Shown here: positions 1 to 64,000 of the stretch, piece after piece
How the letters are laid out: every line of letters begins with the position of its first letter
Position numbering within the stretch: position 1 is the stretch's first letter
Source of the DNA: Sphaerotilus uruguayifluvii
Lineage (GTDB): Bacteria > Pseudomonadota > Gammaproteobacteria > Burkholderiales > Burkholderiaceae_C
Assembly: GCF_013294065.1 (NCBI RefSeq)
Contig: NZ_JABSNM010000004.1
Span: 186,001 to 250,000 of the forward strand
Direction: 5' to 3'
DNA: 64,000 nucleotides
Translations under genes and position numbers: made by a program
Notes under the pieces: generated by a model
Database searches by the model: none
What the model saw: the letters and a program-made list of their open reading frames with translations, nothing else
Told to the model about the DNA's origin: nothing

Positions 1-1036
1 CGGTCAGCATCGCCTCGTCGACCTGCGTGCGGCCCTCGAGCAGGCGGCCGTCGGCGGCGAAGGCCTGCCCGGCATGCACGCGGATGCGGTCGCCCACGGC
101 CAGCGCCGAGGCCGCGACCAGTTCGCCGCGGCCGCTCGCGTCCAGGCGCTCGACCGCATCGGGCAGCCGGCGCATCACCGCATCGAGCGACTGGGCGGCG
201 CGCTGGCGCGCCCGCGACTCCAGCACCCGCGCGGCGAACAGGAAGCTGACGAACATCGTCAGCGAGTCGAAGTAGACCTCGGCGCCGAAGGCGCCGCCCG
301 GCTCGAAGGTGGCCGCCGAGCTGGCGACGAAGGTCACGCCAATGCCCAGCGCGATCGGCAGGTCCATCGAGACGCGCCGCTCGCGCAGGCCCGCCCAGGC
401 GCCGCGGAAGAAGGGCCCGGCGGCGAAGACCATCACCGGGATGCTGAGCACCCAGCTGGCCCAGCGCAGCAGCTGGACCATGTCGGGCGTGATGTCGCCG
501 GGCGCCGCCACGTAGGACGGCGTGGCGTACATCATCACCTGCATCATGCAGAACGCGGCGACGAACAGGCGCCAGATCGACTGGCGCGTCTGCTTCGTCG
601 CCAGCGCGACGGCCTGCGCGCCGGTGTCGGGAAAGGCGCCGTAGCCGATCGCGCGCACTGCCTCGATCAGCGCCGACACCCGGGTGCGCCGCGGGTCCCA
701 GACCACGACCGCGCGCTGGGCCGCGCCGCTGACGTCGGCGCGGCTGACGCCGTCGACCTTCAGCAGCGCCTCCTCGATCTGGCCGGCGCAGGCGGCACAG
801 TACATGCCGCCGATCAGCAGGCGCGACTGGCCGAGCTCATGGCCCTGGCCGTCGTCGATCCACTGCGTGAAGGCGGACTGCTCGCGCCGGTCGTCGACCG
901 CCGCGGCCTGCGTCGCGCTCAGGCCGGGCGTGCCGCTGAAGCGCCCCGGCACCACGGCCGCGTCCGAGCCGGACGCAGCCGAAGACGGCGTCAATGCAGC
1001 ATCGACACGGGCGGAAGGGGTGGTGGTCGTGGACAT
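1..1036 (-). CDS. ccoI: CcoI/FixI-like heavy-metal (copper) translocating P-type ATPase, N-terminal part
   Basis: Partial gene running off the left edge; about 345 N-terminal residues are visible, starting at the ATG whose complement is at 1034-1036. It should pump copper across the inner membrane for assembly of cbb3-type cytochrome oxidase. Visible features are a metal-binding GMYCAAC segment near residue 80 with a ferredoxin-like fold around it, then hydrophobic helices. The helix segment FCMMQVMMYA is typical of the CcoI/FixI subgroup, and the actuator-domain motif VDEAMLTG lies at the window edge. The phosphorylation domain lies outside the window, so function rests on the N-terminal half. 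A general CopA is the main alternative. Confidence 0.8.
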   Translation of the reverse strand, partial: MSTTTTPSARVDAALTPSSAASGSDAAVVPGRFSGTPGLSATQAAAVDDRREQSAFTQWIDDGQGHELGQSRLLIGGMYCAACAGQIEEALLKVDGVSRADVSGAAQRAVVVWDPRRTRVSALIEAVRAIGYGAFPDTGAQAVALATKQTRQSIWRLFVAAFCMMQVMMYATPSYVAAPGDITPDMVQLLRWASWVLSIPVMVFAAGPFFRGAWAGLRERRVSMDLPIALGIGVTFVASSAATFEPGGAFGAEVYFDSLTMFVSFLFAARVLESRARQRAAQSLDAVMRRLPDAVERLDASGRGELVAASALAVGDRIRVHAGQAFAADGRLLEGRTQVDEAMLT

Positions 1037-1105
1037 GAGGGGGCATGGGACGGCCGGCCGGCCGCCACGCATGCGCTATTCTTTGGGGGCAGCCCCCCTC
1101 AAAAC

Positions 1106-1669
1106 ATGATCCACATCAAGTTCAATCCGTTTGATCCCGCACGCCCCGGTTCGTCGCGGTGCACCCGGCAGCACCATTGTGGGGAATCCACCACGAAAAC
1201 GCGACAGCCCGTCCGCAGGTCGGGTGCAGGCGCGCTGCTCGCCGTGCTGACGCTGCTGTGGCCGGCGCTGTCGCCGGCCCAGTCCGGACCGCAGAAGCTG
1301 CCGGCCACGACGCTGACGGCCGGCATGCACCTGATCCATGCCGAGGTCGCGCGCACCGAGCTGCAGCGCGAGATCGGCCTGATGCACCGCCCGTCGATGG
1401 CCGCCGGCGACGGCATGATCTTCGTGTTCGAGGAGCCCGGCGTGCAGTGCTTCTGGATGCGCAACACGCTGATCCCGCTGTCGGCGGCCTTCATCGACGA
1501 CGACGGCCGCATCGTCAACATCGAGGACATGAAGCCGCAGACCGACGATCCGCACTGCTCGAAGAAGCCGGTGCGCTTCGTGCTCGAGATGAACCAGGGC
1601 TGGTTCGCGAAGAAGGGCCTCGGCCCGGGCAGCCGCCTCGGCGGCGAGCCCTTCGCGAAGAAGCCCTGA
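1106..1669 (+). CDS. DUF192 family secreted protein
   Basis: The C-terminal ~115 residues match the DUF192 family: RTELQREIGLMHRPSM, then FVFEEPG, FWMRNTLIPL and FIDDDGRIVNIEDMKP. Family members are small exported beta-barrel proteins of unknown role. A hydrophobic signal segment (GALLAVLTLLWPALSPAQS) precedes the domain, so export is likely. The start is uncertain: ATG at 1106 gives a long basic leader ahead of the signal sequence, and no closer in-frame ATG exists. It faces away from the copper ATPase and converges with the patatin gene. Confidence 0.7.
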   Translation: MIHIKFNPFDPARPGSSRCTRQHHCGESTTKTRQPVRRSGAGALLAVLTLLWPALSPAQSGPQKLPATTLTAGMHLIHAEVARTELQREIGLMHRPSMAAGDGMIFVFEEPGVQCFWMRNTLIPLSAAFIDDDGRIVNIEDMKPQTDDPHCSKKPVRFVLEMNQGWFAKKGLGPGSRLGGEPFAKKP

Positions 1670-1705
1670 ACGGAGGTCGCAGGGCGGTCGCACCGCCCTC
1701 CCCGC

Positions 1706-2632
1706 TCAGCGCGTGCGCGCGGCGATGCGCGAGCGCAGCTCGGCCAGCGTGGCCTGCGCGATCTCGCGCCCGGCGCTGATCGAGCGCCGGCGCGCCCCGA
1801 AGTCCGCGCTCGAGATGCCGGCGAGCCGCGGCCGCAGCACCACGTCGGCCTCCTTGAGCTCGAAGCTGTTGATGCTGCGCCCCATGATCGCGAAGGTCTG
1901 CAGCAGCATGCGCATCGCGTCGCCGGTGGCGCCGCCCTCCGGCGGCGAGGAGATGTCGACCGCGATCACCAGCTCGGCGCCCATCTGGCGCGCGAAGCGC
2001 ACCGGCACCGGCGCGACCAGGCCGCCGTCGACGTACTCGTGATCGCCGATGCGCACCGGCTGGAACACCGCCGGCACCGAGCTCGACGCGCGCACCGCGG
2101 TGCCGGTGTCGCCGCGCCGGAACAGGATCGGCTGGCCGTCGGCCAGGTCGGTCGCGACGATGCCCAGCGGCAGCGGCATCTGCTCGATCAGCCGCCCGCC
2201 GGTCTGCTGGCGCACATAGCGCGCCAGCGCCTCGCCGCGGATCATGCCGCGCAGCGGGAAGGCCCAGTCGGCGATCGTCGACTCGTCCATCGCGTCGGCC
2301 ATCTGCGCGAGCTGCGCGCCGCCGTGGCCGCTGGCATAGAGCGCCGCCACCAGGCTGCCGGCCGAGGTGCCGACGACCAGATCGGGGCGGATGCCGCTCT
2401 CCTCCAGCACCTGGATCACGCCGATGTGCGCGAAGCCGCGCGCCGCGCCGCCGCCCAGCGCCAGGCCGATGCGCGGCGGCCGCGGGGCCGGCCGGGGCGG
2501 CGGCACGCTGGCGGCCGGCTCGCCGGCCGGCGGTGTCGAGCAGGCGCCCAGCATCGATCCCAGCCCCAGCACGCCCAGGCCGCCCAGCAGCCGGGACAGG
2601 CTCTGGCGCCGCGTCTTCATGTCGATATTCAT
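1706..2632 (-). CDS. Patatin-like phospholipase lipoprotein (RssA type)
   Basis: 308 residues. After a twin-Arg-like basic start (MKTRRQSLSRLLGG) comes a lipobox LGAC near residue 30, so it is probably a lipoprotein. A Pro-rich linker leads to the patatin domain. The oxyanion-hole motif GGGAARGFAHIGV, the nucleophile elbow GTSAG and the catalytic Asp in YVDGG are all present, so the Ser-Asp dyad is intact. The family hydrolyses acyl esters of phospholipids; the natural substrate is unknown here. An alternative start is the Met at residue 5. It is divergent from the TauE gene, and the 37 bp between them are unusually AT-rich and probably hold both promoters. Confidence 0.85.
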   Translation of the reverse strand: MNIDMKTRRQSLSRLLGGLGVLGLGSMLGACSTPPAGEPAASVPPPRPAPRPPRIGLALGGGAARGFAHIGVIQVLEESGIRPDLVVGTSAGSLVAALYASGHGGAQLAQMADAMDESTIADWAFPLRGMIRGEALARYVRQQTGGRLIEQMPLPLGIVATDLADGQPILFRRGDTGTAVRASSSVPAVFQPVRIGDHEYVDGGLVAPVPVRFARQMGAELVIAVDISSPPEGGATGDAMRMLLQTFAIMGRSINSFELKEADVVLRPRLAGISSADFGARRRSISAGREIAQATLAELRSRIAARTR

Positions 2633-2714
2633 ATAAGCATCATCGAAAAATATAGTTTGGCATCATGAAGTGCCTCACTACAGTCGCGCATCCGAAATTC
2701 TGCTGCGCCGCCGC

Positions 2715-3521
2715 ATGGCGCCCTTGCCCACCATGACAGGCCTCACCATCGACTGGATCGCGATCGCCGCCGGCTTCGGCATCGGCCTGATCGTCGGCCT
2801 GACCGGCGTCGGCGGCGGCTCGCTGATGACGCCGCTGCTGATCTCGGTCTTCAACCTGGAGAAGGCCGTCGCCATCGGCACCGATCTCTGGTTCGCCGGA
2901 CTGACGAAAGTTTCCGGCTCGATCGCGCACCATCGCCACGGCCATGTGGACTACCGGATCACCGGCTGGCTGCTGGCCGGCAGCATCCCGGCCTCGATCG
3001 CGACCACCGCCTGGATGCATCTGGTCGGCGTCACCAAGCGTGCCGACAGCCTGCTGAGCGTGGCGCTGGGCGTCGCGCTGGTGCTGACCGCCATCACCAT
3101 CATCTTCCGTCCGGTCTGGCACCGCGTCGGCCTGTGGCTGGAGCAGTTCATCACCCCGCAGCGCCAGACGGTTCTGACGCTGCTGTGCGGCCTGTCGCTG
3201 GGCGTGATGGTCTCGCTGAGCTCGATCGGCGCCGGCGCGCTGGGCGCGACGATGATCCTTCTGCTGTACCCTCGCCTGCCGACGCCGCGGCTGGTCGGCA
3301 CCGACATCGCGCATGCGGTGCCGCTGACGCTGGTGGCGGGCCTCGGGCACGCGACGCTGGGCAACGTGCACTGGGCGCTGCTGATCGAGCTGCTGGTCGG
3401 CTCGGTGCCGGCGATCTGGATCGGCGCGCGGCTCACGAAGATGCTGCCCGACGTCTGGACGCGCCTGGCGCTGTGCGCCTCGCTGCTGCTGGCCGCGAAG
3501 AAGATCCTGATGACCGCCTGA
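2715..3521 (+). CDS. TauE/SafE family sulfite/organosulfonate exporter-like permease
   Basis: About 268 residues with roughly eight hydrophobic helices. The family signature GLIVGLTGVGGGSLMTPLLI is near the N-terminus, and a second related repeat (SLGVMVSLSSIGAGALGATM) begins the C-terminal half. TauE/SafE proteins move sulfite, sulfoacetate or related anions across the inner membrane. It lies 54 bp upstream of the sulfite reductase gene in the same direction, so a role in sulfur oxyanion transport is a reasonable inference. Start choice is open: GTG at 2670, ATG at 2715 or ATG at 2733; the last lies directly before the first membrane helix. Confidence 0.8.
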   Translation: MAPLPTMTGLTIDWIAIAAGFGIGLIVGLTGVGGGSLMTPLLISVFNLEKAVAIGTDLWFAGLTKVSGSIAHHRHGHVDYRITGWLLAGSIPASIATTAWMHLVGVTKRADSLLSVALGVALVLTAITIIFRPVWHRVGLWLEQFITPQRQTVLTLLCGLSLGVMVSLSSIGAGALGATMILLLYPRLPTPRLVGTDIAHAVPLTLVAGLGHATLGNVHWALLIELLVGSVPAIWIGARLTKMLPDVWTRLALCASLLLAAKKILMTA

Positions 3522-3575
3522 GCCCGCCGCCGCGGCTCCCGTCCGAGAACCTGAACGAACGACACGAACCCCTCC

Positions 3576-5264
3576 ATGTACCAGTACACCGACTTCGACC
3601 GCCAGTTCGTCCGCGCCCGGGCGGCCCAGTTCCGCGACCAGCTCGACCGCCACTTCGCCGGCCAGCTCGACGGCGACGACTTCAAGGCGCTGCGCCTGCA
3701 GAACGGCTGGTACATCCAGCGCCATGCGCCGATGCTGCGCGTGGCGGTGCCCTACGGCGCCATCGGCAGCGGCCAGATCCGCGCGCTGGCCGAGATCGCG
3801 CGGGTGCATGACCGCGGCTACGTGCACTTCACCACCCGCCAGAACGTCCAGTACAACTGGATCCCGCTGAGCCAGGCCGCCGACGTGATGGACAAGCTGG
3901 CGGCGGTCGACATGCACGGCATCCAGACCAGCGGCAACTGCATCCGCAACATCACCACCGACGGCCTGGCCGGCGTGGCCGCCGACGAGCTGGTCGATCC
4001 GCGCCCCTACGCCGAGGTGCTGCGCCAGTGGAGCACGCTGCACCCCGAGTTCGCCTTCCTGCCGCGCAAGTTCAAGATCGCCATCTCCGGCGCCGCCGAG
4101 GACCGTGCCGCGATCGGCTGGCATGACGTGGGCCTGCAGCTGGTCAAGAACGAGGCCGGCGAGATCGGCTTCAAGGTGCTGGTCGGCGGCGGCATGGGCC
4201 GCACGCCGATCATCGGCTCGGTGATCCGCGAGTTCCTGCCCTGGAACCAGATCCTGGTCTACCTGGAAGCCGTGGTGCGGGTCTACAACCGCTACGGCCG
4301 CCGCGACAACGCCTACAAGGCGCGCATCAAGATCCTGGTCAAGGCCGAGGGCCAGAAGTACTTCGACCAGGTCGAGGCCGAGTTCCGCCAGATCCTCGAG
4401 AACGACCCGGACGGCGCGCTGCACCTGATCCCGCAGGCCGAGCTCGACCGCGTCGCGGCCTGCTTCACCCGCCCGGCCGGCGTCGAGCCGCTGGCCGAGC
4501 CGGCCGCGGACGCCGACGCGCCGCTGGCCTACCAGCGCTGGCTGCAGCGCAACGTGCACGCGCACCAGGTGCCGGGCTGGCGCGCGGTGACGCTGTCGGT
4601 CAAGCGCGCCGGCCAGGCGCCGGGCGATGCCACCGATGCCCAGCTCGACGCGGCCGCCGACCTGGCCGACCGCTTCTCCTTCGGTGAGCTGCGCGTCACG
4701 CACGACCAGAACCTGCTGCTGCCCTGGGTCAAGGCCAGCGACCTGCCCGCCGTCCACGCCGCCGCCAAGGCCGCCGGCTACGCCACGCCCAACATCGGCC
4801 TGGTCACCGACATGATCGCCTGCCCGGGCGGCGACTTCTGCGATCTGGCCAACGCGCGCTCGATCCCGGTGGCGGCCGAGCTGACCGAGCGCTTCGCCGA
4901 CCTCGACGAGGTGTTCGATCTCGGCGAGATCGACCTGCACATCAGCGGCTGCATCAACTCCTGCGGCCACCACCACAGCGGCCACATCGGCATCCTCGGC
5001 GTCGACAAGGACGGCAGCGAGTGGTATCAGGTGACGCTGGGCGGCTCGGACGGCTCGGCTCACGCGCCGCTGGCCGTGCCGGGCAAGGTCATCGGCCCGT
5101 CGTTCGCCGCCAGCGAGATCACCGACGCGGTCGAGGCCATTCTCGACACCTACCGCGAGCTGCGCCAGCCCGACGAGAAGTTCATCGACGCGCTGCACCG
5201 CATCGGCCTGGACCCCTTCAAGGCCGCCGCCAACGCCCAGCGCACCGCCACCGCCCGCGCCTGA
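3576..5264 (+). CDS. cysI: Nitrite/sulfite reductase, siroheme hemoprotein (CysI type)
   Basis: 562 residues. Ferredoxin-like half domains alternate with siroheme [4Fe-4S] domains, as in sulfite and nitrite reductases. The cluster and siroheme ligands are visible as CPGGDFC and GCINSCGHHH (C-x5-C ... C-x3-C). An N-terminal FTTRQNVQYNW segment matches the siroheme/substrate-binding region. It should reduce sulfite to sulfide in the cytoplasm. It heads a run of same-strand sulfate-assimilation genes with short gaps. No flavoprotein CysJ is present, so electrons may come from the ferredoxin/ferredoxin reductase pair at 9.7-11.1 kb, which is an inference. Confidence 0.92.
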   Translation: MYQYTDFDRQFVRARAAQFRDQLDRHFAGQLDGDDFKALRLQNGWYIQRHAPMLRVAVPYGAIGSGQIRALAEIARVHDRGYVHFTTRQNVQYNWIPLSQAADVMDKLAAVDMHGIQTSGNCIRNITTDGLAGVAADELVDPRPYAEVLRQWSTLHPEFAFLPRKFKIAISGAAEDRAAIGWHDVGLQLVKNEAGEIGFKVLVGGGMGRTPIIGSVIREFLPWNQILVYLEAVVRVYNRYGRRDNAYKARIKILVKAEGQKYFDQVEAEFRQILENDPDGALHLIPQAELDRVAACFTRPAGVEPLAEPAADADAPLAYQRWLQRNVHAHQVPGWRAVTLSVKRAGQAPGDATDAQLDAAADLADRFSFGELRVTHDQNLLLPWVKASDLPAVHAAAKAAGYATPNIGLVTDMIACPGGDFCDLANARSIPVAAELTERFADLDEVFDLGEIDLHISGCINSCGHHHSGHIGILGVDKDGSEWYQVTLGGSDGSAHAPLAVPGKVIGPSFAASEITDAVEAILDTYRELRQPDEKFIDALHRIGLDPFKAAANAQRTATARA

Positions 5265-5299
5265 GCCGCGGCCGACCGACATCCGGAACACGACACACC

Positions 5300-5827
5300 A
5301 TGAAGTTCATCGACATCGCCCATGACCCGTGGCACACCGTCGGCGGCGAGGACGGCCCGATCCCGCACCCGCAGCCCAAGGACCACCTGCTGCTGACGCT
5401 GGAGCAGTGGCATGCGGTGCGCGAGACCTGGCCGGCCGGCCTGGCCGTCGGCGTGATCCTGCCCAACGGCGTCGACGTCGAGTCGATCGTGGCCGATCTG
5501 CCGCGCCTGTCGCTCGTCGCGCTGCAGTTCCCGAAGTGGGTGGACGGCCGCGCCTACACCCAGGCCCGGCTGCTGCGGGTGCGCTACCAGTTCAAGGGCC
5601 AGATCCGCGCCACCGGCGAGGCGCTGGTCGACATGCTGCCGCTGATGCAGCGCACCGGCTTCGACGCCGTCGTGCTGCGCCGCGACCAGTCGCGCGAGGC
5701 CGCCGAGCGCGCGCTGGGCTTCTTCGCCGGCCACTACCAGGGCGCGGTCGGCGAGGCCCGCCCGGTCTTCGCCCGTCCGGCCGCGACCGGCGGCGCCGAC
5801 TTCATCAACGCCGGAGCCGCGATATGA
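5300..5827 (+). CDS. DUF934 domain protein, sulfite-reductase associated
   Basis: 175 residues from ATG at 5300, 35 bp after the reductase stop. It matches the DUF934 family, which in proteobacteria is almost always encoded between cysI-type reductase and cysH. Visible conserved blocks are GVILPNGVDVE, VALQFPKWVDGRAYTQARLLR and FKGQIRATGEALVDML. No catalytic motif can be named. The family is often listed as a probable accessory factor or electron-transfer partner for the hemoprotein where CysJ is missing, but this is unproven. The last four bases overlap the cysH start (ATGA), implying translational coupling. Confidence 0.85.
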   Translation: MKFIDIAHDPWHTVGGEDGPIPHPQPKDHLLLTLEQWHAVRETWPAGLAVGVILPNGVDVESIVADLPRLSLVALQFPKWVDGRAYTQARLLRVRYQFKGQIRATGEALVDMLPLMQRTGFDAVVLRRDQSREAAERALGFFAGHYQGAVGEARPVFARPAATGGADFINAGAAI

Positions 5828-6549
5828 GCGCGATCGCCCTGTACGGCCGCAAGAAGGCCGGCTTCGAGGACCGCCTGGAGGCCGCCCTCCAGGCCCTGAA
5901 GGACGCCGCCGCCGCCCATCCCGGCACCCTCGTCCAGGCCACCAGCCTCGGCGCCGAGGACATGGTCGTCACCGACCTGATCGCGCGCCACCAGCTGCCG
6001 ATCACCATCGCCACGCTGGAGACCGGCGCGCTGCACGCCGAGACGGTCGCGCTGATCCCGCGCATCGAGGCGCACTACGGCCTGAAGGTCGAGGTCTACC
6101 GCCCGGTGCAGGAAGCCGTGATCGAGTTCGTGCAGAAGAACGGCGAGAAGGCGATGTACGAGAGCATCGCGCTGCGCAAGGCCTGCTGCGGCGTGCGCAA
6201 GATGGAGCCGCTCTCGCGCATGCTGGCCGGGCGCACCGCCTGGGTCACCGGCCTGCGCCGCGAGCAGTCCAACGCACGCGGCGAGGTCCGCACCGTCGAG
6301 GCCGACGACCAGGGTCGTGCCAAAATCAACCCTCTGGTGGACTGGTCCTGGAACGACGTGTGGCACTACATCGCCGCCAACGAGGTGCCGTACAACCCGC
6401 TGCACGACCAGTTCATGCCGAGCATCGGCTGCGCTCCCTGCACCCGCGCGATCGCGGTGGGTCAGGAATTCCGCGCCGGTCGCTGGTGGTGGGAAGACGA
6501 ATCGGCCAAGGAATGCGGCCTGCACGTCTCCCAGAAGCCGGCGGCCTGA
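5824..6549 (+). CDS. cysH: Adenylyl-sulfate (APS)/PAPS reductase
   Basis: 241 residues. It reduces adenylylated sulfate to sulfite in the cytoplasm using thioredoxin. The PP-loop-like SLGAEDMVVTDL motif is at residues 41-52. The active-site ECGLH motif is near residue 230. Two Cys pairs, Cys121-Cys122 (CCGVRK) and Cys203/Cys206 (GCAPCTR), are the [4Fe-4S] ligands that mark the APS-using bacterial type. APS use fits the absence of an APS kinase domain or gene in this operon. It overlaps the upstream DUF934 gene by 4 bp. Confidence 0.93.
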   Translation: MSAIALYGRKKAGFEDRLEAALQALKDAAAAHPGTLVQATSLGAEDMVVTDLIARHQLPITIATLETGALHAETVALIPRIEAHYGLKVEVYRPVQEAVIEFVQKNGEKAMYESIALRKACCGVRKMEPLSRMLAGRTAWVTGLRREQSNARGEVRTVEADDQGRAKINPLVDWSWNDVWHYIAANEVPYNPLHDQFMPSIGCAPCTRAIAVGQEFRAGRWWWEDESAKECGLHVSQKPAA

Positions 6550-6604
6550 GCGCGAGAGTCGCGCCGCCCTGCCCCCCGAACACACGACGACTGTCCCCGA
6601 GACC

Positions 6605-7558
6605 ATGACCCAAACGCTTCCCGACGTGGACCACCGCCACCTCGACGCGCTGGAGGAAGAGGCGATCTTCATCCTGCGCGAGGTCGCCGGCGCCTTCGAG
6701 CGTCCCGGCCTGCTGTTCTCCAGCGGCAAGGACTCCTGCGTGGTGCTGCACCTCGCCGAGAAGGCCTTCAAGCAGAAGACATCCAAGCCCGGCGAGCGCC
6801 CGACCTTCAGCGGCCGCCTGCCCTTCCCGCTGGTGCATGTCGACACCGGCCACAACTTCCCCGAAGTCATCCAGTTCCGCGACGAGCGCATTGCCGAGAT
6901 GGGCGAGCGCCTGATCGTCGGGCATCTGGAAGACTCGATGAAGAAGGGCACGATCCGTCTGGCGCACCCGCTGGAATCGCGCAACGGCCACCAGACGGTG
7001 ACGCTGCTCGAAACCATCGAGGAGCACCGCTTCGACTGCATGATCGGCGGCGCCCGCCGGGATGAAGAGAAGGCGCGCGCCAAGGAACGCATCTTCAGCC
7101 ACCGCGACGCCTTCGGCCAGTGGCAGCCCAAGGAGCAGCGCCCGGAGCTGTGGAACCTGTTCAACACCCGCATCAAGCCGGGCGAGCACTTCCGCGCCTT
7201 CCCGATCTCGAACTGGACCGAACTCGACGTCTGGCTCTACATCGCCCGCGAGAACATCCCGCTGCCGAGCATCTACTACACGCACAAGCGCGAGATCTAC
7301 CGCCGCAAGGGCCTGCTGGTGCCGGTGACCGACGTGACGCCGCCCTCGGCTGAGGACACCGTCGAGACGGTCGACGTGCGCTTCCGCACCGTCGGCGACA
7401 TGACCTGCACCTGCCCGGTGGAATCCGACGCCGCCACCACCGCCGACATCGTCGCCGAGACGCTGCAGGTGACCGTCTCCGAGCGCGGTGCCACCCGCAT
7501 GGACGACCGCACCTCCGAGGCCTCGATGGAGCGCCGCAAGAAGGAAGGCTATTTCTGA
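6605..7558 (+). CDS. cysD: Sulfate adenylyltransferase subunit 2
   Basis: 317 residues, the usual length for CysD. It catalyses formation of APS from ATP and sulfate as the small subunit of the CysDN complex. The PP-loop ATP pyrophosphatase motif LLFSSGKDSCVVLHLAEKAF is near residue 40. HVDTGHNFPEVI and the C-terminal MERRKKEGYF are characteristic. The ATG at 6605 follows a 55 bp gap from cysH. Its stop codon shares one base with the start of cysN, so the two subunits are probably translated together. Confidence 0.95.
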   Translation: MTQTLPDVDHRHLDALEEEAIFILREVAGAFERPGLLFSSGKDSCVVLHLAEKAFKQKTSKPGERPTFSGRLPFPLVHVDTGHNFPEVIQFRDERIAEMGERLIVGHLEDSMKKGTIRLAHPLESRNGHQTVTLLETIEEHRFDCMIGGARRDEEKARAKERIFSHRDAFGQWQPKEQRPELWNLFNTRIKPGEHFRAFPISNWTELDVWLYIARENIPLPSIYYTHKREIYRRKGLLVPVTDVTPPSAEDTVETVDVRFRTVGDMTCTCPVESDAATTADIVAETLQVTVSERGATRMDDRTSEASMERRKKEGYF

Positions 7559-8859
7559 TGAGCACCGTGGAACACATCGACGCCGGCGAGGAACTGGCGC
7601 ACAAGGCCCTGCGCTTCCTGACCGCGGGCAGCGTGGATGACGGCAAGAGCACCCTGATCGGCCGCCTGCTGTTCGACAGCCGCGGCATCCTGGCCGACAA
7701 GCTCGACGCGCTGGAGAAGCGCGCCGCCGGCGCCCCGATCGATCTGTCGCTGCTGACCGACGGCCTGGAGGCCGAGCGCGAGCAGGGCATCACGATCGAC
7801 GTGGCCTACCAGTACTTCGCGACCAAGAGCCGCAAGTTCATTATCGCCGACGCGCCCGGCCACGAGCAGTACACCCGCAACATGGTGACGGCCGCCGCCG
7901 GCAGCGATGCCGCGGTGGTGCTGGTGGACATCACCAAGCTCGACACCTCGGTGCCCGAGGTGGTGCTGCTGCCGCAGACCCGCCGCCACAGCCTGCTGGC
8001 GCGCCTGCTGCGCGTGCCCAGCATCGTCTTCGCGATCAACAAGCTCGACGCGATCGAGACCGGCACGCAGGCCGCCTTCGAGGCGACCGCCCGCGCGCTG
8101 GAGAAGTTCGCGCAGGAGGCCGGCATCGCGGTCAAGGGCATCATCCCGGTGTCGGCGCTGCGCGGCGACAACGTCGCCACCCCGTCGGCGAACTGGGACT
8201 GGTACACGGGCCCCACGCTGCTGCAGCTGCTCGAGACCCTGCCGGTCACCGACGAGGCCCATGACGGCCACCTGCTGGTGCCGGTGCAGTACGTCGCCCG
8301 CGACGACGGTCAGGGCACCGGCCACCAGCACCGCGTGATGTGGGGCCGCATCGCCCACGGCGGCGTGAAGGCCGGCGACACGGTGCAGATCTACCCCAGC
8401 GGCGAGACCGCGGTGGTGGCCGAGGTGCGCCACGCCGGTCTGGTGGTCGACGGCTGCGAGGCCGGCCAGTCCGCCGGCATCGTGCTGGACCGCCAGGTCG
8501 ACGTCTCGCGCGGCGACTGGATCTTCACGCCCGGCACCGCGCCGGTGCAGCAGAACTTCGGCGGCACGCTGGCCTGGCTCGACACCGAGCCGGCGGTGCT
8601 GGGCCGCAAGTACTGGGTGCGCCACGGCAACCGCTGGGTGCAGGCGCGCATCACCGCCATCGAGCACCGCCTGGACATCAACACGCTGGAGCAGGTCGAG
8701 GCCGAGCAGCTGTCGGTCAACGAGATCGGCCGCGTGCAGATCCAGACCCAGCAGGCCCTGCCGGTCGAGGCCTATGCCGACAACCGCGTCGGCGGCGCGC
8801 TGATCGTGGTCGACCCGACCACCAACCGCACCAGCGGCGCGCTGCTGGTCGGCGCCTGA
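7558..8859 (+). CDS. cysN: Sulfate adenylyltransferase subunit 1 (GTPase)
   Basis: 433 residues. It is the GTPase subunit that drives APS synthesis by CysD. Elongation-factor-like motifs are all present: P-loop GSVDDGKST, DAPGHEQYTRNM (G3) and NKLD (G4), followed by two beta-barrel domains. The protein stops at the usual CysN length and has no fused CysC kinase domain. Start ATG overlaps the cysD stop by one base. Confidence 0.95.
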   Translation: MSTVEHIDAGEELAHKALRFLTAGSVDDGKSTLIGRLLFDSRGILADKLDALEKRAAGAPIDLSLLTDGLEAEREQGITIDVAYQYFATKSRKFIIADAPGHEQYTRNMVTAAAGSDAAVVLVDITKLDTSVPEVVLLPQTRRHSLLARLLRVPSIVFAINKLDAIETGTQAAFEATARALEKFAQEAGIAVKGIIPVSALRGDNVATPSANWDWYTGPTLLQLLETLPVTDEAHDGHLLVPVQYVARDDGQGTGHQHRVMWGRIAHGGVKAGDTVQIYPSGETAVVAEVRHAGLVVDGCEAGQSAGIVLDRQVDVSRGDWIFTPGTAPVQQNFGGTLAWLDTEPAVLGRKYWVRHGNRWVQARITAIEHRLDINTLEQVEAEQLSVNEIGRVQIQTQQALPVEAYADNRVGGALIVVDPTTNRTSGALLVGA

Positions 8860-8876
8860 GTCCGGACGGCCGAGCC

Positions 8877-9632
8877 ATGAGCGAGGTGCGTGTCGTCTTC
8901 GTCGGCGCGGGCCCCGGCTCGGCCGACCTCATCACCCTGCGCGGGCTGCAGCGTCTGCGCCAGGCCGAGATCGTGCTCGCCGACGCGCTGACCGATCCGG
9001 CGCTGCGCCAGGAGGCGCCCGACGCCGAGTGGATCGACGTCGGCAAGCGCGGCTTCAGCGCCGAGAGCACCGGCCAGGCGCGCATCAACGCGCTGCTGGT
9101 CGAGTGCGCGCGGCGCTCGGCGCGGGTCGTGCGCCTCAAGGGCGGCGACCCGAGCGTGTTCGGCCGCCTCGAGGAGGAACTGCACGCGCTCGGCCAGGCC
9201 GGCATCGCCAGCGAGGTCGTGCCCGGCATCACCTCGGCGCTGGCTGCGGCCGCCGCCTCGCAGCAGCCGCTGACGCGGCGCGGCGTCGGCCGCAGCGTCG
9301 CCTTCAGCACCGCGATGACGCGCACCGGCGACCTCGAGGCCCGTCGCAGCGCCGACACCGAGGTCTTCTACATGGCCGGACGCCAGCTGCCCTCGCTGGC
9401 CGAGCGCCTGGCCGAGGTCGGATGGCCGGCGGACACGCCGGTGGTGGCGATCTCGCGCGCCGGCTGGCCCGACGAGCGCTTCAGCCGCCACACGGTGGCC
9501 ACGCTGGCCGAGGCCGATGCTCTGCACCACGGCCGCCCCACCCTCGTCACGGTGGGCGCAGGCGCCCGTCCGGTGCATCCGGACGACGCGCATGACGACG
9601 ATCAATCCCCCGTCTCGGCCCGCACGGCCTGA
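8877..9632 (+). CDS. cobA: Uroporphyrinogen-III C-methyltransferase (SUMT)
   Basis: 251 residues from ATG at 8877, 17 bp after cysN. It uses S-adenosylmethionine to methylate uroporphyrinogen III to precorrin-2, the first step towards siroheme. Motifs: VGAGPGSADLITLRG at the N-terminus, VVRLKGGDPSVFGR, EVVPGITSALAAAA and the SAM-binding FYMAGRQ region. Its place in the cys operon fits a supply of siroheme for the sulfite reductase. No CysG-type dehydrogenase/ferrochelatase domain is fused. The Asp-rich C-terminal tail (HPDDAHDDDQ) is unremarkable. Confidence 0.92.
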   Translation: MSEVRVVFVGAGPGSADLITLRGLQRLRQAEIVLADALTDPALRQEAPDAEWIDVGKRGFSAESTGQARINALLVECARRSARVVRLKGGDPSVFGRLEEELHALGQAGIASEVVPGITSALAAAAASQQPLTRRGVGRSVAFSTAMTRTGDLEARRSADTEVFYMAGRQLPSLAERLAEVGWPADTPVVAISRAGWPDERFSRHTVATLAEADALHHGRPTLVTVGAGARPVHPDDAHDDDQSPVSARTA

Positions 9633-9677
9633 GACCGTAGAATCCCGCCCTTCAACCCTGAACCGAATTCCCCCGTC

Positions 9678-10001
9678 ATGACCCACGTCGTCACCGAAGC
9701 CTGCATCCGCTGCAAGTACACCGACTGCGTCGACGTCTGCCCCGTCGACTGCTTCCGCGAAGGCCCGAACTTCCTGGTGATCGACCCGGACGAGTGCATC
9801 GACTGCGCGGTCTGCATTCCCGAGTGCCCGGTCAGCGCGATCCTGCCCGAGGAGGACGTGCCGGCCGCCCAGCAGGCCTACATCAAGCTCAATGCCGATC
9901 TGGCGCCGACCTGGCCCAGCATCACCAAGCGCAAGGATCCGCTGCCTGACCACGAGCAGTGGAAGAACGTGACCGGCAAGCTCGACCAGCTGATCCGCTG
10001 A
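9678..10001 (+). CDS. fdxA: 7Fe ferredoxin (FdxA type)
   Basis: 107 residues, a small cytoplasmic electron carrier with one [3Fe-4S] and one [4Fe-4S] cluster. The N-terminal motif [18 protein letters not shown] and the second cluster motif [13 protein letters not shown] match the Azotobacter FdI/FdxA type. The C-terminal extension ending [11 protein letters not shown] is also typical. It stands 45 bp after the methyltransferase gene and 41 bp before a ferredoxin reductase. Together they form a plausible electron-supply pair for the sulfite reductase or other ferredoxin users. Confidence 0.93.
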
Positions 10002-10042
10002 TCTGCCGATCCGCTGACGGCGCCCCGCGTCCTGCCCGGCCG

Positions 10043-11104
10043 ATGAGCCCTGCCGCGCCGATCCTCCGCACCGATGCGCTGGTGGTCGGCGCCGGCCCGG
10101 TCGGCCTGTTCCAGGCCTTCCAGCTCGGCCTGCTCGGCCTGTCCGTGCAGATCGTCGACGCCCTGCCGCAGGCCGGCGGGCAATGCGTCGAGCTCTATGC
10201 CGACAAGCCGATCCTCGACATTCCCGGCATCGTCGAGTCCAGCGGCCGCGATCTGACCGATCGGCTGCTGGCGCAGCTGGCGCCCCTGGCGCCGGGCTGG
10301 CATCTCGGCCAGGAAGTCACGCGGCTGGCCCGCCGTGACGACGGCCGCTTCGACGCAGCCTGCGCCGACGGCACCGCCTTCGACGCGGGCGCCGTCTTCA
10401 TCTGCGCCGGCGTCGGCGCCTTCCAGCCGCGGCGCCTCAAGGCGCCGGGCCTCGACGGCCTCGAAGGCCGCCATCTTCACTACCACCCCGGCACCGCTCC
10501 GGCCGCGCTGGCGCGCTTCGCCGGCCAGCGCGTGCTGGTCATCGGCGGCGACGAGGCCGCGCTGCTGCGCGCCGCCGCCTTGGCCGAGCGCGACGATCTG
10601 CCCGCGGTGCAGCTGATGCACCGCCGCGACGTGCTGCAGGCCGACGCGGCCCTGCTCGCGCGCATCGACGCGCTGCGCCAGGCCGGGCGCATCGTCTTCC
10701 ATGCGGCGCAGCTCGCCGCGGCCCGCCAGGACGAGGCCGGCCGGCTGCTGCAGGTCGACATCGCGCTGCCCGACGGCAGCGCGCGCACGCTGGACCTCGA
10801 CACGCTGGTCGTCTGCCAGGGCCTGAGCCCGCGCCTGGGCCCGATCGCCGACTGGGGCCTGGCGATGGACCGCAAGCTGCTCGTGGTGGACCCGGCCACC
10901 TTCGAGACCAGCGTGCCCGGCATCCATGCCGCCGGGGACATCGCCGGCTATCCCGGCAAGAGGAAGCTGATCCTGTGCGGCTTCCACGAGGCCACGCTGG
11001 CCGCGCATGCCGCGCACGAGCGCCTGCGCCCGGACGAGCGCGGCCCGCTGCTCTACACCAGCAGCAGCGCGCTGCTGCAGCGCCGGCTCGGTCGCATTTC
11101 CTGA
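10043..11104 (+). CDS. Ferredoxin-NADP+ reductase, thioredoxin-reductase-like
   Basis: 353 residues. The N-terminal Rossmann motif VVGAGPVGLFQAF binds FAD, and QAGGQCVELYADKPILDIPG is the hallmark of the TrxR-like ferredoxin reductases (Fpr2 type). A second nucleotide-binding region is VLVIGGDEAALLRAAAL. The C-terminal PGIHAAGDIAGYPGKRKLILCGFHEA closes the FAD domain. No CxxC redox pair is present, which separates it from true thioredoxin reductases. It follows the FdxA gene by 41 bp and probably exchanges electrons between NADPH and that ferredoxin. Confidence 0.85.
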   Translation: MSPAAPILRTDALVVGAGPVGLFQAFQLGLLGLSVQIVDALPQAGGQCVELYADKPILDIPGIVESSGRDLTDRLLAQLAPLAPGWHLGQEVTRLARRDDGRFDAACADGTAFDAGAVFICAGVGAFQPRRLKAPGLDGLEGRHLHYHPGTAPAALARFAGQRVLVIGGDEAALLRAAALAERDDLPAVQLMHRRDVLQADAALLARIDALRQAGRIVFHAAQLAAARQDEAGRLLQVDIALPDGSARTLDLDTLVVCQGLSPRLGPIADWGLAMDRKLLVVDPATFETSVPGIHAAGDIAGYPGKRKLILCGFHEATLAAHAAHERLRPDERGPLLYTSSSALLQRRLGRIS

Positions 11105-11279
11105 AACCTGAGTCCGACACCGGCAAAGTCGCCGCGGTTCCGTAAAATCCCTCACGCTTTCCTGCGGAAATCACGTTGCTCCGCGGACTGGCCGCGTCCG
11201 GCGCGAAAGCAGCCGTCACACTCGACACAGCTGGTATCGTCGTCCGGCCTGTCGCCCGTTCCCTGACCCGCCGCCCCGC

Positions 11280-12107
11280 ATGCGTCTCCGCTCCCTCCTG
11301 CCGAAGCTGCCGACACTGGTCATGATGATGATGCTCGCTGCCCCGGCCGCCCGGGCCGGCGAAGGCGACGGCAGCCAGCTCGAGCGCATCACGCGACGCG
11401 GCGAGCTGCGGGTATGCATCTGGCCCGACTACTACGGCATCACCTACCGCAACCCCAAGACCGGCCAGCTCAGCGGCATCGACATCGACCTGTCGGCCGA
11501 GCTGGCGCGCGAGCTCGGCGTGCGGCTGCAGTACGTCGACTCCTCGTTCGCGACGCTGGTCGATGACGTGCGCGGCGAACGCTGCGACATCGCGATGTTC
11601 GCGGTCGCTGTGCTGCCGCAGCGCCGTCAGCAGCTCGCGTTCAGCCAGCCCTACCTGCAGAGCGACATCTGCGCGATCACCACGCGCACGAACCGGGCCG
11701 TGCGGCGCTGGGAGGACATCGACCAGCCCGGCGTGCAGGTCGGCGTGCAGGCCGGCACCTTCATGGAGCCGGTGATGCGCGAGTCGCTGCGCCGGGCCAC
11801 GCTGACCGTGGTGCGCGCACCGACCACCCGCGAGCAGGAGCTCGAGGCCGGACGCATCGACGTCTTCATGACCGACTATCCCTACAGCCGTCGCCTGCTC
11901 GACAACGCCGAATGGGCCCGGCTGATCAGCCCGCCGCAGCCCTTCCATGTGCTGCCCTACGCCTACGCGATGCGTCAGGGCGACCCGGCCTGGCTGTCGC
12001 GCGTCGACCGCTTCGTCGACATGATCCGCCAGGACGGCCGCCTCGCCAGCGCCGCGCGGCGCCACGGCCTTTCCGAGATCGTGGTGCGCCCCGGAGCGGC
12101 CCGATGA
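11280..12107 (+). CDS. Periplasmic amino-acid-type solute-binding protein (SBP family 3)
   Basis: 275 residues with a clear signal peptide (PTLVMMMMLAAPAARAG). The mature part shows the family 3 pattern: ITRRGELRVCIWPDYYGITY, LSGIDIDLSAELARELGV, VDDVRGERCDIAMFAV and RQQLAFSQPYLQSD. Family members bind amino acids or small polar solutes in the periplasm. No permease or ATPase gene is nearby; instead it overlaps a membrane sensor kinase gene by 4 bp. A sensing rather than transport role is therefore likely, which is an inference from context. Confidence 0.82.
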   Translation: MRLRSLLPKLPTLVMMMMLAAPAARAGEGDGSQLERITRRGELRVCIWPDYYGITYRNPKTGQLSGIDIDLSAELARELGVRLQYVDSSFATLVDDVRGERCDIAMFAVAVLPQRRQQLAFSQPYLQSDICAITTRTNRAVRRWEDIDQPGVQVGVQAGTFMEPVMRESLRRATLTVVRAPTTREQELEAGRIDVFMTDYPYSRRLLDNAEWARLISPPQPFHVLPYAYAMRQGDPAWLSRVDRFVDMIRQDGRLASAARRHGLSEIVVRPGAAR

Positions 12108-14365
12108 ACGCCGAGGCGGCCGCCGCCGATCCGCACCCCGACGACGATCCGGTCGCGGCCGGCCGGAGCACGGCGACGCCGGCCGCGGCCGACGCCGCAC
12201 ACCGCACGCCGCCGTCCCCGGCCTGGCGGCTGGGCAGCTCGAGCCTGCTGTGGGTCGGCGTGCTGCTGCTGATGGCGGTGGCGCTGCTGACGGCCGCCTT
12301 CGCGACCCAGCAGCGCCGCGAGACGATCGACGACGAGACGCGCCGGCTGGAAATGCTCGCGCGGGTGCTGCAGGGCGAGACCGGCCGACTGCTCGACACC
12401 GCTGCGCTGACGCTGCAGACGATCTCCGCCCATGCCGAGACCGCGGATCGGGTCACGCAGCGCATGCAGGAGGCCCGCCATGCGCTGCCGCATCTGCGCA
12501 GCCTGTGGCTGGTCGACGGCCAGGGCCGGGTGCTGGCCAGCACCGAGGCCGCGCCCGGGTCGGCCGTGCCGCAGATCGACCGGACCCGGCTGGCCCTGCC
12601 GGCACGACCGGGCGACTTCCGTCTCGGCCCGTGGCTCGGCGGCCGCGATCTGGCCGCCAGCGGCGCGGCCGCAGCCACCGCGCCGGCCGGCGTCGGCGTG
12701 CTGACGCTCGCCCTGATGCTCGACGGCGGTGCCGGCGGCGGCGCGCGCTACCTGGTCGCGGCGATCAATCCGGATGCCCTGGCCAGCCAGCAGCAGCTGC
12801 TGCTCGGCGACACCGGCCTGGCGGCGGCGGTGCTCGACTACCAGGGCCAGCTGATCGCCGGCACCGAGAACATGGCCGCAGCCCCGGGCACGCCGATGCC
12901 GGCGCTGCGGGTGCTGCAGGACTTCCTGCCCGAGCGCGAGCACGGCAGCTTCTCCGGCAACGGCCTGGACGGTCGCAGCGCGCTGATCGCCTTCCAGGCC
13001 AGCGGCCGCTGGCCGGTCTTCACCCAGGTCGAGATGCCCGCCGAGCTGCTGGACGCCGCCTGGCAGCACAAGCTGACCTGGACCGTCGCGATGATGCTGG
13101 CCGCGATGGGCGTGATCGGCCTGGGCACGGTGGTGGCCTGGCGCAGCCTGCGCATGCACGAACGGCTGCGCGACACGCTGGAGGCCACACGCACCCGGCT
13201 CGCCGACAGCGAGGGCCATCTGCGCACGCTGATCGAGGCCGCGCCGGCGCCGATGTTTGTGCTCGACCCGCTCGGGCGCTACACGATGGTCAACCAGGCC
13301 TTCGAGGACCTGCTCGGCGTGCGGCGCGAACAGCTGCTGGGACAGCGCGGCGAGAGCGATCCGACGCTGCAGCAGCTCGCCTACCACCGCGCGCTCGACC
13401 ATGCGCTGTGGAGCGGCCGCGGCAGCGGTCGCAGCCACTATGTCGAGGAGATCCGGCTGCGCGGCGGCGAGCGCCGCCAGGCGCTGATCACCAAGGTCGC
13501 GCTGAACCGGCCCGACGGCCGGCCCGGCGGCATCATCGGCAGCCTGACCGACGTGACCAGCTTCCGCGAGGCCGAGCAGCGCGCGGCCGAGGCGCGCCAG
13601 AGCATCGAGGCGGCCTACCGGGCCGAGTCGGAGTTCATCGGCAACCTGAGCCATGCGCTGCGCACGCCGCTGCAGTCGATCATCGGCTTCTCCGAGCTGG
13701 GCACGCTGCGCACCCGCCGCGATCCCGGCCTGCAGGAGCTGTTCACCCCGGTGCGCCAGGCGGGCCTGCGCATGCTGTCGGTGGTCGACGACCTGCTCGA
13801 CCTGTCGCGGGTCAAGAGCGCGGCCGGCACGCTGCGCTGCACCCGCGCGGACACTGCGGTGCTGGTCGAGGAGGTGCTCGGCCACGCCCGCGCCGAGGCA
13901 CGCGCCCGCGGCCAGAGCCTGATGCTGGCGCGCGAGCAGGTCGACGGCCTCGCCAGCGTCGAGCCGCTGCGCTTCCAGCAGGTCGTGCGCGCGCTGCTCG
14001 AGCGCGCGATCGCGGTCTCGCCGGACCAGGCGACCATCGAGATCGCTGCCTCGATCGACGCGGACGGGATGCTGCACTGGTGCATCCGCGACGCCGGCCC
14101 GACGCTGCCCGAGAGCGAGCACGAGCCGATGTTCTCGGCCTTCTTCCAGTCCCGCCGCGGCGACGTGGTCATGCCGGGCAGCGGGCTGGAGCTGGCGATC
14201 GGCCGCCAGATCATGCGCGGCCTGGGCGGCGACCTGCGCTGCCACGGCCACCCCGACGGCGGCAACGTGCTCGACCTGTTCCTGCCGAGCTCAGCCCGGG
14301 ACACCTCGCCCACGACGCAGGCGCCAGCCCCTCCGTTCGAGGACCTGCAGAAAAAAGTGGCCTGA
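12104..14365 (+). CDS. Membrane PAS sensor histidine kinase-like protein, probably catalytically degenerate
   Basis: 753 residues. A first membrane helix lies near residues 48-68 (LLWVGVLLLMAVALLTAAF), then a large periplasmic Cache-like domain and a second helix near 325-345. A PAS domain (LRTLIEAAPAPMFVLDPLGRY) leads to a HisKA-like helix and an ATPase-like domain. His517 of the H-box is present, but the next residue is Ala (SHALRTPL) instead of the usual Glu. The N-box reads ALLERAI around residue 632, without the usual Asn. The G1 region DAGP is also weak, while GSGLELAIGRQIM resembles G2. Coupled to the upstream binding protein by a 4 bp overlap; no response regulator is adjacent. Confidence 0.8.
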   Translation: MNAEAAAADPHPDDDPVAAGRSTATPAAADAAHRTPPSPAWRLGSSSLLWVGVLLLMAVALLTAAFATQQRRETIDDETRRLEMLARVLQGETGRLLDTAALTLQTISAHAETADRVTQRMQEARHALPHLRSLWLVDGQGRVLASTEAAPGSAVPQIDRTRLALPARPGDFRLGPWLGGRDLAASGAAAATAPAGVGVLTLALMLDGGAGGGARYLVAAINPDALASQQQLLLGDTGLAAAVLDYQGQLIAGTENMAAAPGTPMPALRVLQDFLPEREHGSFSGNGLDGRSALIAFQASGRWPVFTQVEMPAELLDAAWQHKLTWTVAMMLAAMGVIGLGTVVAWRSLRMHERLRDTLEATRTRLADSEGHLRTLIEAAPAPMFVLDPLGRYTMVNQAFEDLLGVRREQLLGQRGESDPTLQQLAYHRALDHALWSGRGSGRSHYVEEIRLRGGERRQALITKVALNRPDGRPGGIIGSLTDVTSFREAEQRAAEARQSIEAAYRAESEFIGNLSHALRTPLQSIIGFSELGTLRTRRDPGLQELFTPVRQAGLRMLSVVDDLLDLSRVKSAAGTLRCTRADTAVLVEEVLGHARAEARARGQSLMLAREQVDGLASVEPLRFQQVVRALLERAIAVSPDQATIEIAASIDADGMLHWCIRDAGPTLPESEHEPMFSAFFQSRRGDVVMPGSGLELAIGRQIMRGLGGDLRCHGHPDGGNVLDLFLPSSARDTSPTTQAPAPPFEDLQKKVA

Positions 14366-14370
14366 ACCTC

Positions 14371-14400
14371 TTGCAAGGCGACAAGATCCTGTCATATAAT
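14371..14400 (+). promoter_or_regulatory. Sigma-70 promoter of the tRNA-Asn operon
   Basis: A perfect -10 TATAAT is at 14395-14400 and TTGCAA at 14371-14376 serves as -35, with an 18 bp spacer. Transcription would begin near 14407, about 28 bp before the first tRNA. The AT-rich stretch stands out against the GC-rich surroundings. Confidence 0.8.
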
Positions 14401-14434
14401 CTAATTCTTGTCGGTTGACGCCAAGAAAATCTGA

Positions 14435-14510
14435 TCCCCGATAGCTCAGTCGGTAGAGCGACGGACTGTTAATCCGCAGGTCCCTGGTTCGAGCCCAGGT
14501 CGGGGAGCCA
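14435..14510 (+). tRNA. tRNA-Asn (GTT), copy 1
   Basis: 76 nt cloverleaf with encoded CCA end. Acceptor strands TCCCCGA and TCGGGGA pair perfectly, the D-loop contains CAGTCGGTAGAG, the anticodon GTT is at 14468-14470, and the T-arm contains GGTTCGAGCCC. The sequence is identical to the second copy. Leader bases AATCTGAT (14428-14435) and trailer ATCAGATT (14514-14521) are complementary, which may extend the acceptor stem in the precursor. Confidence 0.97.
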
Positions 14511-14545
14511 AAGATCAGATTCTCGGACACGTCATTCCAGACAAT

Positions 14546-14621
14546 TCCCCGATAGCTCAGTCGGTAGAGCGACGGACTGTTAATCCGCAGGTCCCTGGTT
14601 CGAGCCCAGGTCGGGGAGCCA
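14546..14621 (+). tRNA. tRNA-Asn (GTT), copy 2
   Basis: Identical 76 nt copy of the preceding tRNA, 35 bp downstream, with the same GTT anticodon and encoded CCA. Probably on the same transcript, since the only promoter-like sequence is upstream of copy 1 and a terminator follows copy 2. Confidence 0.97.
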
Positions 14622-14638
14622 GAAATTCAAGCAGATCA

Positions 14639-14674
14639 CGCCTTGGTGTCAAAAGCACCAAGGCGTTTTGCTTT
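14639..14674 (+). terminator. Intrinsic terminator of the tRNA-Asn operon
   Basis: Perfect 10 bp stem CGCCTTGGTG / CACCAAGGCG (14639-14648 and 14656-14665) with a 7 nt loop, followed by TTTTGCTTT. It lies 17 bp after the CCA end of the second tRNA. Confidence 0.88.
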
Positions 14675-14777
14675 GTGCCTCGTGCTTGCCCGCGCCACGC
14701 CGCCTCGATACAGTGCCGCCACGTCGCGCCGGCACCGGTGTCGACGCTCAGCACCATCAAGAAGGAACGCCTGACCC

Positions 14778-15263
14778 ATGAAAACCTATTTCGACATCTC
14801 GATCGGCGGCGGCGCAGCGAAAAGAGTCGTCTTTGAACTCTTCGACCAGGACGTTCCCCGGACGGCCGAAAACTTCCGGGCCCTGTGCACGGGCGAAAAG
14901 GGCTTTGGCTACAAGTCCTCGAAATTCCACCGGATCATTCCCGGCTTCATGTGCCAGGGCGGAGACTTCACCCGCGGCGACGGCACGGGAGGCAAGTCCA
15001 TCTACGGCAACAAGTTCGACGACGAGAACTTCAGGCGCAAGCACACGGGCAAGGGCATCCTGTCGATGGCCAATGCCGGCCCCAACACGAACGGATCGCA
15101 GTTTTTCATCTGCACGGCCCAGACCCCGTGGCTGGACGGCAAGCATGTGGTCTTCGGTCAGGTCGTGAGCGGCATGGAGGTCGTGGACGCCATCGAGAAG
15201 GTCGGATCGTCCAGCGGCAGGACGTCCTCGCCCGTCGTCATCGTCGACTGCGGCGAGTGCTGA
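14778..15263 (+). CDS. Peptidyl-prolyl cis-trans isomerase, eukaryotic-type cyclophilin
   Basis: 161 residues with no signal peptide, so cytoplasmic. It catalyses proline cis-trans isomerisation. The whole sequence follows eukaryotic cyclophilin [55 protein letters not shown] and [10 protein letters not shown]. The catalytic Arg (FHRIIPGF), the Phe/Gln pocket and the Trp of the cyclosporin site are all present. The loop [16 protein letters not shown] is characteristic of the eukaryotic type and absent from ordinary bacterial PpiA/PpiB. Codon use includes AGA, TTT and GAA more than its neighbours, which may reflect later acquisition. It follows the tRNA terminator as a separate unit. Confidence 0.93.
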
Positions 15264-15288
15264 TCGACGTTCGCCGGCCCGGCCGGGT

Positions 15289-15594
15289 TCAGCCCGGCGG
15301 ATCGCCGCAGACCGCGCGCCGGAGCTCGTCGACGGTGTAGCCCTCGCGGATCAGCGCCTCGCGCAGCCACTGCGGCTGGGCACCCCGCCCGTCCCAGGTC
15401 TCCCCCGAGACGGGATGCCGATAGCGCACCTCGAGGACCGCCTCGGCCACCGGCGCAGGCCGCGACGGGCGCCCGCGCAACTCGTGCGGCTCGATGCGCC
15501 AGAACTCCATCAGCCGGCGGATCTTGCGCAGCGCGACCTGCCGCTCGGCATCGTCGTGCGGGGTCTCGAGGGTCTTGTCGGGATTCTTCTTCAT
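15289..15594 (-). CDS. H-NS family nucleoid-associated protein, short
   Basis: 101 residues starting at MKKNPDKTL. The C-terminal part YRHPVSGETWDGRGAQPQWL is the H-NS DNA-binding motif (W-x-G-x-G-x-x-P-x-W-L), with the usual minor-groove-binding loop. The N-terminal part (AERQVALRKIRRLMEFWRI) is a short helical stretch, shorter than the H-NS oligomerisation domain. It is presumably a DNA-binding silencer or modulator. An upstream in-frame start at 15702 would add 36 residues and run into the SRP RNA gene, so the internal Met is preferred. Convergent with the cyclophilin gene. Confidence 0.8.
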   Translation of the reverse strand: MKKNPDKTLETPHDDAERQVALRKIRRLMEFWRIEPHELRGRPSRPAPVAEAVLEVRYRHPVSGETWDGRGAQPQWLREALIREGYTVDELRRAVCGDPPG

Positions 15595-15672
15595 CGGGGC
15601 CGTTTCGTGCGAGCGCCGATGTTCGCACAGAACCCTTGCGATCAGCCTCGGGGCCATCGCAAGGAAATCGGC

Positions 15673-15678
15673 TACAAT
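15673..15678 (+). promoter_or_regulatory. -10 element of the SRP RNA gene
   Basis: TACAAT lies eight bases before the first base of the SRP RNA stem at 15686, the right distance for a -10 box. No good -35 hexamer is visible 16-18 bp upstream (region around CGGGGC), so the promoter call rests mainly on position. Confidence 0.5.
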
Positions 15679-15685
15679 GCGCGCT

Positions 15686-15781
15686 GACGGGCCTCCCTGC
15701 ATGGGGGCGCGGCCAACCGGGTCAGGTCGGGAACGAAGCAGCCCTAACCGTTAGCACTCAGTGCCAGGGTTCAGGCTCGTC
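15686..15781 (+). ncRNA. ffs: 4.5S / signal recognition particle RNA (bacterial small type)
   Basis: About 96 nt RNA. The conserved Ffh-binding and tetraloop region GGTCAGGTCGGGAACGAAGC is at about 15719-15738. The ends pair closely: GACGGGCCT at the 5' end with AGGCTCGTC at the 3' end (one G-U). This RNA binds Ffh and targets membrane proteins to the Sec translocon. No clear T-rich terminator follows; the downstream stretch is pyrimidine-rich. Confidence 0.93.
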
Positions 15782-15938
15782 ACCCTCCCCCTCGCCTCGC
15801 GCGACATCTCCCTCCCCCCAGGTTTTCTCCCTCCGCCTTTCCAGCGGTTTTTCCCGCGATTCCTTGCGCCATCCGGCCTGCGCGTGCGCTCGCCCGGGGC
15901 TACGATGGGCCGTGTCCCATTGCCGCAAGGAGAACCTG

Positions 15939-16436
15939 ATGATCCGCATCCTGCTGCCCCTCGACGGAAGCGAGCATGCGCTCGACGCCGTGCGCCATGT
16001 GATCGGGCTGAGGCGGACGGGCCTCGACATCGAGACGGTGCTGCTGAACGTGCAGGAGCCGCCCCATCTGTACGAGGTGGTGCTCGCCCCCGATGTCGAG
16101 CTGATCGACGGCGCCAGCCGCGAGGCCGGCGAGCACGCGCTGGCCCCGGCCGCCGCGCTGCTGGCGCAGGCCGGCATCGCGGCCGAGGCGCTCGTCGTCA
16201 CCGGCGACGCCGCCCACGAGATCGCCGAGCAGGCGCTGCTGCAGGGCTGCGACCAGATCGTCATGACCACGCTCAGCCACGGCGCGCTGCTGGGCCGGCT
16301 GCAGGAGGCCGTCTCGCACGAGGTGCTGCGCCGCGCGCGCGTGCCGGTCACGCTGGTGCCGCCGCCCCTGCGCGAGGTCGAGGACGACGACCTCGCCGAG
16401 CTCGGCGGCGAGCCGGAGAGCGCCGCCGCGCCCTGA
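15939..16436 (+). CDS. Universal stress protein (UspA family)
   Basis: 165 residues from an ATG preceded by a good ribosome site (AAGGAGA). The single Usp domain begins MIRILLPLDGSEHALDAVRHV and ends VLRRARVPVTLVPPP, as expected. The ATP-binding signature G-x2-G-x9-G-S/T is not intact: the corresponding segment reads SHGALLGRLQEAVSHEV. It may therefore belong to the non-ATP-binding class. The acidic tail REVEDDDLAELGGEPE is unusual but short. It converges with the MFS gene, with only 6 bp between stops. Confidence 0.85.
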   Translation: MIRILLPLDGSEHALDAVRHVIGLRRTGLDIETVLLNVQEPPHLYEVVLAPDVELIDGASREAGEHALAPAAALLAQAGIAAEALVVTGDAAHEIAEQALLQGCDQIVMTTLSHGALLGRLQEAVSHEVLRRARVPVTLVPPPLREVEDDDLAELGGEPESAAAP

Positions 16437-16442
16437 GCCTGA

Positions 16443-18197
16443 TCAGCGCCCGAACCGGTTCGGGTGCCAGTACAGGAACTTGGCGTAGATGTCGACGTCC
16501 TTGGTCTCGCGGATGAAGAGCATGCCGACGACGAAGGTCAGGCCGGCCACGCCGATCGGGAACCACAGGCCGTGGTACATGCTGCCGTCCTGCGCGGCCA
16601 TGCCGAAGGCGATCGACGGCAGCAGGCCGCCGAACCAGCCGTTGCCCAGGTGGTAGGGCAGCGACATCGCGGTGTAGCGGATGCGGGTCGGGAACATCTC
16701 GACCAGCGCCGCACCCAGCGGGCCGTAGACCATCGCCACCAGCACCATCATCGCCACCAGCACCGCGACGACGCCGGTGCGGCTGATGCGCGCCGGATCG
16801 GCCTTGGCGGGATAGCCGGCCGCGGCCAGCGCGTCGGGCAGCACCTCCTTGCGGAAGTGCGAGATCTCCAGCAGGCTGTCGTTGTCGAAGCGGCCGCCCT
16901 CCTCGGTCAGCACGCCCGCCGGCGGCTCGAGCACCGTCTCGCCGATGCGCACCTCGGTGGGCGAGCCCGGGGCGAGCGCCTCGTTGGCATAGCTGGCCGA
17001 GAGCTGCGCCAGCGCGCGCTTGGCGATGTCGCAGGGCGTGGCAAAGCTGGTGTCGGTGGCCAGCGGATTGGCCTGGAAGGAGCAGGTCGCCGGATCGGCG
17101 CGCACGACGATGCGCACCTTCTGCTGCGCCTCGGCCAGCGCCGGGTTGGCGAAGGCGGTCAGCGCCTGGTAGAGCGGATGGAGCCCCAGGCAGGCCAGCA
17201 GCAGCCCGGTCATGATGACCGGCTTGCGCCCGACGCGGTCCGACAGCATGCCGAAGCCGACGAACAGCGGCAGCGAGATCAGCAGCGCCAGCGTCAGCAG
17301 CCAGGTCGCGGTGTTCGGGTCGACCTTCAGCACGCTGGTCAGGAAGAACAGCGCGTAGAACTGGCCGGTGTACCAGACCACCGCCTGACCGGCGACCAGG
17401 CCGAACAGCGCCAGCACGATCACCCGCAGGTTCTTCCACTGGCCGAAGCACTCGGCCAGCGGCGCCTTCGAGCCGCGGCCCTCCTGCTGCATGCGCCGGA
17501 AGGCCGGCGACTCGGTCAGCGACAGGCGCAGCCACAGCGACAGCGACAGCATCAGCGCCGACAGGCCGAAGGGCACGCGCCAGCCCCAGTCCGCGAAGGT
17601 CGCCTCGCCCAGCAGCGAGCGAACGCCCAGCACCACCAGCAGCGACAGCAGCAGGCCGATGGTCGCGGTGGTCTGGATCCAGCCGGTGTAGGCGCCGCGC
17701 TGGTGCTGCGGCGCGTGCTCGGCGACATAGATCACCGCGCCGCCGTACTCGCCGCCCAGCGCCAGGCCCTGCAGCATGCGCAGGACCACCAGCGCGATCG
17801 GCGCGAACACGCCGGCGCTGCTGTAGGTCGGCAGCAGCGCCACCGTCACCGTCGACAGGCCCATCAGCGTGACGGTGGCCAGGAAGGTGTGCTTGCGGCC
17901 GACCCGGTCACCGAGGTGGCCGAAGATCACCGCGCCGACCGGACGCACGACGAAGCCGGCCGCGAAGGCCAGCAGCGTCAGGATGAAGGCCGCGGTCGGA
18001 TCCAGCGAGGTGAAGAACTGCCGGGCGATGACCGAGGCCATCGCGCCGTACAGGAAGAAGTCGTACCACTCGAAGATCGTGCCCAGCGAGGAGGTCAGCA
18101 CCAGGCGGCGCTCCTGCGCGCTCATCGGCAGGCGCTCGTCGATCTCGTCGGCAGGCAGGTCGGGAAGATCGGGAAGATCGGTCGGTCGGGAGGCCAT
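16443..18197 (-). CDS. MFS transporter, metabolite:H+ symporter (MHS) family
   Basis: 584 residues. The sequence SSLGTIFEWYDFFLYG in helix 1 and GHLGDRVGRKHTFL in loop 2-3 identify the MHS subfamily (ProP, KgtP, ShiA relatives); GMLSDRVGRKPVIM is the matching loop 8-9 motif. These proteins import organic acids or osmolytes with protons. An extra stretch of about 120 mostly hydrophilic residues, with two Cys, interrupts the C-terminal half after YQALTAFANPALAEAQQK and before the helix VVAVLVAMMVLVAMV. It probably faces the periplasm. Substrate cannot be predicted. Confidence 0.88.
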   Translation of the reverse strand: MASRPTDLPDLPDLPADEIDERLPMSAQERRLVLTSSLGTIFEWYDFFLYGAMASVIARQFFTSLDPTAAFILTLLAFAAGFVVRPVGAVIFGHLGDRVGRKHTFLATVTLMGLSTVTVALLPTYSSAGVFAPIALVVLRMLQGLALGGEYGGAVIYVAEHAPQHQRGAYTGWIQTTATIGLLLSLLVVLGVRSLLGEATFADWGWRVPFGLSALMLSLSLWLRLSLTESPAFRRMQQEGRGSKAPLAECFGQWKNLRVIVLALFGLVAGQAVVWYTGQFYALFFLTSVLKVDPNTATWLLTLALLISLPLFVGFGMLSDRVGRKPVIMTGLLLACLGLHPLYQALTAFANPALAEAQQKVRIVVRADPATCSFQANPLATDTSFATPCDIAKRALAQLSASYANEALAPGSPTEVRIGETVLEPPAGVLTEEGGRFDNDSLLEISHFRKEVLPDALAAAGYPAKADPARISRTGVVAVLVAMMVLVAMVYGPLGAALVEMFPTRIRYTAMSLPYHLGNGWFGGLLPSIAFGMAAQDGSMYHGLWFPIGVAGLTFVVGMLFIRETKDVDIYAKFLYWHPNRFGR

Positions 18198-18238
18198 CGC
18201 TCACTCCAGGGCAGCGGGAACAGGGAACATGGCGGCGC

Positions 18239-19084
18239 TCACAGGCGCAGCCCCGGAATCGTCTCGAGCAGGCGCCGCGGCACCAGCGCCGCAGCCTCGG
18301 GCAGCGCCTCGGCGGCCCGCAGGCCGCGGCCGAGGATCTGCTCGGCGCCGTTGCGGCCGAAGGCCTCGACCAGCGCCACATGCAGCACCCGCACCAGATC
18401 GGCCAGGTCGCCGGCCGAGCCGGCCAGGCGCCAGTCGCTGTCGAGCGGGCGCGCCCAGGCGGTGCGAAAGGCCAGTCGCAGCGCCGGCGAGGCCGCGGCG
18501 GAGTCGGCACGGCGCAGCACGTCGCGGCGCACCTCGTCGAGCGCCTCGGCGTGGAAGCGCCGCACCTCGGCGACCACCGCCCCGACCAGCGCGGCGAACA
18601 GCACCACGGCCGGCCCATGGCCGTCCTGGCTCTCCGGCGCACGCGGCACCGGCGCCGGCACGGCGGCCGCCATGCCGACCGCCCCGTCCAGGCGCGCAGC
18701 CTGCAGCGCGCGCTCGACCGGGTTGATCACCGGTGCCGCCGGGGGCGGCGGCGGAGCCACGGCAGGCGCCGGGGGCTCGGGCGGCGCGGCCGGCGGCTCG
18801 ACGGCCCGGGCGGCCTGCATCGCCGCCCAGGGATCGGCCGGCAGCCGGTCCTCGCGCTCGCGCAGGGCCTTGTAGAGATCGCTGTAGAGCCGCTTGACGG
18901 TGGCGGCGTCGAACAGGTGCCGCGCGGCCAGGCGATCGACGAAGCCGATGATGTCGGAGACCTGGTCGGCGCGCATGGTGTCGTGCTGCAGCCACAGCGC
19001 CTCGTGCAGCGAGGCCTCGTCGAGCAGGGGATCGAGCACGGCCACCGTGGCACGGCGACGGATCGAGCGGGGGTCAGCGGCCAT
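18239..19084 (-). CDS. Uncharacterised protein with Pro/Ala-rich linker
   Basis: 281 residues, start at MAADPRSIRRRA. I do not recognise the family. The N-terminal ~95 residues are helical and charged (LHEALWLQHDTMRADQVSDI, LYSDLYKALREREDRLPADP). A proline/alanine-rich linker follows (EPPAAPPEPPAPAVAPPPPP), then a helical C-terminal domain (VVAEVRRFHAEALDEVRRDV, LVRVLHVALVEAFGRNGAEQ). No signal peptide or membrane helix is evident. It lies 41 bp upstream of the MFS gene on the same strand and could be co-transcribed with it. Confidence 0.6.
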   Translation of the reverse strand: MAADPRSIRRRATVAVLDPLLDEASLHEALWLQHDTMRADQVSDIIGFVDRLAARHLFDAATVKRLYSDLYKALREREDRLPADPWAAMQAARAVEPPAAPPEPPAPAVAPPPPPAAPVINPVERALQAARLDGAVGMAAAVPAPVPRAPESQDGHGPAVVLFAALVGAVVAEVRRFHAEALDEVRRDVLRRADSAAASPALRLAFRTAWARPLDSDWRLAGSAGDLADLVRVLHVALVEAFGRNGAEQILGRGLRAAEALPEAAALVPRRLLETIPGLRL

Positions 19085-19445
19085 GGCCGGCCTCCTCGGT
19101 CGGAAGCGGTCCGCGGCGGAGGTCGGGGACCTCGCCAGCAAGTGCATGAAGAGAGACAGGATTCATCGGAGGACAGGCCGCATCGCACGGAAACGGCTCT
19201 TGTTGTGTTGCGAAAGTCGGCGGGACGACACGAAGCATCCGCCCGCGCATCGATGAAAGCACATTTCCGGCATTCCAGCCTCCGGGCAGGACCCGGGAGA
19301 AGAACGCGCCGGACCGAGGTACTGAATCGTTTTTCACGCTTCGACCCCAAGAAAGCGCGAACGATCACCGGGCAGGCGTGCGAGACTTTCGCCACACTCG
19401 GGATTTGCCGGTTTTTCCATAATCCAGCGCCTGCCGTGCCCGTCC
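19085..19445 (+). other. 361 bp divergent intergenic region
   Basis: Separates the unknown minus-strand gene from the plus-strand sensor kinase gene and must hold both promoters. No open frame with coding character, RNA or strong repeat was seen. The only promoter-like element is CATAAT at 19418-19423 with no convincing -35. Confidence 0.5.
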
Positions 19446-21407
19446 ATGCCCTGCGAACCGATGTCCTCCCCCGGAGCCCCTGAACTGCCGATCGATCTGG
19501 TGCCCGACGCCGCCGTGCTGGCGGGCGCCGACGACGGTCGCGTGCGCGGCGCCAACGCGGCGGCGCGGCGGCTGTTCGGTCCGGACGGCCTCGGACCCGG
19601 CGAGCGTCTGGACGAGCGCATCGCGCCGGAGCACCGGGCGCAGCTCGACGAGCTGCTGCGGCGTCCGGTCGCGGACGTCGGCCCGCGCATCGTCGTGCGG
19701 CTGGCCGGCAGCGGCCCGGCCGGCGCCGCGGTGCAGGCCATGCTGCGCGTCGGACCGCGGGTCGAGGGCCCGCGGGGCGCGGTGCGGCTGTGGCAGTTCG
19801 AGGAGATCGGGCGCACCGAGCGGCACGACCCGCTGCACATGCGCATCTTCGACGCGATGCCGCACGCGATGCTGGTCATCGACGAGGCGGCGCGGGTGCT
19901 CGCCGGCAACGCCGCGGCGCTGGCGCTGTTCGGACTCGATCCGCTGTCGATGCGCGGGCGCCGCATCGACCAGCTCGGCTGGACGCTGCTCGACGCGCGA
20001 GGCCGGCCTCAGCACGGCGGCGAGCCGCTGCGCCAGCATCTGCTGCCCGGCGAGCGCCCCCCGGGCCCGCGGCCGCTGGCGCCGGTGCATCTGCGCGCCC
20101 CGGACGGCCGCGAACGCTGGCTCGACATCACGACGACGCCGGTGGCGCTGATGCCGGGACTGGCTCCGGCCAGCCATGTCTGCGCGATCGTCGACGTGAC
20201 CGCGCAGATGCAGGCCGAGCGGCTGCGCGCCGGCTCGGACCGGCGGCTCGAGCGCTTCATGCAGCTGTCGCCGGGCGCACCGTTCGCGCTGCAGCTGATC
20301 GGCGATCCGGCCCGGCTGCGCTTCACCCTGCTGTCGCCCGGGCTGTGCCGCGCCTTCGGCCGCGACGAGGGCGAGCTGACCGACCCCGGTTTCCGGGTGC
20401 TGCCGCATGTGCATGCCGAGGACCGCGACCGGCTCGCCGACGGCATGCGCGAGGCCGTGCGGCGCCTGGGCGACTTCCATCTGGAGTTCCGCATCGTGCA
20501 TCCGATCCGCGGCCCGGTCTGGCACGAGGCCCGCGCGGCCGTCGAGATCGACGAGAACGGCCGCCCCGGCGCCTACGGCTACCTGCTCGACATCGGCGCG
20601 CGCAAGCGGGCCGAGCAGCAGATCGAGGCGCTGCATGCCAGCCTGGAGCAGCGCGTGAGCGAGCGCACCGCGGAGCTCGAGGCCAAGCACCGCGAGATGG
20701 AGCGCTTCACCTACTCGGTCTCGCACGACCTGAAGGCGCCGCTGCGCGGGCTCGACGGCTACAGCCGGCTGCTGCTGTCGGAAAAGGCGGCGCAGCTCGA
20801 CGAGGAAGGCCGGCTCTTCGTCGACAACATCCGCCGCGCGGCCAACCAGATGAGCCAGCTCATCGAGGACCTGCTGGCCTACTCGCGCATCGAGCGGCTG
20901 CGCCCGACGCTGGTGCCGATCGTGCTGCAGGACCTGGTCGACGAGACGCTGGCCGAGGTCGGCGGCTGCCTGGCCCATGCCGGCGCGGAGGTCGCCACCG
21001 ACCTGGGCGCGCTGGTGATCCTGGGCGAACGCAAGGGCCTGCTGCTGACGCTCAGGAACCTGGTCGACAATGCGATCAAGTTCCGGCGTCCGGACCGGCC
21101 GCTGCGGCTGTCGATCAGCGCGATCTCGCGCCCCGATGCCCAGGGCCGGGCCGGCGTCGAGCTGTCCGTCGGCGACAACGGCATCGGCTTCGACATGCGC
21201 TACCACGACCGCATCTTCGACATCTTCCAGCGCCTGCACCGGGTCGAGGACTATCCCGGCACCGGCATCGGCCTGGCGATCGTGCGCAAGGCGATGGAGC
21301 GCATGCACGGGCGCGTCCACGCGCGCTCCGAGCCCGGCCGAGGCGCCACCTTCGTGCTCGAATTCACCTGCCCGACCGGCCGTACCGTCGGCGAGACCCC
21401 TGCATGA
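19446..21407 (+). CDS. Multi-PAS sensor histidine kinase
   Basis: 653 residues, without membrane helices, so probably cytoplasmic. Three PAS-like regions precede the kinase core: one near residues 15-110, one starting HMRIFDAMPHAMLVIDEAA and one near residues 265-400 ending GAYGYLLDIGARKRAEQQIE. The H-box is YSVSHDLKAPLRGLDGYSRL, the variant found in bacteriophytochrome-type kinases. The ATPase domain has N-box NLVDNAIKF, G1 VGDNGIGFDM and G2 GTGIGLAIVRKAM, so it looks active. It overlaps the next gene, a two-receiver c-di-GMP protein, by 4 bp; that protein is the obvious phosphotransfer partner. An alternative start is Met6. Confidence 0.9.
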   Translation: MPCEPMSSPGAPELPIDLVPDAAVLAGADDGRVRGANAAARRLFGPDGLGPGERLDERIAPEHRAQLDELLRRPVADVGPRIVVRLAGSGPAGAAVQAMLRVGPRVEGPRGAVRLWQFEEIGRTERHDPLHMRIFDAMPHAMLVIDEAARVLAGNAAALALFGLDPLSMRGRRIDQLGWTLLDARGRPQHGGEPLRQHLLPGERPPGPRPLAPVHLRAPDGRERWLDITTTPVALMPGLAPASHVCAIVDVTAQMQAERLRAGSDRRLERFMQLSPGAPFALQLIGDPARLRFTLLSPGLCRAFGRDEGELTDPGFRVLPHVHAEDRDRLADGMREAVRRLGDFHLEFRIVHPIRGPVWHEARAAVEIDENGRPGAYGYLLDIGARKRAEQQIEALHASLEQRVSERTAELEAKHREMERFTYSVSHDLKAPLRGLDGYSRLLLSEKAAQLDEEGRLFVDNIRRAANQMSQLIEDLLAYSRIERLRPTLVPIVLQDLVDETLAEVGGCLAHAGAEVATDLGALVILGERKGLLLTLRNLVDNAIKFRRPDRPLRLSISAISRPDAQGRAGVELSVGDNGIGFDMRYHDRIFDIFQRLHRVEDYPGTGIGLAIVRKAMERMHGRVHARSEPGRGATFVLEFTCPTGRTVGETPA

Positions 21408-23938
21408 ACCTGATCTATGTCGAGGACAACCCGCTCGATGCGGACCTGACGCGCCGGATGCTGGCGCTGCGGGCCCCGCGGCTGCAGCTGCGGCTGGCCG
21501 CCACGCTCGAGCAGGCGCGCGCGCTGCTGGCCGAGCCGGACTGCGCCTGCGACGTGCTGCTGATCGACATGAACCTGCCCGACAGCAACGGCATCGAGCT
21601 GGTCGCGCAGGTGCGCCGCAGCCGCCCGGCCCTGACGGTGCTGGTGCTGACCGGCTGCGGCGACGAGGAGGCCGCGGTCAGCGCGCTGCGCAGCGGCGCC
21701 GACGACTACATCATCAAGGACACCCGCTATCTCGACGACCTGCCCGCGACGATCGAGACGGCCGTGCGGCGCCGCCGGGAACGTCCGGACCACGTCGGCC
21801 ACCAGGTGCTGCATGTGCTGTATGCCGAGCGCACCGCCAGCGACGTCGACCTGCTGCGCCGCCACCTGCGCCAGCAGGCCCCGCACATCCTGGTCGAGGC
21901 GGTCGGCAGCGCCGCCGAGGTGCTCGCCGCGCTCGACCGCGGCGGCGCCGACGCGCTCGGCCCGATCGACGTGCTGCTGCTGGACTACCTGCTGCCGGGC
22001 ATGAACGCGCTCGAGCTGGTGCAGGAGGTGCGCGAGAAGCGCGGCCTGGACCTGCCGATCGTCGTCGTCACCGGCCAGGGCGACGAGACGGCCGCGGCGC
22101 AGGCGATCAAGCTCGGCGCGCACGACTACCTGGTCAAGCGCGACCTGTCGCTGCCGCGGCTGCACATCGCGCTGGAGTCGGCCTTCCTGCGGGTGCAGCT
22201 CGAGCGCGAGCGCCGCGCGCTGGCCGAGAGCGAGCGGCGCTTCCGCGAGCTGGCCGCGACCATCGACGACGTCGTCTGGCTCAGCGACCCCGACGAGCGC
22301 CGGCTGCTCTACGTCAGCCCGGCGATCGAGCGGATCTGGGGCATGCCGGTCGAGGAGATGATGAAGGACTGGCGGCTGTGGTTCGCGCAGATCCATCCGG
22401 AGGACATCGAGGCGGTGCGTGCGGCGGTGGTGGATGCCTCGCCGCACCGCGGCAACTACGAGCTGCGCTTCCGGATGCGCCGCCCGGACGGCCAGCTCCG
22501 CCATGTGCTGCTGCGCAGCTTCGCGGTGCAGGACGAGCACGGCAACACCGTGCGGCGCGCCGGCATCGCGCAGGACGTCACCGAGCAGCACCTGCAGGAC
22601 GCGCGCATCCAGCATCTGGCCTACCACGATCCGCTGACCGACCTGCCCAACCGGATGCTGATGCTCGACCGGATGGAGCGCGGCCTGGCGCAGGCGCAGC
22701 GCCACCACCGCGCGCTGGCGCTGCTCTTCCTCGATCTCGACCGCTTCAAGACGATCAACGACACGCTCGGCCACCTGGTCGGCGACGAGCTGCTGCGCCA
22801 GGTGGCGCAGCGGCTGCGCCAGCTGCTGCCGCCGGACGTGACGATCGCGCGGCTCGGCGGCGACGAGTTCCTGGTGCTGGTCGAGGACCTCGACGATGCG
22901 GCGCAGGCCGCACGCATCGCCGACGAGCTGATGGGCGCGCTCGACCTGCCCTTCGAGATCGACGCGCAGGACCTGCATGTCAGCGCCAGCGTCGGCGTGA
23001 GCCTGTATCCGCGCGACAGCAGTGATGCGCAGACGCTGCTGAAGTACGCCGACACCGCGCTCTACAAGGCCAAGGCGGCCGGACGCAACACCTACTGCTT
23101 CTTCAGCCCGGAGATGGATGCGCAGGCGCACGAGCGGCTGCGCCTGGAGAACGACCTGCGCCGCGCGATCGAGCGCGGCGAGCTGCGGGTGCACTACCAG
23201 CCGCAGTTCGCCGCCGACGGCCGGCTCGAGGGCGCCGAGGCGCTGCTGCGCTGGCAGCATCCGCAGCGCGGCCTGATCGGCCCGGGCGAGTTCATCCCGC
23301 TGGCCGAGGAGACCGGCCTGATCCATGTCATCGGCGACTGGGTGCTCGACGAGGCCTGCCACCAGGCGCGGCAGTGGCATCTGCTCGGCCACGCCGGCGT
23401 GCGGGTCGCGGTCAACCTGTCGGTGCGCCAGCTCCAGCGCCACGGCCTGGACCGCACGGTGCGCTCGGCGCTGCGCCGCAGCGGCCTGGCCGCCGCCCAG
23501 CTCGAGCTCGAGATCACCGAGTCGAGCATGATGGACGACCCGGAAGGCACGCTGTCGCTGCTGCACACGCTGCGCGGCATCGGCGTGCAGCTCTCGGTCG
23601 ACGACTTCGGCACCGGCTACTCGAGCCTGGCCTACCTGAAGCGCCTGCCGCTGCAGCGGCTGAAGATCGACCGCTCCTTCGTCGACGGCATCCCGGACGA
23701 CGGCGACGACATCGCCATCGTCGAGGCCATCGTCGCGCTGGCGCGCAAGATGAACCTGCGCATCGTCGCCGAGGGCGTCGAGACCGGCGCGCAGCGCGAC
23801 CTGCTGACGCGGCTGGGCTGCGACGAGATGCAGGGCTACCTGCTCGGCCGGCCGATGGCTGCCGCCGAGATGCAGGCGCTGCTGGCGCGCTGCCGCGCAG
23901 GCGTCGGCGCAGCGGCCGGCGTCAGCCTCGGCGCCTGA
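21404..23938 (+). CDS. Response regulator with REC-REC-PAS-GGDEF-EAL architecture
   Basis: 844 residues, starting in a 4 bp overlap with the kinase gene. The first receiver domain has the acidic pocket (YVEDNPLDAD), phospho-acceptor Asp in LLIDMNLPDS and Lys in IIKD. The second keeps the Asp (LLLDYLLPGM) and Lys (YLVKRD) but its acidic pair reads LYAERTASD, so phosphorylation there is less certain. A PAS domain leads to a GGDEF domain with intact RLGGDEFLVL and an EAL domain with EALLRWQHPQRG and DDFGTGYSSLAYLKRL. It should make and/or degrade cyclic di-GMP, switched by the kinase encoded before it. Confidence 0.93.
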   Translation: MNLIYVEDNPLDADLTRRMLALRAPRLQLRLAATLEQARALLAEPDCACDVLLIDMNLPDSNGIELVAQVRRSRPALTVLVLTGCGDEEAAVSALRSGADDYIIKDTRYLDDLPATIETAVRRRRERPDHVGHQVLHVLYAERTASDVDLLRRHLRQQAPHILVEAVGSAAEVLAALDRGGADALGPIDVLLLDYLLPGMNALELVQEVREKRGLDLPIVVVTGQGDETAAAQAIKLGAHDYLVKRDLSLPRLHIALESAFLRVQLERERRALAESERRFRELAATIDDVVWLSDPDERRLLYVSPAIERIWGMPVEEMMKDWRLWFAQIHPEDIEAVRAAVVDASPHRGNYELRFRMRRPDGQLRHVLLRSFAVQDEHGNTVRRAGIAQDVTEQHLQDARIQHLAYHDPLTDLPNRMLMLDRMERGLAQAQRHHRALALLFLDLDRFKTINDTLGHLVGDELLRQVAQRLRQLLPPDVTIARLGGDEFLVLVEDLDDAAQAARIADELMGALDLPFEIDAQDLHVSASVGVSLYPRDSSDAQTLLKYADTALYKAKAAGRNTYCFFSPEMDAQAHERLRLENDLRRAIERGELRVHYQPQFAADGRLEGAEALLRWQHPQRGLIGPGEFIPLAEETGLIHVIGDWVLDEACHQARQWHLLGHAGVRVAVNLSVRQLQRHGLDRTVRSALRRSGLAAAQLELEITESSMMDDPEGTLSLLHTLRGIGVQLSVDDFGTGYSSLAYLKRLPLQRLKIDRSFVDGIPDDGDDIAIVEAIVALARKMNLRIVAEGVETGAQRDLLTRLGCDEMQGYLLGRPMAAAEMQALLARCRAGVGAAAGVSLGA

Positions 23939-24719
23939 GGCAGGCGGAGAGGAACTCCTCGAGGATCGGCCGCCCGTCGAGCTGCGCCGGATGGTGGCGG
24001 TCCTGGGCCATGAACTCCGGATGCCACTGCATGCCGAAGACCAGGCTGGGCCCGCGCCAGCGGATCGCCTCGACCAGGCCGTCGGGCGCCGAGCGGGCCT
24101 CGACCACCAGATCGCGGCCCAGGTCCTTGACCGCCTGATGATGGATCGAGTTGATCGTCATGCGCTCGACCCCCGGATACAGCCGCGCCAGCCCCGATCC
24201 GGGCACGATCCGGGCGTCGTGGAACTGGCGGTCGTACTGCTGGGCATGCAGATGGCGGACCTCGGAGGGCTGCTGCGTCGGAATGTCCTGGTAGAGCGTG
24301 CCGCCCAGCGCGACATTGATCAGCTGGCAGCCGCGGCAGATGCCCACCACCGGCTTGGCCGCGCTGACGAAGGCGTCGAACAGGTCGATCTCGTAGCGGT
24401 CGCGCACCCGGTCGCCGCGCCACTCGGGCCGCAGCGGCGTCTCGCCGTAGCTCTCGGGCGCGATGTCGTTGCCGCCCTGCAGCACCAGCCCGTCGAGCTG
24501 GCTGGCGTACTCGGCCAGGCTCATCTCGCTGCGCGCGAGCATGCCGTCGCTCTCGATGGCCGGAATCATCACCGCCAGGGCCCGCCCGCCCAGGATCCAG
24601 TGCGCCACCGACTGCTCGAGGTAGTGCAGCGTGCGGGTGAAGACGCCGCCGATGTCGGCCACCGGCGCGGCCGGAAAGTAGATGCGGGCGGAAATGCCGA
24701 TCAGCGGCGGGCGGGACAT
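23922..24719 (-). CDS. Class I glutamine amidotransferase, gamma-glutamyl-GABA hydrolase-like
   Basis: 265 residues starting MSRPPLIGISARIYF. The triad of the family is visible: Cys nucleophile in VVGICRGCQLINVALGG, and His/Glu in FGMQWHPEFMAQD. The overall pattern follows PuuD-type hydrolases (peptidase C26), which split gamma-glutamyl amides such as gamma-glutamyl-GABA. No putrescine-pathway genes are nearby, so the substrate is open. Its 3' end overlaps the convergent GGDEF-EAL gene by 17 bp. An upstream extension of the frame exists but lacks family similarity. Confidence 0.87.
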   Translation of the reverse strand: MSRPPLIGISARIYFPAAPVADIGGVFTRTLHYLEQSVAHWILGGRALAVMIPAIESDGMLARSEMSLAEYASQLDGLVLQGGNDIAPESYGETPLRPEWRGDRVRDRYEIDLFDAFVSAAKPVVGICRGCQLINVALGGTLYQDIPTQQPSEVRHLHAQQYDRQFHDARIVPGSGLARLYPGVERMTINSIHHQAVKDLGRDLVVEARSAPDGLVEAIRWRGPSLVFGMQWHPEFMAQDRHHPAQLDGRPILEEFLSACLRRRG

Positions 24720-24893
24720 GGGCAGACATCCTTCACGGCAGGCGACACGGAACCATCGCCGCATCACGGCCCATTCTCGCAAACCCCGTCCGGCCGACCG
24801 TGTTGCAGGTGTGGCTTTGTGTACGACCGTCCGCCCGGGCGGCGGGGACTTCGCCGCGCTGATAGCATGCCGGTCGTGATCTGAAAGAACGAC

Positions 24894-25649
24894 GTGCAAG
24901 ACAACGATGACTTCCGCCGCCCGATGAACAGCCCGACCCCGCTGCAGCATGACCGCCCGGACGACGAGGGCCGGCTGGTCTCGACGGTGATCCGCGAGCG
25001 CATCCGCGCCTCCGGCCGACGCTTCCACGCCAACGACAACATCGCCGACTTCATCCGCCCGGGCGAGCTCGACGCGCTGCTCGAGGAGGTCGCCGGCCAG
25101 ATGTCGGGCGTGCTGCGCAGCCTGGTGATCGACACCGAGAGCGACCACAACACCCAGGACACCGCGCGCCGCGTCGCCAAGATGTACCTGAAGGAAGTCT
25201 TCCGCGGCCGCTACGAGCCGCAGCCGCCGGTCACCGAGTTCCCCAACGCCGAGCGTCTGGGCGAGCTGATGATCGTCGGGCCCATCACCGTGCGCAGCGC
25301 CTGCTCGCACCACCTGTGCCCGATCATCGGCAAGCTGTGGATCGGCATCCTGCCCAACGAGCACTCGGCGCTGATCGGCCTGTCGAAGTACGCGCGCCTG
25401 GCCGAATGGGTGATGAGCCGCCCGCAGATCCAGGAGGAGGCGATCATCCAGGTCGCCGACCTGCTGGCCGACAAGATGCAGCCCGACGGTCTGGCGCTGG
25501 TCATGGAGGCCGACCACTTCTGCATGGGCTGGCGCGGCGTGCGCGACCTGGACTCGAAGATGATCAACAGCGTGATGCGCGGCGCCTTCCTGAAGGATCC
25601 GAACCTGCGCCGCGAATTCCTTGCGCTGCTGGGCCAGCGCAAGGGCTGA
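24894..25649 (+). CDS. folE: GTP cyclohydrolase I
   Basis: 251 residues from GTG at 24894, or 241 from the in-frame ATG at 24924. It converts GTP to dihydroneopterin triphosphate for folate synthesis. Visible motifs: SDHNTQDTARRVAKMY, TVRSACSHHLCPIIGKLWIG (zinc-binding Cys and His) and ALVMEADHFCMGWRG (second zinc Cys). The divergent 174 bp upstream region shared with the amidotransferase gene probably carries the promoter. An AAAGAA stretch precedes the GTG. Confidence 0.93.
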   Translation: MQDNDDFRRPMNSPTPLQHDRPDDEGRLVSTVIRERIRASGRRFHANDNIADFIRPGELDALLEEVAGQMSGVLRSLVIDTESDHNTQDTARRVAKMYLKEVFRGRYEPQPPVTEFPNAERLGELMIVGPITVRSACSHHLCPIIGKLWIGILPNEHSALIGLSKYARLAEWVMSRPQIQEEAIIQVADLLADKMQPDGLALVMEADHFCMGWRGVRDLDSKMINSVMRGAFLKDPNLRREFLALLGQRKG

Positions 25650-25727
25650 GCCGGCCCGGCCGCCGCCTCACCGACGTCACCGCCCGCCACCGCCAGCCAC
25701 TGCCCACGAGGGCGAAGAGGAATCCCG

Positions 25728-26156
25728 ATGATGGTCCGCCTGCTGTATGCGAGCCGCGCCACCGCGGTCAGTCCCGAGACGATCGATGCCATCCTGGCGC
25801 AGTCGCGCGCGCGCAACCCGGCGCAGGGCATCACCGGCATCCTGTGCCACGGCGGCGATGTCTTCATGCAGGTGCTCGAGGGCGGGCGCGACGCGGTCAA
25901 CCGGCTCTACGGCTCGATCGTGCGCGACAGCCGCCACCACGACGTGACGCTGCTGCACTTCGAGGAGATCGCCGAGCGTCGCTTCGCCGGCTGGACGATG
26001 GGCGTGGTCAACCTCGCGCGGGTCAATCCGTCGATCGTGCTGAAGTACAGCGCGCGGCCGGTGCTCGATCCGTTCGCCGTCTCGGGCCGCGCCTCGATGG
26101 CGATGCTCGAGGAGCTGATCGCCACCGCCTCGATCGTCGGGCGTGCCGGCGGCTGA
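25728..26156 (+). CDS. BLUF-domain blue-light photoreceptor
   Basis: 142 residues, essentially a single BLUF domain plus a short C-terminal tail. The flavin-binding residues are in place: Tyr7 (RLLYASR), Asn30 (RARNPAQGITGIL) and Gln48 (VFMQVLEGG), with the semi-conserved Trp in RRFAGWTMG. BLUF proteins bind FAD and change hydrogen bonding on blue-light absorption, usually signalling through a partner. No output domain is fused. It follows folE by 78 bp and overlaps the next gene by 14 bp. Confidence 0.93.
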   Translation: MMVRLLYASRATAVSPETIDAILAQSRARNPAQGITGILCHGGDVFMQVLEGGRDAVNRLYGSIVRDSRHHDVTLLHFEEIAERRFAGWTMGVVNLARVNPSIVLKYSARPVLDPFAVSGRASMAMLEELIATASIVGRAGG

Positions 26157-27000
26157 ATCCGCGCCGCGCCTGCTGGGCGTCGACTTCGGCAGCCGGCCCG
26201 ACCGGCTCAAGCCGATCGTCGTGGCCGAAGGCCGGCTCGACGGCCATGAGCTGCGGCTCGAGCGGCTGCGCGCGCTGCCCGACGCGGACGGCTTCCTGCA
26301 CCTGCTGCACGAGCCCGGCCCGTGGCTGGGCGGCTTCGACCTGCCCTTCGGCCTGCCGCGCGAGCTGATCGGGACGCTGGGCTGGCCGGACACCGACTGG
26401 GCCGCGCTGATCGGCCATTACCGGCGCCTGTCGCGCCCGGAGATCCGCACCGCCTTCGCCGCGTTCTGCGCGGCACGGCCGGCGGGCGCGAAGTTCGCGC
26501 ACCGGGCCTGCGACCGCCCGGCCGGCTCCTCGCCGTCGATGAAGTGGGTCAACCCGCCGGTGGCCTTCATGCTGCACGCGGGCGCGCCGGCGCTGCTCGA
26601 CGCCGGCTGCCACCTGCCCGGCCTGCACGCGGGCGACCGCAGCCGCATCGCGCTGGAGGCCTATCCCGGTCGCAGCGCCCGCGCGCTGCTGGGCCGGCGC
26701 AGCTACAAGAGCGACGATGCGGCGCGCCAGGACGAGGCCCGCCGCCAGGCGCGCCAGACGCTGGTGCAGGCGCTCGAGCAGGGCCGGGCCGGCACGCTCG
26801 GCCTGAGGCTGCGGCTCGACCCGGCGCAGCGGGATGCGCTGGTGGACGACGCACGCGGCGACCGCATCGATGCGGTGCTGTGCCTGCTGCAGGCGGCCGA
26901 GGCGACGCGGCTGCCCCGCTGGGGCCTGCCCGAGCGCATCGATCCGCTGGAAGGCTGGATCACCGGCGTGCCGCCCGACGACGGGCACGCCCGGCGCTGA
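26143..27000 (+). CDS. DUF429-like protein
   Basis: 285 residues from GTG at 26143, which overlaps the BLUF stop. The start LLGVDFGSRPDRLKPIVVAEG and the segment LGGFDLPFGLPRELI fit the DUF429 family, an RNase H-like fold with acidic active-site positions. Further along, RIALEAYPGRSARALLGRRSYKSDD and RGDRIDAVLCLLQAAEATRL match the C-terminal family pattern. Function is unknown; the fold suggests a nuclease or nucleotide-binding role. The coupling to a photoreceptor gene may be positional only. Confidence 0.68.
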   Translation: MPAAESAPRLLGVDFGSRPDRLKPIVVAEGRLDGHELRLERLRALPDADGFLHLLHEPGPWLGGFDLPFGLPRELIGTLGWPDTDWAALIGHYRRLSRPEIRTAFAAFCAARPAGAKFAHRACDRPAGSSPSMKWVNPPVAFMLHAGAPALLDAGCHLPGLHAGDRSRIALEAYPGRSARALLGRRSYKSDDAARQDEARRQARQTLVQALEQGRAGTLGLRLRLDPAQRDALVDDARGDRIDAVLCLLQAAEATRLPRWGLPERIDPLEGWITGVPPDDGHARR

Positions 27001-27113
27001 GCCGCCCCGGCGCCGCCGCTGTCACATGTCACTTTCCGGGACAGTCGGGAACTCCACCGGGTAAATGCCGACTGGCTGCGCGGGCAGCAGACCGGGACCA
27101 TCGCCGTCAAACG

Positions 27114-29357
27114 ATGATCGTCCCCCTTGTCCGCACCATGATCCGCTCCCGCGCTTCCCGCCGCTGCCCGACCCCGTCGAGCCCCGCTTCCCACTCGCGT
27201 CCGCACGCCCTTCTCGCGCTGAGCCCGCTGGCCCTCGCCCTGCTGGCGGCGCTGCCCGCGCCAGCGTCGGCCCAGGCCGCGGCCTCGTCGCAGGCCGAGC
27301 TCGATGCGGTCGTCGTGACCGGCTCGACCCGCGAGCGCCGGCTGCAGGACGTGCCCTACGCGATCACCGCGGTGGGCGAGGCGGCGCTGCGCGACAGCGG
27401 CCCGATGATCAACCTGTCGGAGTCGATGGCGCGCGTGCCCGGCCTGGTGGTGGCCAACCGCAACAACTACGCCCAGGACCTGCAGATCAGCAGCCGCGGC
27501 TTCGGCGCGCGCGCCGGCTTCGGCGTGCGCGGCCTGCGGCTGTACGCCGACGGCATTCCCGCGACCATGCCCGACGGCCAGGGCCAGGTGGCGCACTTCG
27601 ACCTCGCCGGCGCCGAGCGCGTCGAGGTGCTGCGCGGGCCGTTCTCGGCGCTGTACGGCAACGCCTCCGGCGGCGTGATCGCGCTGTTCTCGAAGCCGGT
27701 GCGCGAGCGCCAGTTCGAGGTCGGGCTGGATGCCGGCAGCGCCGGCCTGCGCCAGGCCCGCGTCGGCTTCGCCGCGCCGCTGGGCGAGGGGCTGGACCTC
27801 TCGGGCAACGTCTCCGACCTGTCGATCGACGGTTTCCGCCCGCACAGCGGCGCCGATCGCCGCCTGGCCAACCTGCGCCTGGGCTGGCAGGACGGCGCCG
27901 ACCGCGTCACCGTCGCGCTGAGCGACCAGGTGCAGAGCGCCGACGACCCGCTCGGCCTGACCCGCGCGCAGGTCGAGGCCGACCCGGACCAGACCGCCGC
28001 GGTCGCGCTGCAGTACGACACCCGCAAGTCCATCCGCCAGACCCAGCTCGGCACCGCCTGGACGCACCGCTTCGACGGCAGCGCCGGCGCGCTGAAGCAG
28101 ACCCGGGTGGCGGCCTACGCCGGCACGCGCGCGGTCACGCAGTACCAGGCGATCGCGCCGGCCACCCAGGCCGCGGCCCGCCACGGCGGCGGCCTGGTCG
28201 ACTTCGACCGCGGCTACGACGGCCTGGACGCCCGTGCGCAATGGCAGTGGCAGGCGCTGGACCTGACCGCCGGCGCCAGCCTGGAGCGGCAGAAGGACGC
28301 CCGCCGCGGCTACAACAACTACACCGGCACGGCCGCCGCCCCGACCGCCCTGGGCGTGCAGGGCACGCTGCGCCGCGACGAGACCGACCGCGCCGACACC
28401 CGCGAGGCCTACGCGCAGGCCGAATGGACGCTCGCACCCGACTGGCTGGCCAGCCTGGGCGTGCGCGGCGGCCGGGTGCGCATGGACGTCGACGACCACT
28501 ACCTGAGCAACGGCGACGACTCCGGCGAGCTGGCCTACCACTACGTCAACCCGGTCGCCGGCCTGCGCTGGCGCGCCAGCGAGGCCTGGACGCTGCACGC
28601 GGCGGTGGCGCGCGGCCACGAGTCGCCGACGCTGGGCGAGCTGGCCTACCGCCCCGACGGCGGCGCCGGCTTCAACACCGACCTGAAGGCGCAGAGCAGC
28701 CGCCAGATCGAGCTGGGCGCCAAGTGGCGCGTGCCGGGCCTGACGCTGGACGCGACGCTGTTCCGCATCGACACCGACGACGAGATCGGCGTGGCGACCA
28801 ACTCGGGCGGGCGCTCGTCCTTCCGCAACGTGGGCCGCACGCAGCGCTGGGGCGCCGAGCTGGGCAGCCGCTGGAACGTGCGCCCGGGACTGCGCGCGCA
28901 GATGGCGCTCACCGTGCTGCATGCGCGCTACGCCGACGGCTTCGTCACCTGCACCGGCGTGCCGTGCACGCTCACCGCGACGACCAACACCGCGACGGTG
29001 CCGGCGGGCAACCGCATCGCCGGCACGCAGCCGGCCTCGGCCTTCGCCGAGCTGGCCTGGATCGCGCCGTGGAGCGCCGACGGCGAGCTGGGGCTGGAGT
29101 GGCGCGCCCAGGGCCGCACCGCGGTCAACGACCTCAACAGCGACTTCGCCGGCGGCCACGCGCTCTTCAACCTGCGCTACAGCCACCGATGGACGGTGGA
29201 CGCCGACGGCACGCTGGAGCTGCTGGCGCGCATCGACAACGTCGCCGACCGCCGCGTGGTCGGCAGCGTGATCGTCAACGACGCCAACGGCCGCTACTTC
29301 GAGCCGGCCGCCGGCCGCACCGGCCTGGTGTCGCTGCGCTACCAGCGCCGCTTCTGA
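27114..29357 (+). CDS. pqqU: TonB-dependent outer-membrane receptor, PqqU/YncD-like
   Basis: 747 residues. A signal region (ALLALSPLALALLAALPAPASAQA) precedes a plug domain and a beta-barrel ending in Phe (YQRRF), as in outer-membrane proteins. The plug closely follows E. coli YncD: INLSESMARVPGLVVANRNN, YAQDLQISSRGFGARAGFGV, YADGIPATMPDGQGQ and GPFSALYGNASGGV. YncD, now named PqqU, imports pyrroloquinoline quinone. The barrel also keeps GYNNYTG, DDEIGVATNSGGR and VGSVIVNDANGRYFEPA. The next two genes are quinoprotein-associated and a PQQ dehydrogenase lies 11 kb on, which supports PQQ as the ligand. A later start is Met9 at 27138. Confidence 0.85.
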   Translation: MIVPLVRTMIRSRASRRCPTPSSPASHSRPHALLALSPLALALLAALPAPASAQAAASSQAELDAVVVTGSTRERRLQDVPYAITAVGEAALRDSGPMINLSESMARVPGLVVANRNNYAQDLQISSRGFGARAGFGVRGLRLYADGIPATMPDGQGQVAHFDLAGAERVEVLRGPFSALYGNASGGVIALFSKPVRERQFEVGLDAGSAGLRQARVGFAAPLGEGLDLSGNVSDLSIDGFRPHSGADRRLANLRLGWQDGADRVTVALSDQVQSADDPLGLTRAQVEADPDQTAAVALQYDTRKSIRQTQLGTAWTHRFDGSAGALKQTRVAAYAGTRAVTQYQAIAPATQAAARHGGGLVDFDRGYDGLDARAQWQWQALDLTAGASLERQKDARRGYNNYTGTAAAPTALGVQGTLRRDETDRADTREAYAQAEWTLAPDWLASLGVRGGRVRMDVDDHYLSNGDDSGELAYHYVNPVAGLRWRASEAWTLHAAVARGHESPTLGELAYRPDGGAGFNTDLKAQSSRQIELGAKWRVPGLTLDATLFRIDTDDEIGVATNSGGRSSFRNVGRTQRWGAELGSRWNVRPGLRAQMALTVLHARYADGFVTCTGVPCTLTATTNTATVPAGNRIAGTQPASAFAELAWIAPWSADGELGLEWRAQGRTAVNDLNSDFAGGHALFNLRYSHRWTVDADGTLELLARIDNVADRRVVGSVIVNDANGRYFEPAAGRTGLVSLRYQRRF

Positions 29358-29413
29358 ACCCCGGAGCCGCCCGCCGACACCGGACCCCTCGCGCCCAGCC
29401 CGGGAGACCCCAG

Positions 29414-30232
29414 ATGTTCCTCTCCTCGCGCCATCCTGCCCTGGCCTCCGCGGTGCTCGCCGCGGCGCTGGCCGCGCTGTCGGCCGTCGCCGGCACCGCC
29501 GCGGCCGACCTGTTCGAGGGCGACCCCTACCAGTCGCATCCCTGGCCGGACATCCGGCGCGAATACCTCGGCCAGGACGCGCGCACCGTCTTCGACGAGC
29601 GGGTGCAGGTGCGCGGGCCGGCCTTCGCCGAAGACCCGATGAACGTGCCGGTCACCGTGTCGGTGCGCGACCTGCCCGGCGTGGACCGCATCGTCGTGCT
29701 GGTCGACCGCAACCCGATCCGGCGGGTGCTGGAGTACCAGCCGATCAGCGCGCTGCCCAGCGTGTCCTTCCGCTTCAAGCTCGAGCAGGCCAGCCCGGTG
29801 CGTGCGGCGGCCCGCACCGCCGACGGCGTCTGGCACGTCGGCGGCACCTGGGTCGACTCGGCCGGCGGCGGCTGCACCGTGCCCGGCAGCACCCGCAAGG
29901 ACGGCAGCTGGACGCAGACGCTCGGCCTGGTCAGCGGCCGCGTCTTCGAGGCCTCGCCGGTGCCCGGCGCGGACAGCGCCGCCGGCAGCCGGCTGCGGCT
30001 GAAGATCATGCATCCGATGGACACCGGCCTGGTCGGCGGCATCCCGGCCTTCTACGTCAACCGCCTGAGCGTGCGCGACGACGGCGACCGCGAGCTGCTG
30101 CGGCTGCAGACCTACGAGCCGGTCAGCGAGAACCCGGTGTTCTCCTTCGACTTCCCGACGAGGCCGGCCGGGCAGCTGCGCATCGTCGGCACCGACAACA
30201 ACGGCAACCGCATCGACGCGCGGCTGGAGTGA
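29414..30232 (+). CDS. Quinoprotein dehydrogenase-associated SoxYZ-like carrier
   Basis: 272 residues with a signal peptide (LASAVLAAALAALSAVAGTAAA). The N-terminal half resembles SoxY and the C-terminal half SoxZ, fused in one chain. The SoxY-like carrier cysteine sits in SAGGGCTVPGS, which in this fusion is internal instead of at the C-terminus. SoxZ-like features are LRLKIMHPMDTGLV and PVFSFDFP. Such fusions are known next to PQQ alcohol dehydrogenases, where they are thought to carry a periplasmic intermediate or relay electrons; mechanism is not established. It follows the receptor gene by 56 bp and precedes the metallohydrolase gene by 2 bp. Confidence 0.85.
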   Translation: MFLSSRHPALASAVLAAALAALSAVAGTAAADLFEGDPYQSHPWPDIRREYLGQDARTVFDERVQVRGPAFAEDPMNVPVTVSVRDLPGVDRIVVLVDRNPIRRVLEYQPISALPSVSFRFKLEQASPVRAAARTADGVWHVGGTWVDSAGGGCTVPGSTRKDGSWTQTLGLVSGRVFEASPVPGADSAAGSRLRLKIMHPMDTGLVGGIPAFYVNRLSVRDDGDRELLRLQTYEPVSENPVFSFDFPTRPAGQLRIVGTDNNGNRIDARLE

Positions 30233-30234
30233 GC

Positions 30235-31272
30235 ATGAGGACCGTCCGGCAACTCCCGATCCGTTCCCCGCTGGCGGCGCTGCTGGCCGCCGCGCTGCTG
30301 GCCGGCGGCTTCGCGCCGCCGGCCGCGGCCGAGGCGCCGCAGGTCGACGTCGCCCGCCTCGACTACGGCCTGAAGGCGCGTGCGCTGGCCGATGGCGTCT
30401 GGGTGGTCGAGGGGGCGGTCGACGACTTCTCGATCGCCAACGGCTGCAACATCATCAACCTCGGCCTGATCGCCACCGCCGAGGGCACGCTGGTGGTCAA
30501 CACCGGCACCAGCCGGCTGCACGGCCAGCAGCTGCGCGCGCTGGCCGAGCACACCACCGGCCAGCGCGTCGCGCGCGTCATCCACCTGAACCTGCATCCG
30601 GACTATTTTCTCGGCAACCAGGGCTTCGCCGACGTGCCGCGCCTGGCCACGCCGACGACGCGCGCCGGCATCGCCCGCGAGGCCTCGGCCTACGAGAACA
30701 ACCTCTACCGGCTGTGCGGCGACTGGATGCGCGGCACCGAGGCGCTGGGGCCCGACGCCGACCTGCCGCTCGGCCCGGACGGTCGCGGCACGCTGACGCT
30801 GGGCGGACGCACCTTCGATCTCACCGAGCTGAGTGGCCACACCGACTCCGACCTGGTGCTGGTCGACCGGGCCAGCGGCGTGGCCTTCGTCGGCGGGCTG
30901 GTGTTCGTGCAGCGGGTGCCGACGACGCCGCACGCCCGGGTCGAGCGCTGGCTCCAGAGCCTGGACCGGCTGCAGGCGATGGGGCTGCGCACGCTGGTGC
31001 CCAGCCACGGCCCGGTGCAGGTCGGCCCCGAACGCGCGGCCGAGGGCATCGCGCAGACCCGGCGCTTCCTGCAGTGGATCGACCGCAGCTTCAGCGCCTG
31101 GGCGGCGCAGGGCTGGGACATGAACGAGGTGCTGCGCGCACCGGTGCCCGACGAGTTCCGCCAGTGGGCCGCCTTCCGCACCGAGTACGTGCGCAACGTC
31201 GCCCACCTCTACCCGGTCTACGAGCAGAAGGTGCTGGGCCAGGCCCGGCCTCAGGCGCGCGGCGTGCGGTAG
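30235..31272 (+). CDS. SoxH-like metallo-beta-lactamase-fold hydrolase, quinoprotein relay type
   Basis: 345 residues with a signal peptide (LAALLAAALLAGGFAPPAAAEA), so periplasmic. The metallo-beta-lactamase fold is recognisable from GTLVVNTG, HLNLHPDYFLGN, LSGHTDSDLVLVD and PSHGPVQ. The usual HxHxDH ligand set reads Asn119-x-His121-x-Asp123-Tyr124, and the bridging Asp expected in a GDLVF-like motif is Gly221 (FVGGLVF); His202 and His258 are kept. The metal site is therefore altered, unless this is normal for the subfamily. It follows the SoxYZ-like carrier gene by 2 bp, as in other quinoprotein clusters. The 3' end overlaps the convergent regulator gene by 22 bp. Confidence 0.82.
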   Translation: MRTVRQLPIRSPLAALLAAALLAGGFAPPAAAEAPQVDVARLDYGLKARALADGVWVVEGAVDDFSIANGCNIINLGLIATAEGTLVVNTGTSRLHGQQLRALAEHTTGQRVARVIHLNLHPDYFLGNQGFADVPRLATPTTRAGIAREASAYENNLYRLCGDWMRGTEALGPDADLPLGPDGRGTLTLGGRTFDLTELSGHTDSDLVLVDRASGVAFVGGLVFVQRVPTTPHARVERWLQSLDRLQAMGLRTLVPSHGPVQVGPERAAEGIAQTRRFLQWIDRSFSAWAAQGWDMNEVLRAPVPDEFRQWAAFRTEYVRNVAHLYPVYEQKVLGQARPQARGVR

Positions 31273-32360
31273 TGCCACCAGGGCAGCGCGCGGGTCAGCG
31301 ACAGCACCTCGCCGATGCGCTCGGCCGCGTGATAGCCGGGCAGGCGCTCGAGCTGCTCGCGCCAGCGCGGCCCCTGCAGCACCTGGCCGAGGCGCTGCAC
31401 CGCCGGGTGGTCGAGCGTCTCCTTCAGGCCGACGAGAAAGTAGTCCTCCTCGACCAGCGGCACGAAGTCCAGCCCGAAGGCCTGCGCCGCGGCCTCGATG
31501 CCGAGACCGGCGTCGCCCTGCCCTGACGCCACCGCCGCGGCCACCGCCAGATGGCTGTCCTCGGCGCCCTCGCTCCAGCCGGTGATCGTGGCCGGGTCCA
31601 GTCCGGCGCGCGCCAGCAGGTGGTCGGCCAGCAGCCGCGTGGCGGAGCCCGTCTGGCGATTGACATAGCGCGCCACACCGCCCGAGAGATCGCGCAGGCT
31701 GCGCAGCTCCAGCGGATTGCCGCGCGCCACCATCAGGCCCTGGCGACGCCGGCTGCAGCCGATCAGCTTGTGGCGGCCCGGCTTGAGCAGCGGCTTGAGC
31801 GCCTGCGAGAACAGCGGCGCGGCCTCGCCGAGCGCCGGCACATGGAAGCCGGCGACCAGGCAGCGCCCCTCGGCCAGGGAACGCAGCGCGTCCAGGCTGC
31901 CGGAGAACTTCAGCTCGATGTGCAGCCGCTCGTCCTGGCTGGCGAGCTCGCGCAGCCGCGCCAGCGCGATGTCGTGGCTGGCGTGGATGGTCAGCACCTG
32001 CTGCGTGCCGTCGAAGGCGTCGGCCAGCACCCGCTCGAGCTCGGCGCGCAGCGCCTCGATGTGCGGCGTCAGCCGGGTGCGGGCCTGGCGCTCGGCCCAC
32101 AGCAGCCGGTCGGCGAAGGGCGTCAGCCGCGCCGGCTGGCCCTGGGCCCAGGTGACCAGCGGCTCGCCCAGCGCCTCCTCCCACTGCTTCAGCGCGCCCC
32201 AGACATGGCGGTAGGAGGCGCCCAGGGAGCGCGCCGCGTGCTGGATCGAGCCGCATTCGTGCACCGCGCTGATCAGGTCGAACAGCGGGTTGCCGATGTC
32301 GGCGCCGCGCTGGTCAGGCGGGCCGAAGGTGTACTGGAGATGGATGCCGCGGGTCTTCAT
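31251..32360 (-). CDS. ModE-like winged-helix regulator with periplasmic-binding-protein-like domain
   Basis: 369 residues. The N-terminal ~100 residues are a LysR/ModE-type winged helix (LFDLISAVHECGSIQHAARS, ASYRHVWGALKQWEEALGEP). The rest is a substrate-binding-protein-like domain of the MolR/TupA type (LTIHASHDIALARLRELASQ, VNRQTGSATRLLADHLLARA, GQGDAGLGIEAAAQAFGLDF). This combination is used for molybdate/tungstate or cofactor sensing. It is the last gene of the minus-strand aor operon, 40 bp after the small unknown gene, and is therefore the best candidate regulator of tungstate uptake and AOR synthesis. Ligand is inferred from context. Confidence 0.8.
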   Translation of the reverse strand: MKTRGIHLQYTFGPPDQRGADIGNPLFDLISAVHECGSIQHAARSLGASYRHVWGALKQWEEALGEPLVTWAQGQPARLTPFADRLLWAERQARTRLTPHIEALRAELERVLADAFDGTQQVLTIHASHDIALARLRELASQDERLHIELKFSGSLDALRSLAEGRCLVAGFHVPALGEAAPLFSQALKPLLKPGRHKLIGCSRRRQGLMVARGNPLELRSLRDLSGGVARYVNRQTGSATRLLADHLLARAGLDPATITGWSEGAEDSHLAVAAAVASGQGDAGLGIEAAAQAFGLDFVPLVEEDYFLVGLKETLDHPAVQRLGQVLQGPRWREQLERLPGYHAAERIGEVLSLTRALPWWHYRTPRA

Positions 32361-32400
32361 GGGCCGCGACGATAGCGGAAAGCGCGACGCCCCCCGCGCC

Positions 32401-32703
32401 TCAGCCGCCGCCGCGCTGCATCCAGAGATCGAAACGGCACATGAAGTGCCGGCGCTCGGGCGCATCGACATCCGCGTCGAAGCGGAAGTCCACCGCCAGG
32501 CGGGGCAGGCGGATCAGCGCGATGCAGCGCGGCTCGAGCGCGCGCCAGCGGATCGTCAGCCCTCCCGGACCGATGCCCTCGACGCGCGCCTGGCCGGGCT
32601 GCAGCGCCAGCGCACGGCCGTCGACCGCGCCGGGCAGCCAGCCCAGCCACTCGGCTTCGGTGCAGCCCTGCTCGCGCGAGAAGGCGGCAGGAACGTCGTT
32701 CAT
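32401..32703 (-). CDS. Small uncharacterised protein of the aor operon
   Basis: 100 residues starting MNDVPAAFSREQGCTEAEWL. I recognise no family. It has a Trp-containing N-terminal segment, a central stretch rich in beta-strand-forming residues (VEGIGPGGLTIRWRALEPRC) and a C-terminal VDFRFDADVD...RHFMCRFDLWMQRGGG. No signal peptide. It lies 28 bp after the MoaD-like gene and 40 bp before the regulator gene, all on the same strand, so a role in AOR cofactor insertion or maturation is possible but unproven. The Gly-Gly-Gly end resembles ubiquitin-like carriers only superficially. Confidence 0.65.
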   Translation of the reverse strand: MNDVPAAFSREQGCTEAEWLGWLPGAVDGRALALQPGQARVEGIGPGGLTIRWRALEPRCIALIRLPRLAVDFRFDADVDAPERRHFMCRFDLWMQRGGG

Positions 32704-32731
32704 CCGGGACCGGGCTGCGGCATCGGCCGCG

Positions 32732-32986
32732 TCAGCCGCCGGCGATCGGCGGCCAGATCGCCAGCGCGTCGCCGTCGGCCAGCACGCGCGCGGCGCGCTG
32801 GTCGGCCGCGACATAGCTGCCGTTGACCAGAACCAGATGCACCAGCGCGGGCGGCAGCTGGAAGCGGTCGATGACCGCGGCCACCGTCGAGCCGTCCGGC
32901 ACCTCCAGATCGACGGCATTGCCCGGCGGGCGGTCGGCCGGCAGGTGCTCGGCCAGCATCGCGAAGAGCTTGAAGGTGATCCTCAT
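32732..32986 (-). CDS. MoaD/ThiS-family sulfur carrier
   Basis: 84 residues, the typical size. The beta-grasp pattern is present: ITFKLFAMLAEHLP, a central VPDGSTVAAVIDRF and a C-terminal DGDALAIWPPIAGG ending in Gly-Gly. The diglycine tail is adenylated and thiocarboxylated in MoaD to supply dithiolene sulfur for molybdopterin. Here it lies 7 bp after the FAD oxidoreductase gene in the aor operon, so it is probably a dedicated carrier for the tungstopterin of AOR. No cognate MoaE or MoeB gene is in the window. Confidence 0.88.
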   Translation of the reverse strand: MRITFKLFAMLAEHLPADRPPGNAVDLEVPDGSTVAAVIDRFQLPPALVHLVLVNGSYVAADQRAARVLADGDALAIWPPIAGG

Positions 32987-32993
32987 GCCGGCA

Positions 32994-34322
32994 TCATGCC
33001 TTGGCGCGAACCGCCCCGAAGTCGCCCTGGGCCTGCGCGCAGGCCAGATAGGCCTCCATCAGCAGCGTCGGATCCTCGAGCAGGCGGTCCTTCCACTCGC
33101 CCAGACGGACCTGCCCCTCGACCAGACCGCGCATCACGCCGACATGCTCGGTCCAGCCGATCGAGTTGCAGCCGACCAGCATGTCGCCGTCGAACTGCAG
33201 GCTCAGGTGCCGGCCTTCCTCGCGGTCGGTCAGCTCCACATGCTGGCCGCCGGGCACGCCGTCCCACTTGCCGAAGGACGCCGAGATCATGCCCAGCGTG
33301 TCGAGCACGTTGATCTGCGTGACGCCCTTGAGCGTGGCGTCGCGCCCGATCATGTTCATCGCGGCCACGCGCGCCTGCTCGGCCGCGTTGGGCTGGATCG
33401 CGCTGACGATGGTGCGACCGCTGACCTTGTCGAAGGCCTCGGCGCAGTCGCCCGCGGCGTAGATGCCCTCGACATTGGTCTGAAGCCGCTCGTCGGTCAG
33501 CACGCCGACCAGGCAGGTGATGCCGGAGTTCTCGAGGAAGCCGATGTTCGGGCGCACGCCGGTGGCGCTGATGACCAGGTCGGCGGGCAGATGCTCGCCG
33601 CTGGACAGGCGCACCGTCATCGGCGTGACCGGCACATGGTCCTCGATGCCGCCGGCCTCGGCCAGGCGGTCCATCAGGTCCGGCGCGCGGCGCTCGATCG
33701 CCTCGACGCGGGTGCTGGTGAACACCCGCACGCCCTTGGTCTCGCACCAGTCGCGGATCATGGTGCCGGCGGTCGGCCCCATCATGCGCGGCACCATCCG
33801 GTCGCCCATCTCGACCACGGTCAGCTCGACGCCGCGCTGCTGCAGCGCCTCCATGATGATGCAGCCGATGAAGCCGGCTCCCATCTGGATGACCTTGGCA
33901 CCCGGGCGCGCCAGCGCGGCGATCGCGCGGGCGTCCTTCAGCGTCCAGCACGGATGCACGCCGCGGCCGTGAATGCCGGGAATCGGCGGCGAGGCCGGCG
34001 ACGAGCCGGTGGCGATCAGCAGCCGGTCGAAGGCCAGCGTGCTGCCGTCGTCGAGCTCGACGCTGCGCGCCTGCACGTCGACGCGCTTGGCGCGACCGCG
34101 GCGCAGCGAGATGCCCAGCCGCTCGTAGTGGCCCTCGCCGTGGCGCAGGTGCGTGCCCTCCTCGCCGACCTTGCCGATCAGCAGGTAGGGAATCGCCATG
34201 CGCGAGTACGGCGCCTCCGGCTCGTCGCCGATGACGATGACCTCGTCATGCGGCGCGTGCTTTCGGATCGTCTCGGCCGCGATGACGCCGGACGGACCGG
34301 CCCCGAGGATCACGTGCCTCAT
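32994..34322 (-). CDS. aorC: FAD-dependent NAD(P)H oxidoreductase subunit of AOR
   Basis: 442 residues. The N-terminal FAD motif is HVILGAGPSGVIAAETIRKH; a second Rossmann motif KVIQMGAGFIGCIIMEAL binds NAD(P)H; IYAAGDCAEAFDKVSG closes the FAD site. It resembles the NirB-like/rubredoxin reductase family. In Aromatoleum the AOR complex consists of a polyferredoxin (AorA), a tungsten subunit (AorB) and such a flavoprotein (AorC) that couples to NAD+. The same order is seen here, with a 19 bp gap from the tungsten subunit gene, so the assignment is by motif plus context. Confidence 0.85.
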   Translation of the reverse strand: MRHVILGAGPSGVIAAETIRKHAPHDEVIVIGDEPEAPYSRMAIPYLLIGKVGEEGTHLRHGEGHYERLGISLRRGRAKRVDVQARSVELDDGSTLAFDRLLIATGSSPASPPIPGIHGRGVHPCWTLKDARAIAALARPGAKVIQMGAGFIGCIIMEALQQRGVELTVVEMGDRMVPRMMGPTAGTMIRDWCETKGVRVFTSTRVEAIERRAPDLMDRLAEAGGIEDHVPVTPMTVRLSSGEHLPADLVISATGVRPNIGFLENSGITCLVGVLTDERLQTNVEGIYAAGDCAEAFDKVSGRTIVSAIQPNAAEQARVAAMNMIGRDATLKGVTQINVLDTLGMISASFGKWDGVPGGQHVELTDREEGRHLSLQFDGDMLVGCNSIGWTEHVGVMRGLVEGQVRLGEWKDRLLEDPTLLMEAYLACAQAQGDFGAVRAKA

Positions 34323-34341
34323 CGTGTTGCGCCTCTCGTGC

Positions 34342-36189
34342 TCAGAGACCCAGGCGCTCGCGCGTCTCGGGCTTCAGGCGACCTTCCGCATCCCAGCCCC
34401 GGATCTCGTAGTACTTGGGCAGCATCTCCGGCAGCTTGTTGACCAGACCCTTGGCCGGGCCGGTCTGCGCGGGCTCTTCCAGCAGACGCTTGGGCAGCGT
34501 GTCGTCCTTGGCGGTGAAGCCGGCACGGTTGTTGAAGTCGCGCTCCATGTTCCAGATGCGCTCGCCGATCTGGTTCAGGTTCTCGAGCGTGAACTCCTCG
34601 CCGCAGGCGGCGGCCACCTGCGGCTGCACGTCGGCCAGCGTCCAGGCGAAGCTGGTGAAGATGCAGATGCCGGCGGCGTCGAAGGCGGCGGTCGCGTCCT
34701 GGAAGGCCATGACCAGTTCCGGCTTGCCGTCGGCGGTCAGCGGATCGGTCTTGACCGGGATGCCCAGCACTTCGGAGGCGATGGTGTACGAGCGCAGGTG
34801 GCAGGCACCGCGGTTGCTGGTGGCGTAGGTCAGGCCCATGCCCTGCACGCCGCGCGAGTCGTAGGCCGGGAATTCCTGGCCCTTGACGCTCATCGACAGG
34901 TCCGGGTGGCCGTACTTCCTGCACAGGCGGGCCGAGCCCTGGCCGATCTCGACGCCGAAGCCCTCGCCCTTGGCGGTGATCTCGGCGAAGTGGGCCAGCG
35001 CGCGCGCATCGCCGAACTTGGCGTCGATGCCCAGCTGCTCCTGGGTCAGCACGCCCATCTCGTAGAGCTCCATCACCGCGCCGATGGTGGCGCCGAAGGA
35101 GATCGGGTCCATGCCCTGCTCGTTGCACAGCACGTTGGCGTACTGCAGAGCCTCCAGGTCGTTGACGCCGTTGGCCGCGCCCAGCGCCCAGGCCGCTTCG
35201 TACTCCAGGCCGCCCGAGGCGCCCCAGTACTTCGGCTTGTTCTCGACCGTGAAGTGGGTCTTGTCGATCTTGGAGATGCGACCGCACGCGATGGTGCAGC
35301 CGAAGCAGGCCTGGTTGGTCACCAGGTGCTTCTTGCCGTCGGTCGCGCGCGGCGTGGCCATCGCCTCGGCGCCGATGTCCTTGGCGCCCTCGAACTGCAC
35401 GTCGCGGTGGTTGCGGGTCGGCAGCGCGCCGATCTCGTTGATGACGCTCATCAGCACCTGGGTGCCGTAGGTCGGCAGGCCCGCGCCGGTGACGGCGTTG
35501 TCGTGAAGGATCTTCTTCTTCTCGAAGGTGACCTTCATGAACTCCTTCGGGTTGGCGATGTTGCCCACGCCCTTGGTGCCGCGCACCGCGACGGCCTTCA
35601 GGTTCTTCGAGCCCATCACCGCGCCCACGCCCGAGCGGCCGGCCGCGCGGTGCAGGTCGTTGACGATGGCGGAGAACAGGACCTTGTTCTCGCCCGCCAG
35701 GCCGATGCAGGAGATGCGCAGCAGCGGATCCTGATGCGACTTCTTCAGCGTCTCCTCGGTCTCCCAGACGCTCTTGCCCCACAGGCCGGAGGCATCGCGC
35801 AGTTCGGCGACGTCGTCGCTGATGTAGAGGTAGACGGGCTTGGCCGAGGCGCCCTCGACGATCACCATGTCCCAGCCGGCGGCCTTGAGCTCCGAGCCCC
35901 AGTAGCCGCCCGAGTTCGAGCAGGCGATGGCGCCGGTCAGCGGGCCCTTGGTGATGACGGTGTAGCGCCCGCCCGTGGAAGCCATGGTGCCGGTCAGCGG
36001 ACCGGTGCACCAGATCATCTTGTTGTCGGGCGACAGCGGGTCGACGGTGGCATCCATCTCCTCGACCAGATACTTGGTGCCCAGGCCGCGCGAGCCCAGG
36101 TACTGCTTGGCCCAGTCCATGCGCAGCGGTTCGCTGGCGACGGTGCCGTTCGTGAGGTTGACGCGGAGGATCTTTCCTGCCCAAGACAT
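34342..36189 (-). CDS. aorB: Tungsten-containing aldehyde:ferredoxin oxidoreductase
   Basis: 615 residues, the family length. It oxidises aldehydes to carboxylic acids in the cytoplasm using a bis-pterin tungsten cofactor and one [4Fe-4S] cluster. The cluster ligands are visible as Cys295, Cys298 and Cys302 (ACFGCTIACG) with Cys509 (AAGICIFTSF). N-terminal family motifs are KILRVNLTNGTV, GSRGLGTKYLVEEM and SNSGGYWGSELKAAGWD; HRAAGRSGVGAVMGSKNLKA lies in the pterin-binding region. It is flanked by polyferredoxin and flavoprotein genes and by a tungstate ABC transporter, which makes tungsten rather than molybdenum likely. Confidence 0.95.
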   Translation of the reverse strand: MSWAGKILRVNLTNGTVASEPLRMDWAKQYLGSRGLGTKYLVEEMDATVDPLSPDNKMIWCTGPLTGTMASTGGRYTVITKGPLTGAIACSNSGGYWGSELKAAGWDMVIVEGASAKPVYLYISDDVAELRDASGLWGKSVWETEETLKKSHQDPLLRISCIGLAGENKVLFSAIVNDLHRAAGRSGVGAVMGSKNLKAVAVRGTKGVGNIANPKEFMKVTFEKKKILHDNAVTGAGLPTYGTQVLMSVINEIGALPTRNHRDVQFEGAKDIGAEAMATPRATDGKKHLVTNQACFGCTIACGRISKIDKTHFTVENKPKYWGASGGLEYEAAWALGAANGVNDLEALQYANVLCNEQGMDPISFGATIGAVMELYEMGVLTQEQLGIDAKFGDARALAHFAEITAKGEGFGVEIGQGSARLCRKYGHPDLSMSVKGQEFPAYDSRGVQGMGLTYATSNRGACHLRSYTIASEVLGIPVKTDPLTADGKPELVMAFQDATAAFDAAGICIFTSFAWTLADVQPQVAAACGEEFTLENLNQIGERIWNMERDFNNRAGFTAKDDTLPKRLLEEPAQTGPAKGLVNKLPEMLPKYYEIRGWDAEGRLKPETRERLGL

Positions 36190-36234
36190 GTGTGTGCTCC
36201 TAGTGCCGGGTGAGGCGGATGTTTCTGGACAGGA

Positions 36235-36708
36235 TCAGGCGGAGGCCTGGTTGCCGAGCTTGTCGGCCCAGGCCTTCATCTTGTCGATGCCGGTCCAGTT
36301 CGCGTCGATGAAGGTGATGGCACCGGTCGGGCAGGCCTCGGCGCAGGCGGGCTCGCCGCCGCAGAGGTCGCACTTCTGGACCTTGCCGGTTTCCTGGACG
36401 TAGTTGATGGTGCCGAAGGGGCAGGAAATGGTGCAGACCTTGCAGCCCACGCAGGTGGTCTCGGCGACGACCTTCGCGCCGGTGGTCTTGTCGATGGTGA
36501 TCGCCTCCACCGGGCAGGCGTGCAGGCACCAGGCCTCGTCGCACTGGGTGCAGGTGTAGGGCACCTTGCGGCCCGTCTCGTGGAAGTCGAAGACCTTGAT
36601 GCGGGACTTCGCCGGCGCAAAGACGCCGTAGTTCTCGTAGGAGCAGGCCATCTCGCACTGCAGGCAACCGGTGCACTTGTCCGGATTCAGGTGGAGGCTC
36701 TTCTGCAT
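36235..36708 (-). CDS. aorA: Polyferredoxin subunit of AOR (four [4Fe-4S] clusters)
   Basis: 157 residues rich in Cys motifs: CTGCLQCEMACSY, CTQCDEAWCLHACP, CVGCKVCTISCP and CDLCGGEPACAEACP, enough for four [4Fe-4S] clusters as in HycB/DmsB-type subunits. No signal peptide, so cytoplasmic. It would pass electrons from the tungsten subunit to the flavoprotein. It is the first gene of the operon, preceded by a GGAGA ribosome site and, 29-46 bp before the start, an 18 bp inverted repeat. Confidence 0.92.
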   Translation of the reverse strand: MQKSLHLNPDKCTGCLQCEMACSYENYGVFAPAKSRIKVFDFHETGRKVPYTCTQCDEAWCLHACPVEAITIDKTTGAKVVAETTCVGCKVCTISCPFGTINYVQETGKVQKCDLCGGEPACAEACPTGAITFIDANWTGIDKMKAWADKLGNQASA

Positions 36709-36736
36709 GACTGGTTCTCCGTGATCGGCCGATGTC

Positions 36737-36754
36737 TATGCAATCATCTGCATA
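36737..36754 (-). promoter_or_regulatory. Inverted repeat, candidate operator of the aor operon
   Basis: TATGCAATCATCTGCATA has perfect 6 bp arms (TATGCA / TGCATA) around a 6 bp spacer, located 29-46 bp before the aorA start where a repressor or activator would act. A related 18-mer is at 39277-39294 in the tup/moeA promoter region. Confidence 0.6.
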
Positions 36755-36772
36755 TCGATGCCGGCGAGGAAC

Positions 36773-36788
36773 CTAGGCTTAACCCTAG
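36773..36788 (-). promoter_or_regulatory. Second palindrome upstream of the aor operon
   Basis: CTAGGCTTAACCCTAG is a nearly perfect 16 bp palindrome (arms CTAGG / CCTAG, TTAA centre), 65-80 bp before the aorA start. It may be a second operator; no further copy was noticed. Confidence 0.4.
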
Positions 36789-36800
36789 AAATCACGCGGG

Positions 36801-36831
36801 AAAACGGCCACCCCGGACGCCTGCCCGGGGT
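36801..36831 (-). terminator. Probable terminator of the tup operon
   Basis: On the minus strand the stem ACCCCGG / CCGGGGT (36810-36831, 8 nt loop) is followed by GGCCGTTTT, about 45 bp after the tupA stop. The T-run is short and separated by a few bases, so efficiency is uncertain. Confidence 0.5.
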
Positions 36832-36877
36832 TCACCTATGTCCGGAGCCGCCAATGCTCCAGAGTGAGACAGACGCC

Positions 36878-37753
36878 TCAGCGCGGCGCGTTCGGGAAGA
36901 AGAGCTGCTCGCCGCCGACCTTGTAGGACGCGATCGAGGCCTGTCCGGCCGGCGAGGTCACCCAGTCGGCGAAGGCCTGGGCGGCAGCCTGCTTCACATG
37001 CGGGTGCCTGGCCGGATTGACCACCATCACGCCGTACTGGTTGAACAGCGCCTTGTCGCCTTCGACCAGAATGGTCAGATCGGCCCGGTTCCTGAAGCTC
37101 AGCCAGGTGCCGCGGTCGGTGAAGACATAGGCACCGGTGGAGGCGGCCATGTTCAGCGCCGGGCCCATGCCGCAGCCGCATTCCTTGTAGCCCGCGGGCC
37201 TGGGCGCACCCGGCGCCGCCAGATCGCTGCCGGCCTGGCGCCACAGGCGCAGCTCGGCCGCATGCGTGCCGCTCTTGTCGCCGCGCGAGATGAAGGCGGC
37301 GCCGGAGGCGCCCACCTTGCGCAGCGCCTCGGTGATGGTCGCGCCCTTGACCCTGGCCGGATCGGCGGCCGGGCCGACCAGAACGAAGTCGTTGTACATG
37401 ACCGGCACGCGCCTGAGTCCCCAGCCCTCGGCGACGAACTTCTCCTCGGCCACCTGGTCATGCACGAAGACGACGTCGGCGTCGCCGCGGCGCGCCATGT
37501 CCAGCGCCTGGCCGGTGCCGACGGCCACGACACGCACCTCGATGCCGCTGGCGGCCTTGAAGCTCGGCAGCAAGTGCGCGAACAGGCCCGACTGCTCGGT
37601 CGAGGTGGTCGAGGCCATGACGATCGACTTCGCCGCGTCCTGCGCGGCCGCGAGGCCCGGCAGCACCGCGGCCACGCACAGCACCGCGGCCGCCACCAGG
37701 CGGCGGCGCAGCGGCTTCATGCCCGGGCTCGGGCTGGAATTCAGGTGGTCCAT
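36878..37753 (-). CDS. tupA: Tungstate ABC transporter substrate-binding protein
   Basis: 291 residues with a signal peptide (LVAAAVLCVAAVLPGLAAAQ). The mature N-terminus MASTTSTEQSGLFAHLLP carries the TTSTxxSGL motif that separates TupA-type tungstate-binding proteins from ModA. VGTGQALDMARRGDADVVFVHD and FISRGDKSGTHAAELRLWR are further oxyanion-site segments. The start overlaps the tupC gene by 13 bp; Met12 at 37720 is an alternative start. It would capture tungstate in the periplasm for the AOR cofactor. Confidence 0.9.
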   Translation of the reverse strand: MDHLNSSPSPGMKPLRRRLVAAAVLCVAAVLPGLAAAQDAAKSIVMASTTSTEQSGLFAHLLPSFKAASGIEVRVVAVGTGQALDMARRGDADVVFVHDQVAEEKFVAEGWGLRRVPVMYNDFVLVGPAADPARVKGATITEALRKVGASGAAFISRGDKSGTHAAELRLWRQAGSDLAAPGAPRPAGYKECGCGMGPALNMAASTGAYVFTDRGTWLSFRNRADLTILVEGDKALFNQYGVMVVNPARHPHVKQAAAQAFADWVTSPAGQASIASYKVGGEQLFFPNAPR

Positions 37754-38487
37754 GGCAACTCTCCTTTGAGGAACTGGACGGCTTCGGGCGGCAGCGGATC
37801 GTCGGCCGGCGCCTCGAAGAAGCGGGCGGTCGGCCGGTCGGCGACCAGGCGGCCGCCTTCGAGGTAGAGCACCCGGGTGGCCAGGCGCTTGACCTGGCCG
37901 AGGTTGTGCGTGCTCATCACCAGCGTCAGGCCGGCCTGGGCGAACTCGGCGATCAGCGCCTCGACCTCGCGCCGGGCGCTGGGGTCGAGGCTGGCGGTGG
38001 GTTCGTCGAGAAACAGGATGTCGGGCTGCAGCGCCCAGGCCCGCGCCAGCGCCAGCCGCTGCTGCTGGCCGCCCGAGAGCGCACGCGCCGGCCGGTCGGC
38101 GCAGGACTGCAGGCCCACCCGCGCCAGCGCGTCGAGCGCGCGGGCGCGCCGCTCGTCGCGCGGCACCCGCCCGAGCCACAGCGCCAGCATCAGGTTGCGC
38201 CAGACCGACAGGTGCAGCAGAAAGGGCCGCTGGAACAGCATCGCCGCGCGCGGCAGCCGGTCGTCGGCGGGCAGCCGGTGCAGCTCGCGGCGGCCGCACG
38301 CCGGCACGATCAGCCCGTGCAGCAGCCGCAGCAGCGTCGTCTTGCCCGAGCCGTTGGCGCCGACCAGCGCGATGCGCTCGCCGCGGCGGATCTGCAGGTC
38401 GAGCGGCTGCAGCGCCTGCTGCGCGCCGAAACGCACCTGCGCTTGCTCGAGCGACAGCAGCAGTGGCGTCGGGGGCAAGGTCGTCAT
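37741..38487 (-). CDS. tupC: Tungstate ABC transporter ATP-binding protein
   Basis: 248 residues. ABC ATPase motifs are complete: Walker A VGANGSGKTT, Q-loop AMLFQRPF, signature ALSGGQQQRLALARA, Walker B ILFLDEPTASLD and the switch His in STHNLGQ. It powers the TupB permease. The gene overlaps tupB by 4 bp upstream and tupA by 13 bp downstream, giving the order tupB-tupC-tupA. Confidence 0.9.
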   Translation of the reverse strand: MTTLPPTPLLLSLEQAQVRFGAQQALQPLDLQIRRGERIALVGANGSGKTTLLRLLHGLIVPACGRRELHRLPADDRLPRAAMLFQRPFLLHLSVWRNLMLALWLGRVPRDERRARALDALARVGLQSCADRPARALSGGQQQRLALARAWALQPDILFLDEPTASLDPSARREVEALIAEFAQAGLTLVMSTHNLGQVKRLATRVLYLEGGRLVADRPTARFFEAPADDPLPPEAVQFLKGELPWTT

Positions 38488-39212
38488 GCCCAGGCCTCCT
38501 GGGCCGCGCCGGCGGGCTCGACGCTGCTGCGCCAGCGCACCAGCGCGATCAGCAGATGCAGGCTGCCGACCACGCCCAGCAGCACCAGCCCCAGGGCCAG
38601 CGCCAGCGGCAGGTCGCCCTTGCTGGTCTCCAGCGCGATGGCGGTGGTCATCACCCGGGTCGAGCCGGCGATGTTGCCGCCGACGATCATCACCGCGCCA
38701 ACCTCGGCGACCGCCCGGCCGAAGGCGGTCAGCACGATGGTCAGCGCCGCCACCCGCTGGTGCAGCAGCAGCAGCACGGCCGATGTCATCGGCCCGGCCC
38801 CGAGCGAGGCGAGCTGGTCGCCGCCCTCCCTCAGGCCGTCGCTGACCAGGCGGTGCGTCAGCGCGGCGATCAGCGGCACCACCAGGATGCCCTGCGCGAT
38901 CACCATCGCGGCCGGCGTGAACAGCAGGCCGAAGGCGCCCAGCGGCCCGGAGCGCGACAGCAGCAGATAGACCGTCAGGCCCACCACCACCGAGGGCAGC
39001 GCCAGCAGGGTGTTGAGCACGCCCAGCACCGCGCCACGCCCGGGAAAGGCGGCGACGGCCAGCCAGGCGCCGAGCAGCCCGCCGATCAGGATGCCCAGCG
39101 CGCTGGCGGTCGCGCTCACGCGCAGCGACAGCGCGACGATGTCGAGCAGCATCGGGTCGAGCGAGGAGATCAGGTGCCAGGCCAGGCCCAGGCTGTCGGC
39201 AAAGGTGTTCAT
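38484..39212 (-). CDS. tupB: Tungstate ABC transporter permease
   Basis: 242 residues from MNTFADSLG, with five to six hydrophobic helices. The cytoplasmic EAA-like loop that contacts the ATPase is visible in FGRAVAEVGAVMIVGGNIAG, a form typical of TupB/molybdate-type permeases. Preceding helices include VGLTVYLLLSRSGPLG. It is the first gene of the transporter operon, facing the divergent moeA gene across 161 bp. Confidence 0.9.
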   Translation of the reverse strand: MNTFADSLGLAWHLISSLDPMLLDIVALSLRVSATASALGILIGGLLGAWLAVAAFPGRGAVLGVLNTLLALPSVVVGLTVYLLLSRSGPLGAFGLLFTPAAMVIAQGILVVPLIAALTHRLVSDGLREGGDQLASLGAGPMTSAVLLLLHQRVAALTIVLTAFGRAVAEVGAVMIVGGNIAGSTRVMTTAIALETSKGDLPLALALGLVLLGVVGSLHLLIALVRWRSSVEPAGAAQEAWA

Positions 39213-39276
39213 GGGGTGAGCACGGGGCTCGCTGCAAACGGACGCGATTCTTGCCCGCGACAATCGTCGCTGACCA

Positions 39277-39294
39277 TATGTCGCTCACTGCATA
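39277..39294. promoter_or_regulatory. Inverted-repeat-like site in the tupB/moeA divergent promoter region
   Basis: TATGTCGCTCACTGCATA shares the outer TATG and CTGCATA bases, in the same 18 bp frame, with the perfect repeat in front of aorA. The arms here match at four of six positions. It lies 65 bp from the tupB start and 80 bp from the moeA start. Confidence 0.5.
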
Positions 39295-39373
39295 GGTCGT
39301 GATCGCGCGCCACCCGCCTATCATCGGTCGATCGCATTCCTGTCCTGCCGCGCCCGGACGCGGCCGCCTCACC

Positions 39374-40648
39374 ATGCCCGAACTCGGTCCCTCCCCCCTG
39401 ATGACCGGCGGCGACTCGCTCGACGTCGCCGCCGCCCGTGCCGCCATCGCCGCGGCGATCCGTCCGATCGACGGCCGCGAGACGCTGCCGCTGCGCCAGG
39501 CGCTCGGCCGCGTGCTGGCCGAGGACGTGATCTCGCCGATCGACGTGCCGGCCCATGACAACTCGGCGATGGACGGCTACGCCTTCGCCGGCAGCGCGCT
39601 GGTCGACGGCGCCGAGACGGTGCTGCGGGTGGCCGCCACCGTGCACGCCGGCGACGTGCCGACGATGACGACCGCGCCCGGCGACTGCGTGCGCATCATG
39701 ACCGGCGCGGTGATGCCGCCGGGCCTGGACACCGTGGTGCCGCAGGAGCTGTGCCGGCTCGAGGACGGCCGCATCCGCATCGCGCCCGGCACGCTGCGCG
39801 CCGGCGACAACCGCCGCCTGCGCGGCGAGGACCTGAGCCGCGGCCGCCCGGCGGTGGCCGCCGGCCGACGCCTGCGGCCGGCCGACCTGGGCCTGATCGC
39901 CTCGCTGGGCATCGCCGAGGTCGCGGTGGTGCGCCGGCTGCGGGTGGCGCTGTTCTCCACCGGCAACGAGCTGCGCACGCTCGGCCAGCCGCTGGACGCC
40001 GGCTGCATCTACGACAGCAACCGCTTCAGCCTGATGGGCGCGCTCGAGCGCCTGGACGTCGAGGTGATCGACCTCGGCCTGGTGCGCGACGACCCCGAGG
40101 CCCTGGCGGCCACGCTGGACGAGGCCATCGCGCGTGCCGACGTGGTGCTCACCAGCGGCGGCGTGAGCGTCGGCGACGCCGACTTCACCAAGGACCTGCT
40201 GGCCCGCCGCGGCGAGATCGCCTTCTGGAAGGTCGCGATGCGGCCCGGGCGGCCCTTCGCGTTCGGGCCGCTGCGCCGCGCCGAGCAGGCCGACGCGGCC
40301 TGGCTGTTCGCGCTGCCGGGCAATCCGGTGGCCGCGCTGGTGACCTTCTACGCCTTCGTGCGCGACGCGCTGCTGACGCTGGGCGGCGCCACGCCGCAGC
40401 CGCTGCCGGTGCTGCGCGCGCGCTGCACGACGCCCGTGCGCAAGCGCCCGGGCCGCACCGAGTTCCAGCGCGGCATCGTCTCGCCCGGCGCGGACGGCCG
40501 CTGGGAGGTGCGCCTGACCGGCACCCAGGGCGCCGGCGTGCTGCGCAGCATGAGCGAGGCCAACGCGCTGGTGGTGCTCGGCCACGCGCAGGGCTCGGTG
40601 GCCGCCGGCGACGAGGTCGAGGTCTGGCTGTTCGACGGTCTGGTCTGA
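39374..40648 (+). CDS. moeA: Molybdopterin molybdotransferase
   Basis: 424 residues from ATG at 39374. MoeA inserts molybdate, or tungstate, into adenylylated molybdopterin. Signature segments: VPAHDNSAMDGYAF near the N-terminus, VRIMTGAVMPPGLDTVVPQE, VALFSTGNEL, IYDSNRF, LTSGGVSVGDADF and LPGNPVAALVTFYAF. All four domains seem complete. Its place opposite the tungstate transporter and close to AOR suggests a metal insertase serving the tungsten enzyme, though a housekeeping role cannot be excluded. Confidence 0.93.
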   Translation: MPELGPSPLMTGGDSLDVAAARAAIAAAIRPIDGRETLPLRQALGRVLAEDVISPIDVPAHDNSAMDGYAFAGSALVDGAETVLRVAATVHAGDVPTMTTAPGDCVRIMTGAVMPPGLDTVVPQELCRLEDGRIRIAPGTLRAGDNRRLRGEDLSRGRPAVAAGRRLRPADLGLIASLGIAEVAVVRRLRVALFSTGNELRTLGQPLDAGCIYDSNRFSLMGALERLDVEVIDLGLVRDDPEALAATLDEAIARADVVLTSGGVSVGDADFTKDLLARRGEIAFWKVAMRPGRPFAFGPLRRAEQADAAWLFALPGNPVAALVTFYAFVRDALLTLGGATPQPLPVLRARCTTPVRKRPGRTEFQRGIVSPGADGRWEVRLTGTQGAGVLRSMSEANALVVLGHAQGSVAAGDEVEVWLFDGLV

Positions 40649-40795
40649 GTCCGCGGCGTACCGAGACAGCGCTGTGCGAGGCTGGAGCACGATATTCGCA
40701 ATTACCCTGTATCGCCGCCCGGCAGCCTGTCACAAAGACGGCCCGATCGGGGCTTGAGCTAGTACGTTCCCCAAGGTTTCCTCGACGGCGGCCGG

Positions 40796-40810
40796 TGGCA
40801 CATTTGTTGC
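40796..40810 (+). promoter_or_regulatory. Sigma-54 (RpoN) promoter of the PQQ alcohol dehydrogenase gene
   Basis: TGGCACATTTGTTGC matches the -24/-12 consensus TGGCAC-N5-TTGC, with exactly 10 bp between the GG and GC elements. Transcription would start near 40822, leaving a leader of about 58 nt before the ribosome site GAGGAG at 40867-40872. Expression would require an enhancer-binding activator, not encoded in this window. Confidence 0.82.
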
Positions 40811-40879
40811 CCGGGAAGCAACCCTGAACGGCACTTTCCAGCCGTTGTGACCACTGCCACCTCACTGAGGAGACCAACC

Positions 40880-42619
40880 ATGCAGAAGAAACTCTTGAGC
40901 CTGCTGGTGTGTGCCGGACTCGCGTCCATGGCCCACGCCGGGGTGACCGACAAGATGATCGACAACGACGCCGCCTCGACGGGCGACGTCCTGTCCTGGG
41001 GCATGGGCCCGCAAGGCCAGCGCTACTCGCCGCTGAAGAAGATCACCACCGCCAACGTCTCGAAGCTCGTCCCGGTGTGGTCGTTCTCGTTCGGTGGCGA
41101 GAAGCAGCGCGGCCAGGAATCGCAGCCGGTCGTCTACAACGGCAAGATGTTCGTGACCGGCTCGTACTCGCGCCTGTTCGCGCTCGACGCCAAGACCGGC
41201 AAGAAGCTGTGGAAGTACGAGCACCGTCTGCCCGACGGCATCATGCCGTGCTGCGACGTGATCAACCGCGGCGCCGCGCTGTATGACAACCTGGTCATCT
41301 TCATGACGCTCGACGCCCAGATCGTCGCGCTGAACCAGGACACCGGCGAGGTGGTCTGGAAGGAAAAGATCGACGACTACCACGCCGGCTACTCCGCCTC
41401 GGCGGCTCCGCTGATCGCGGGCGGCCTGCTGCTGACCGGCGTGTCGGGCGGCGAGTTCGGCATCGTCGGCCGCGTCGAGGCGCGCAACCCGAAGACCGGC
41501 GCGCTGGTCTGGGTCCGCCCGACCGTCGAAGGCCACATGGGCTACACCTACGACAAGGACGGCAACAAGACCGAGAACGGCGTCTCCGGCGAGCAGGGCA
41601 AGACCTGGCCGGGCGACCTGTGGAAGACCGGCGGCGCCTCCACCTGGCTGGGCGGCACCTTCGATCCGAAGACCGGTCTGGCCTACTTCGGCACCGGCAA
41701 CCCGGCCCCGTGGAACAGCCACCTGCGCAAGGGCGACAACCTCTTCTCGTGCTCGACCGTCGCCATCGACGTGAAGACCGGCAAGATCGTCTGGCACTAC
41801 CAGTCCACGCCGAACGACGGCTGGGACTTCGACGGTGTCAACGAGTTCGTGACCTATGACGCCGGCGGCGGCAAGATCCTCGGCGGCAAGGCCGACCGCA
41901 ACGGCTTCTTCTACGTCATCGACGCGAAGAACGGCAAGCTCGAGAACGCCTTCCCCTTCGTCAACAAGATCACCTGGGCCACCGGCATCGACCTGAAGAC
42001 GGGCCGCCCGAACTTCACGCCGGACGGCCGCCCGGGCGATCCGACCGAAGGCGCCGATGGCAAGAAGGGCAAGTCGGTCTTCACCGCCCCGTCCTTCCTG
42101 GGTGGCAAGAACCAGATGCCGATGGCGTACAGCCCGGAAACCAAGCTCTTCTACGTTCCGGCGAACGAGTGGGGCATGGAGATCTGGAACGAGCCGATCA
42201 CCTACAAGAAGGGTGCCGCCTACCTGGGCGCCGGCTTCACGATCAAGACGCTGGATGACGGCCCGATCGGCCACCTGCGCGCGGTCGACCCGAAGACCGG
42301 CAAGGTCGTCTGGGACGCGCCGAACAACGCTCCGCTGTGGGGCGGCGTGCTGACCACCGCCGGCAACCTGGTCTTCTGGGGCACCCCGGAAGGCTACCTG
42401 CAGGCGGCAGACGCCAAGACCGGCAAGATCGTCTGGAAGTTCCAGACCGGCTCCGGCGTCGTGGCGCCCCCGATCACCTGGGAAGACGGCGGCGAGCAGT
42501 ACATCGGCGTGGCGTCCGGCTGGGGCGGCGCGGTCCCGCTGTGGGGCGGCGACGTGGCCAAGAAGGTCAACTACCTCGAGCAGGGCGGCTCGATGTGGGT
42601 CTTCAAGCTCGCCAAGTGA
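40880..42619 (+). CDS. PQQ-dependent alcohol dehydrogenase, lanthanide type
   Basis: 579 residues with signal peptide ([18 protein letters not shown]). It is an eight-bladed propeller quinoprotein of the methanol/ethanol family, periplasmic, passing electrons to a cytochrome c. PQQ-site residues are visible: vicinal disulfide Cys124-Cys125, Glu192 (GGEFGI), Asn274 (GTGNPAPW), catalytic Asp316 and Arg340. Two residues after the catalytic Asp is Asp318 (GWDFDGVNE), the extra acidic ligand found in lanthanide-dependent XoxF/PedH enzymes and replaced in calcium MxaF/ExaA enzymes. No heme domain is fused and no cytochrome gene is adjacent. A sigma-54 promoter precedes it. XoxF versus PedH/ExaF subgroup is not resolved by eye. 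Confidence 0.92.
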
Positions 42620-42650
42620 TCACGGCGTGATCCCGGCGTGATCCGGATGC

Positions 42651-42677
42651 GGATCCTGCAGTGCTCCTGCAGGATCC
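42651..42677 (+). repeat. Perfect 11 bp hairpin downstream of the PQQ dehydrogenase gene
   Basis: GGATCCTGCAG and CTGCAGGATCC form an 11 bp perfect stem with a 5 nt loop, 32 bp after the stop codon. No T-run follows, so it may act as an mRNA 3'-stabilising structure. Just before it, GTGATC occurs three times at 11 bp spacing (42616-42645). Confidence 0.6.
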
Positions 42678-42733
42678 CGTCGGGCGCGGCCCGGTGGCTC
42701 GTCCCCTGAGCCCGTGCCCGATCCCGGACCTCG

Positions 42734-42766
42734 AGGCCCCGCCCCACGCGGGGCCTTGTCGTTTCC
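42734..42766 (+). terminator. Intrinsic terminator after the PQQ dehydrogenase gene
   Basis: Perfect 9 bp stem AGGCCCCGC / GCGGGGCCT (42734-42742 and 42748-42756) with a 5 nt loop, followed by TGTCGTTTCC. It lies about 115 bp after the stop, behind a longer hairpin. Confidence 0.7.
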
Positions 42767-42887
42767 GGACATCAACCCGGCCGGGCGCTCCGGGCAGAAC
42801 ACGCAGCATTACCGATTTTTCGCCCTTTGGGCCTGCGGCAGACCGCCGGCAAGCTCGAGAATCTTCCGTTCAACTCCGGACGGACCG

Positions 42888-43574
42888 ATGACCCGCGCTC
42901 TCCTGCCCTCTCTTGCGCTCCTGTGCTCCGCGCTGCTGGCCGGCTGCGGCGGCGGCCACGACGACGACCGCTTCGACGTGCGGACCGGCCTGAAGAACCT
43001 GATGACCCAGCCGCGCGCGCTGACGCTGACCGGCACCAGCGGCTCGGTCGGCTACACGCTGACGCTGACGAACACGCCGCTGGCCGCCGCGGCCTATCCC
43101 CGCACCGGCACCAGCGGCGCGCGCAGCGAGCTGGTCAGCAAGCTCTGGATCAGCACCACCTCGATCGACACGGTCGACACGGTGCGCTATCTCGACGGCA
43201 ACGGCCTGGCCTTCGGCTCGACCGACGGCAGCGGCCGCTGCACCGACATCAGCTCGACGCCGTCGGTGGCGCTGCCCGGCGCGGCGCTGCGCACCCAGAG
43301 CGGCCCGCTGGCGGTCCACGAGGAATACGACGGCTGCAGCCCCGGCTCGACCCGGCTCGGCCAGGCGGCCTCGAGCTGGCGCCTGGTCGGCGAGGACAAC
43401 GACCGCTGGACGATGCTGTGCGTGCAGTCGGTGCGCATCACCTCGGCCAGCAGCCTGATCGGCATCGTCACCGAGCACTGCCACGAGATCGCCTCCGACG
43501 GCACGATCGGCGCACGCGCGCGCGCCACCGTCGGCCTGACGACCGGCGCGACGCTGACGATGCAGAACTACTGA
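42888..43574 (+). CDS. Uncharacterised lipoprotein
   Basis: 228 residues from MTRALLPSL. The signal ends in the lipobox LLAGC (Cys at about residue 19), followed by GGGHDDDR, so it is probably membrane-anchored. The rest is Ser/Thr/Gly-rich with predicted beta character and four further Cys that could form disulfides. I recognise no family. Its end overlaps the convergent lolD gene by 7 bp. Confidence 0.65.
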
Positions 43575-44308
43575 ACGGCCGGGGCGCGCTCGACGATGCG
43601 CCCCTTGTCGATGCGCAGCGTGCGGTCGCAGCGCGCGGCCAGCTCCGGATCGTGCGTGACCAGCACGAAGGACGTGCCGCGCTCGCGCGCGAGCCGCAGC
43701 ATCTGCGCGAACACCGCGGTGGCGGTGTCGCGGTCGAGGTTGCCGGTGGGCTCGTCGGCCAGCACGCACGAGGGATCGGTCACCAGCGCGCGCGCGATGG
43801 CCACGCGCTGGCGCTCGCCGCCCGAAAGCTCGCCCGGCCGGTGCTCGACGCGCGCGGCCAGCCCCATGCGCTCGAGCGCCTGCGCGGCGACCCGGCGCGC
43901 CGCGGCCAGCGGCTCGCGGCGCATCAGCAGCGGCATCGCCACGTTGTCGAGCGCGCTGAACTCCGGCAGCAGGTGGTGGAACTGGTAGACGAAGCCGAGG
44001 TGGCGGTTGCGCCAGCGGCCCTGCTCGGCCGCGTCCATCGTCGACAGATCGCGCCCGGCCAGCATCACCCGGCCGCTGCTGGGCGCATCCAGCCCGCCCA
44101 GCAGGTGCAGCAGGGTACTCTTGCCCGAGCCCGACGAGCCGATGATCGCCACCGTCTCGCCGCGGCGGATCGTCAGGTCGACGCCGTGCAGCACGGTGAC
44201 GTCGGGGCCGCCGGCGCCGCCTTCGCGGAAGCGCCGCACCAGGCCGGTGGCCTGCAGCACGGGGTCGACGCGATCGGAGGAAGGATCGGATCGGAAGGGC
44301 TCATTCAT
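43568..44308 (-). CDS. lolD: Lipoprotein-releasing system ATP-binding protein
   Basis: 246 residues. Complete ABC ATPase of the MacB/LolD type: Walker [39 protein letters not shown], signature [17 protein letters not shown], Walker [12 protein letters not shown] and switch VTHD. The FHHLLPEF segment is characteristic of LolD. It releases lipoproteins from the inner membrane to LolA. It starts inside the lolC/E gene (8 bp overlap). Confidence 0.93.
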
Positions 44309-45557
44309 AGCGCAGCGCCTCGGCGGGGTTGACGCGGCTGGCGCGCCAGCTCGGATACAGCGTGGCCACGAAGGCCAGCACCAGCGAGATCAGCCCGATC
44401 GGCACGATGTCGGCCGCCTGCGGGTCGCTGGGCATGCGCGAGATCAGGTAGACGCTGCTGGGCAGGAAGGAGGCCTGGAACAGCCGCTCCAGCGCCGGCA
44501 CGATCACGTCGACGTTGAAGGCCACCGCCAGCCCCAGCGCCAGGCCGGCCAGCGTGCCGATCACGCCCGAGGTCGCGCCCTGCACCATGAAGATCGCCAT
44601 GATCGAGCGGGGGCTGGCGCCCAGCGTGCGCAGGATGGCGATGTCGGCCTGCTTGTCGGTCACCGTCATCACCAGGGTCGAGACCAGGTTGAAGGCCGCC
44701 ACCGCCACGATCAGCGTCAGGATGATGAACATCATGCGCTTCTCGATCTGCACCGCGTCGTACCAGGCGGCGTTGGTGCGGGTCCAGTCGCGCACCAGGA
44801 AGGACGCGCCCAGCCGGGCGCCCAGCCGCGCCGAGACCTCGCGCGCGGCCTGCTGGTCGGCCAGGCGCAGCTGGATGCCCTGCGGGCCGCCGGTGCGGAA
44901 CAGCCGCGCCGCGTCGTCGATGTTCATCAGCACCATGGTGCTGTCGTACTCGTAGTGGCCGGCGTCGAAGATGCCCGCCACCGTCACCTGCTTGAGCCGC
45001 GGCACGACGCCCGCGGGCGTGGTCTGGCCGCCGGGCGTGACCAGCGTGATCGGGTCGCCCTCGCGCACGCCCATCGCGCGCGCCATCTGCACGCCGATCA
45101 GCACGTTCCAGCTGCCGGCCTCGAGCCGGCGCAGCGGGCCGCCCTGCAGCTGCGCGGCCAGCGGCGTGACGCCGGGCTCGTCGGCGGGCGAGATGCCGCG
45201 GATCATCGCGCCGCGCATGTCCTCGCCGCGCGCCACCAGCGCCTGCGCCGCGACGAAGGGGGCTGCCGCCTTCACCTGCGGATCCTGCGCGACCCGCTTC
45301 GCCAGCGCCTGCCAGTCATCGATGGGCTGGCCGTCGGCCGCGAAGACCTCGACATGCGCGATCACGCTGAGCATGCGGTCGCGCACCTCCTTCTGGAAGC
45401 CGTTCATCACGCTCAGCACGATGATCAGCGCCGCCACGCCGAGCGAGATGCCCAGCATCGACACGCCCGAGATGAAGGAGATGAAGCCGTTGCGGCGACC
45501 GGCGCGACCGGCGCGCGTGTAGCGCCAGCCGATGCGGATTTCGTAGGGCCAGTTCAT
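44301..45557 (-). CDS. lolC: Lipoprotein-releasing system permease (LolC/LolE family)
   Basis: 418 residues. [20 protein letters not shown] is the conserved N-terminus of LolC/LolE, followed by a first helix in [20 protein letters not shown] and a large periplasmic MacB-like domain. Three C-terminal helices follow, with [20 protein letters not shown] and the ending [16 protein letters not shown]. Only one permease gene is present, so the complex probably uses a homodimer (LolF-like) as in many betaproteobacteria. Coupled to lolD. Confidence 0.92.
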
Positions 45558-45637
45558 GGGGAGGCGATGCTACCCGATGCCGCCGGATCGCCCTTTCCCG
45601 GGGCGCGGGCCGGCGACGGCGGATAATCCGCGCCGCC

Positions 45638-46630
45638 ATGCCCGCCCCGATGACCGCCCCCTCCGCCCCTCACCTGCTGATCCCCCACGCCAGCGCCGCC
45701 TCCGAGGCCGGCGCCGCCGCGCTGAAGGTGGTGAAGCTGCCGAACCTGGCGGCGCTGCTGGCGCGGCTGCAGCCACTGGCAGACGCCGCCCCCGAGGCGG
45801 ACGCCGACGAATACAGCCTGAGCGCCCCGCACGAGCGCGCGCTGGCCGCGCTGCACGGCTGGTCGGGCGAGGACGGCCGCCTGCCCTGGGCCGCGGCCGC
45901 TGCGGCCGACGACGGCCTGCGCGCCGAGGCCGACACCTCGGGCGCGCCCTGGGGCCGGCTGACGCCGGTGCACTGGCATGTCGGCAGCGATTCGGTCACG
46001 CTGGTCGATCCGGCCGCCCTCGCGCTGGAGGAAGTCGAATCGCGTGCGCTGTTCGAGGCGGTCAAGCCCTCCTTCGACGCCGAGGGCTGGACGCTGCTGT
46101 GGGGCGCGCCGCTGCGCTGGCATGTGCGCCACGAGGCGCTGGGCGGGCTGGCCTGCGCCTCGCTGGACCGCGCGGTCGGCCGCAACCTCGACCTGTGGAT
46201 GAGCGACGCGCCCGAGGCCCGCCGGCTGCGCCGGCTGCAGGTCGAGGCGCAGATGATCTGGCACGAGCACCCGGTCAACGCCGCGCGCGAGGAGGCCCGT
46301 GCGCTGACGGTCAACTCCTTCTGGCTCGACGGCTGCGGCGCCGCGCAGCCGCGCCGGCCGCTGGCCGAGGCGGGCGTGCAGGTCGACGATCGGCTGCGCG
46401 CGCCGCTGCTGGCCGGCGACTGGGCCGCCTGGGTCGCCGCCTGGCAGGCGCTCGACGCCGGTGCGGTGGCGGCGCTGCGCGCCCGCGCCGAGGCCGGCGA
46501 GCCGGTCACGCTCACCCTCTGCGGCGAGCGCCACGCGCGCCGCTTCGGCCTGAAGCCGCGCGGCTGGCTCTCCCGACTGATGGGCGCGCCGCGCCCGGCC
46601 GACGCCACCGCCCTGCTCGCCACGCTCTGA
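45638..46630 (+). CDS. Conserved betaproteobacterial protein upstream of recJ
   Basis: 330 residues. I recognise it only as the conserved protein often found before recJ in Burkholderiales, sometimes listed as phosphoglycerate-mutase-like. Visible segments are APHLLIPHASAASEAGAAAL at the N-terminus, PWGRLTPVHWHVGSDSVTLV, WTLLWGAPLRWHVRHEAL and WHEHPVNAAREEARALTVNS. No signal peptide or membrane helix; no proven enzymatic motif. It precedes recJ by 8 bp and is divergent from lolC. Confidence 0.7.
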   Translation: MPAPMTAPSAPHLLIPHASAASEAGAAALKVVKLPNLAALLARLQPLADAAPEADADEYSLSAPHERALAALHGWSGEDGRLPWAAAAAADDGLRAEADTSGAPWGRLTPVHWHVGSDSVTLVDPAALALEEVESRALFEAVKPSFDAEGWTLLWGAPLRWHVRHEALGGLACASLDRAVGRNLDLWMSDAPEARRLRRLQVEAQMIWHEHPVNAAREEARALTVNSFWLDGCGAAQPRRPLAEAGVQVDDRLRAPLLAGDWAAWVAAWQALDAGAVAALRARAEAGEPVTLTLCGERHARRFGLKPRGWLSRLMGAPRPADATALLATL

Positions 46631-46638
46631 ATCCGACC

Positions 46639-48369
46639 ATGACCCCGCAACTCGAACTCCGCGATGTTCCGCCCCGCGCCGCCTGGGCGCTCGAGCAGGC
46701 CGGCGTGCATCCGCTGCTGGCGAGGCTCTTCGCCGCCCGGGGCGTGAGCCAGGCCGACGAGCTCGACGACGGCCTGGCCCGACTGCTGCCGCCCGACACG
46801 ATGAAGGGCACGCCGGAGGCCGCACGGCTGCTGGCCGACACGATCGAGGCGGGCCGGAACATCGTCGTCGTCGCCGACTACGACTGCGACGGCGCGACCG
46901 CCTGCGCGGTGGCGCTGCGCGGGCTGGCGATGCTGGGCGCGCGCCCCGGCACGCTGCACCATGTCGTGCCCGATCGCGCGGTGCACGGCTACGGCCTGAC
47001 CCCGCCGATCGTCGATCTGGCGCGCGTCTTCGACCCGGCGCTGCTGGTCACCGTCGACAACGGCATCGCCGGCCATGCCGGCATCGACCACGCGCACGCG
47101 CTCGGCATCCAGGTGCTGGTGACCGACCACCACCTGCCGGCGGTCGACGCCGAGGGCCGCCTCGACCTGCCCGCCGCCGACGTCATCGTCGACCCGAGCC
47201 AGCCGGGCTGCGCCTTCGGGAGCAAGGCCATCGCCGGTGTCGGCGTGATGTTCTACGTGCTGCTGGCGCTGCGCGCCGAGCTGCGCCGGCGCGGCCGCTT
47301 CGACGCGGCCAGCCAGCCGCGGCTGGACGCGCTGCTCGACCTGGTCGCGCTGGGCACGGTCGCCGACGTGGTCAAGCTCGACGCCAACAACCGCCGGCTG
47401 GTCTCGCAGGGGCTCCGGCGCATCCGCGCCGGGCGCATGCAGCCCGGGGTGGCGGCGCTCTTCGCCGCGGCCGGGCGCGATCCGCAGCGCGCCGGCTCGA
47501 CCGACTTCGGCTTCGCGCTGGGCCCGCGCCTGAACGCGGCCGGACGGCTGGCCGACATGTCGATCGGCATCGCCTGCCTGCTGTGCGACGACCCGGCGCA
47601 GGCGGCGGAGCTGGCACGCACGCTCGACGCGATCAACCGCGAGCGCCGCGACGTCGAGGCCGGCATGCGCGAGCAGGCCGCGCTGCTGCTGGAGTCGCTG
47701 ATGCCCGCGGGCACGCCGCCGCCGGCGATCGTGCTGCACGACGAGGCCTTCCACGAGGGCGTGGTGGGCATCGTCGCCGGGCGGCTGAAGGAGCGGCTGC
47801 ACCGGCCGACCTTCGTGTTCGCGCTCGGCGGCGACGGGCTGCTGAAGGGCTCGGGCCGCTCGATCCCGGGCTTCCACCTGCGTGACGCGCTCGACCGGGT
47901 CAGCAAGCGCCACCCGACGCTGCTGCGCCGCTTCGGCGGCCACGCGATGGCCGCGGGCTGCACCATCGCGCCGGAAGACTTCGACGCCTTCGCGCAGGCG
48001 CTGCAGGACATCGCCCGCCAGGAGCTGGACGAGGCCACGCTGCAGCGGCGCCTGGCCACCGACGGACCGCTGGAGCTGCGCTGGTTCGACGCCGCCACCG
48101 TGTCGCTGCTGGAGGCGCAGGTCTGGGGTCAGGCCTTCGACGCGCCGGTCTTCGTCGACGAGGTCGAGGTCGTCAAGCAGCGCCTGATCGGCGGCGACAA
48201 GCACCTGAAGCTGTCGGTGCGCCATGCCGGCCAGCTGCGCGACGCGGTCTGGTTCCACCACGCCGAGCCGGTGCCCGAGCGGGTGCGACTGGCCTACCGG
48301 CTCGCGCTCGACACCTGGCAGGGCCAGTCGCGGGTGCAGATGATGGTCGAGGCGGCCGAGCCGCTCTGA
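46639..48369 (+). CDS. recJ: Single-stranded-DNA-specific exonuclease RecJ
   Basis: 576 residues, the usual RecJ length. It degrades single-stranded DNA 5' to 3' in recombination and mismatch repair. The DHH-type phosphoesterase motifs are in order: VVADYDCDGATA, TVDNGIAGHAG and VTDHHLPA, with DHHA1-domain features GSGRSIPGFHLRDAL and RFGGHAMAAGCT. ATG at 46639 lies 8 bp after the upstream gene. Confidence 0.95.
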   Translation: MTPQLELRDVPPRAAWALEQAGVHPLLARLFAARGVSQADELDDGLARLLPPDTMKGTPEAARLLADTIEAGRNIVVVADYDCDGATACAVALRGLAMLGARPGTLHHVVPDRAVHGYGLTPPIVDLARVFDPALLVTVDNGIAGHAGIDHAHALGIQVLVTDHHLPAVDAEGRLDLPAADVIVDPSQPGCAFGSKAIAGVGVMFYVLLALRAELRRRGRFDAASQPRLDALLDLVALGTVADVVKLDANNRRLVSQGLRRIRAGRMQPGVAALFAAAGRDPQRAGSTDFGFALGPRLNAAGRLADMSIGIACLLCDDPAQAAELARTLDAINRERRDVEAGMREQAALLLESLMPAGTPPPAIVLHDEAFHEGVVGIVAGRLKERLHRPTFVFALGGDGLLKGSGRSIPGFHLRDALDRVSKRHPTLLRRFGGHAMAAGCTIAPEDFDAFAQALQDIARQELDEATLQRRLATDGPLELRWFDAATVSLLEAQVWGQAFDAPVFVDEVEVVKQRLIGGDKHLKLSVRHAGQLRDAVWFHHAEPVPERVRLAYRLALDTWQGQSRVQMMVEAAEPL

Positions 48370-49830
48370 TCAGTCCTCGAGAACGAAGCGGAAGCCCGCG
48401 TCGTCCAGGCGCTGGCTGCGCGGCGCCTCGAAGCGGCATGACGAGCGGGCCCAGCGCGCCGGTCCGGCCCAGGAGCCGCCACGCAGCACCCGGTTCACGT
48501 CGGCCGAGCCGCCGCGCGGATCGAGCGCCGGCTCGGCCAGGTAGCGGCGCTTGGCGTCCTGGCACCACTCCCAGACGTTGCCGTGCATCTGGTGCAGCCC
48601 CCAGGCATTGGGCGGCAGCGCCTGCACCGGCACCGGCCCCTCGGTGTCGCCTCCGAAGCGCATCCAGCGCGGCGAGGCGCTGTCGCCGAAATGGAAGGTG
48701 GCCCGCGAGCCGGCACGGCAGGCGTATTCCCACTCGGCCTCGGTCGGCAGCCGGGCCCGCGTGCCCGCGCCGAGCTCGTGCGCCAGCGACGGCAGGAACA
48801 GCGCCTGGATGTCGTTCCAGCTCACCGAGTCGACCGGCAGGTCCGGCCGTGCACGCCAGCGCCCCGGATCGTCGCCCAGCAGCGCCGCCCACAGCGCGCG
48901 GCTGCAGACGGTGTCGGCCAGCCAGAACCCGTGCGTCAGCGTGACCGGGTGGCGCGGCAGCTCGTCGTCGAAGCGATCGCCCGCGGCCGGCTCGGTGCCC
49001 ATCAGGAACATGCCCGGCTCGATGCGGCGCAGGCGCTGGCGCACGCCGGCGACCTCGATGTCGGCCCAGCGCCCGAATCCGTCCTCGCCCCAGGCCGCGG
49101 CCCAGGCCGGGCGCTCGTCCGCCGCGGTCAGCCCGGGCCATGACGAGACCGACGCCGGCTCCGGCGCGACCCGGCGGCCATCGCCGCGACGCAGCGGCAG
49201 CACCGCGGCCCCGGCTGCCGCCGTCGGCGCGGCAGGTGCGGAGGCCAGCGCGCCCGCGGCGAGTCCTGCATTCGCTGCCACCGCCGCGGGAGCCGCGACA
49301 GGCGTGACCGTGGCGGCAAGGGCGGCGGCGGACGACGCCGCGCCGGCCAGCGCCAGCAGCTCGTCGCCCTCGCCGAGCTGCTGGCGGATCGTCGCCACCA
49401 GGGCAGCCAGCGCCGCGGCACGGCCGGCGCCGTCGGCCAGGCGCTGCGGCTGCACGTCGAGCAGGCCGTGCAGCTCGGCCGGCAGCTCGTCCTCGTGCGG
49501 CATCGGCGTGGACCCCAGCAGAACCGGAACCACCGGCACGCGGCGCTGCAGCGCCGCGGCGATCTCCAGCCGCACCCAGTCGCGCCGGTCCTGCAGGCGC
49601 GGCCGGCCGCGGTCGTCGGCCAGATGCGGCCAGTCCGGCCCGATCAGCACCAGCAGCAGCCGACATTCCTGCATCTGCTGCTCGGCCTTCAGCCGGACAT
49701 TCTCGCCGGGCAGCAGCCCCTCGAGGCCGAGCACGACCCGGCCGGGAAAGTAGTGCAGCAGCCGCTCCAGCAGCATCCGGGCCGGATCGCGGCTGTCCTG
49801 TCGGCGATAGCTGATGACGATGGTGTTCAT
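48370..49830 (-). CDS. TIR domain fused to an FGE/SUMF1-like domain
   Basis: 486 residues. Residues 1-~130 form a TIR_2-type domain (MNTIVISYRRQDSRDPARML, LLLVLIGPDWPHLADDRGR, RRDWVRLEIAAALQRRVPVV). An Ala-rich low-complexity linker follows, then an FGE-sulfatase domain from about residue 255 (IEPGMFLMGTEPAAGDRFDD, RLPTEAEWEYACRAGSRATF, GLHQMHGNVWEWCQD, RVLRGGSWAGPARWARSSCR). Of the two active-site Cys of true formylglycine-generating enzymes, only one (Cys465) has a counterpart; the second position is not Cys. It is probably a recognition or signalling protein rather than a sulfatase activator. Confidence 0.85.
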   Translation of the reverse strand: MNTIVISYRRQDSRDPARMLLERLLHYFPGRVVLGLEGLLPGENVRLKAEQQMQECRLLLVLIGPDWPHLADDRGRPRLQDRRDWVRLEIAAALQRRVPVVPVLLGSTPMPHEDELPAELHGLLDVQPQRLADGAGRAAALAALVATIRQQLGEGDELLALAGAASSAAALAATVTPVAAPAAVAANAGLAAGALASAPAAPTAAAGAAVLPLRRGDGRRVAPEPASVSSWPGLTAADERPAWAAAWGEDGFGRWADIEVAGVRQRLRRIEPGMFLMGTEPAAGDRFDDELPRHPVTLTHGFWLADTVCSRALWAALLGDDPGRWRARPDLPVDSVSWNDIQALFLPSLAHELGAGTRARLPTEAEWEYACRAGSRATFHFGDSASPRWMRFGGDTEGPVPVQALPPNAWGLHQMHGNVWEWCQDAKRRYLAEPALDPRGGSADVNRVLRGGSWAGPARWARSSCRFEAPRSQRLDDAGFRFVLED

Positions 49831-49926
49831 GGTCGGGGCGAGCGGCGTCGACCCCGATTCTCACACCGCCGGCCCCGGCAGGCGAGCCTGTCGCAGCCCC
49901 GGGTCCGCAGGACCGCGCCGGCGCGC

Positions 49927-52392
49927 TCAGGCCGGCTGGGCCTCGGCCGCGTCCTTGAGCGCCTGCACGCCCGGCGTCGCAGCCGCCGCGGCGAAGGCCT
50001 CGCCCCCCTCGCGGCCGACGCCGCAGCCCAGGAAGAGCTCCTCGTCGTGCAGGGAGATCACGTAGGCACTCTTGCGGATCGCGCCGCCGTGCTCCGGATC
50101 GAGCCCGACATAGTCGATCCAGCCGCGGCCCTGGCGCGCCGCCTCGCGGCCGTTGCGCACCAGCACGTCGGCCGCATCGGCGCTCATCACCGGCGTCTCG
50201 TCGACGCGCAGGCCGGCCAGCTCGGGCCGGGCCGCATGGGCGGCGAAGCGGTCCTCGCCGTCGATGACGAAGACGAACATGCCGCGCTGCGACCACGGGC
50301 CGTCCGGCGTGTTGAACTCGGCCAGCGCCGCCTCCATGCCGAGCTCGTCGATGCGCGCGACCGCCTGCTCGGCCAGCTCGCGCGCCTCCTCGACGGTGGC
50401 CGCGCGCAGCCGGATCGACGCGACCGAGCGGCGCAGCGCACTGGCCTGGCTCGACAGCACGCCGGCCGAGCGGCTCGACTGCACCGCGATCTCGGCGTTG
50501 TGGCGCGTCAGCACGTCCAGGCTCTCGATCGTCGCGGTCACGCCGGCAAGCGACTCGCGCTGGCTCGCGCTGCCCTCGGCGATCGTCGACAGCCGCGCCG
50601 AGATCTGGTCGATGCCGGCCACCAGCGCGCCGAGCCGCTCGCCGGCCTCGTCGATCGCGCCGCGCGACTGGCCGGCCTGCAGCGCGGTGGCCTCGATCAG
50701 CGCATGGACCTCGGCCGCGGCCTGGCTGCAGCGCCCGGCGAGCTGGCGGATCTCGCTGGCGACGACCGAGAAGCCCCGGCCGGCCTCGCCGGCCCGCGAG
50801 GCCTCGATCGAGGCATTGAGCGCGAGCATGTTGGTCTGGAAGGCGATGTCGTCGATGACCGCGTTGATCTCGGCGACGCGGCGCACGCTGTCCTGCAGCG
50901 CCACCATCGCGCCGACGGCCGCCTGCATCGCCTGGCTGCCGGTGGCCGCGTCGCCGTGCAGACCGCCGGCGAGCTGCTGCAGCGTCTCGGCCGCGCGGCG
51001 GCTGGCGCCGACGATGCTGTCGAGCTGCTGCACGCTGCCGACCGTCTGGTGCAGCTGTGCCGCCTGCTCCTCGGTGCGCTGGCGCAGTGCGTCGCCGCCG
51101 CCGGAGACCTGGCCGCCGGCCTGGTCGATGCGCACCGCGCTGCTGCGGATCTCGCCGACCAGCGCCGACAGGCGCGCGCTCATCGACTCGAGCGCCCGGC
51201 CGACGACCGCCATCTCGTCGCGGCCCTGCACCTGCACCGCGCGGGTCAGGTCGCCACGCGCCACCGCGCCGACCGCGGCCGTGACCTCGTCGAGCGCCTC
51301 GCGGAAGCCCTGGTAGAAGCACAGCGCCAGGTAGGCGGTCAGCGCGATGCCGGCCAGGTTCAGCGCCAGCAGCCCGGCCAGATGCACGCGCCGCTCGGCA
51401 GCCCGCTGCGCCAGCCGGGCATCGAGCCGCCCCCAGCCTTCCTGCTCGAGCTGGCCGAGCGCCTGCAGCGCCTCCGAGGCCTCGCGCTGGTAGGCCATGA
51501 CATCGCCCTCGACGGCCTCGCGATCGAAGGTCTCGCGGATCAGCCCGGCCAGATGCGCCAGGCGCTCGCGCGCGGCCGGCGCCCCGGGCAGCATGCCGGC
51601 GCCGGCCCGCTCGAGCGCCTGCAGGCGCGGCACCATGGTCGCGGCCGCCTGGTCCAGGTCGTCGGCCAGCGCCAGCATCATCGCCGCCTCGCGCGGCATG
51701 ACATCGCGCTGCAGCAGCTCGACGCCCCGCGACCCGGCCGCCGCCGTGGTCTCGATCCACGGTGGCAGCCGCTCGACCGACAGGTCGGCCAGCAGCGTCG
51801 CGGCCGCATCGGCATCGAAGAGCAGGCTCGCGCGCTCGCCGGTCAGCCAGGCCAGCTGGTTCAGCCGCGCTGCCCGCGCCGCATGCTCGGCCAGCATCTC
51901 CTCGCGCCGGGACGGCAGCTGGCCGGCGGCCAGCGCCACCAGCTTCTGCCGCTCGGCCGGCCAGGCATCGTCGAGCCGCAGCGCCGCCGGCGCCGCGGCA
52001 CGCAGCGCCTCGGTGCGCTCGAGCACCTGGCGCAGCTGCGCGCGCACGCTCTCGCGCTGACCGATCAGACCGGCCGGCGCGCTGCCGGACACCTGCACGC
52101 TCAAGGCCCGGTGCATCTGCACCAGCAGCCCCATCTCTCCGAGCTGGCGCGCCAGGCCGGTGCCAGCACGGGCGCGCCCGATCGCGTCCAGCGTCGCGAT
52201 CCCGTCGCGCAGCGACAGCCCCAGCATCAGCAGCATCGCCGGCAGCAGCAGCAGCGCCATCAGCAGCATCTTGCGCGGCAGCGACAGCGCCCGCATCAGC
52301 CGCATGCCCGGCCCGGTCACGCGAAGTCGCCAGCGCCGCAGCCGTTCGTCCCGTTTCATGCCGCCCGTTCCCGTCGTTCCTGCCCGATCCAT
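49927..52392 (-). CDS. Methyl-accepting chemotaxis protein with C-terminal Cache domain
   Basis: 821 residues from ATG at 52392, chosen because GGGGAGG precedes it; Met12 at 52359 is the alternative. Two membrane helices ([20 protein letters not shown] and [20 protein letters not shown]) bracket a nitrate-sensor-like helical periplasmic domain. HAMP and the MCP signalling hairpin follow, with tip sequence [20 protein letters not shown]. After the hairpin an extra ~120 residues look like a Cache domain ([54 protein letters not shown]). That domain would be cytoplasmic. Gene lies 19 bp after the next chemoreceptor gene on the same strand. Confidence 0.88.
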
Positions 52393-52411
52393 GCCGGCTG
52401 CCTCCCCGCGC

Positions 52412-54454
52412 TCAGCGCACCACGAAATGACTGACCGAGCGCTTGAGCGCGTCGCCCTGATGGCGCAGCCCGCCCGAGGCCTCGGACAGCTGCCCGACCA
52501 GCGCGACATTGGCCTGCACCGAGCCGTCGACCTCGCGCACGATGTCGAGCACCTGCTGAGACTGCTCGCGGCTGTCGAGCGTGACGTGCACCAGGCTGGC
52601 CATGATCCGGTCGACCGCGTGGATCTCCTCGTCGGTGCGACCGACCGCACGGCCGGCACGCTCGGCCATCACGCTGCCCTGCTCGATCTCGGCCGCCGAG
52701 ACCTCGACGATGGCGCGGATCTTCGCCGCCGCATCCTCGCTGCGCTGGGCCAGCGCGCGCACCTCCTGCGCCACCACCGAGAAGCCGCGGCTGGCACTGC
52801 CGGCGCGCGCGGCCTCGACCGAGGCATTGAGCGACAGCAGCTTGGTCTGGAAGGCGACCGCCTCGACCAGCCCGACGATGTGCACGATCTCGCGGCTCTT
52901 GACCTGCAGCGCATGCATGCGCTCGCGCAGGTCGTCCATCGCCTTGCGGCTGCGCTGCGCCTCGACGCGCATCGCGCGCACATGCTCGGCCGCGTCGTCG
53001 ACCTCGTGCGCGCAGGCGTCCATCGCGGTCGAGAAGTGCTGCGCGCTCTCGATCACCCGGCCGAGCGCGTCGCGGACCTCGCCGGTGCGGCCGGACAGGC
53101 CGGAGTTGCCGACCGCGACCTCGCGCGAGGCGTGCGTCACCGCGGCCACGCCCTGCTGCACCGCCTCGAACAGCGCCGAGATGTTCGCCGTCGCCCGGCC
53201 GAGCGTGTTCAGCGCGTGGCCGATCTCGTCGCGGCCCCAGCCGCGCGGACGCGCGCTCAGGTCGCCCTGGCCGAGCCGGTCGAGGTGGCGGCACAGCGTG
53301 CCCAGTCCGCCCGACATCACCCGGTACAGGCACACCAGCAGGTACAGGCCGATCAGCGCCAGCACGCCCAGCACGCCCAGCCGCAGGCCGAGGCGGTCGA
53401 CCAGCGTCGCCTCGCGCTGCTGCATGCGCCGGCCGATCTGCTCGAGCGCCAGATGCTGCAGCCGGGCGCTGGCCTCGATCGCGGCCAGCGCCTGGCGCGA
53501 GTAGGCCTGCGGGTCGATGCCGGCCGGCGCCGCGCCGGTCAGCCGGGCGCTGGTCGACAGGAAGACGCGGATCGCGCCGAGATCGCGCTGCACGCCGTCG
53601 ACGTCGAGCAGCTGCATCAGCAGGGTCTGCGCCACCATCGGCCGGGCCTGGTCGGACAGCATCTCGACGCGCCCCTGCAGCAGCAGCATCTCGTGCAGCC
53701 GCTCGTCGGCAGTGTCGCCCCGCAAGCGCAGGAAGCCCTTGCCGGCCAGGCGCTGCATCTGCATCAGCATCTGGAACTGCGGATCGACCAGCCCGGTGCG
53801 CAGCATCTTGCTGCCCGGATCGAGGTCGACGGCCAGCGACCAGTCGGTCACCAGCACGCCGCGCAGCGCATCGAGTTCGGCCACGCAGTCGAACAGCGCC
53901 TGCCAGCGCAGCGCCGCATCGCTGGAATCCAGCCGGGCGAGCATCAGCTCGTGGCGCGCCTGGAGCCGCTTGCGCACCGCCGACAGCGCGCTGACCTGGT
54001 CGACCGCAGCCTCGGGCAGCGCATCGAGCTGCTGCTGCAGCCGCGCGAAGGTCTCGGCCTCCTGGCGACGCAGCGCTGCCACGTCGCCATGCGGCATGGC
54101 CTGCTCGCGGAAGAAGACCTCGCGCGCCAGCCGGCCGATCATCAGGTTCAGGTCGATCACGGTGCGGTAGCGGTCCTGGCCATCGACCGCCAGGCGCACC
54201 TGCACCAGATGGTCCCGCCAGAGCTGGATCGCGTCCTGCATCAGCATGCCCCCGGGCAGCAGCAGCATCAGCCCGACCAGCGCGGTCTTGCGCGCCAGGC
54301 TCAGGTTGCGCAGCAGCCGGATGCCCGGTCCGTAGAGGCCGGAGGGCTGCTCGGACAGCCAGCGCCGGGCACGCGCGATCAGCGCGGCGGGGCCGCCCGC
54401 GCGAGGAGCGGTGGACGGCGTCGCGGCACGGGCGGAAGGGTCTTCGGCGGTCAT
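52412..54454 (-). CDS. Methyl-accepting chemotaxis protein
   Basis: 680 residues. Membrane helix near residues 55-75 ([20 protein letters not shown]) and another near 370 ([17 protein letters not shown]) enclose a helical periplasmic domain. A HAMP region ([20 protein letters not shown]-like segment) leads to the signalling domain, tip [20 protein letters not shown] followed by [20 protein letters not shown]. It ends soon after the hairpin (SVSHFVVR), without the CheR-tethering pentapeptide. First gene of the pair with the downstream MCP, divergent from the cytoplasmic-type signalling protein gene. Confidence 0.9.
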
Positions 54455-54702
54455 GTCATTCCTCGTCGGGCACGGGCTGCCGCGCTATCGGCCCGGGCAG
54501 CGCAGGGCTGAAGCCGAAGCCGGCCCCGGCCCGAACCCGTCGACAGGCACTGTGCCCGCCGCCCGAGCCCCGTACGGGAGGAACAGCACCCGGGCCGCGG
54601 GGCTTATCGGGCCGTCGTCGCGGCGGGGAAGCCGGACACTGCGCTGCGACAAGCCGTGCTGCGCCCTCGGCCCGCGGCCCCGAACACTTCCACGGAACAG
54701 GG

Positions 54703-55863
54703 ATGTCCGAGACCTCGACGATCAGCGCCAGTCCCGCCCCAGGCTCGCCTGCGCCGGCCTTGTCGGCCGCACGCCCCGCCCTGCGCCGCGCCCTGGGCGC
54801 GGCGCTGCTGGTCGCCGCCGGCGGCACCTGCACGGTCTTCGCCCCCTGGCCGGCCTGCGCCGTGCTGGCGGTGGCCGCGGCACTGCTGGCCGCACGCGGC
54901 GGCAGCACGTCGCCCCCGGGATCGATGTCGATCGAGGCCGGCCCGCGCGCGGTCCCGGTGCTGCTGCCGCGCCAGGTGCTGCCGGTGTGGAAGCGCAGCA
55001 TCGAGGCGGCGCGCCAGCAGTCCGAGCAGAGCAGCAACGATCTGGTCGAGCGCTTCGCCAGCATCAGCCAGCAGCTCGACACCACGCTGGGCGCCAGCGC
55101 CAGCGTGACCCGGCTCGATCCCGGCACCTGCGATCGCCTGCTCGAGCAGCACCAGCCCGAGGTCGATGCGCTGCTGCACAGCAGCCGTGCCGCGATGCGG
55201 CTGCGCGACGACACCGTGGCCGCGCTGGAGGCGCTGGCCGGTCCGGTCGGCGATCTCGGCCGGCTGGCGCGCGAGGTGCAGTCGATCGCACGGTCCACGC
55301 AGATGCTCGCGCTCAATGCCTCGGTCGAGGCCACCCGTGCCGGCGAGCGCGGTGCCGGCTTCGCCGTCGTGGCGCACGAGGTGCGCCAGCTCGCAGGCCA
55401 GTCGCGCCAGGTGGGCGCGGACATCGCGAGCCATGTCGGTCGGCTGCAGTCCACGCTCGCCGACCTGCGCTCGCGGGCCCGCGCCGAGGCGGTGGACGAC
55501 GAGGAGCTCGCGCTGCAGGCCGAGGAGCGCGCACGCCAGATCGTGCGCGGGCTGCTGGGCAGCCTGGGCGAGGTCGGCCGCGCCTCGCGCGAGCTGCACG
55601 ACACCGGCCGCCAGGTCCAGGGCGACATCGACCAGATCCTGATGAGCCTGCAGTCGCACGACCGCTTCACCCAGATGCTGGGCTCGATCACCGAGGACAT
55701 CGAGCGGCTGACACGCTGGATCGGCGGCGAGAGCGACCCGGAGGCCGACAACCCGGCGCGCTGGCTCGAGCGCCTCGAGCAGAGCTACACGATGGAGGAG
55801 ATGCGCTCGGCGCATCACGGCGTGACCTCGGTCGACCGCCAGGCCGGCGTCGAGTTCTTCTGA
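54703..55863 (+). CDS. MCP-like signalling protein with short N-terminal membrane segment
   Basis: 386 residues. Two closely spaced hydrophobic stretches near residues 30-65 (ALGAALLVAAGGTCTVFAPW, ACAVLAVAAALLAARGG) form a hairpin anchor with no periplasmic sensor domain. The MCP core has tip VQSIARSTQMLALNASVEAT followed by RAGERGAGFAVVAHEVRQLA. The C-terminal region is helical and acidic, ending SVDRQAGVEFF. It resembles the proteins that occur near cheA in alternative chemosensory clusters. cheA follows after 76 bp in the same direction. Confidence 0.82.
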   Translation: MSETSTISASPAPGSPAPALSAARPALRRALGAALLVAAGGTCTVFAPWPACAVLAVAAALLAARGGSTSPPGSMSIEAGPRAVPVLLPRQVLPVWKRSIEAARQQSEQSSNDLVERFASISQQLDTTLGASASVTRLDPGTCDRLLEQHQPEVDALLHSSRAAMRLRDDTVAALEALAGPVGDLGRLAREVQSIARSTQMLALNASVEATRAGERGAGFAVVAHEVRQLAGQSRQVGADIASHVGRLQSTLADLRSRARAEAVDDEELALQAEERARQIVRGLLGSLGEVGRASRELHDTGRQVQGDIDQILMSLQSHDRFTQMLGSITEDIERLTRWIGGESDPEADNPARWLERLEQSYTMEEMRSAHHGVTSVDRQAGVEFF

Positions 55864-55939
55864 ACCCGAGGTCGCCCCCTCCTGCCCCGCCAGCCGCACC
55901 GCCCCATTTCACCCCACGACCATCCAGACGGACGCCGCG

Positions 55940-58156
55940 ATGAGCAAGCATTCCCCCGGAGACGACGACGACATCATCGCGGCCGCCCGCGAGGGCTTTC
56001 TCGAGGAGGCCCAGGACAATCTGCGCCAGTTCGAGCAGGGCCTGCTGGCGATGGAGCAGGACCCGGGCGACGCCGAGGCGGTCAACAGCGCCTTTCGCGC
56101 CGCGCACACCATCAAGGGCGGCGCCGGGCTGTTCGGCTTCCAGGCGGTGGTCGGCTTCACCCACGAGGTCGAGAGCGTGCTCGACCGCATGCGCGACGGC
56201 CTGCTGGCGGTGACCGAGCCCGGCATGGCGCTGCTGCTGCAGGGGCGCGACCAGATGGAGCGGCTGGTGCACGCGGTGCGCGACGGCACCGACGGCAGCG
56301 CCGAGCTGGAGGCGATCAGCCAGCGCCTGGGCGAGCAGCTGCGCCAGCTGCGCGGCGAGTCCGCGGGCGCGGCCGCACCCACGGCCGCGACGGCCACGCC
56401 CGGAGAGGCGCCGGCCCGCGACGACGAGGGATCGGGCGTCTGGCACCTGTCGCTGCGCCTGGGCGTGGACGCGCTGCGCAACGGCCTCGACCCGATGTCC
56501 TTCATCCGCTACCTCGACACGCTGGGCGAGGTCGAGGGCATCCGCACGCTGATCGAGGCGGTGCCGGAACTGCTGCTGCTCGATCCGGAGGGCTGCTGCC
56601 TGGGCTTCGAGATCCGCCTGCGCAGCCCGGCCGACCAGCAGACCATCGTCGACGTGTTCGAGTTCCTGCAGGACGACTGCGAGCTGGAGGTGCTGGCGCC
56701 GGACGCCGGCGCGGCGGACTACCGGCGGCTGCTGGCGCAGCGCGCCGCCGACGAGCCGGCACGCGAGGCGCTGCTGGCGCACTGGCAGGCGCTGGGCCTG
56801 GCCCGGCAGCTCGAGACCTCTGAGCCCGCTGGCAGCGACCAGCCCGTCATCGCCGACAGCCCCGCTCCGACCGCCGCCAGCGTGGCGCCCCGCCCGCCGG
56901 CGACCGCAGCGCGGACCGAGGAGCGCCGCGGCGGCCCGCGCGACCGGCGCGCCGGCGGCGAGGAAAGCCGCTTCATCCGCGTTCGTGCCGACAAGCTCGA
57001 CCACCTGATCGACCTGATCGGCGAGCTGGTCATCGCCAGCTCCGGCGCGCAGGTCGCGGCGCAGCAGGAACGCTCGACCCGCTTCGGCGAGGCAGCGCAG
57101 CGCATCCATGACCTGGTGCAGGAGGCGCGCGACGGCGCCCTGGGCCTGCGCATGGTGCCGATCGGCGAGACCTTCAGCCGCTTCCAGCGCGTGGTGCGCG
57201 ACGTCAGCAAGGAACTCGGCAAGGACGTGGCGCTGCAGATCACCGGCGGCGACACCGAGCTGGACAAGTCGATGGTCGAGACCATCGCCGACCCGCTGAT
57301 GCACCTGGTGCGCAACAGCCTCGACCACGGCCTGGAGACCGCCGAGGACCGCGAGGCCGCCGGCAAGCCCGGCCAGGGCACGCTGGCGCTGCATGCCTAT
57401 CACGAGTCCGGCAACGTGATCATCGAGGTCAGCGACGACGGCCGCGGCCTGAACCGCGACCGCATCCTGGCCAAGGCGGTCGAGCGCGAGCTGGTCTCGC
57501 CCGACAGCGTGCTCGACGACGAGCAGGTCTACCGGCTGATCTTCGAGCCCGGCTTCTCGACCGCCGCGCAGGTGACCAACCTGTCGGGACGGGGCGTCGG
57601 CATGGACGTGGTCAAGCGCAACGTCGAGTCGCTGCGCGGCCAGATCAAGGTCGCCAGCACGCCCGGTCGCGGCGCGACGATGCAGATCCGCCTGCCGCTG
57701 ACGCTGGCCATCATCGACGGCTTCCTGACCCAGGTCGCGGGCGTGAGCTATGTGCTGCCGCTGGAGATCGTCGCCGAATGCATCGAGACGCCGCCGGGCT
57801 TCGCGCTGGGCGAGCACGGCGCCTGTGGCTGCTTCGACCTGCGCGGCGAGGTGGTGCCCTACATCGACCTGCGGCGCTGCTTCGGCCATGACGGCGCGCG
57901 CCCGACACGCCAGAGCCTGATCGTGGTGCACAGCACCGACAGCCGCATCGGCCTGCTGGTCGACCGGCTGCTGGGCGAGTACCAGACCGTCATCAAGCCG
58001 CTGGGCAGCATCTTCCAGCATCTGGAGGGCATCGCCGGCTCGACCATCCTGGGCAGCGGCGAGGTCGCGCTGATCCTGGATGTGGCCTCGCTGGAACGTT
58101 ACCAGATCCGCCAGTCGGCGCCGCAGCGCCTGGCCCGCAGCACGGTGGCGACCTGA
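55940..58156 (+). CDS. cheA: Chemotaxis histidine kinase CheA
   Basis: 738 residues. P1 Hpt domain with phospho-acceptor His in AAHTIKGGAGLFGF near residue 56. Next comes an unusual middle domain (WHLSLRLGVDALRNGLDPMS, GFEIRLRSPADQQTIVDVFE) where CheY-binding P2 would be. The dimerisation region FIRVRADKLDHLIDLIGELV, the ATPase domain (HLVRNSLDHGLE, VSDDGRGLNR, SGRGVGMDVV) and a C-terminal CheW-like domain follow. It phosphorylates CheB and CheY. Part of an MCP-cheA-cheR-cheB cluster lacking separate cheW and cheY genes in the window, so it may belong to an alternative chemosensory pathway. Confidence 0.94.
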   Translation: MSKHSPGDDDDIIAAAREGFLEEAQDNLRQFEQGLLAMEQDPGDAEAVNSAFRAAHTIKGGAGLFGFQAVVGFTHEVESVLDRMRDGLLAVTEPGMALLLQGRDQMERLVHAVRDGTDGSAELEAISQRLGEQLRQLRGESAGAAAPTAATATPGEAPARDDEGSGVWHLSLRLGVDALRNGLDPMSFIRYLDTLGEVEGIRTLIEAVPELLLLDPEGCCLGFEIRLRSPADQQTIVDVFEFLQDDCELEVLAPDAGAADYRRLLAQRAADEPAREALLAHWQALGLARQLETSEPAGSDQPVIADSPAPTAASVAPRPPATAARTEERRGGPRDRRAGGEESRFIRVRADKLDHLIDLIGELVIASSGAQVAAQQERSTRFGEAAQRIHDLVQEARDGALGLRMVPIGETFSRFQRVVRDVSKELGKDVALQITGGDTELDKSMVETIADPLMHLVRNSLDHGLETAEDREAAGKPGQGTLALHAYHESGNVIIEVSDDGRGLNRDRILAKAVERELVSPDSVLDDEQVYRLIFEPGFSTAAQVTNLSGRGVGMDVVKRNVESLRGQIKVASTPGRGATMQIRLPLTLAIIDGFLTQVAGVSYVLPLEIVAECIETPPGFALGEHGACGCFDLRGEVVPYIDLRRCFGHDGARPTRQSLIVVHSTDSRIGLLVDRLLGEYQTVIKPLGSIFQHLEGIAGSTILGSGEVALILDVASLERYQIRQSAPQRLARSTVAT

Positions 58157-58223
58157 GCCGCCCGCCGGTCATCGCTGCTCCTCCCTCAGTCTCCCTCAAC
58201 TCATCGTCCCGCCGGAAGCCGCC

Positions 58224-59018
58224 ATGCTGTCCCAGAAATCCTTCGAAGCCGTCACCTCGATGTTCCACAAGGTCTCGGGCATCCAGCTGACCGATGCCAA
58301 GCGCGCGCTGGTGGCCGGCCGGCTGCAGAAGCTCGCGCAGGCCCGCGGCCTGAGCTCGGTCGACCAGTACGTCGAGCAGCTCATGCGCGACAACGACACC
58401 GAGGAAATGGTCCGCCTGGTCGACAAGCTGACCACCAACGAGACCTACTTCTTCCGCGAGCCGCAGCATTTCGAGCGCATGAAGAGCGTCATCGAGAAGC
58501 GCTCGGCCTCGGCCGGCGAGTTCCGCGTCTGGAGCGCGGCGAGCTCCTCCGGCGAGGAGGCCTACAGCATCGCGATGGTGCTGGGCAACCACTACGGCAC
58601 CCGCGGCTGGAAGATCGTCGGCACCGACCTGTCGACCGCGATGGTCGACACCGCACGGCGCGCGGTCTACCCGATGGAGCGCGCCCGCCAGACCGCGCAG
58701 GCCGACCTGAAGCGCTGGTGCCTGAAGGGCCAGGGCGACAACGCCGGCAAGCTGATGATCTCGCCGGAGCTGCGCCAGAACGTCACCTTCGAGAACGCCA
58801 ACCTGATGCGCCAGCTGCCGGAGATCGGCATGTTCGACATCATCTTCCTGCGCAACGTGCTGATCTACTTCGAGCCGCCGGCCAAGGCCGAGATCGTGCG
58901 CCGGGTGCTGCCCAAGCTCAAGCCGGGCGGCCTGCTGTTCACCGGCCATGCGGAGTCGATCGCCAACCTCGGCCTGCCCGTCACCAGCCTGGCCCCGGCG
59001 GTCTACACCCATGCCTGA
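58224..59018 (+). CDS. cheR: Chemoreceptor glutamate methyltransferase CheR
   Basis: 264 residues from [20 protein letters not shown]. It methylates chemoreceptor glutamates using S-adenosylmethionine. N-terminal helical domain ([20 protein letters not shown]), then [14 protein letters not shown], the SAM-binding [19 protein letters not shown], and [13 protein letters not shown] with [14 protein letters not shown]. The start is placed at 58224, 67 bp after cheA; an upstream extension in the same frame overlaps cheA and lacks similarity. The 3' end overlaps cheB by 8 bp. Confidence 0.94.
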
Positions 59019-60147
59019 ACTGCCGCGCCGCCCCGTTCCCCCTATGGGTGCCCGGCCGGTCCGGGCCTTCCTGATCGACGATTCGGCGGTGGTGCGCCGC
59101 TTCATGGCCGAGAAGCTGGCCGCCGGCGGCATCGAGGTCATCGGCACCGCCGGCGACCCGCTGTTCGCGATGCCGAAGATGACGGCCGACTGGCCGGACG
59201 TCATCGTGCTCGACGTCGAGATGCCGCGCATGGACGGCATCACCTTCCTGCGCCAGCTGATGACCGAGCGCCCCACCCCGGTGGTGATGTGCTCGACGCT
59301 GACCGAGAAGGGCTGCGAGACGACGATGGCCGCACTCGACGCCGGCGCGGTCGGCTTCGTCACCAAGCCCAAGGAGGGCCTGCGCGAGTTCCTGACCGAC
59401 GACGGCAACGGCCTGGTCGCGGCGGTCAAGGCGGCCGCGCGCGCCAATGTCGCCGCCGCGGCCAGCCTGCGCAGCCAGCGTCCGGCCGCCGGCAGCGCGC
59501 CGGTGATCCGCCCGCCAACGACTCAGCAGGCGATGAGCCGCACCACCGACCGGGTGGTGGCGATCGGCCTGTCCACCGGCGGCGTGCAGTCGATCGAGGT
59601 GGTGCTGCGCGGCCTGGGCCGCACCACCACACCCGGCATCGTCATGGTCCAGCACATGCCCGAGAAGTTCACCGCCTCGCTGGCGGCGCGGCTCGACAGC
59701 CAGTACGACCTGGAGGTGATGGAGGCCAAGGACGGCGACCGCGTCATCAACGGCCGGCTGCTGATCGCGCCGGGCGGGCGCCACATGCGGCTGATGCGCA
59801 GCGGCGCGCAGTATGTGGTCGAGGTCAAGGACGGGCCGCTGATCAACCATCACCGGCCCTCGGTGGACGTGCTGTTCAAGTCGGTGGCGCAGAACGCCGG
59901 GCGCAACGCGCTGGGCATCATCCTGACCGGCATGGGCAACGACGGCGCACGCGGCCTGCTGGAAATGCACCGCGCCGGCGCCTGGACCGCCGCCCAAGAC
60001 GAGGCCACCAGCATCGTCTACGGCATGCCGGCCGAGGCGCTCAAGCTCGGCGGCGTCGACGACGTGCTGCCGCTGGGCCGGGTCGCCGAGTGGATCCACA
60101 GCGCCAGCCACCGGCCGCTGCGCACGCCGGGCGCCACGCCCGGCTGA
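59011..60147 (+). CDS. cheB: Chemotaxis protein-glutamate methylesterase CheB
   Basis: 378 residues starting [12 protein letters not shown], overlapping cheR by 8 bp. The receiver domain has the acidic pair in [13 protein letters not shown], Asp in [13 protein letters not shown] and Lys in FVTKPKEGL. The methylesterase domain has the catalytic Ser in [13 protein letters not shown], His in [15 protein letters not shown] and Asp in [12 protein letters not shown]. It demethylates or deamidates receptors when phosphorylated by CheA. No cheD gene lies between cheR and cheB. Confidence 0.94.
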
Positions 60148-60174
60148 TCCTCGCTGCGCGACCGGCGCGGCCTC

Positions 60175-61134
60175 TCAGCGGCCCAGGCCGCACAGCCGCG
60201 CCCGCGCGGCCTCGTACTCGCGGCGCAGCCGGGCAACGCGCTCGGCCGCCGGCACCACCGCGTCGATCGCGCCGATGCCCTGGCCGCAGCCCCAGATGTC
60301 CTTCCACGCCTTCTTCGCGTCGCCACCGAAGTTCATCGCCGACGGATCGCTCTCGGGCAGCTGGTCCGGATCGAGCCCGGCGGCGCGGATCGACGGCTTC
60401 AGGTAGTTGCCGTGCACGCCGGTGAACAGGCTCGAGTAGACGATGTCGTCGCTGTTCGAGTCGACGACGCACTGCTTGTAGGCCTCGCTGGCCCGCGCCT
60501 CGTCGGTGGCGATGAAGGCCGAGCCGATGTAGGCGAAGTCGGCGCCCATGGCCTGCGCCGCCAGCACCGCGCCGCCCGAGGCGATCGAGCCCGACAGCGC
60601 CAGCGGACCGTCGAACCACTGGCGGATCTCCTGGATCAGCGCGAACGGGCTCTTGGTGCCGGCGTGTCCGCCCGCGCCAGCGGCGACCGCGATCAGGCCG
60701 TCGGCGCCCTTCTCGATCGCCTTGCGGGCGAAGGCATTGTTGATGATGTCGTGCATCACCACGCCGCCCCAGCCGTGCACCGCGTCGTTCACGTCGGTGC
60801 GCGCGCCCAGGCTGGTGATGATGATCGGCACCTTGTACTTGGCGCACAGCGCCATGTCCTGCTCGAGCCGGTCGTTGCTCCTGTGCACGATCTGGTTGAT
60901 CGCGAACGGCGCGGACGGTGCATCCGGGTGCGCGGCGTCGTAGGCGGCCAGCGTCTCGGTGATCTCGGCCAGCCACTCGTCGAGCTGCGAGGCCGGGCGG
61001 GCGTTGAGTGCCGGCATCGATCCGACGACGCCGGCCTGGCACTGGGCGATGACCAGCTTCGGATTGCTGATGATGAACAGCGGCGAGCCGATGATGGGCA
61101 GCGGCAGCCGGGCAAGGACGGGGGGCAGCGGCAT
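60175..61134 (-). CDS. Nitronate monooxygenase (2-nitropropane dioxygenase family)
   Basis: 319 residues, TIM-barrel flavoprotein. It oxidises alkyl nitronates with FMN and oxygen. Visible features: PIIGSPLFIISNPKLVIAQC at the N-terminus, PIIITSLGARTD, GADGLIAVAAGAGGHAGTKS (catalytic His region), LALSGSIASGGAVLAAQAMG and ADFAYIGSAFIATDEA (FMN phosphate binding). It ends 27 bp from the convergent cheB stop. Substrate is not evident from context; related enoyl reductases (FabK) are less likely. Confidence 0.9.
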   Translation of the reverse strand: MPLPPVLARLPLPIIGSPLFIISNPKLVIAQCQAGVVGSMPALNARPASQLDEWLAEITETLAAYDAAHPDAPSAPFAINQIVHRSNDRLEQDMALCAKYKVPIIITSLGARTDVNDAVHGWGGVVMHDIINNAFARKAIEKGADGLIAVAAGAGGHAGTKSPFALIQEIRQWFDGPLALSGSIASGGAVLAAQAMGADFAYIGSAFIATDEARASEAYKQCVVDSNSDDIVYSSLFTGVHGNYLKPSIRAAGLDPDQLPESDPSAMNFGGDAKKAWKDIWGCGQGIGAIDAVVPAAERVARLRREYEAARARLCGLGR

Positions 61135-61249
61135 GGGAATGATGTCTCCTGCAGGATCGTTCGGCCAGCGCGGCCGGCCTGTCGTCGCAGTGTGCCTGCG
61201 TCCTGCCCGGCTGTCCTGTCACCCGGGTGGCAGCCGCGCGGAACTCCGG

Positions 61250-62716
61250 TCAGCGCGCCGTGCCTCGTCCGCTCGCCTTGGCCAGATAGAGCTGCGCGTC
61301 CGCCCGGCCGACCAGTTCCCGCCAGCCCAGCTCCGCATGCACGCCAAAGGCCGAACCCACACTGGCACCGATGCGGACCGCCCCCACATCGGTGACAAAT
61401 GGCAAAGCTGCCTGCGCGACGACCTTCGCCGCCACCTGCTCCGCATTCTCCGCAGACTTCAATCCGAGCAGCAGCACCGCGAACTCGTCGCCACCGAGCC
61501 GGGCCACAGCATCACTGGAGCGGACAGTCTCGCGCAGACGCTGGCCGAAGCCGGTCAGCACCTGGTCGCCGACCGCATGGCCATGGGTATCGTTGACCGG
61601 CTTGAAGAAATCCAGGTCGATGTAGAGCACACCGATCTGCGCACCGAGACCCTGCGCGACCTGGTGCTCGATCTGCTGCTCGAAGCCGAGCCGGTTCAGC
61701 AGGCCGGTCAGCGGATCATGCCGGGCCTGATCGGCCAGCCGCTCCTGCTCGCGGCGCTGCGCGGTCACGTCCTGGCTGATGCCAACGAAGCCGTCGACCT
61801 GCCCGCCATCGAGCTTGAGCGGGATGCAGGTCATCTGCAAGTACTGCAGACCTTCCGGCCCAGGATAGTCCAGCACGAAGGACACCGTCTCGCCGGCGAT
61901 CGCACGGCGCATCCACGGCCGGCGCCGCGCCACCTCCAGTTCGCCCAGCACCTCCATCGCGGTACGCCCGATGATCTGCTCGCGCGGCAACCCGGCGTAG
62001 TGCTCGAAGGCGCTGTTGACGAAGTGATAGCAGTTGTCGCTTCCCACCACGACCACGGTGGCCGGGATGGCCTCGGTCACCAGCCGCAGGATGTCGGTCT
62101 GGCGACGCAGGCTGGCACGGGCCTCGTCGCGGTCCTGCCGATCGATGGGCAGGTCACCATCAGGATGGGCTTCGCGCAGGCACTCGGTGCAGCGCAGGAA
62201 GGTCTCCCCTGGCGGCAAGGTCGGCAGTCGAGCCGGATCAGGCTCAATCGCCGGTGCCCGATCGGGACGGCGACCGGCCTCACGCATCAACATCAGCGTT
62301 CGCCCGGCCAGATCGGCCAGCGCCTCGAGCGCAGCCAGATCTTCGATCGAAAGGTGCCGCACCTGCGAATCGGCCACGCCCACGACGCCGACACGCTCTC
62401 CGCCGGGAAGACACAACGGCACTGCAGCCACACAGCGCAGCGCCGTCACGCCGCGCACCCGTGAATCATCAGCCAGTCCAGCCGATTCGCGAGCATCGGC
62501 CAGATGCAGCCGGGGCATCGCCGGCCCGGGCAACCAGGTCAGTGGCCCGCCGTCAGCACCGTCCGGCAGTCCATGCCAGAAGCACAGAGGCTCGGCATCA
62601 CGCTGCTGCACCGTGAGCCAGGCCATCGGTACGCGGCATCCGAGAGCCGCCTGCCGAGCCAGCGCCGACAGCAATCCCGTCTCGCTTCCAGGCATCGCGA
62701 GTCTCCGGCTCAGCAA
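61250..62716 (-). CDS. Diguanylate cyclase with GAF and PAS domains
   Basis: 488 residues, cytoplasmic. An N-terminal GAF-like domain (VRGVTALRCVAAVPLCLPGG, LSIEDLAALEALADLAGRTL) is followed by a PAS/PAC domain (LVTEAIPATVVVVGSDNCYH, GFVGISQDVTAQRREQERLA) and a GGDEF domain with intact RLGGDEFAVLLL. The product-inhibition I-site RSSD lies five residues before GGDEF. It should synthesise cyclic di-GMP under sensory control and feedback. Met8 at 62695 is an alternative start. It sits upstream of the nitronate monooxygenase gene on the same strand with a 115 bp gap. Confidence 0.9.
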   Translation of the reverse strand: MLSRRLAMPGSETGLLSALARQAALGCRVPMAWLTVQQRDAEPLCFWHGLPDGADGGPLTWLPGPAMPRLHLADARESAGLADDSRVRGVTALRCVAAVPLCLPGGERVGVVGVADSQVRHLSIEDLAALEALADLAGRTLMLMREAGRRPDRAPAIEPDPARLPTLPPGETFLRCTECLREAHPDGDLPIDRQDRDEARASLRRQTDILRLVTEAIPATVVVVGSDNCYHFVNSAFEHYAGLPREQIIGRTAMEVLGELEVARRRPWMRRAIAGETVSFVLDYPGPEGLQYLQMTCIPLKLDGGQVDGFVGISQDVTAQRREQERLADQARHDPLTGLLNRLGFEQQIEHQVAQGLGAQIGVLYIDLDFFKPVNDTHGHAVGDQVLTGFGQRLRETVRSSDAVARLGGDEFAVLLLGLKSAENAEQVAAKVVAQAALPFVTDVGAVRIGASVGSAFGVHAELGWRELVGRADAQLYLAKASGRGTAR

Positions 62717-62897
62717 GCCAGAACGGCCACGACCAGGAGCGAGGCGAGCTCGCGGACACGATGAACGTCAACACGGGGCATGGCGAGGCATCCGGCTTCG
62801 ACCCCCCTGAACCACCAGGGGACCATCGGCCGTTCAGTCTCGCCGCTTCGCCCTGTGCGGGATGACCGGAGTCGGGACCGGAAAGCCCGTCACCGGA

Positions 62898-64000
62898 TCA
62901 GAACGCGTCCAGCGCCATGTCGCACACCGAGTCCGCGCCGCCGACGATCGCGTCGCGCAGGCCCGGCACCTTGACCAGGATGTGCTCGGCGTAGAAGCGC
63001 GCGGTGACGATCTTGGACTTCATGAAGTCGACGTCCTCGCCCTCGTTCAGGCTGTCCTGCGCCGCCAGCAGCGCGCGGCCCATCTGCCAGCCGGCCATCA
63101 GGTTGCCGGCCAACATCAGGTAGGGCACCGAGCCGGCGTAGGCCGCGTTCGGGCTGGCCTTGGCGCTGCCGGCGATGAAGTCGACCGCGTCCAGGAAGGC
63201 CAGGCGGGCCGCCTTCAGGTTCTTCGCGAACGACTGCGCGGCGGCATCGTCGCGCGCGGCCAGCAGCTCCTCGGTCTGCGCGATCTGGCCGGCCAGCGCC
63301 CGGGCGGTCTGGCCGCCGTCGCGGGCGGTCTTGCGGCCGACGAGGTCGTTCGACTGGATCGCGGTCGTGCCTTCGTAGATCGTCAGGATCTTGGCGTCGC
63401 GGTAGTACTGCGCCGCACCGGTCTCCTCGATGAAGCCCATGCCGCCGTGGACCTGCACGCCCAGGCTGGTGACCTCCAGGCTCATCTCGGTCGAGTAGCC
63501 CTTGATCAGCGGCACCATGAACTCGTAGAAGGTCTGGCTGGCCTTGCGGGTTTCCGGATCCGGATGGTGGTGCGCGGCGTCATAGGCGGCACCGGAGACC
63601 AGCGCCAGAGCGCGGCAGCCTTCGGTGTAGGCACGCATCGTCATCAGCATGCGGCGCACGTCCGGGTGGTGGATGATGCTGGCCGCACCCGACACCGAGC
63701 CGTCGACCGGGCGCGACTGCACGCGGTCGCGTGCATACTGCACCGCCTTCTGGTAGGCCCGCTCGGCCACCGCGATGCCCTGCACGCCGACCGCGAAGCG
63801 CGCCGAGTTCATCATGATGAACATGTACTCGAGGCCGCGGTTCTCCTGGCCGACCAGGTAGCCGATCGCACCGCCGTGGTCACCGAACTGCAGCACCGCG
63901 GTCGGGCTGGCCTTGATGCCCATCTTGTGCTCGATCGAGACGCAGTGCACGTCGTTGCGCTCGCCCAGCGAGCCGTCGGCACCGACCATGAACTTCGGCA
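62898..64000 (-). CDS. Acyl-CoA dehydrogenase, C-terminal part
   Basis: Partial gene; the 5' end lies beyond the right edge. About 367 residues are visible. The middle domain appears as VHCVSIEHKMGIKASPTAVL, and the C-terminal domain has GLEYMFIMMNSARFAVGVQG, AYQKAVQYARDRVQSRP and QVHGGMGFIEETGAAQYYRD. The catalytic base region is ILTIYEGTTAIQSNDLVGRK. The extra ~150 residues after this motif (AGQIAQTEELLAARDDAAAQ, ...) identify the long FadE5/AcdA-like subtype found in proteobacteria. It starts beta-oxidation of acyl-CoAs using FAD. Confidence 0.93.
   Translation of the reverse strand, partial: PKFMVGADGSLGERNDVHCVSIEHKMGIKASPTAVLQFGDHGGAIGYLVGQENRGLEYMFIMMNSARFAVGVQGIAVAERAYQKAVQYARDRVQSRPVDGSVSGAASIIHHPDVRRMLMTMRAYTEGCRALALVSGAAYDAAHHHPDPETRKASQTFYEFMVPLIKGYSTEMSLEVTSLGVQVHGGMGFIEETGAAQYYRDAKILTIYEGTTAIQSNDLVGRKTARDGGQTARALAGQIAQTEELLAARDDAAAQSFAKNLKAARLAFLDAVDFIAGSAKASPNAAYAGSVPYLMLAGNLMAGWQMGRALLAAQDSLNEGEDVDFMKSKIVTARFYAEHILVKVPGLRDAIVGGADSVCDMALDAF

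Follow-up and report, generated by a model that had tools for sequence, protein, structure and literature searches.

Genes and promoter signals of the locus

The window, a stretch of 64,000 nucleotides from Sphaerotilus uruguayifluvii, contains a tungsten AOR module, flanked on one side by the genes for a receptor, a SoxYZ and a SoxH protein, and on the other by the gene for a PQQ alcohol dehydrogenase (ADH). The features of the region are the following:

27114..29357, plus strand: PqqU-type TonB-dependent receptor (PQQ import); NF041535, 549.7 bits; PDB matches 6v81/9c4o
29414..30232, plus strand: SoxYZ fusion, quinoprotein-associated carrier; TIGR04557, 226 bits (cut-off 140)
30229..31272, plus strand: SoxH-like zinc metallohydrolase, quinoprotein relay type 1; TIGR04558, 369.6 bits (cut-off 300)
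31251..32360, minus strand: regulator, ModE-type HTH and PBP-like domain; PF12727, 178.9 bits; PF00126, 40.4 bits
32401..32703, minus strand: AorE-like small protein with C-terminal triglycine; recovered frame, AF2 model, fold match
32732..32986, minus strand: MoaD/SAMP-like protein (AorD-like); PF02597, 37.8 bits, above the cut-off of 22.5
32994..34322, minus strand: AorC, FAD/NAD subunit; PF07992, 172 bits; closest NCBIfam model PadH, below its cut-off
34342..36189, minus strand: AorB, tungsten cofactor subunit; PF01314 and PF02730 above cut-off; 8c0z, 1049.7 bits
36235..36708, minus strand: AorA, ferredoxin-like 4Fe-4S subunit; 4Fe-4S families; PadI-like, below its cut-off
36737..36754, no strand: palindrome TATGCA-N6-TGCATA, exact; proposed tungstate operator of aorA
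36878..37753, minus strand: TupA tungstate-binding protein; NF041772, 217.5 bits, below the cut-off of 400
37741..38487, minus strand: TupC ATPase, named from position; PF00005, 104.1 bits (generic ABC ATPase by Pfam)
38484..39212, minus strand: TupB permease; NF038017, 214.6 bits, above the cut-off of 100; NF041773, 137.9 bits, below the cut-off of 320
39277..39294, no strand: another copy of the palindrome, with 2 mismatches, in the tupB-moeA interval
39374..40648, plus strand: MoeA molybdotransferase (molybdenum/tungsten insertase); NF007960, 539.2 bits, above the cut-off of 440
40796..40810, plus strand: sigma-54 promoter of ADH, TGGCAC-N5-TTGC; exact, the sole exact copy in the window
40880..42619, plus strand: PedH/ExaF-type PQQ alcohol dehydrogenase with lanthanide Asp; TIGR03075, 740.3 bits, above cut-off; 6zcv, 824.7 bits

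All the families named in the preliminary description, from the receptor to the dehydrogenase with its lanthanide signature, are found where it had placed them. Its gene list for the tungsten module holds as to families, one minus strand gene of the aor operon (32401..32703) having been overlooked. The AF2 model of its product (pLDDT 93.8) finds its best fold match in the MoaD-related 1v8c (E 6.7e-4). The frame was recovered in 87 segments (duplicates included), with a GG tail in 85 and a cut by the end of the sequence in the remaining two. The product is best described, from its model, as AorE-like, and likely counterparts of the accessory genes aorD and aorE of the AORAa type are counted as present. 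The co-occurrence of AorA, AorB and AorC, together with the closest solved structure of AorB, 8c0z, presumably the AOR of Aromatoleum aromaticum, assigns the predicted enzyme to the three-subunit bacterial tungsten AORs of that type.

Since the score of the receptor does not reach the curated NCBIfam equivalog cut-off of NF041535 (1200), the protein is named "PqqU-type" only. Its best PDB match is E. coli YncD/PqqU (6v81, 452.5 bits; 9c4o, 451.6 bits), and it shares with E. coli PqqU the published PQQ-contact signature (aromatic at 99, R304, R365), present as F, R, R in an alignment read by hand, where the equivalents of K274 and R536 also appear. It differs from E. coli PqqU in adjoining SoxYZ-SoxH, in lying far below the NCBIfam cut-off and in having a host with PQQ synthesis genes: pqqE and pqqB are found on another contig, and PQQ uptake need not therefore be obligatory. 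A replacement of synthesis by uptake was rejected on the same ground. Receptor and SoxYZ are two genes, in different frames; SoxYZ and SoxH, both above the cut-offs of their models, are assigned to the quinoprotein-associated relay.

For the ADH, the closest solved structures are 6zcv and 6zcw, at the same score of 824.7 bits, against 668.8 for 1flg and at most 350.5 for methanol dehydrogenases. We take 6zcv to be PedH of Pseudomonas putida and 1flg to be the calcium-type ExaA; by sequence, the closest characterized relative is accordingly PedH, rather than ExaA, XoxF or MxaF. The motif reads WDFDGVNE, and WDFSGNNE in 1flg; the extra Asp, two residues past the catalytic one, is presumably the lanthanide mark of PQQ alcohol dehydrogenases. 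WD[FY]DG[VA]NE is present in 44 of 44 close ADH copies (that of the window counted, duplicates possible), while in 8 of 8 paralogues of 51-52% identity the Asp position holds S. The protein is thus classified as a lanthanide PQQ alcohol dehydrogenase of PedH/ExaF type, with predicted lanthanide activity.

The promoter signals of the two enzymes are distinct. The sigma-54 site is found upstream of ADH in exact form in 30 of 43 segments (duplicates included) and with up to one mismatch in 41, while the corresponding frequencies in random stretches, drawn, as for the palindrome, from the same loci and therefore including real sites, are 0.35% and 2.0%. Before aorA it is not above background (exact in 0 of 105, within one mismatch in 3). 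The palindrome, counted after removal of identical upstream sequences, is exact upstream of aorA in 24 of 96 cases and present with up to two mismatches in 70; no exact copy of its arms with a spacing of 4, 5, 7 or 8 occurs in these 96 regions. Upstream of tupB the figures are 10 and 35 of 38 (identical sequences removed); before ADH it is present within one mismatch in 0 of 41 and within two in 2. As there is no common promoter signal in the window, an operator shared there by ADH and AOR was rejected. In L061 and L062, ADH is divergent from tupB, and such a palindrome site is present in the interval that separates the two.

TunR is a tungstate-responsive ModE-like type of regulator; a literature search on it found no paper. 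The regulator of the module, whose start is more likely near 32360, scores 41.4 bits with the ModE model TIGR00637, below the cut-off of 98.5; in the PDB it weakly resembles a molybdenum-binding repressor (E 0.0035). It probably responds to an oxyanion, and it is a candidate for binding the palindrome.

Linkage in other genomes

The preliminary description had proposed comparing the neighbourhoods of ADH and AorB across Burkholderiales, and recurrent linkage was indeed found: the two genes lie within 15 kb in 9 of the 37 genomes having both, and in 7 of 26 genera, against a chance expectation of 0.27. The lack of linkage that the preliminary description had named as refuting its reading is thus not observed, and a chance feature of one genome is likewise rejected. 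In 28 of the 37 genomes the pair is not within 15 kb, in part because the genes are on separate contigs; genome samples were tool-drawn, and neighbourhoods broken by draft contigs were scored as unlinked. AorB and pqqB lie within 20 kb in 10 of the 37 genomes having both of these. The label "PqqB" (c8) was rejected in G059, G246, G168, G091 and G193, where it marks 28-39% paralogues: the pqqB model finds true pqqB elsewhere in these five genomes, and the c8 genes were therefore not counted.

Some genomes apparently occur in two collections (L036/G248, L039/G059, L056/G076, L029/G246, L081/G210, L032/G193, perhaps others), so that segment counts, namely those of loci flanks, motif, sigma-54 sites, SoxH-ADH pairs, AorE and pedF/G, hold duplicates. 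Of the 24 SoxH-ADH pairs examined, 14 have the two genes contiguous and 6 have the tungsten module between them, five of these being of Sphaerotilus type and one from a groundwater MAG. A pedG and/or pedF gene precedes aorA, in the same orientation, in 21 of 92 segments, and 20 of these 21 also carry a divergent sigma-54 activator. Among the 80 named AorB loci, whose flanks are partly cut, 25 carry at least one core quinoprotein gene; where the flanks are complete, at 45 loci, 19 have such a gene and 26 have none. The gene orders of these linkages differ, and several genera are involved. On the AorB tree, well-supported branches force at least 8 changes of linkage; 65 of the 100 segments offered were kept, those dropped being unlinked with cut flanks, short or identical rows, so that the share of linked rows in the tree is not a frequency.

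In the family sample, AorB and ADH co-occur in 29 genomes, AorB alone is found in 41, ADH alone in 27 and neither in 153 (odds ratio 4.0, not corrected for relatedness): ADH is missing from 41 of 70 AorB genomes, AorB from 27 of 56 ADH genomes.

An ExaC/PedI-like aldehyde dehydrogenase (ALDH) is encoded elsewhere in the same genome, at C6. Sixty-three genomes were examined for orthologues, namely the 56 family-sample genomes whose ADH has at least 68% identity and 7 of 8 others, G279 being left out; 57 of the 63 have one. Of the 29 family genomes carrying both AorB and ADH, 25 have one. The ALDH gene lies within 5 kb of ADH in 8 of the 27 family genomes without AorB, versus 1 of the 29 with it, and, outside the family, in 2 of the 7 AorB genomes examined (G252, G340). 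A simple replacement of the NAD-dependent ALDH by AOR was rejected, given its retention in 25 of 29 genomes and its position next to ADH in G252 and G340.

Relation to known systems and possible role of the tungsten enzyme

The SoxYZ, SoxH and PedH families are shared with the ped cluster of P. putida KT2440, and in part of the relatives the likeness extends to pedF and a pedG-like gene adjoining AOR. In P. putida the NAD-dependent ALDH PedI lies beside PedH, while here the tungsten module lies between SoxH and ADH; a further difference is that pedF and the pedG-like gene sit on a separate contig (C13), which carries no AOR. As they are not beside ADH, the locus is termed ped/exa-type, not ped cluster. 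The term "tungst" does not occur in a review on the P. putida cluster. With the AOR of A. aromaticum EbN1 (AorABC, aorD, aorE) the module shares the subunits, the MoaD-like accessory genes in the operon and an AorB near 8c0z; it differs from it in being accompanied by tup genes, moeA and a regulator, inside a quinoprotein locus. "PQQ" is absent from the main text of the 2019 paper on that enzyme. According to passages of the Methyloversatilis universalis FAM5 study, a tungsten AOR lies, by locus tag, near xoxJ3/G3/F3 and mdh2; it is 2.62-fold up on methanol relative to methylamine (q 0.17), and a prediction is cited that it oxidizes formaldehyde from the oxidation of either. That proposal concerns C1 compounds, and those passages do not describe a tungsten module between SoxH and ADH. 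No such arrangement of a tungsten module with quinoprotein genes is described in passages of PMC6544822 or PMC6417678.

The locus is a real, recurrent variant of the ped/exa-type quinoprotein clusters, with a predicted function. The reading we favour, and hold to be rather probable, is that of a quinoprotein alcohol-oxidation locus, containing, between SoxH and the PedH-type ADH, a self-contained module for tungsten import, cofactor insertion and maturation, an oxyanion regulator and the three-subunit AOR, the whole serving a two-step conversion of alcohols to aldehydes and of these to acids. The PQQ/lanthanide ADH, under sigma-54 control, would oxidize alcohols in the periplasm; the resulting aldehydes would pass into the cytoplasm where, with tungstate available, AOR would use NAD+ to turn them into acids, either together with the ExaC/PedI-like ALDH or in its place. 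The two enzymes would thus act in series, as had been proposed. This joint role is supported by linkage beyond chance, by the co-occurrence of AorB and ADH, by the quinoprotein accessory genes adjoining AOR in part of the relatives, by the Methyloversatilis case and by the rarity of an ALDH gene near ADH in the family genomes with AorB; it is weakened by the lack of a shared promoter signal in the window, by the ALDH encoded elsewhere, by the many genomes having only one of the two genes and by those where the two are not within 15 kb. A stronger version, possible but doubtful, is a metal-gated pathway, in which lanthanide would select the aldehyde-making quinoprotein and tungstate would select AOR versus ALDH, a SoxYZ-SoxH-pedH operon having received the tungsten module in one piece; if true, this insertion put both metal systems in one locus.

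Separate promoter signals, and the 26 full-flank AorB loci devoid of core quinoprotein genes, would also fit an independent AOR, regulated by tungsten and devoted to aldehyde detoxification or to an amino-acid pathway, whose closeness to quinoprotein genes derives from a shared redox and catabolic neighbourhood, kept or re-formed, and not from a shared substrate. This is somewhat unlikely, because linkage in several genera, in differing gene orders and with its repeated changes on the AorB tree, is not easily accounted for by a generic neighbourhood, when it recurs with this one gene set. It is quite improbable that the partner of AOR is a XoxF, whose formaldehyde AOR would remove: this genome does encode a XoxF-like enzyme, some Sphaerotilus strains grow on methanol, according to passages of the paper describing it, and the prediction cited for Methyloversatilis points the same way, yet XoxF is on another contig, the recurrent neighbours of AOR are PedH-type ADH or ped/pqq genes, and "tungst" is absent from the main text of the Sphaerotilus methanol paper. 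It appears most improbable that AOR mainly takes the reverse direction or works with hydrogen, in the manner of an acid reductase or of a hydrogenase-like electron valve: passages on the A. aromaticum enzyme report reduction of benzoate and NAD+ with hydrogen, but in passages of an earlier study benzoate and reduced viologen gave no benzaldehyde, and AOR is found in the company of alcohol-oxidation genes.

Most tungsten oxidoreductases still have no defined physiological role: in a 2026 classification, only 5 of 92 clades include a member with one. The recurrent position of tungsten AOR within or next to the quinoprotein clusters of Burkholderiales points to a specific role that can be tested in genera available in culture, including Sphaerotilus, Leptothrix, Ideonella, Azohydromonas and Piscinibacter. 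The recurring neighbourhoods in related genera suggest that one pathway may be common to the two rare-metal enzymes, with a possible joint use of tungsten and lanthanides in alcohol oxidation.

Gene content of the locus and of the host genome

The locus (window 27114-42619) starts on the plus strand with genes for a PqqU-type TonB receptor, a SoxYZ fusion and SoxH, in that order. It continues on the minus strand with, in map order, a ModE/PBP-type regulator, an AorE-like protein, a MoaD-like protein, AorC, AorB, AorA, TupA, TupC and TupB, and ends on the plus strand with MoeA and the PQQ alcohol dehydrogenase (ADH). The gene families proposed in the preliminary description (receptor, SoxYZ, SoxH, AOR module, lanthanide-signature ADH) are borne out by family and structure matches. 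The nearest solved structure for AorB is the AOR 8c0z (1049.7 bits), presumably from Aromatoleum aromaticum; for ADH it is 6zcv (824.7 bits), which we take to be PedH of P. putida. The ADH motif is WDFDGVNE, where 1flg, presumably the calcium-type ExaA, has WDFSGNNE. Among fetched segments, the motif Asp is kept in 44/44 close ADH copies (the window and some duplicates counted), and is replaced by Ser in 8/8 paralogues of 51–52% identity. The receptor features the published PqqU contact residues, and scores far under the NCBIfam PqqU equivalog cut-off. Genes for a GTP cyclohydrolase I and a BLUF blue-light sensor are found upstream of the locus (24894-26156).

One gene was missed by the preliminary list:

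32401-32703, minus strand: AorE-like protein of 100 residues with a C-terminal triglycine; gene after moaD

Its frame is found in 87 segments, with a C-terminal glycine triplet in 85, the other 2 being cut by sequence ends; the final three glycines are invariant in 58 aligned copies. One relative's copy has no Pfam match; the structure model (pLDDT 93.8) finds its best fold match in the Thermus thermophilus protein 1v8c, which is MoaD-related (E 6.7e-4; TM 0.55 relative to query length). The protein is probably the counterpart of A. aromaticum aorE, which is described as MoaD-like, and is a candidate maturation factor for the tungsten cofactor.

AorB is 99% identical to that of Sphaerotilus natans and 98% to that of S. 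sulfidivorans, and both species show the same gene arrangement. In the host genome (G000; 4.89 Mb in 48 contigs), pqqE and pqqB are located on contig C10, a XoxF-like enzyme on C3, and an ExaC/PedI-like NAD-aldehyde dehydrogenase (ALDH; 82% to the query taken from a relative) on C6. PF01011 indicates three PQQ dehydrogenases (four matches, two inside the window ADH). In the ADH search at E 1e-150, a threshold that does pick up calcium-type paralogues in relatives, the window copy is the sole match in this genome. A second quinoprotein-related cluster (C13:90001-106000, segment L168) contains PedF, a PedG-like protein, a sigma-54 activator, PQQ-associated ABC genes and a PqqB-like paralogue; no AOR is present in these 16 kb. 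Clusters of this type adjoin AOR in part of the relatives, unlike in the host.

Linkage of AorB to quinoprotein genes

AorB is present in 70 of the 250 genomes sampled from the host's family and ADH (E 1e-150) in 65; in 56 of the latter ADH is at least 68% identical, a few of these copies being partial. Both are found in 29 genomes, AorB only in 41, ADH only in 27 and neither in 153 (odds ratio 4.0, kinship ignored). Linkage was evaluated in 37 genomes with both, from 26 genera: those of the family sample plus 8 from outside the family, drawn from 399 genomes of the order. Five genomes (3 genera) have the two genes at most 10 kb apart, where random placement would give 0.18; nine (7 genera) have them at most 15 kb apart (0.27 expected) and twelve (10 genera) at most 50 kb apart (0.9 expected), contig breaks being among the unlinked cases. 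The linkage suggested by the preliminary description is recurrent in Burkholderiales. Outside the host family, G252 is linked within 15 kb and G626, of a third family, within 50 kb; in G297 and G340, of a further family, AorB lies 15–18 kb from a different quinoprotein (38–39% identical). In segments L128-L131, from these two genomes, AOR is near pqq genes, SoxYZ/SoxH-like genes and the other quinoprotein (37–39%, WDYDGVNE). On the AorB tree (65 rows) the linked state needs 14 changes, at least 8 of them forced by well-supported branches, versus 21 on average with shuffled labels (0/500 as low as 14): linkage therefore tracks ancestry, yet was gained or lost repeatedly.

AorB also lies within 20 kb of pqqB (over model cut-off) in 10 of 37 genomes with both (23 from the family sample, 14 others), from 7 genera: G060, G172, G114, G137, G081, G185, G252, G297, G340 and G576. 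Gene labels were checked on representatives: PqqB, PqqC, PqqE, PedF, PedC-type permease, PQQ_ABC_bind and PQQ_ABC_repeats score over the cut-off of their family models, and Pfam matches back the labels sigma-54 activator, ALDH, histidine kinase and response regulator. The name PedG is based on a solute-binding domain and on the adjacent PedF. At least one core quinoprotein gene is found in 25/80 named AorB loci, and at least two in 18/80; with full 9–10 kb flanks, the figures are 19/45 and 13/45. Among the 92 segments that extend at least 2.5 kb upstream of aorA, 21 have a pedG-like gene ahead of aorA on the same strand, at 151–279 bp in 16 and 1.5–1.8 kb in 5; of these 21, 15 also contain pedF and 20 a divergent sigma-54 activator. 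PqqB paralogues (28–39%), not true pqqB, lie beside a sigma-54 activator in the quinoprotein clusters of L109, L110, L113, L150 and L161.

Position of the tungsten module and promoter signals

SoxH and ADH follow each other directly on one strand (188–421 bp) in 14 of 24 pairs and are 1.1–2.4 kb apart in 4; in the other 6 the tungsten module separates the two genes (G000, G058, S. natans, S. sulfidivorans, S. mobilis and the groundwater MAG L062, the last without MoeA). G170, of the host's genus and without AorB match, has the contiguous form. The window ADH leader (40713-40882) aligns to the contiguous spacer of G011 with score 78, versus a maximum of 42 (mean 25) for the shuffled G170 spacer; spacers of four other genomes score 32–51, and that of G170 matches only 24 bases (40670-40693; score 36, inside the shuffled range). 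The simplest reading is that the module was inserted into an older SoxH-ADH unit; this direction of change and the exact edges are inferred.

A sigma-54 promoter, TGGCAC-N5-TTGC, is exact upstream of ADH (40796-40810), with no other exact copy in the window. Since near matches in the whole window are at chance level (4 vs 4.31), the evidence for this promoter is its conservation: exact in 30/43 and within one mismatch in 41/43 ADH upstream regions, versus 0.35% and 2.0% of random stretches. The corresponding counts are 9/27 and 15/27 for pedF, 1/21 and 7/21 for pqqB, 1/12 and 5/12 for ALDH, 2/23 and 2/23 for SoxYZ, and 0/105 and 3/105 for aorA. Upstream of aorA, the palindrome TATGCA-N6-TGCATA is exact in 24/96 and within two mismatches in 70/96, and upstream of tupB in 10/38 and 35/38; 1500 random stretches gave 13 and 35. 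Spacings of 4, 5, 7 or 8 give no exact copy upstream of aorA, and ADH upstream regions have 0/41 within one mismatch and 2/41 within two. The window has an exact copy at 36737 and one with two mismatches at 39277, its total within three mismatches being 5 vs 4.89 by chance; in L061 and L062 a two-mismatch copy lies between tupB and a divergent ADH. The palindrome would serve as a tungstate operator recognised by the linked regulator. With different signals upstream, ADH and AOR look to be switched differently.

Known systems and proposed role

In PMC12997753, the ped cluster of P. putida is described with PedF, PedG, SoxYZ, SoxH, PedH and the ALDH PedI together. In PMC5023235, a Methyloversatilis study, a tungsten AOR is listed, lying near xoxJ3, xoxG3, xoxF3 and mdh2 on our reading of the locus tags in its table. 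The study reports that the AOR transcript is 2.62-fold higher on methanol than on methylamine (q 0.17), and it cites a prediction of formaldehyde oxidation by a tungsten-dependent aldehyde dehydrogenase. The term "PQQ" is absent from the main text of the 2026 WOR classification and the 2025 W-enzyme review, as is "tungst" from that of the Sphaerotilus methanol paper; a search of open-licence papers, with passages of PMC12124388, PMC5023235, PMC6544822 and PMC6417678 examined, found no description of the AOR/quinoprotein arrangement.

In the family sample, ALDH lies within 5 kb of ADH in 8/27 genomes without AorB vs 1/29 with it (Fisher P 0.010), and within 10 kb in 10/27 vs 3/29 (P 0.027), kinship being ignored. 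Because ALDH near ADH is rarer in AorB genomes, there is a hint that AOR replaces ALDH within the cluster. An ALDH orthologue is kept somewhere in 25 of the 29 family genomes with both AorB and ADH; outside the family, ALDH is within 5 kb of ADH in 2 of the 7 AorB genomes examined (G252, G340). Most likely, alcohols would be oxidised by the periplasmic quinoprotein, and the resulting aldehydes, if tungstate is present, by AOR with NAD+ in the cytoplasm, a step that would run in parallel with the NAD-dependent ALDH.
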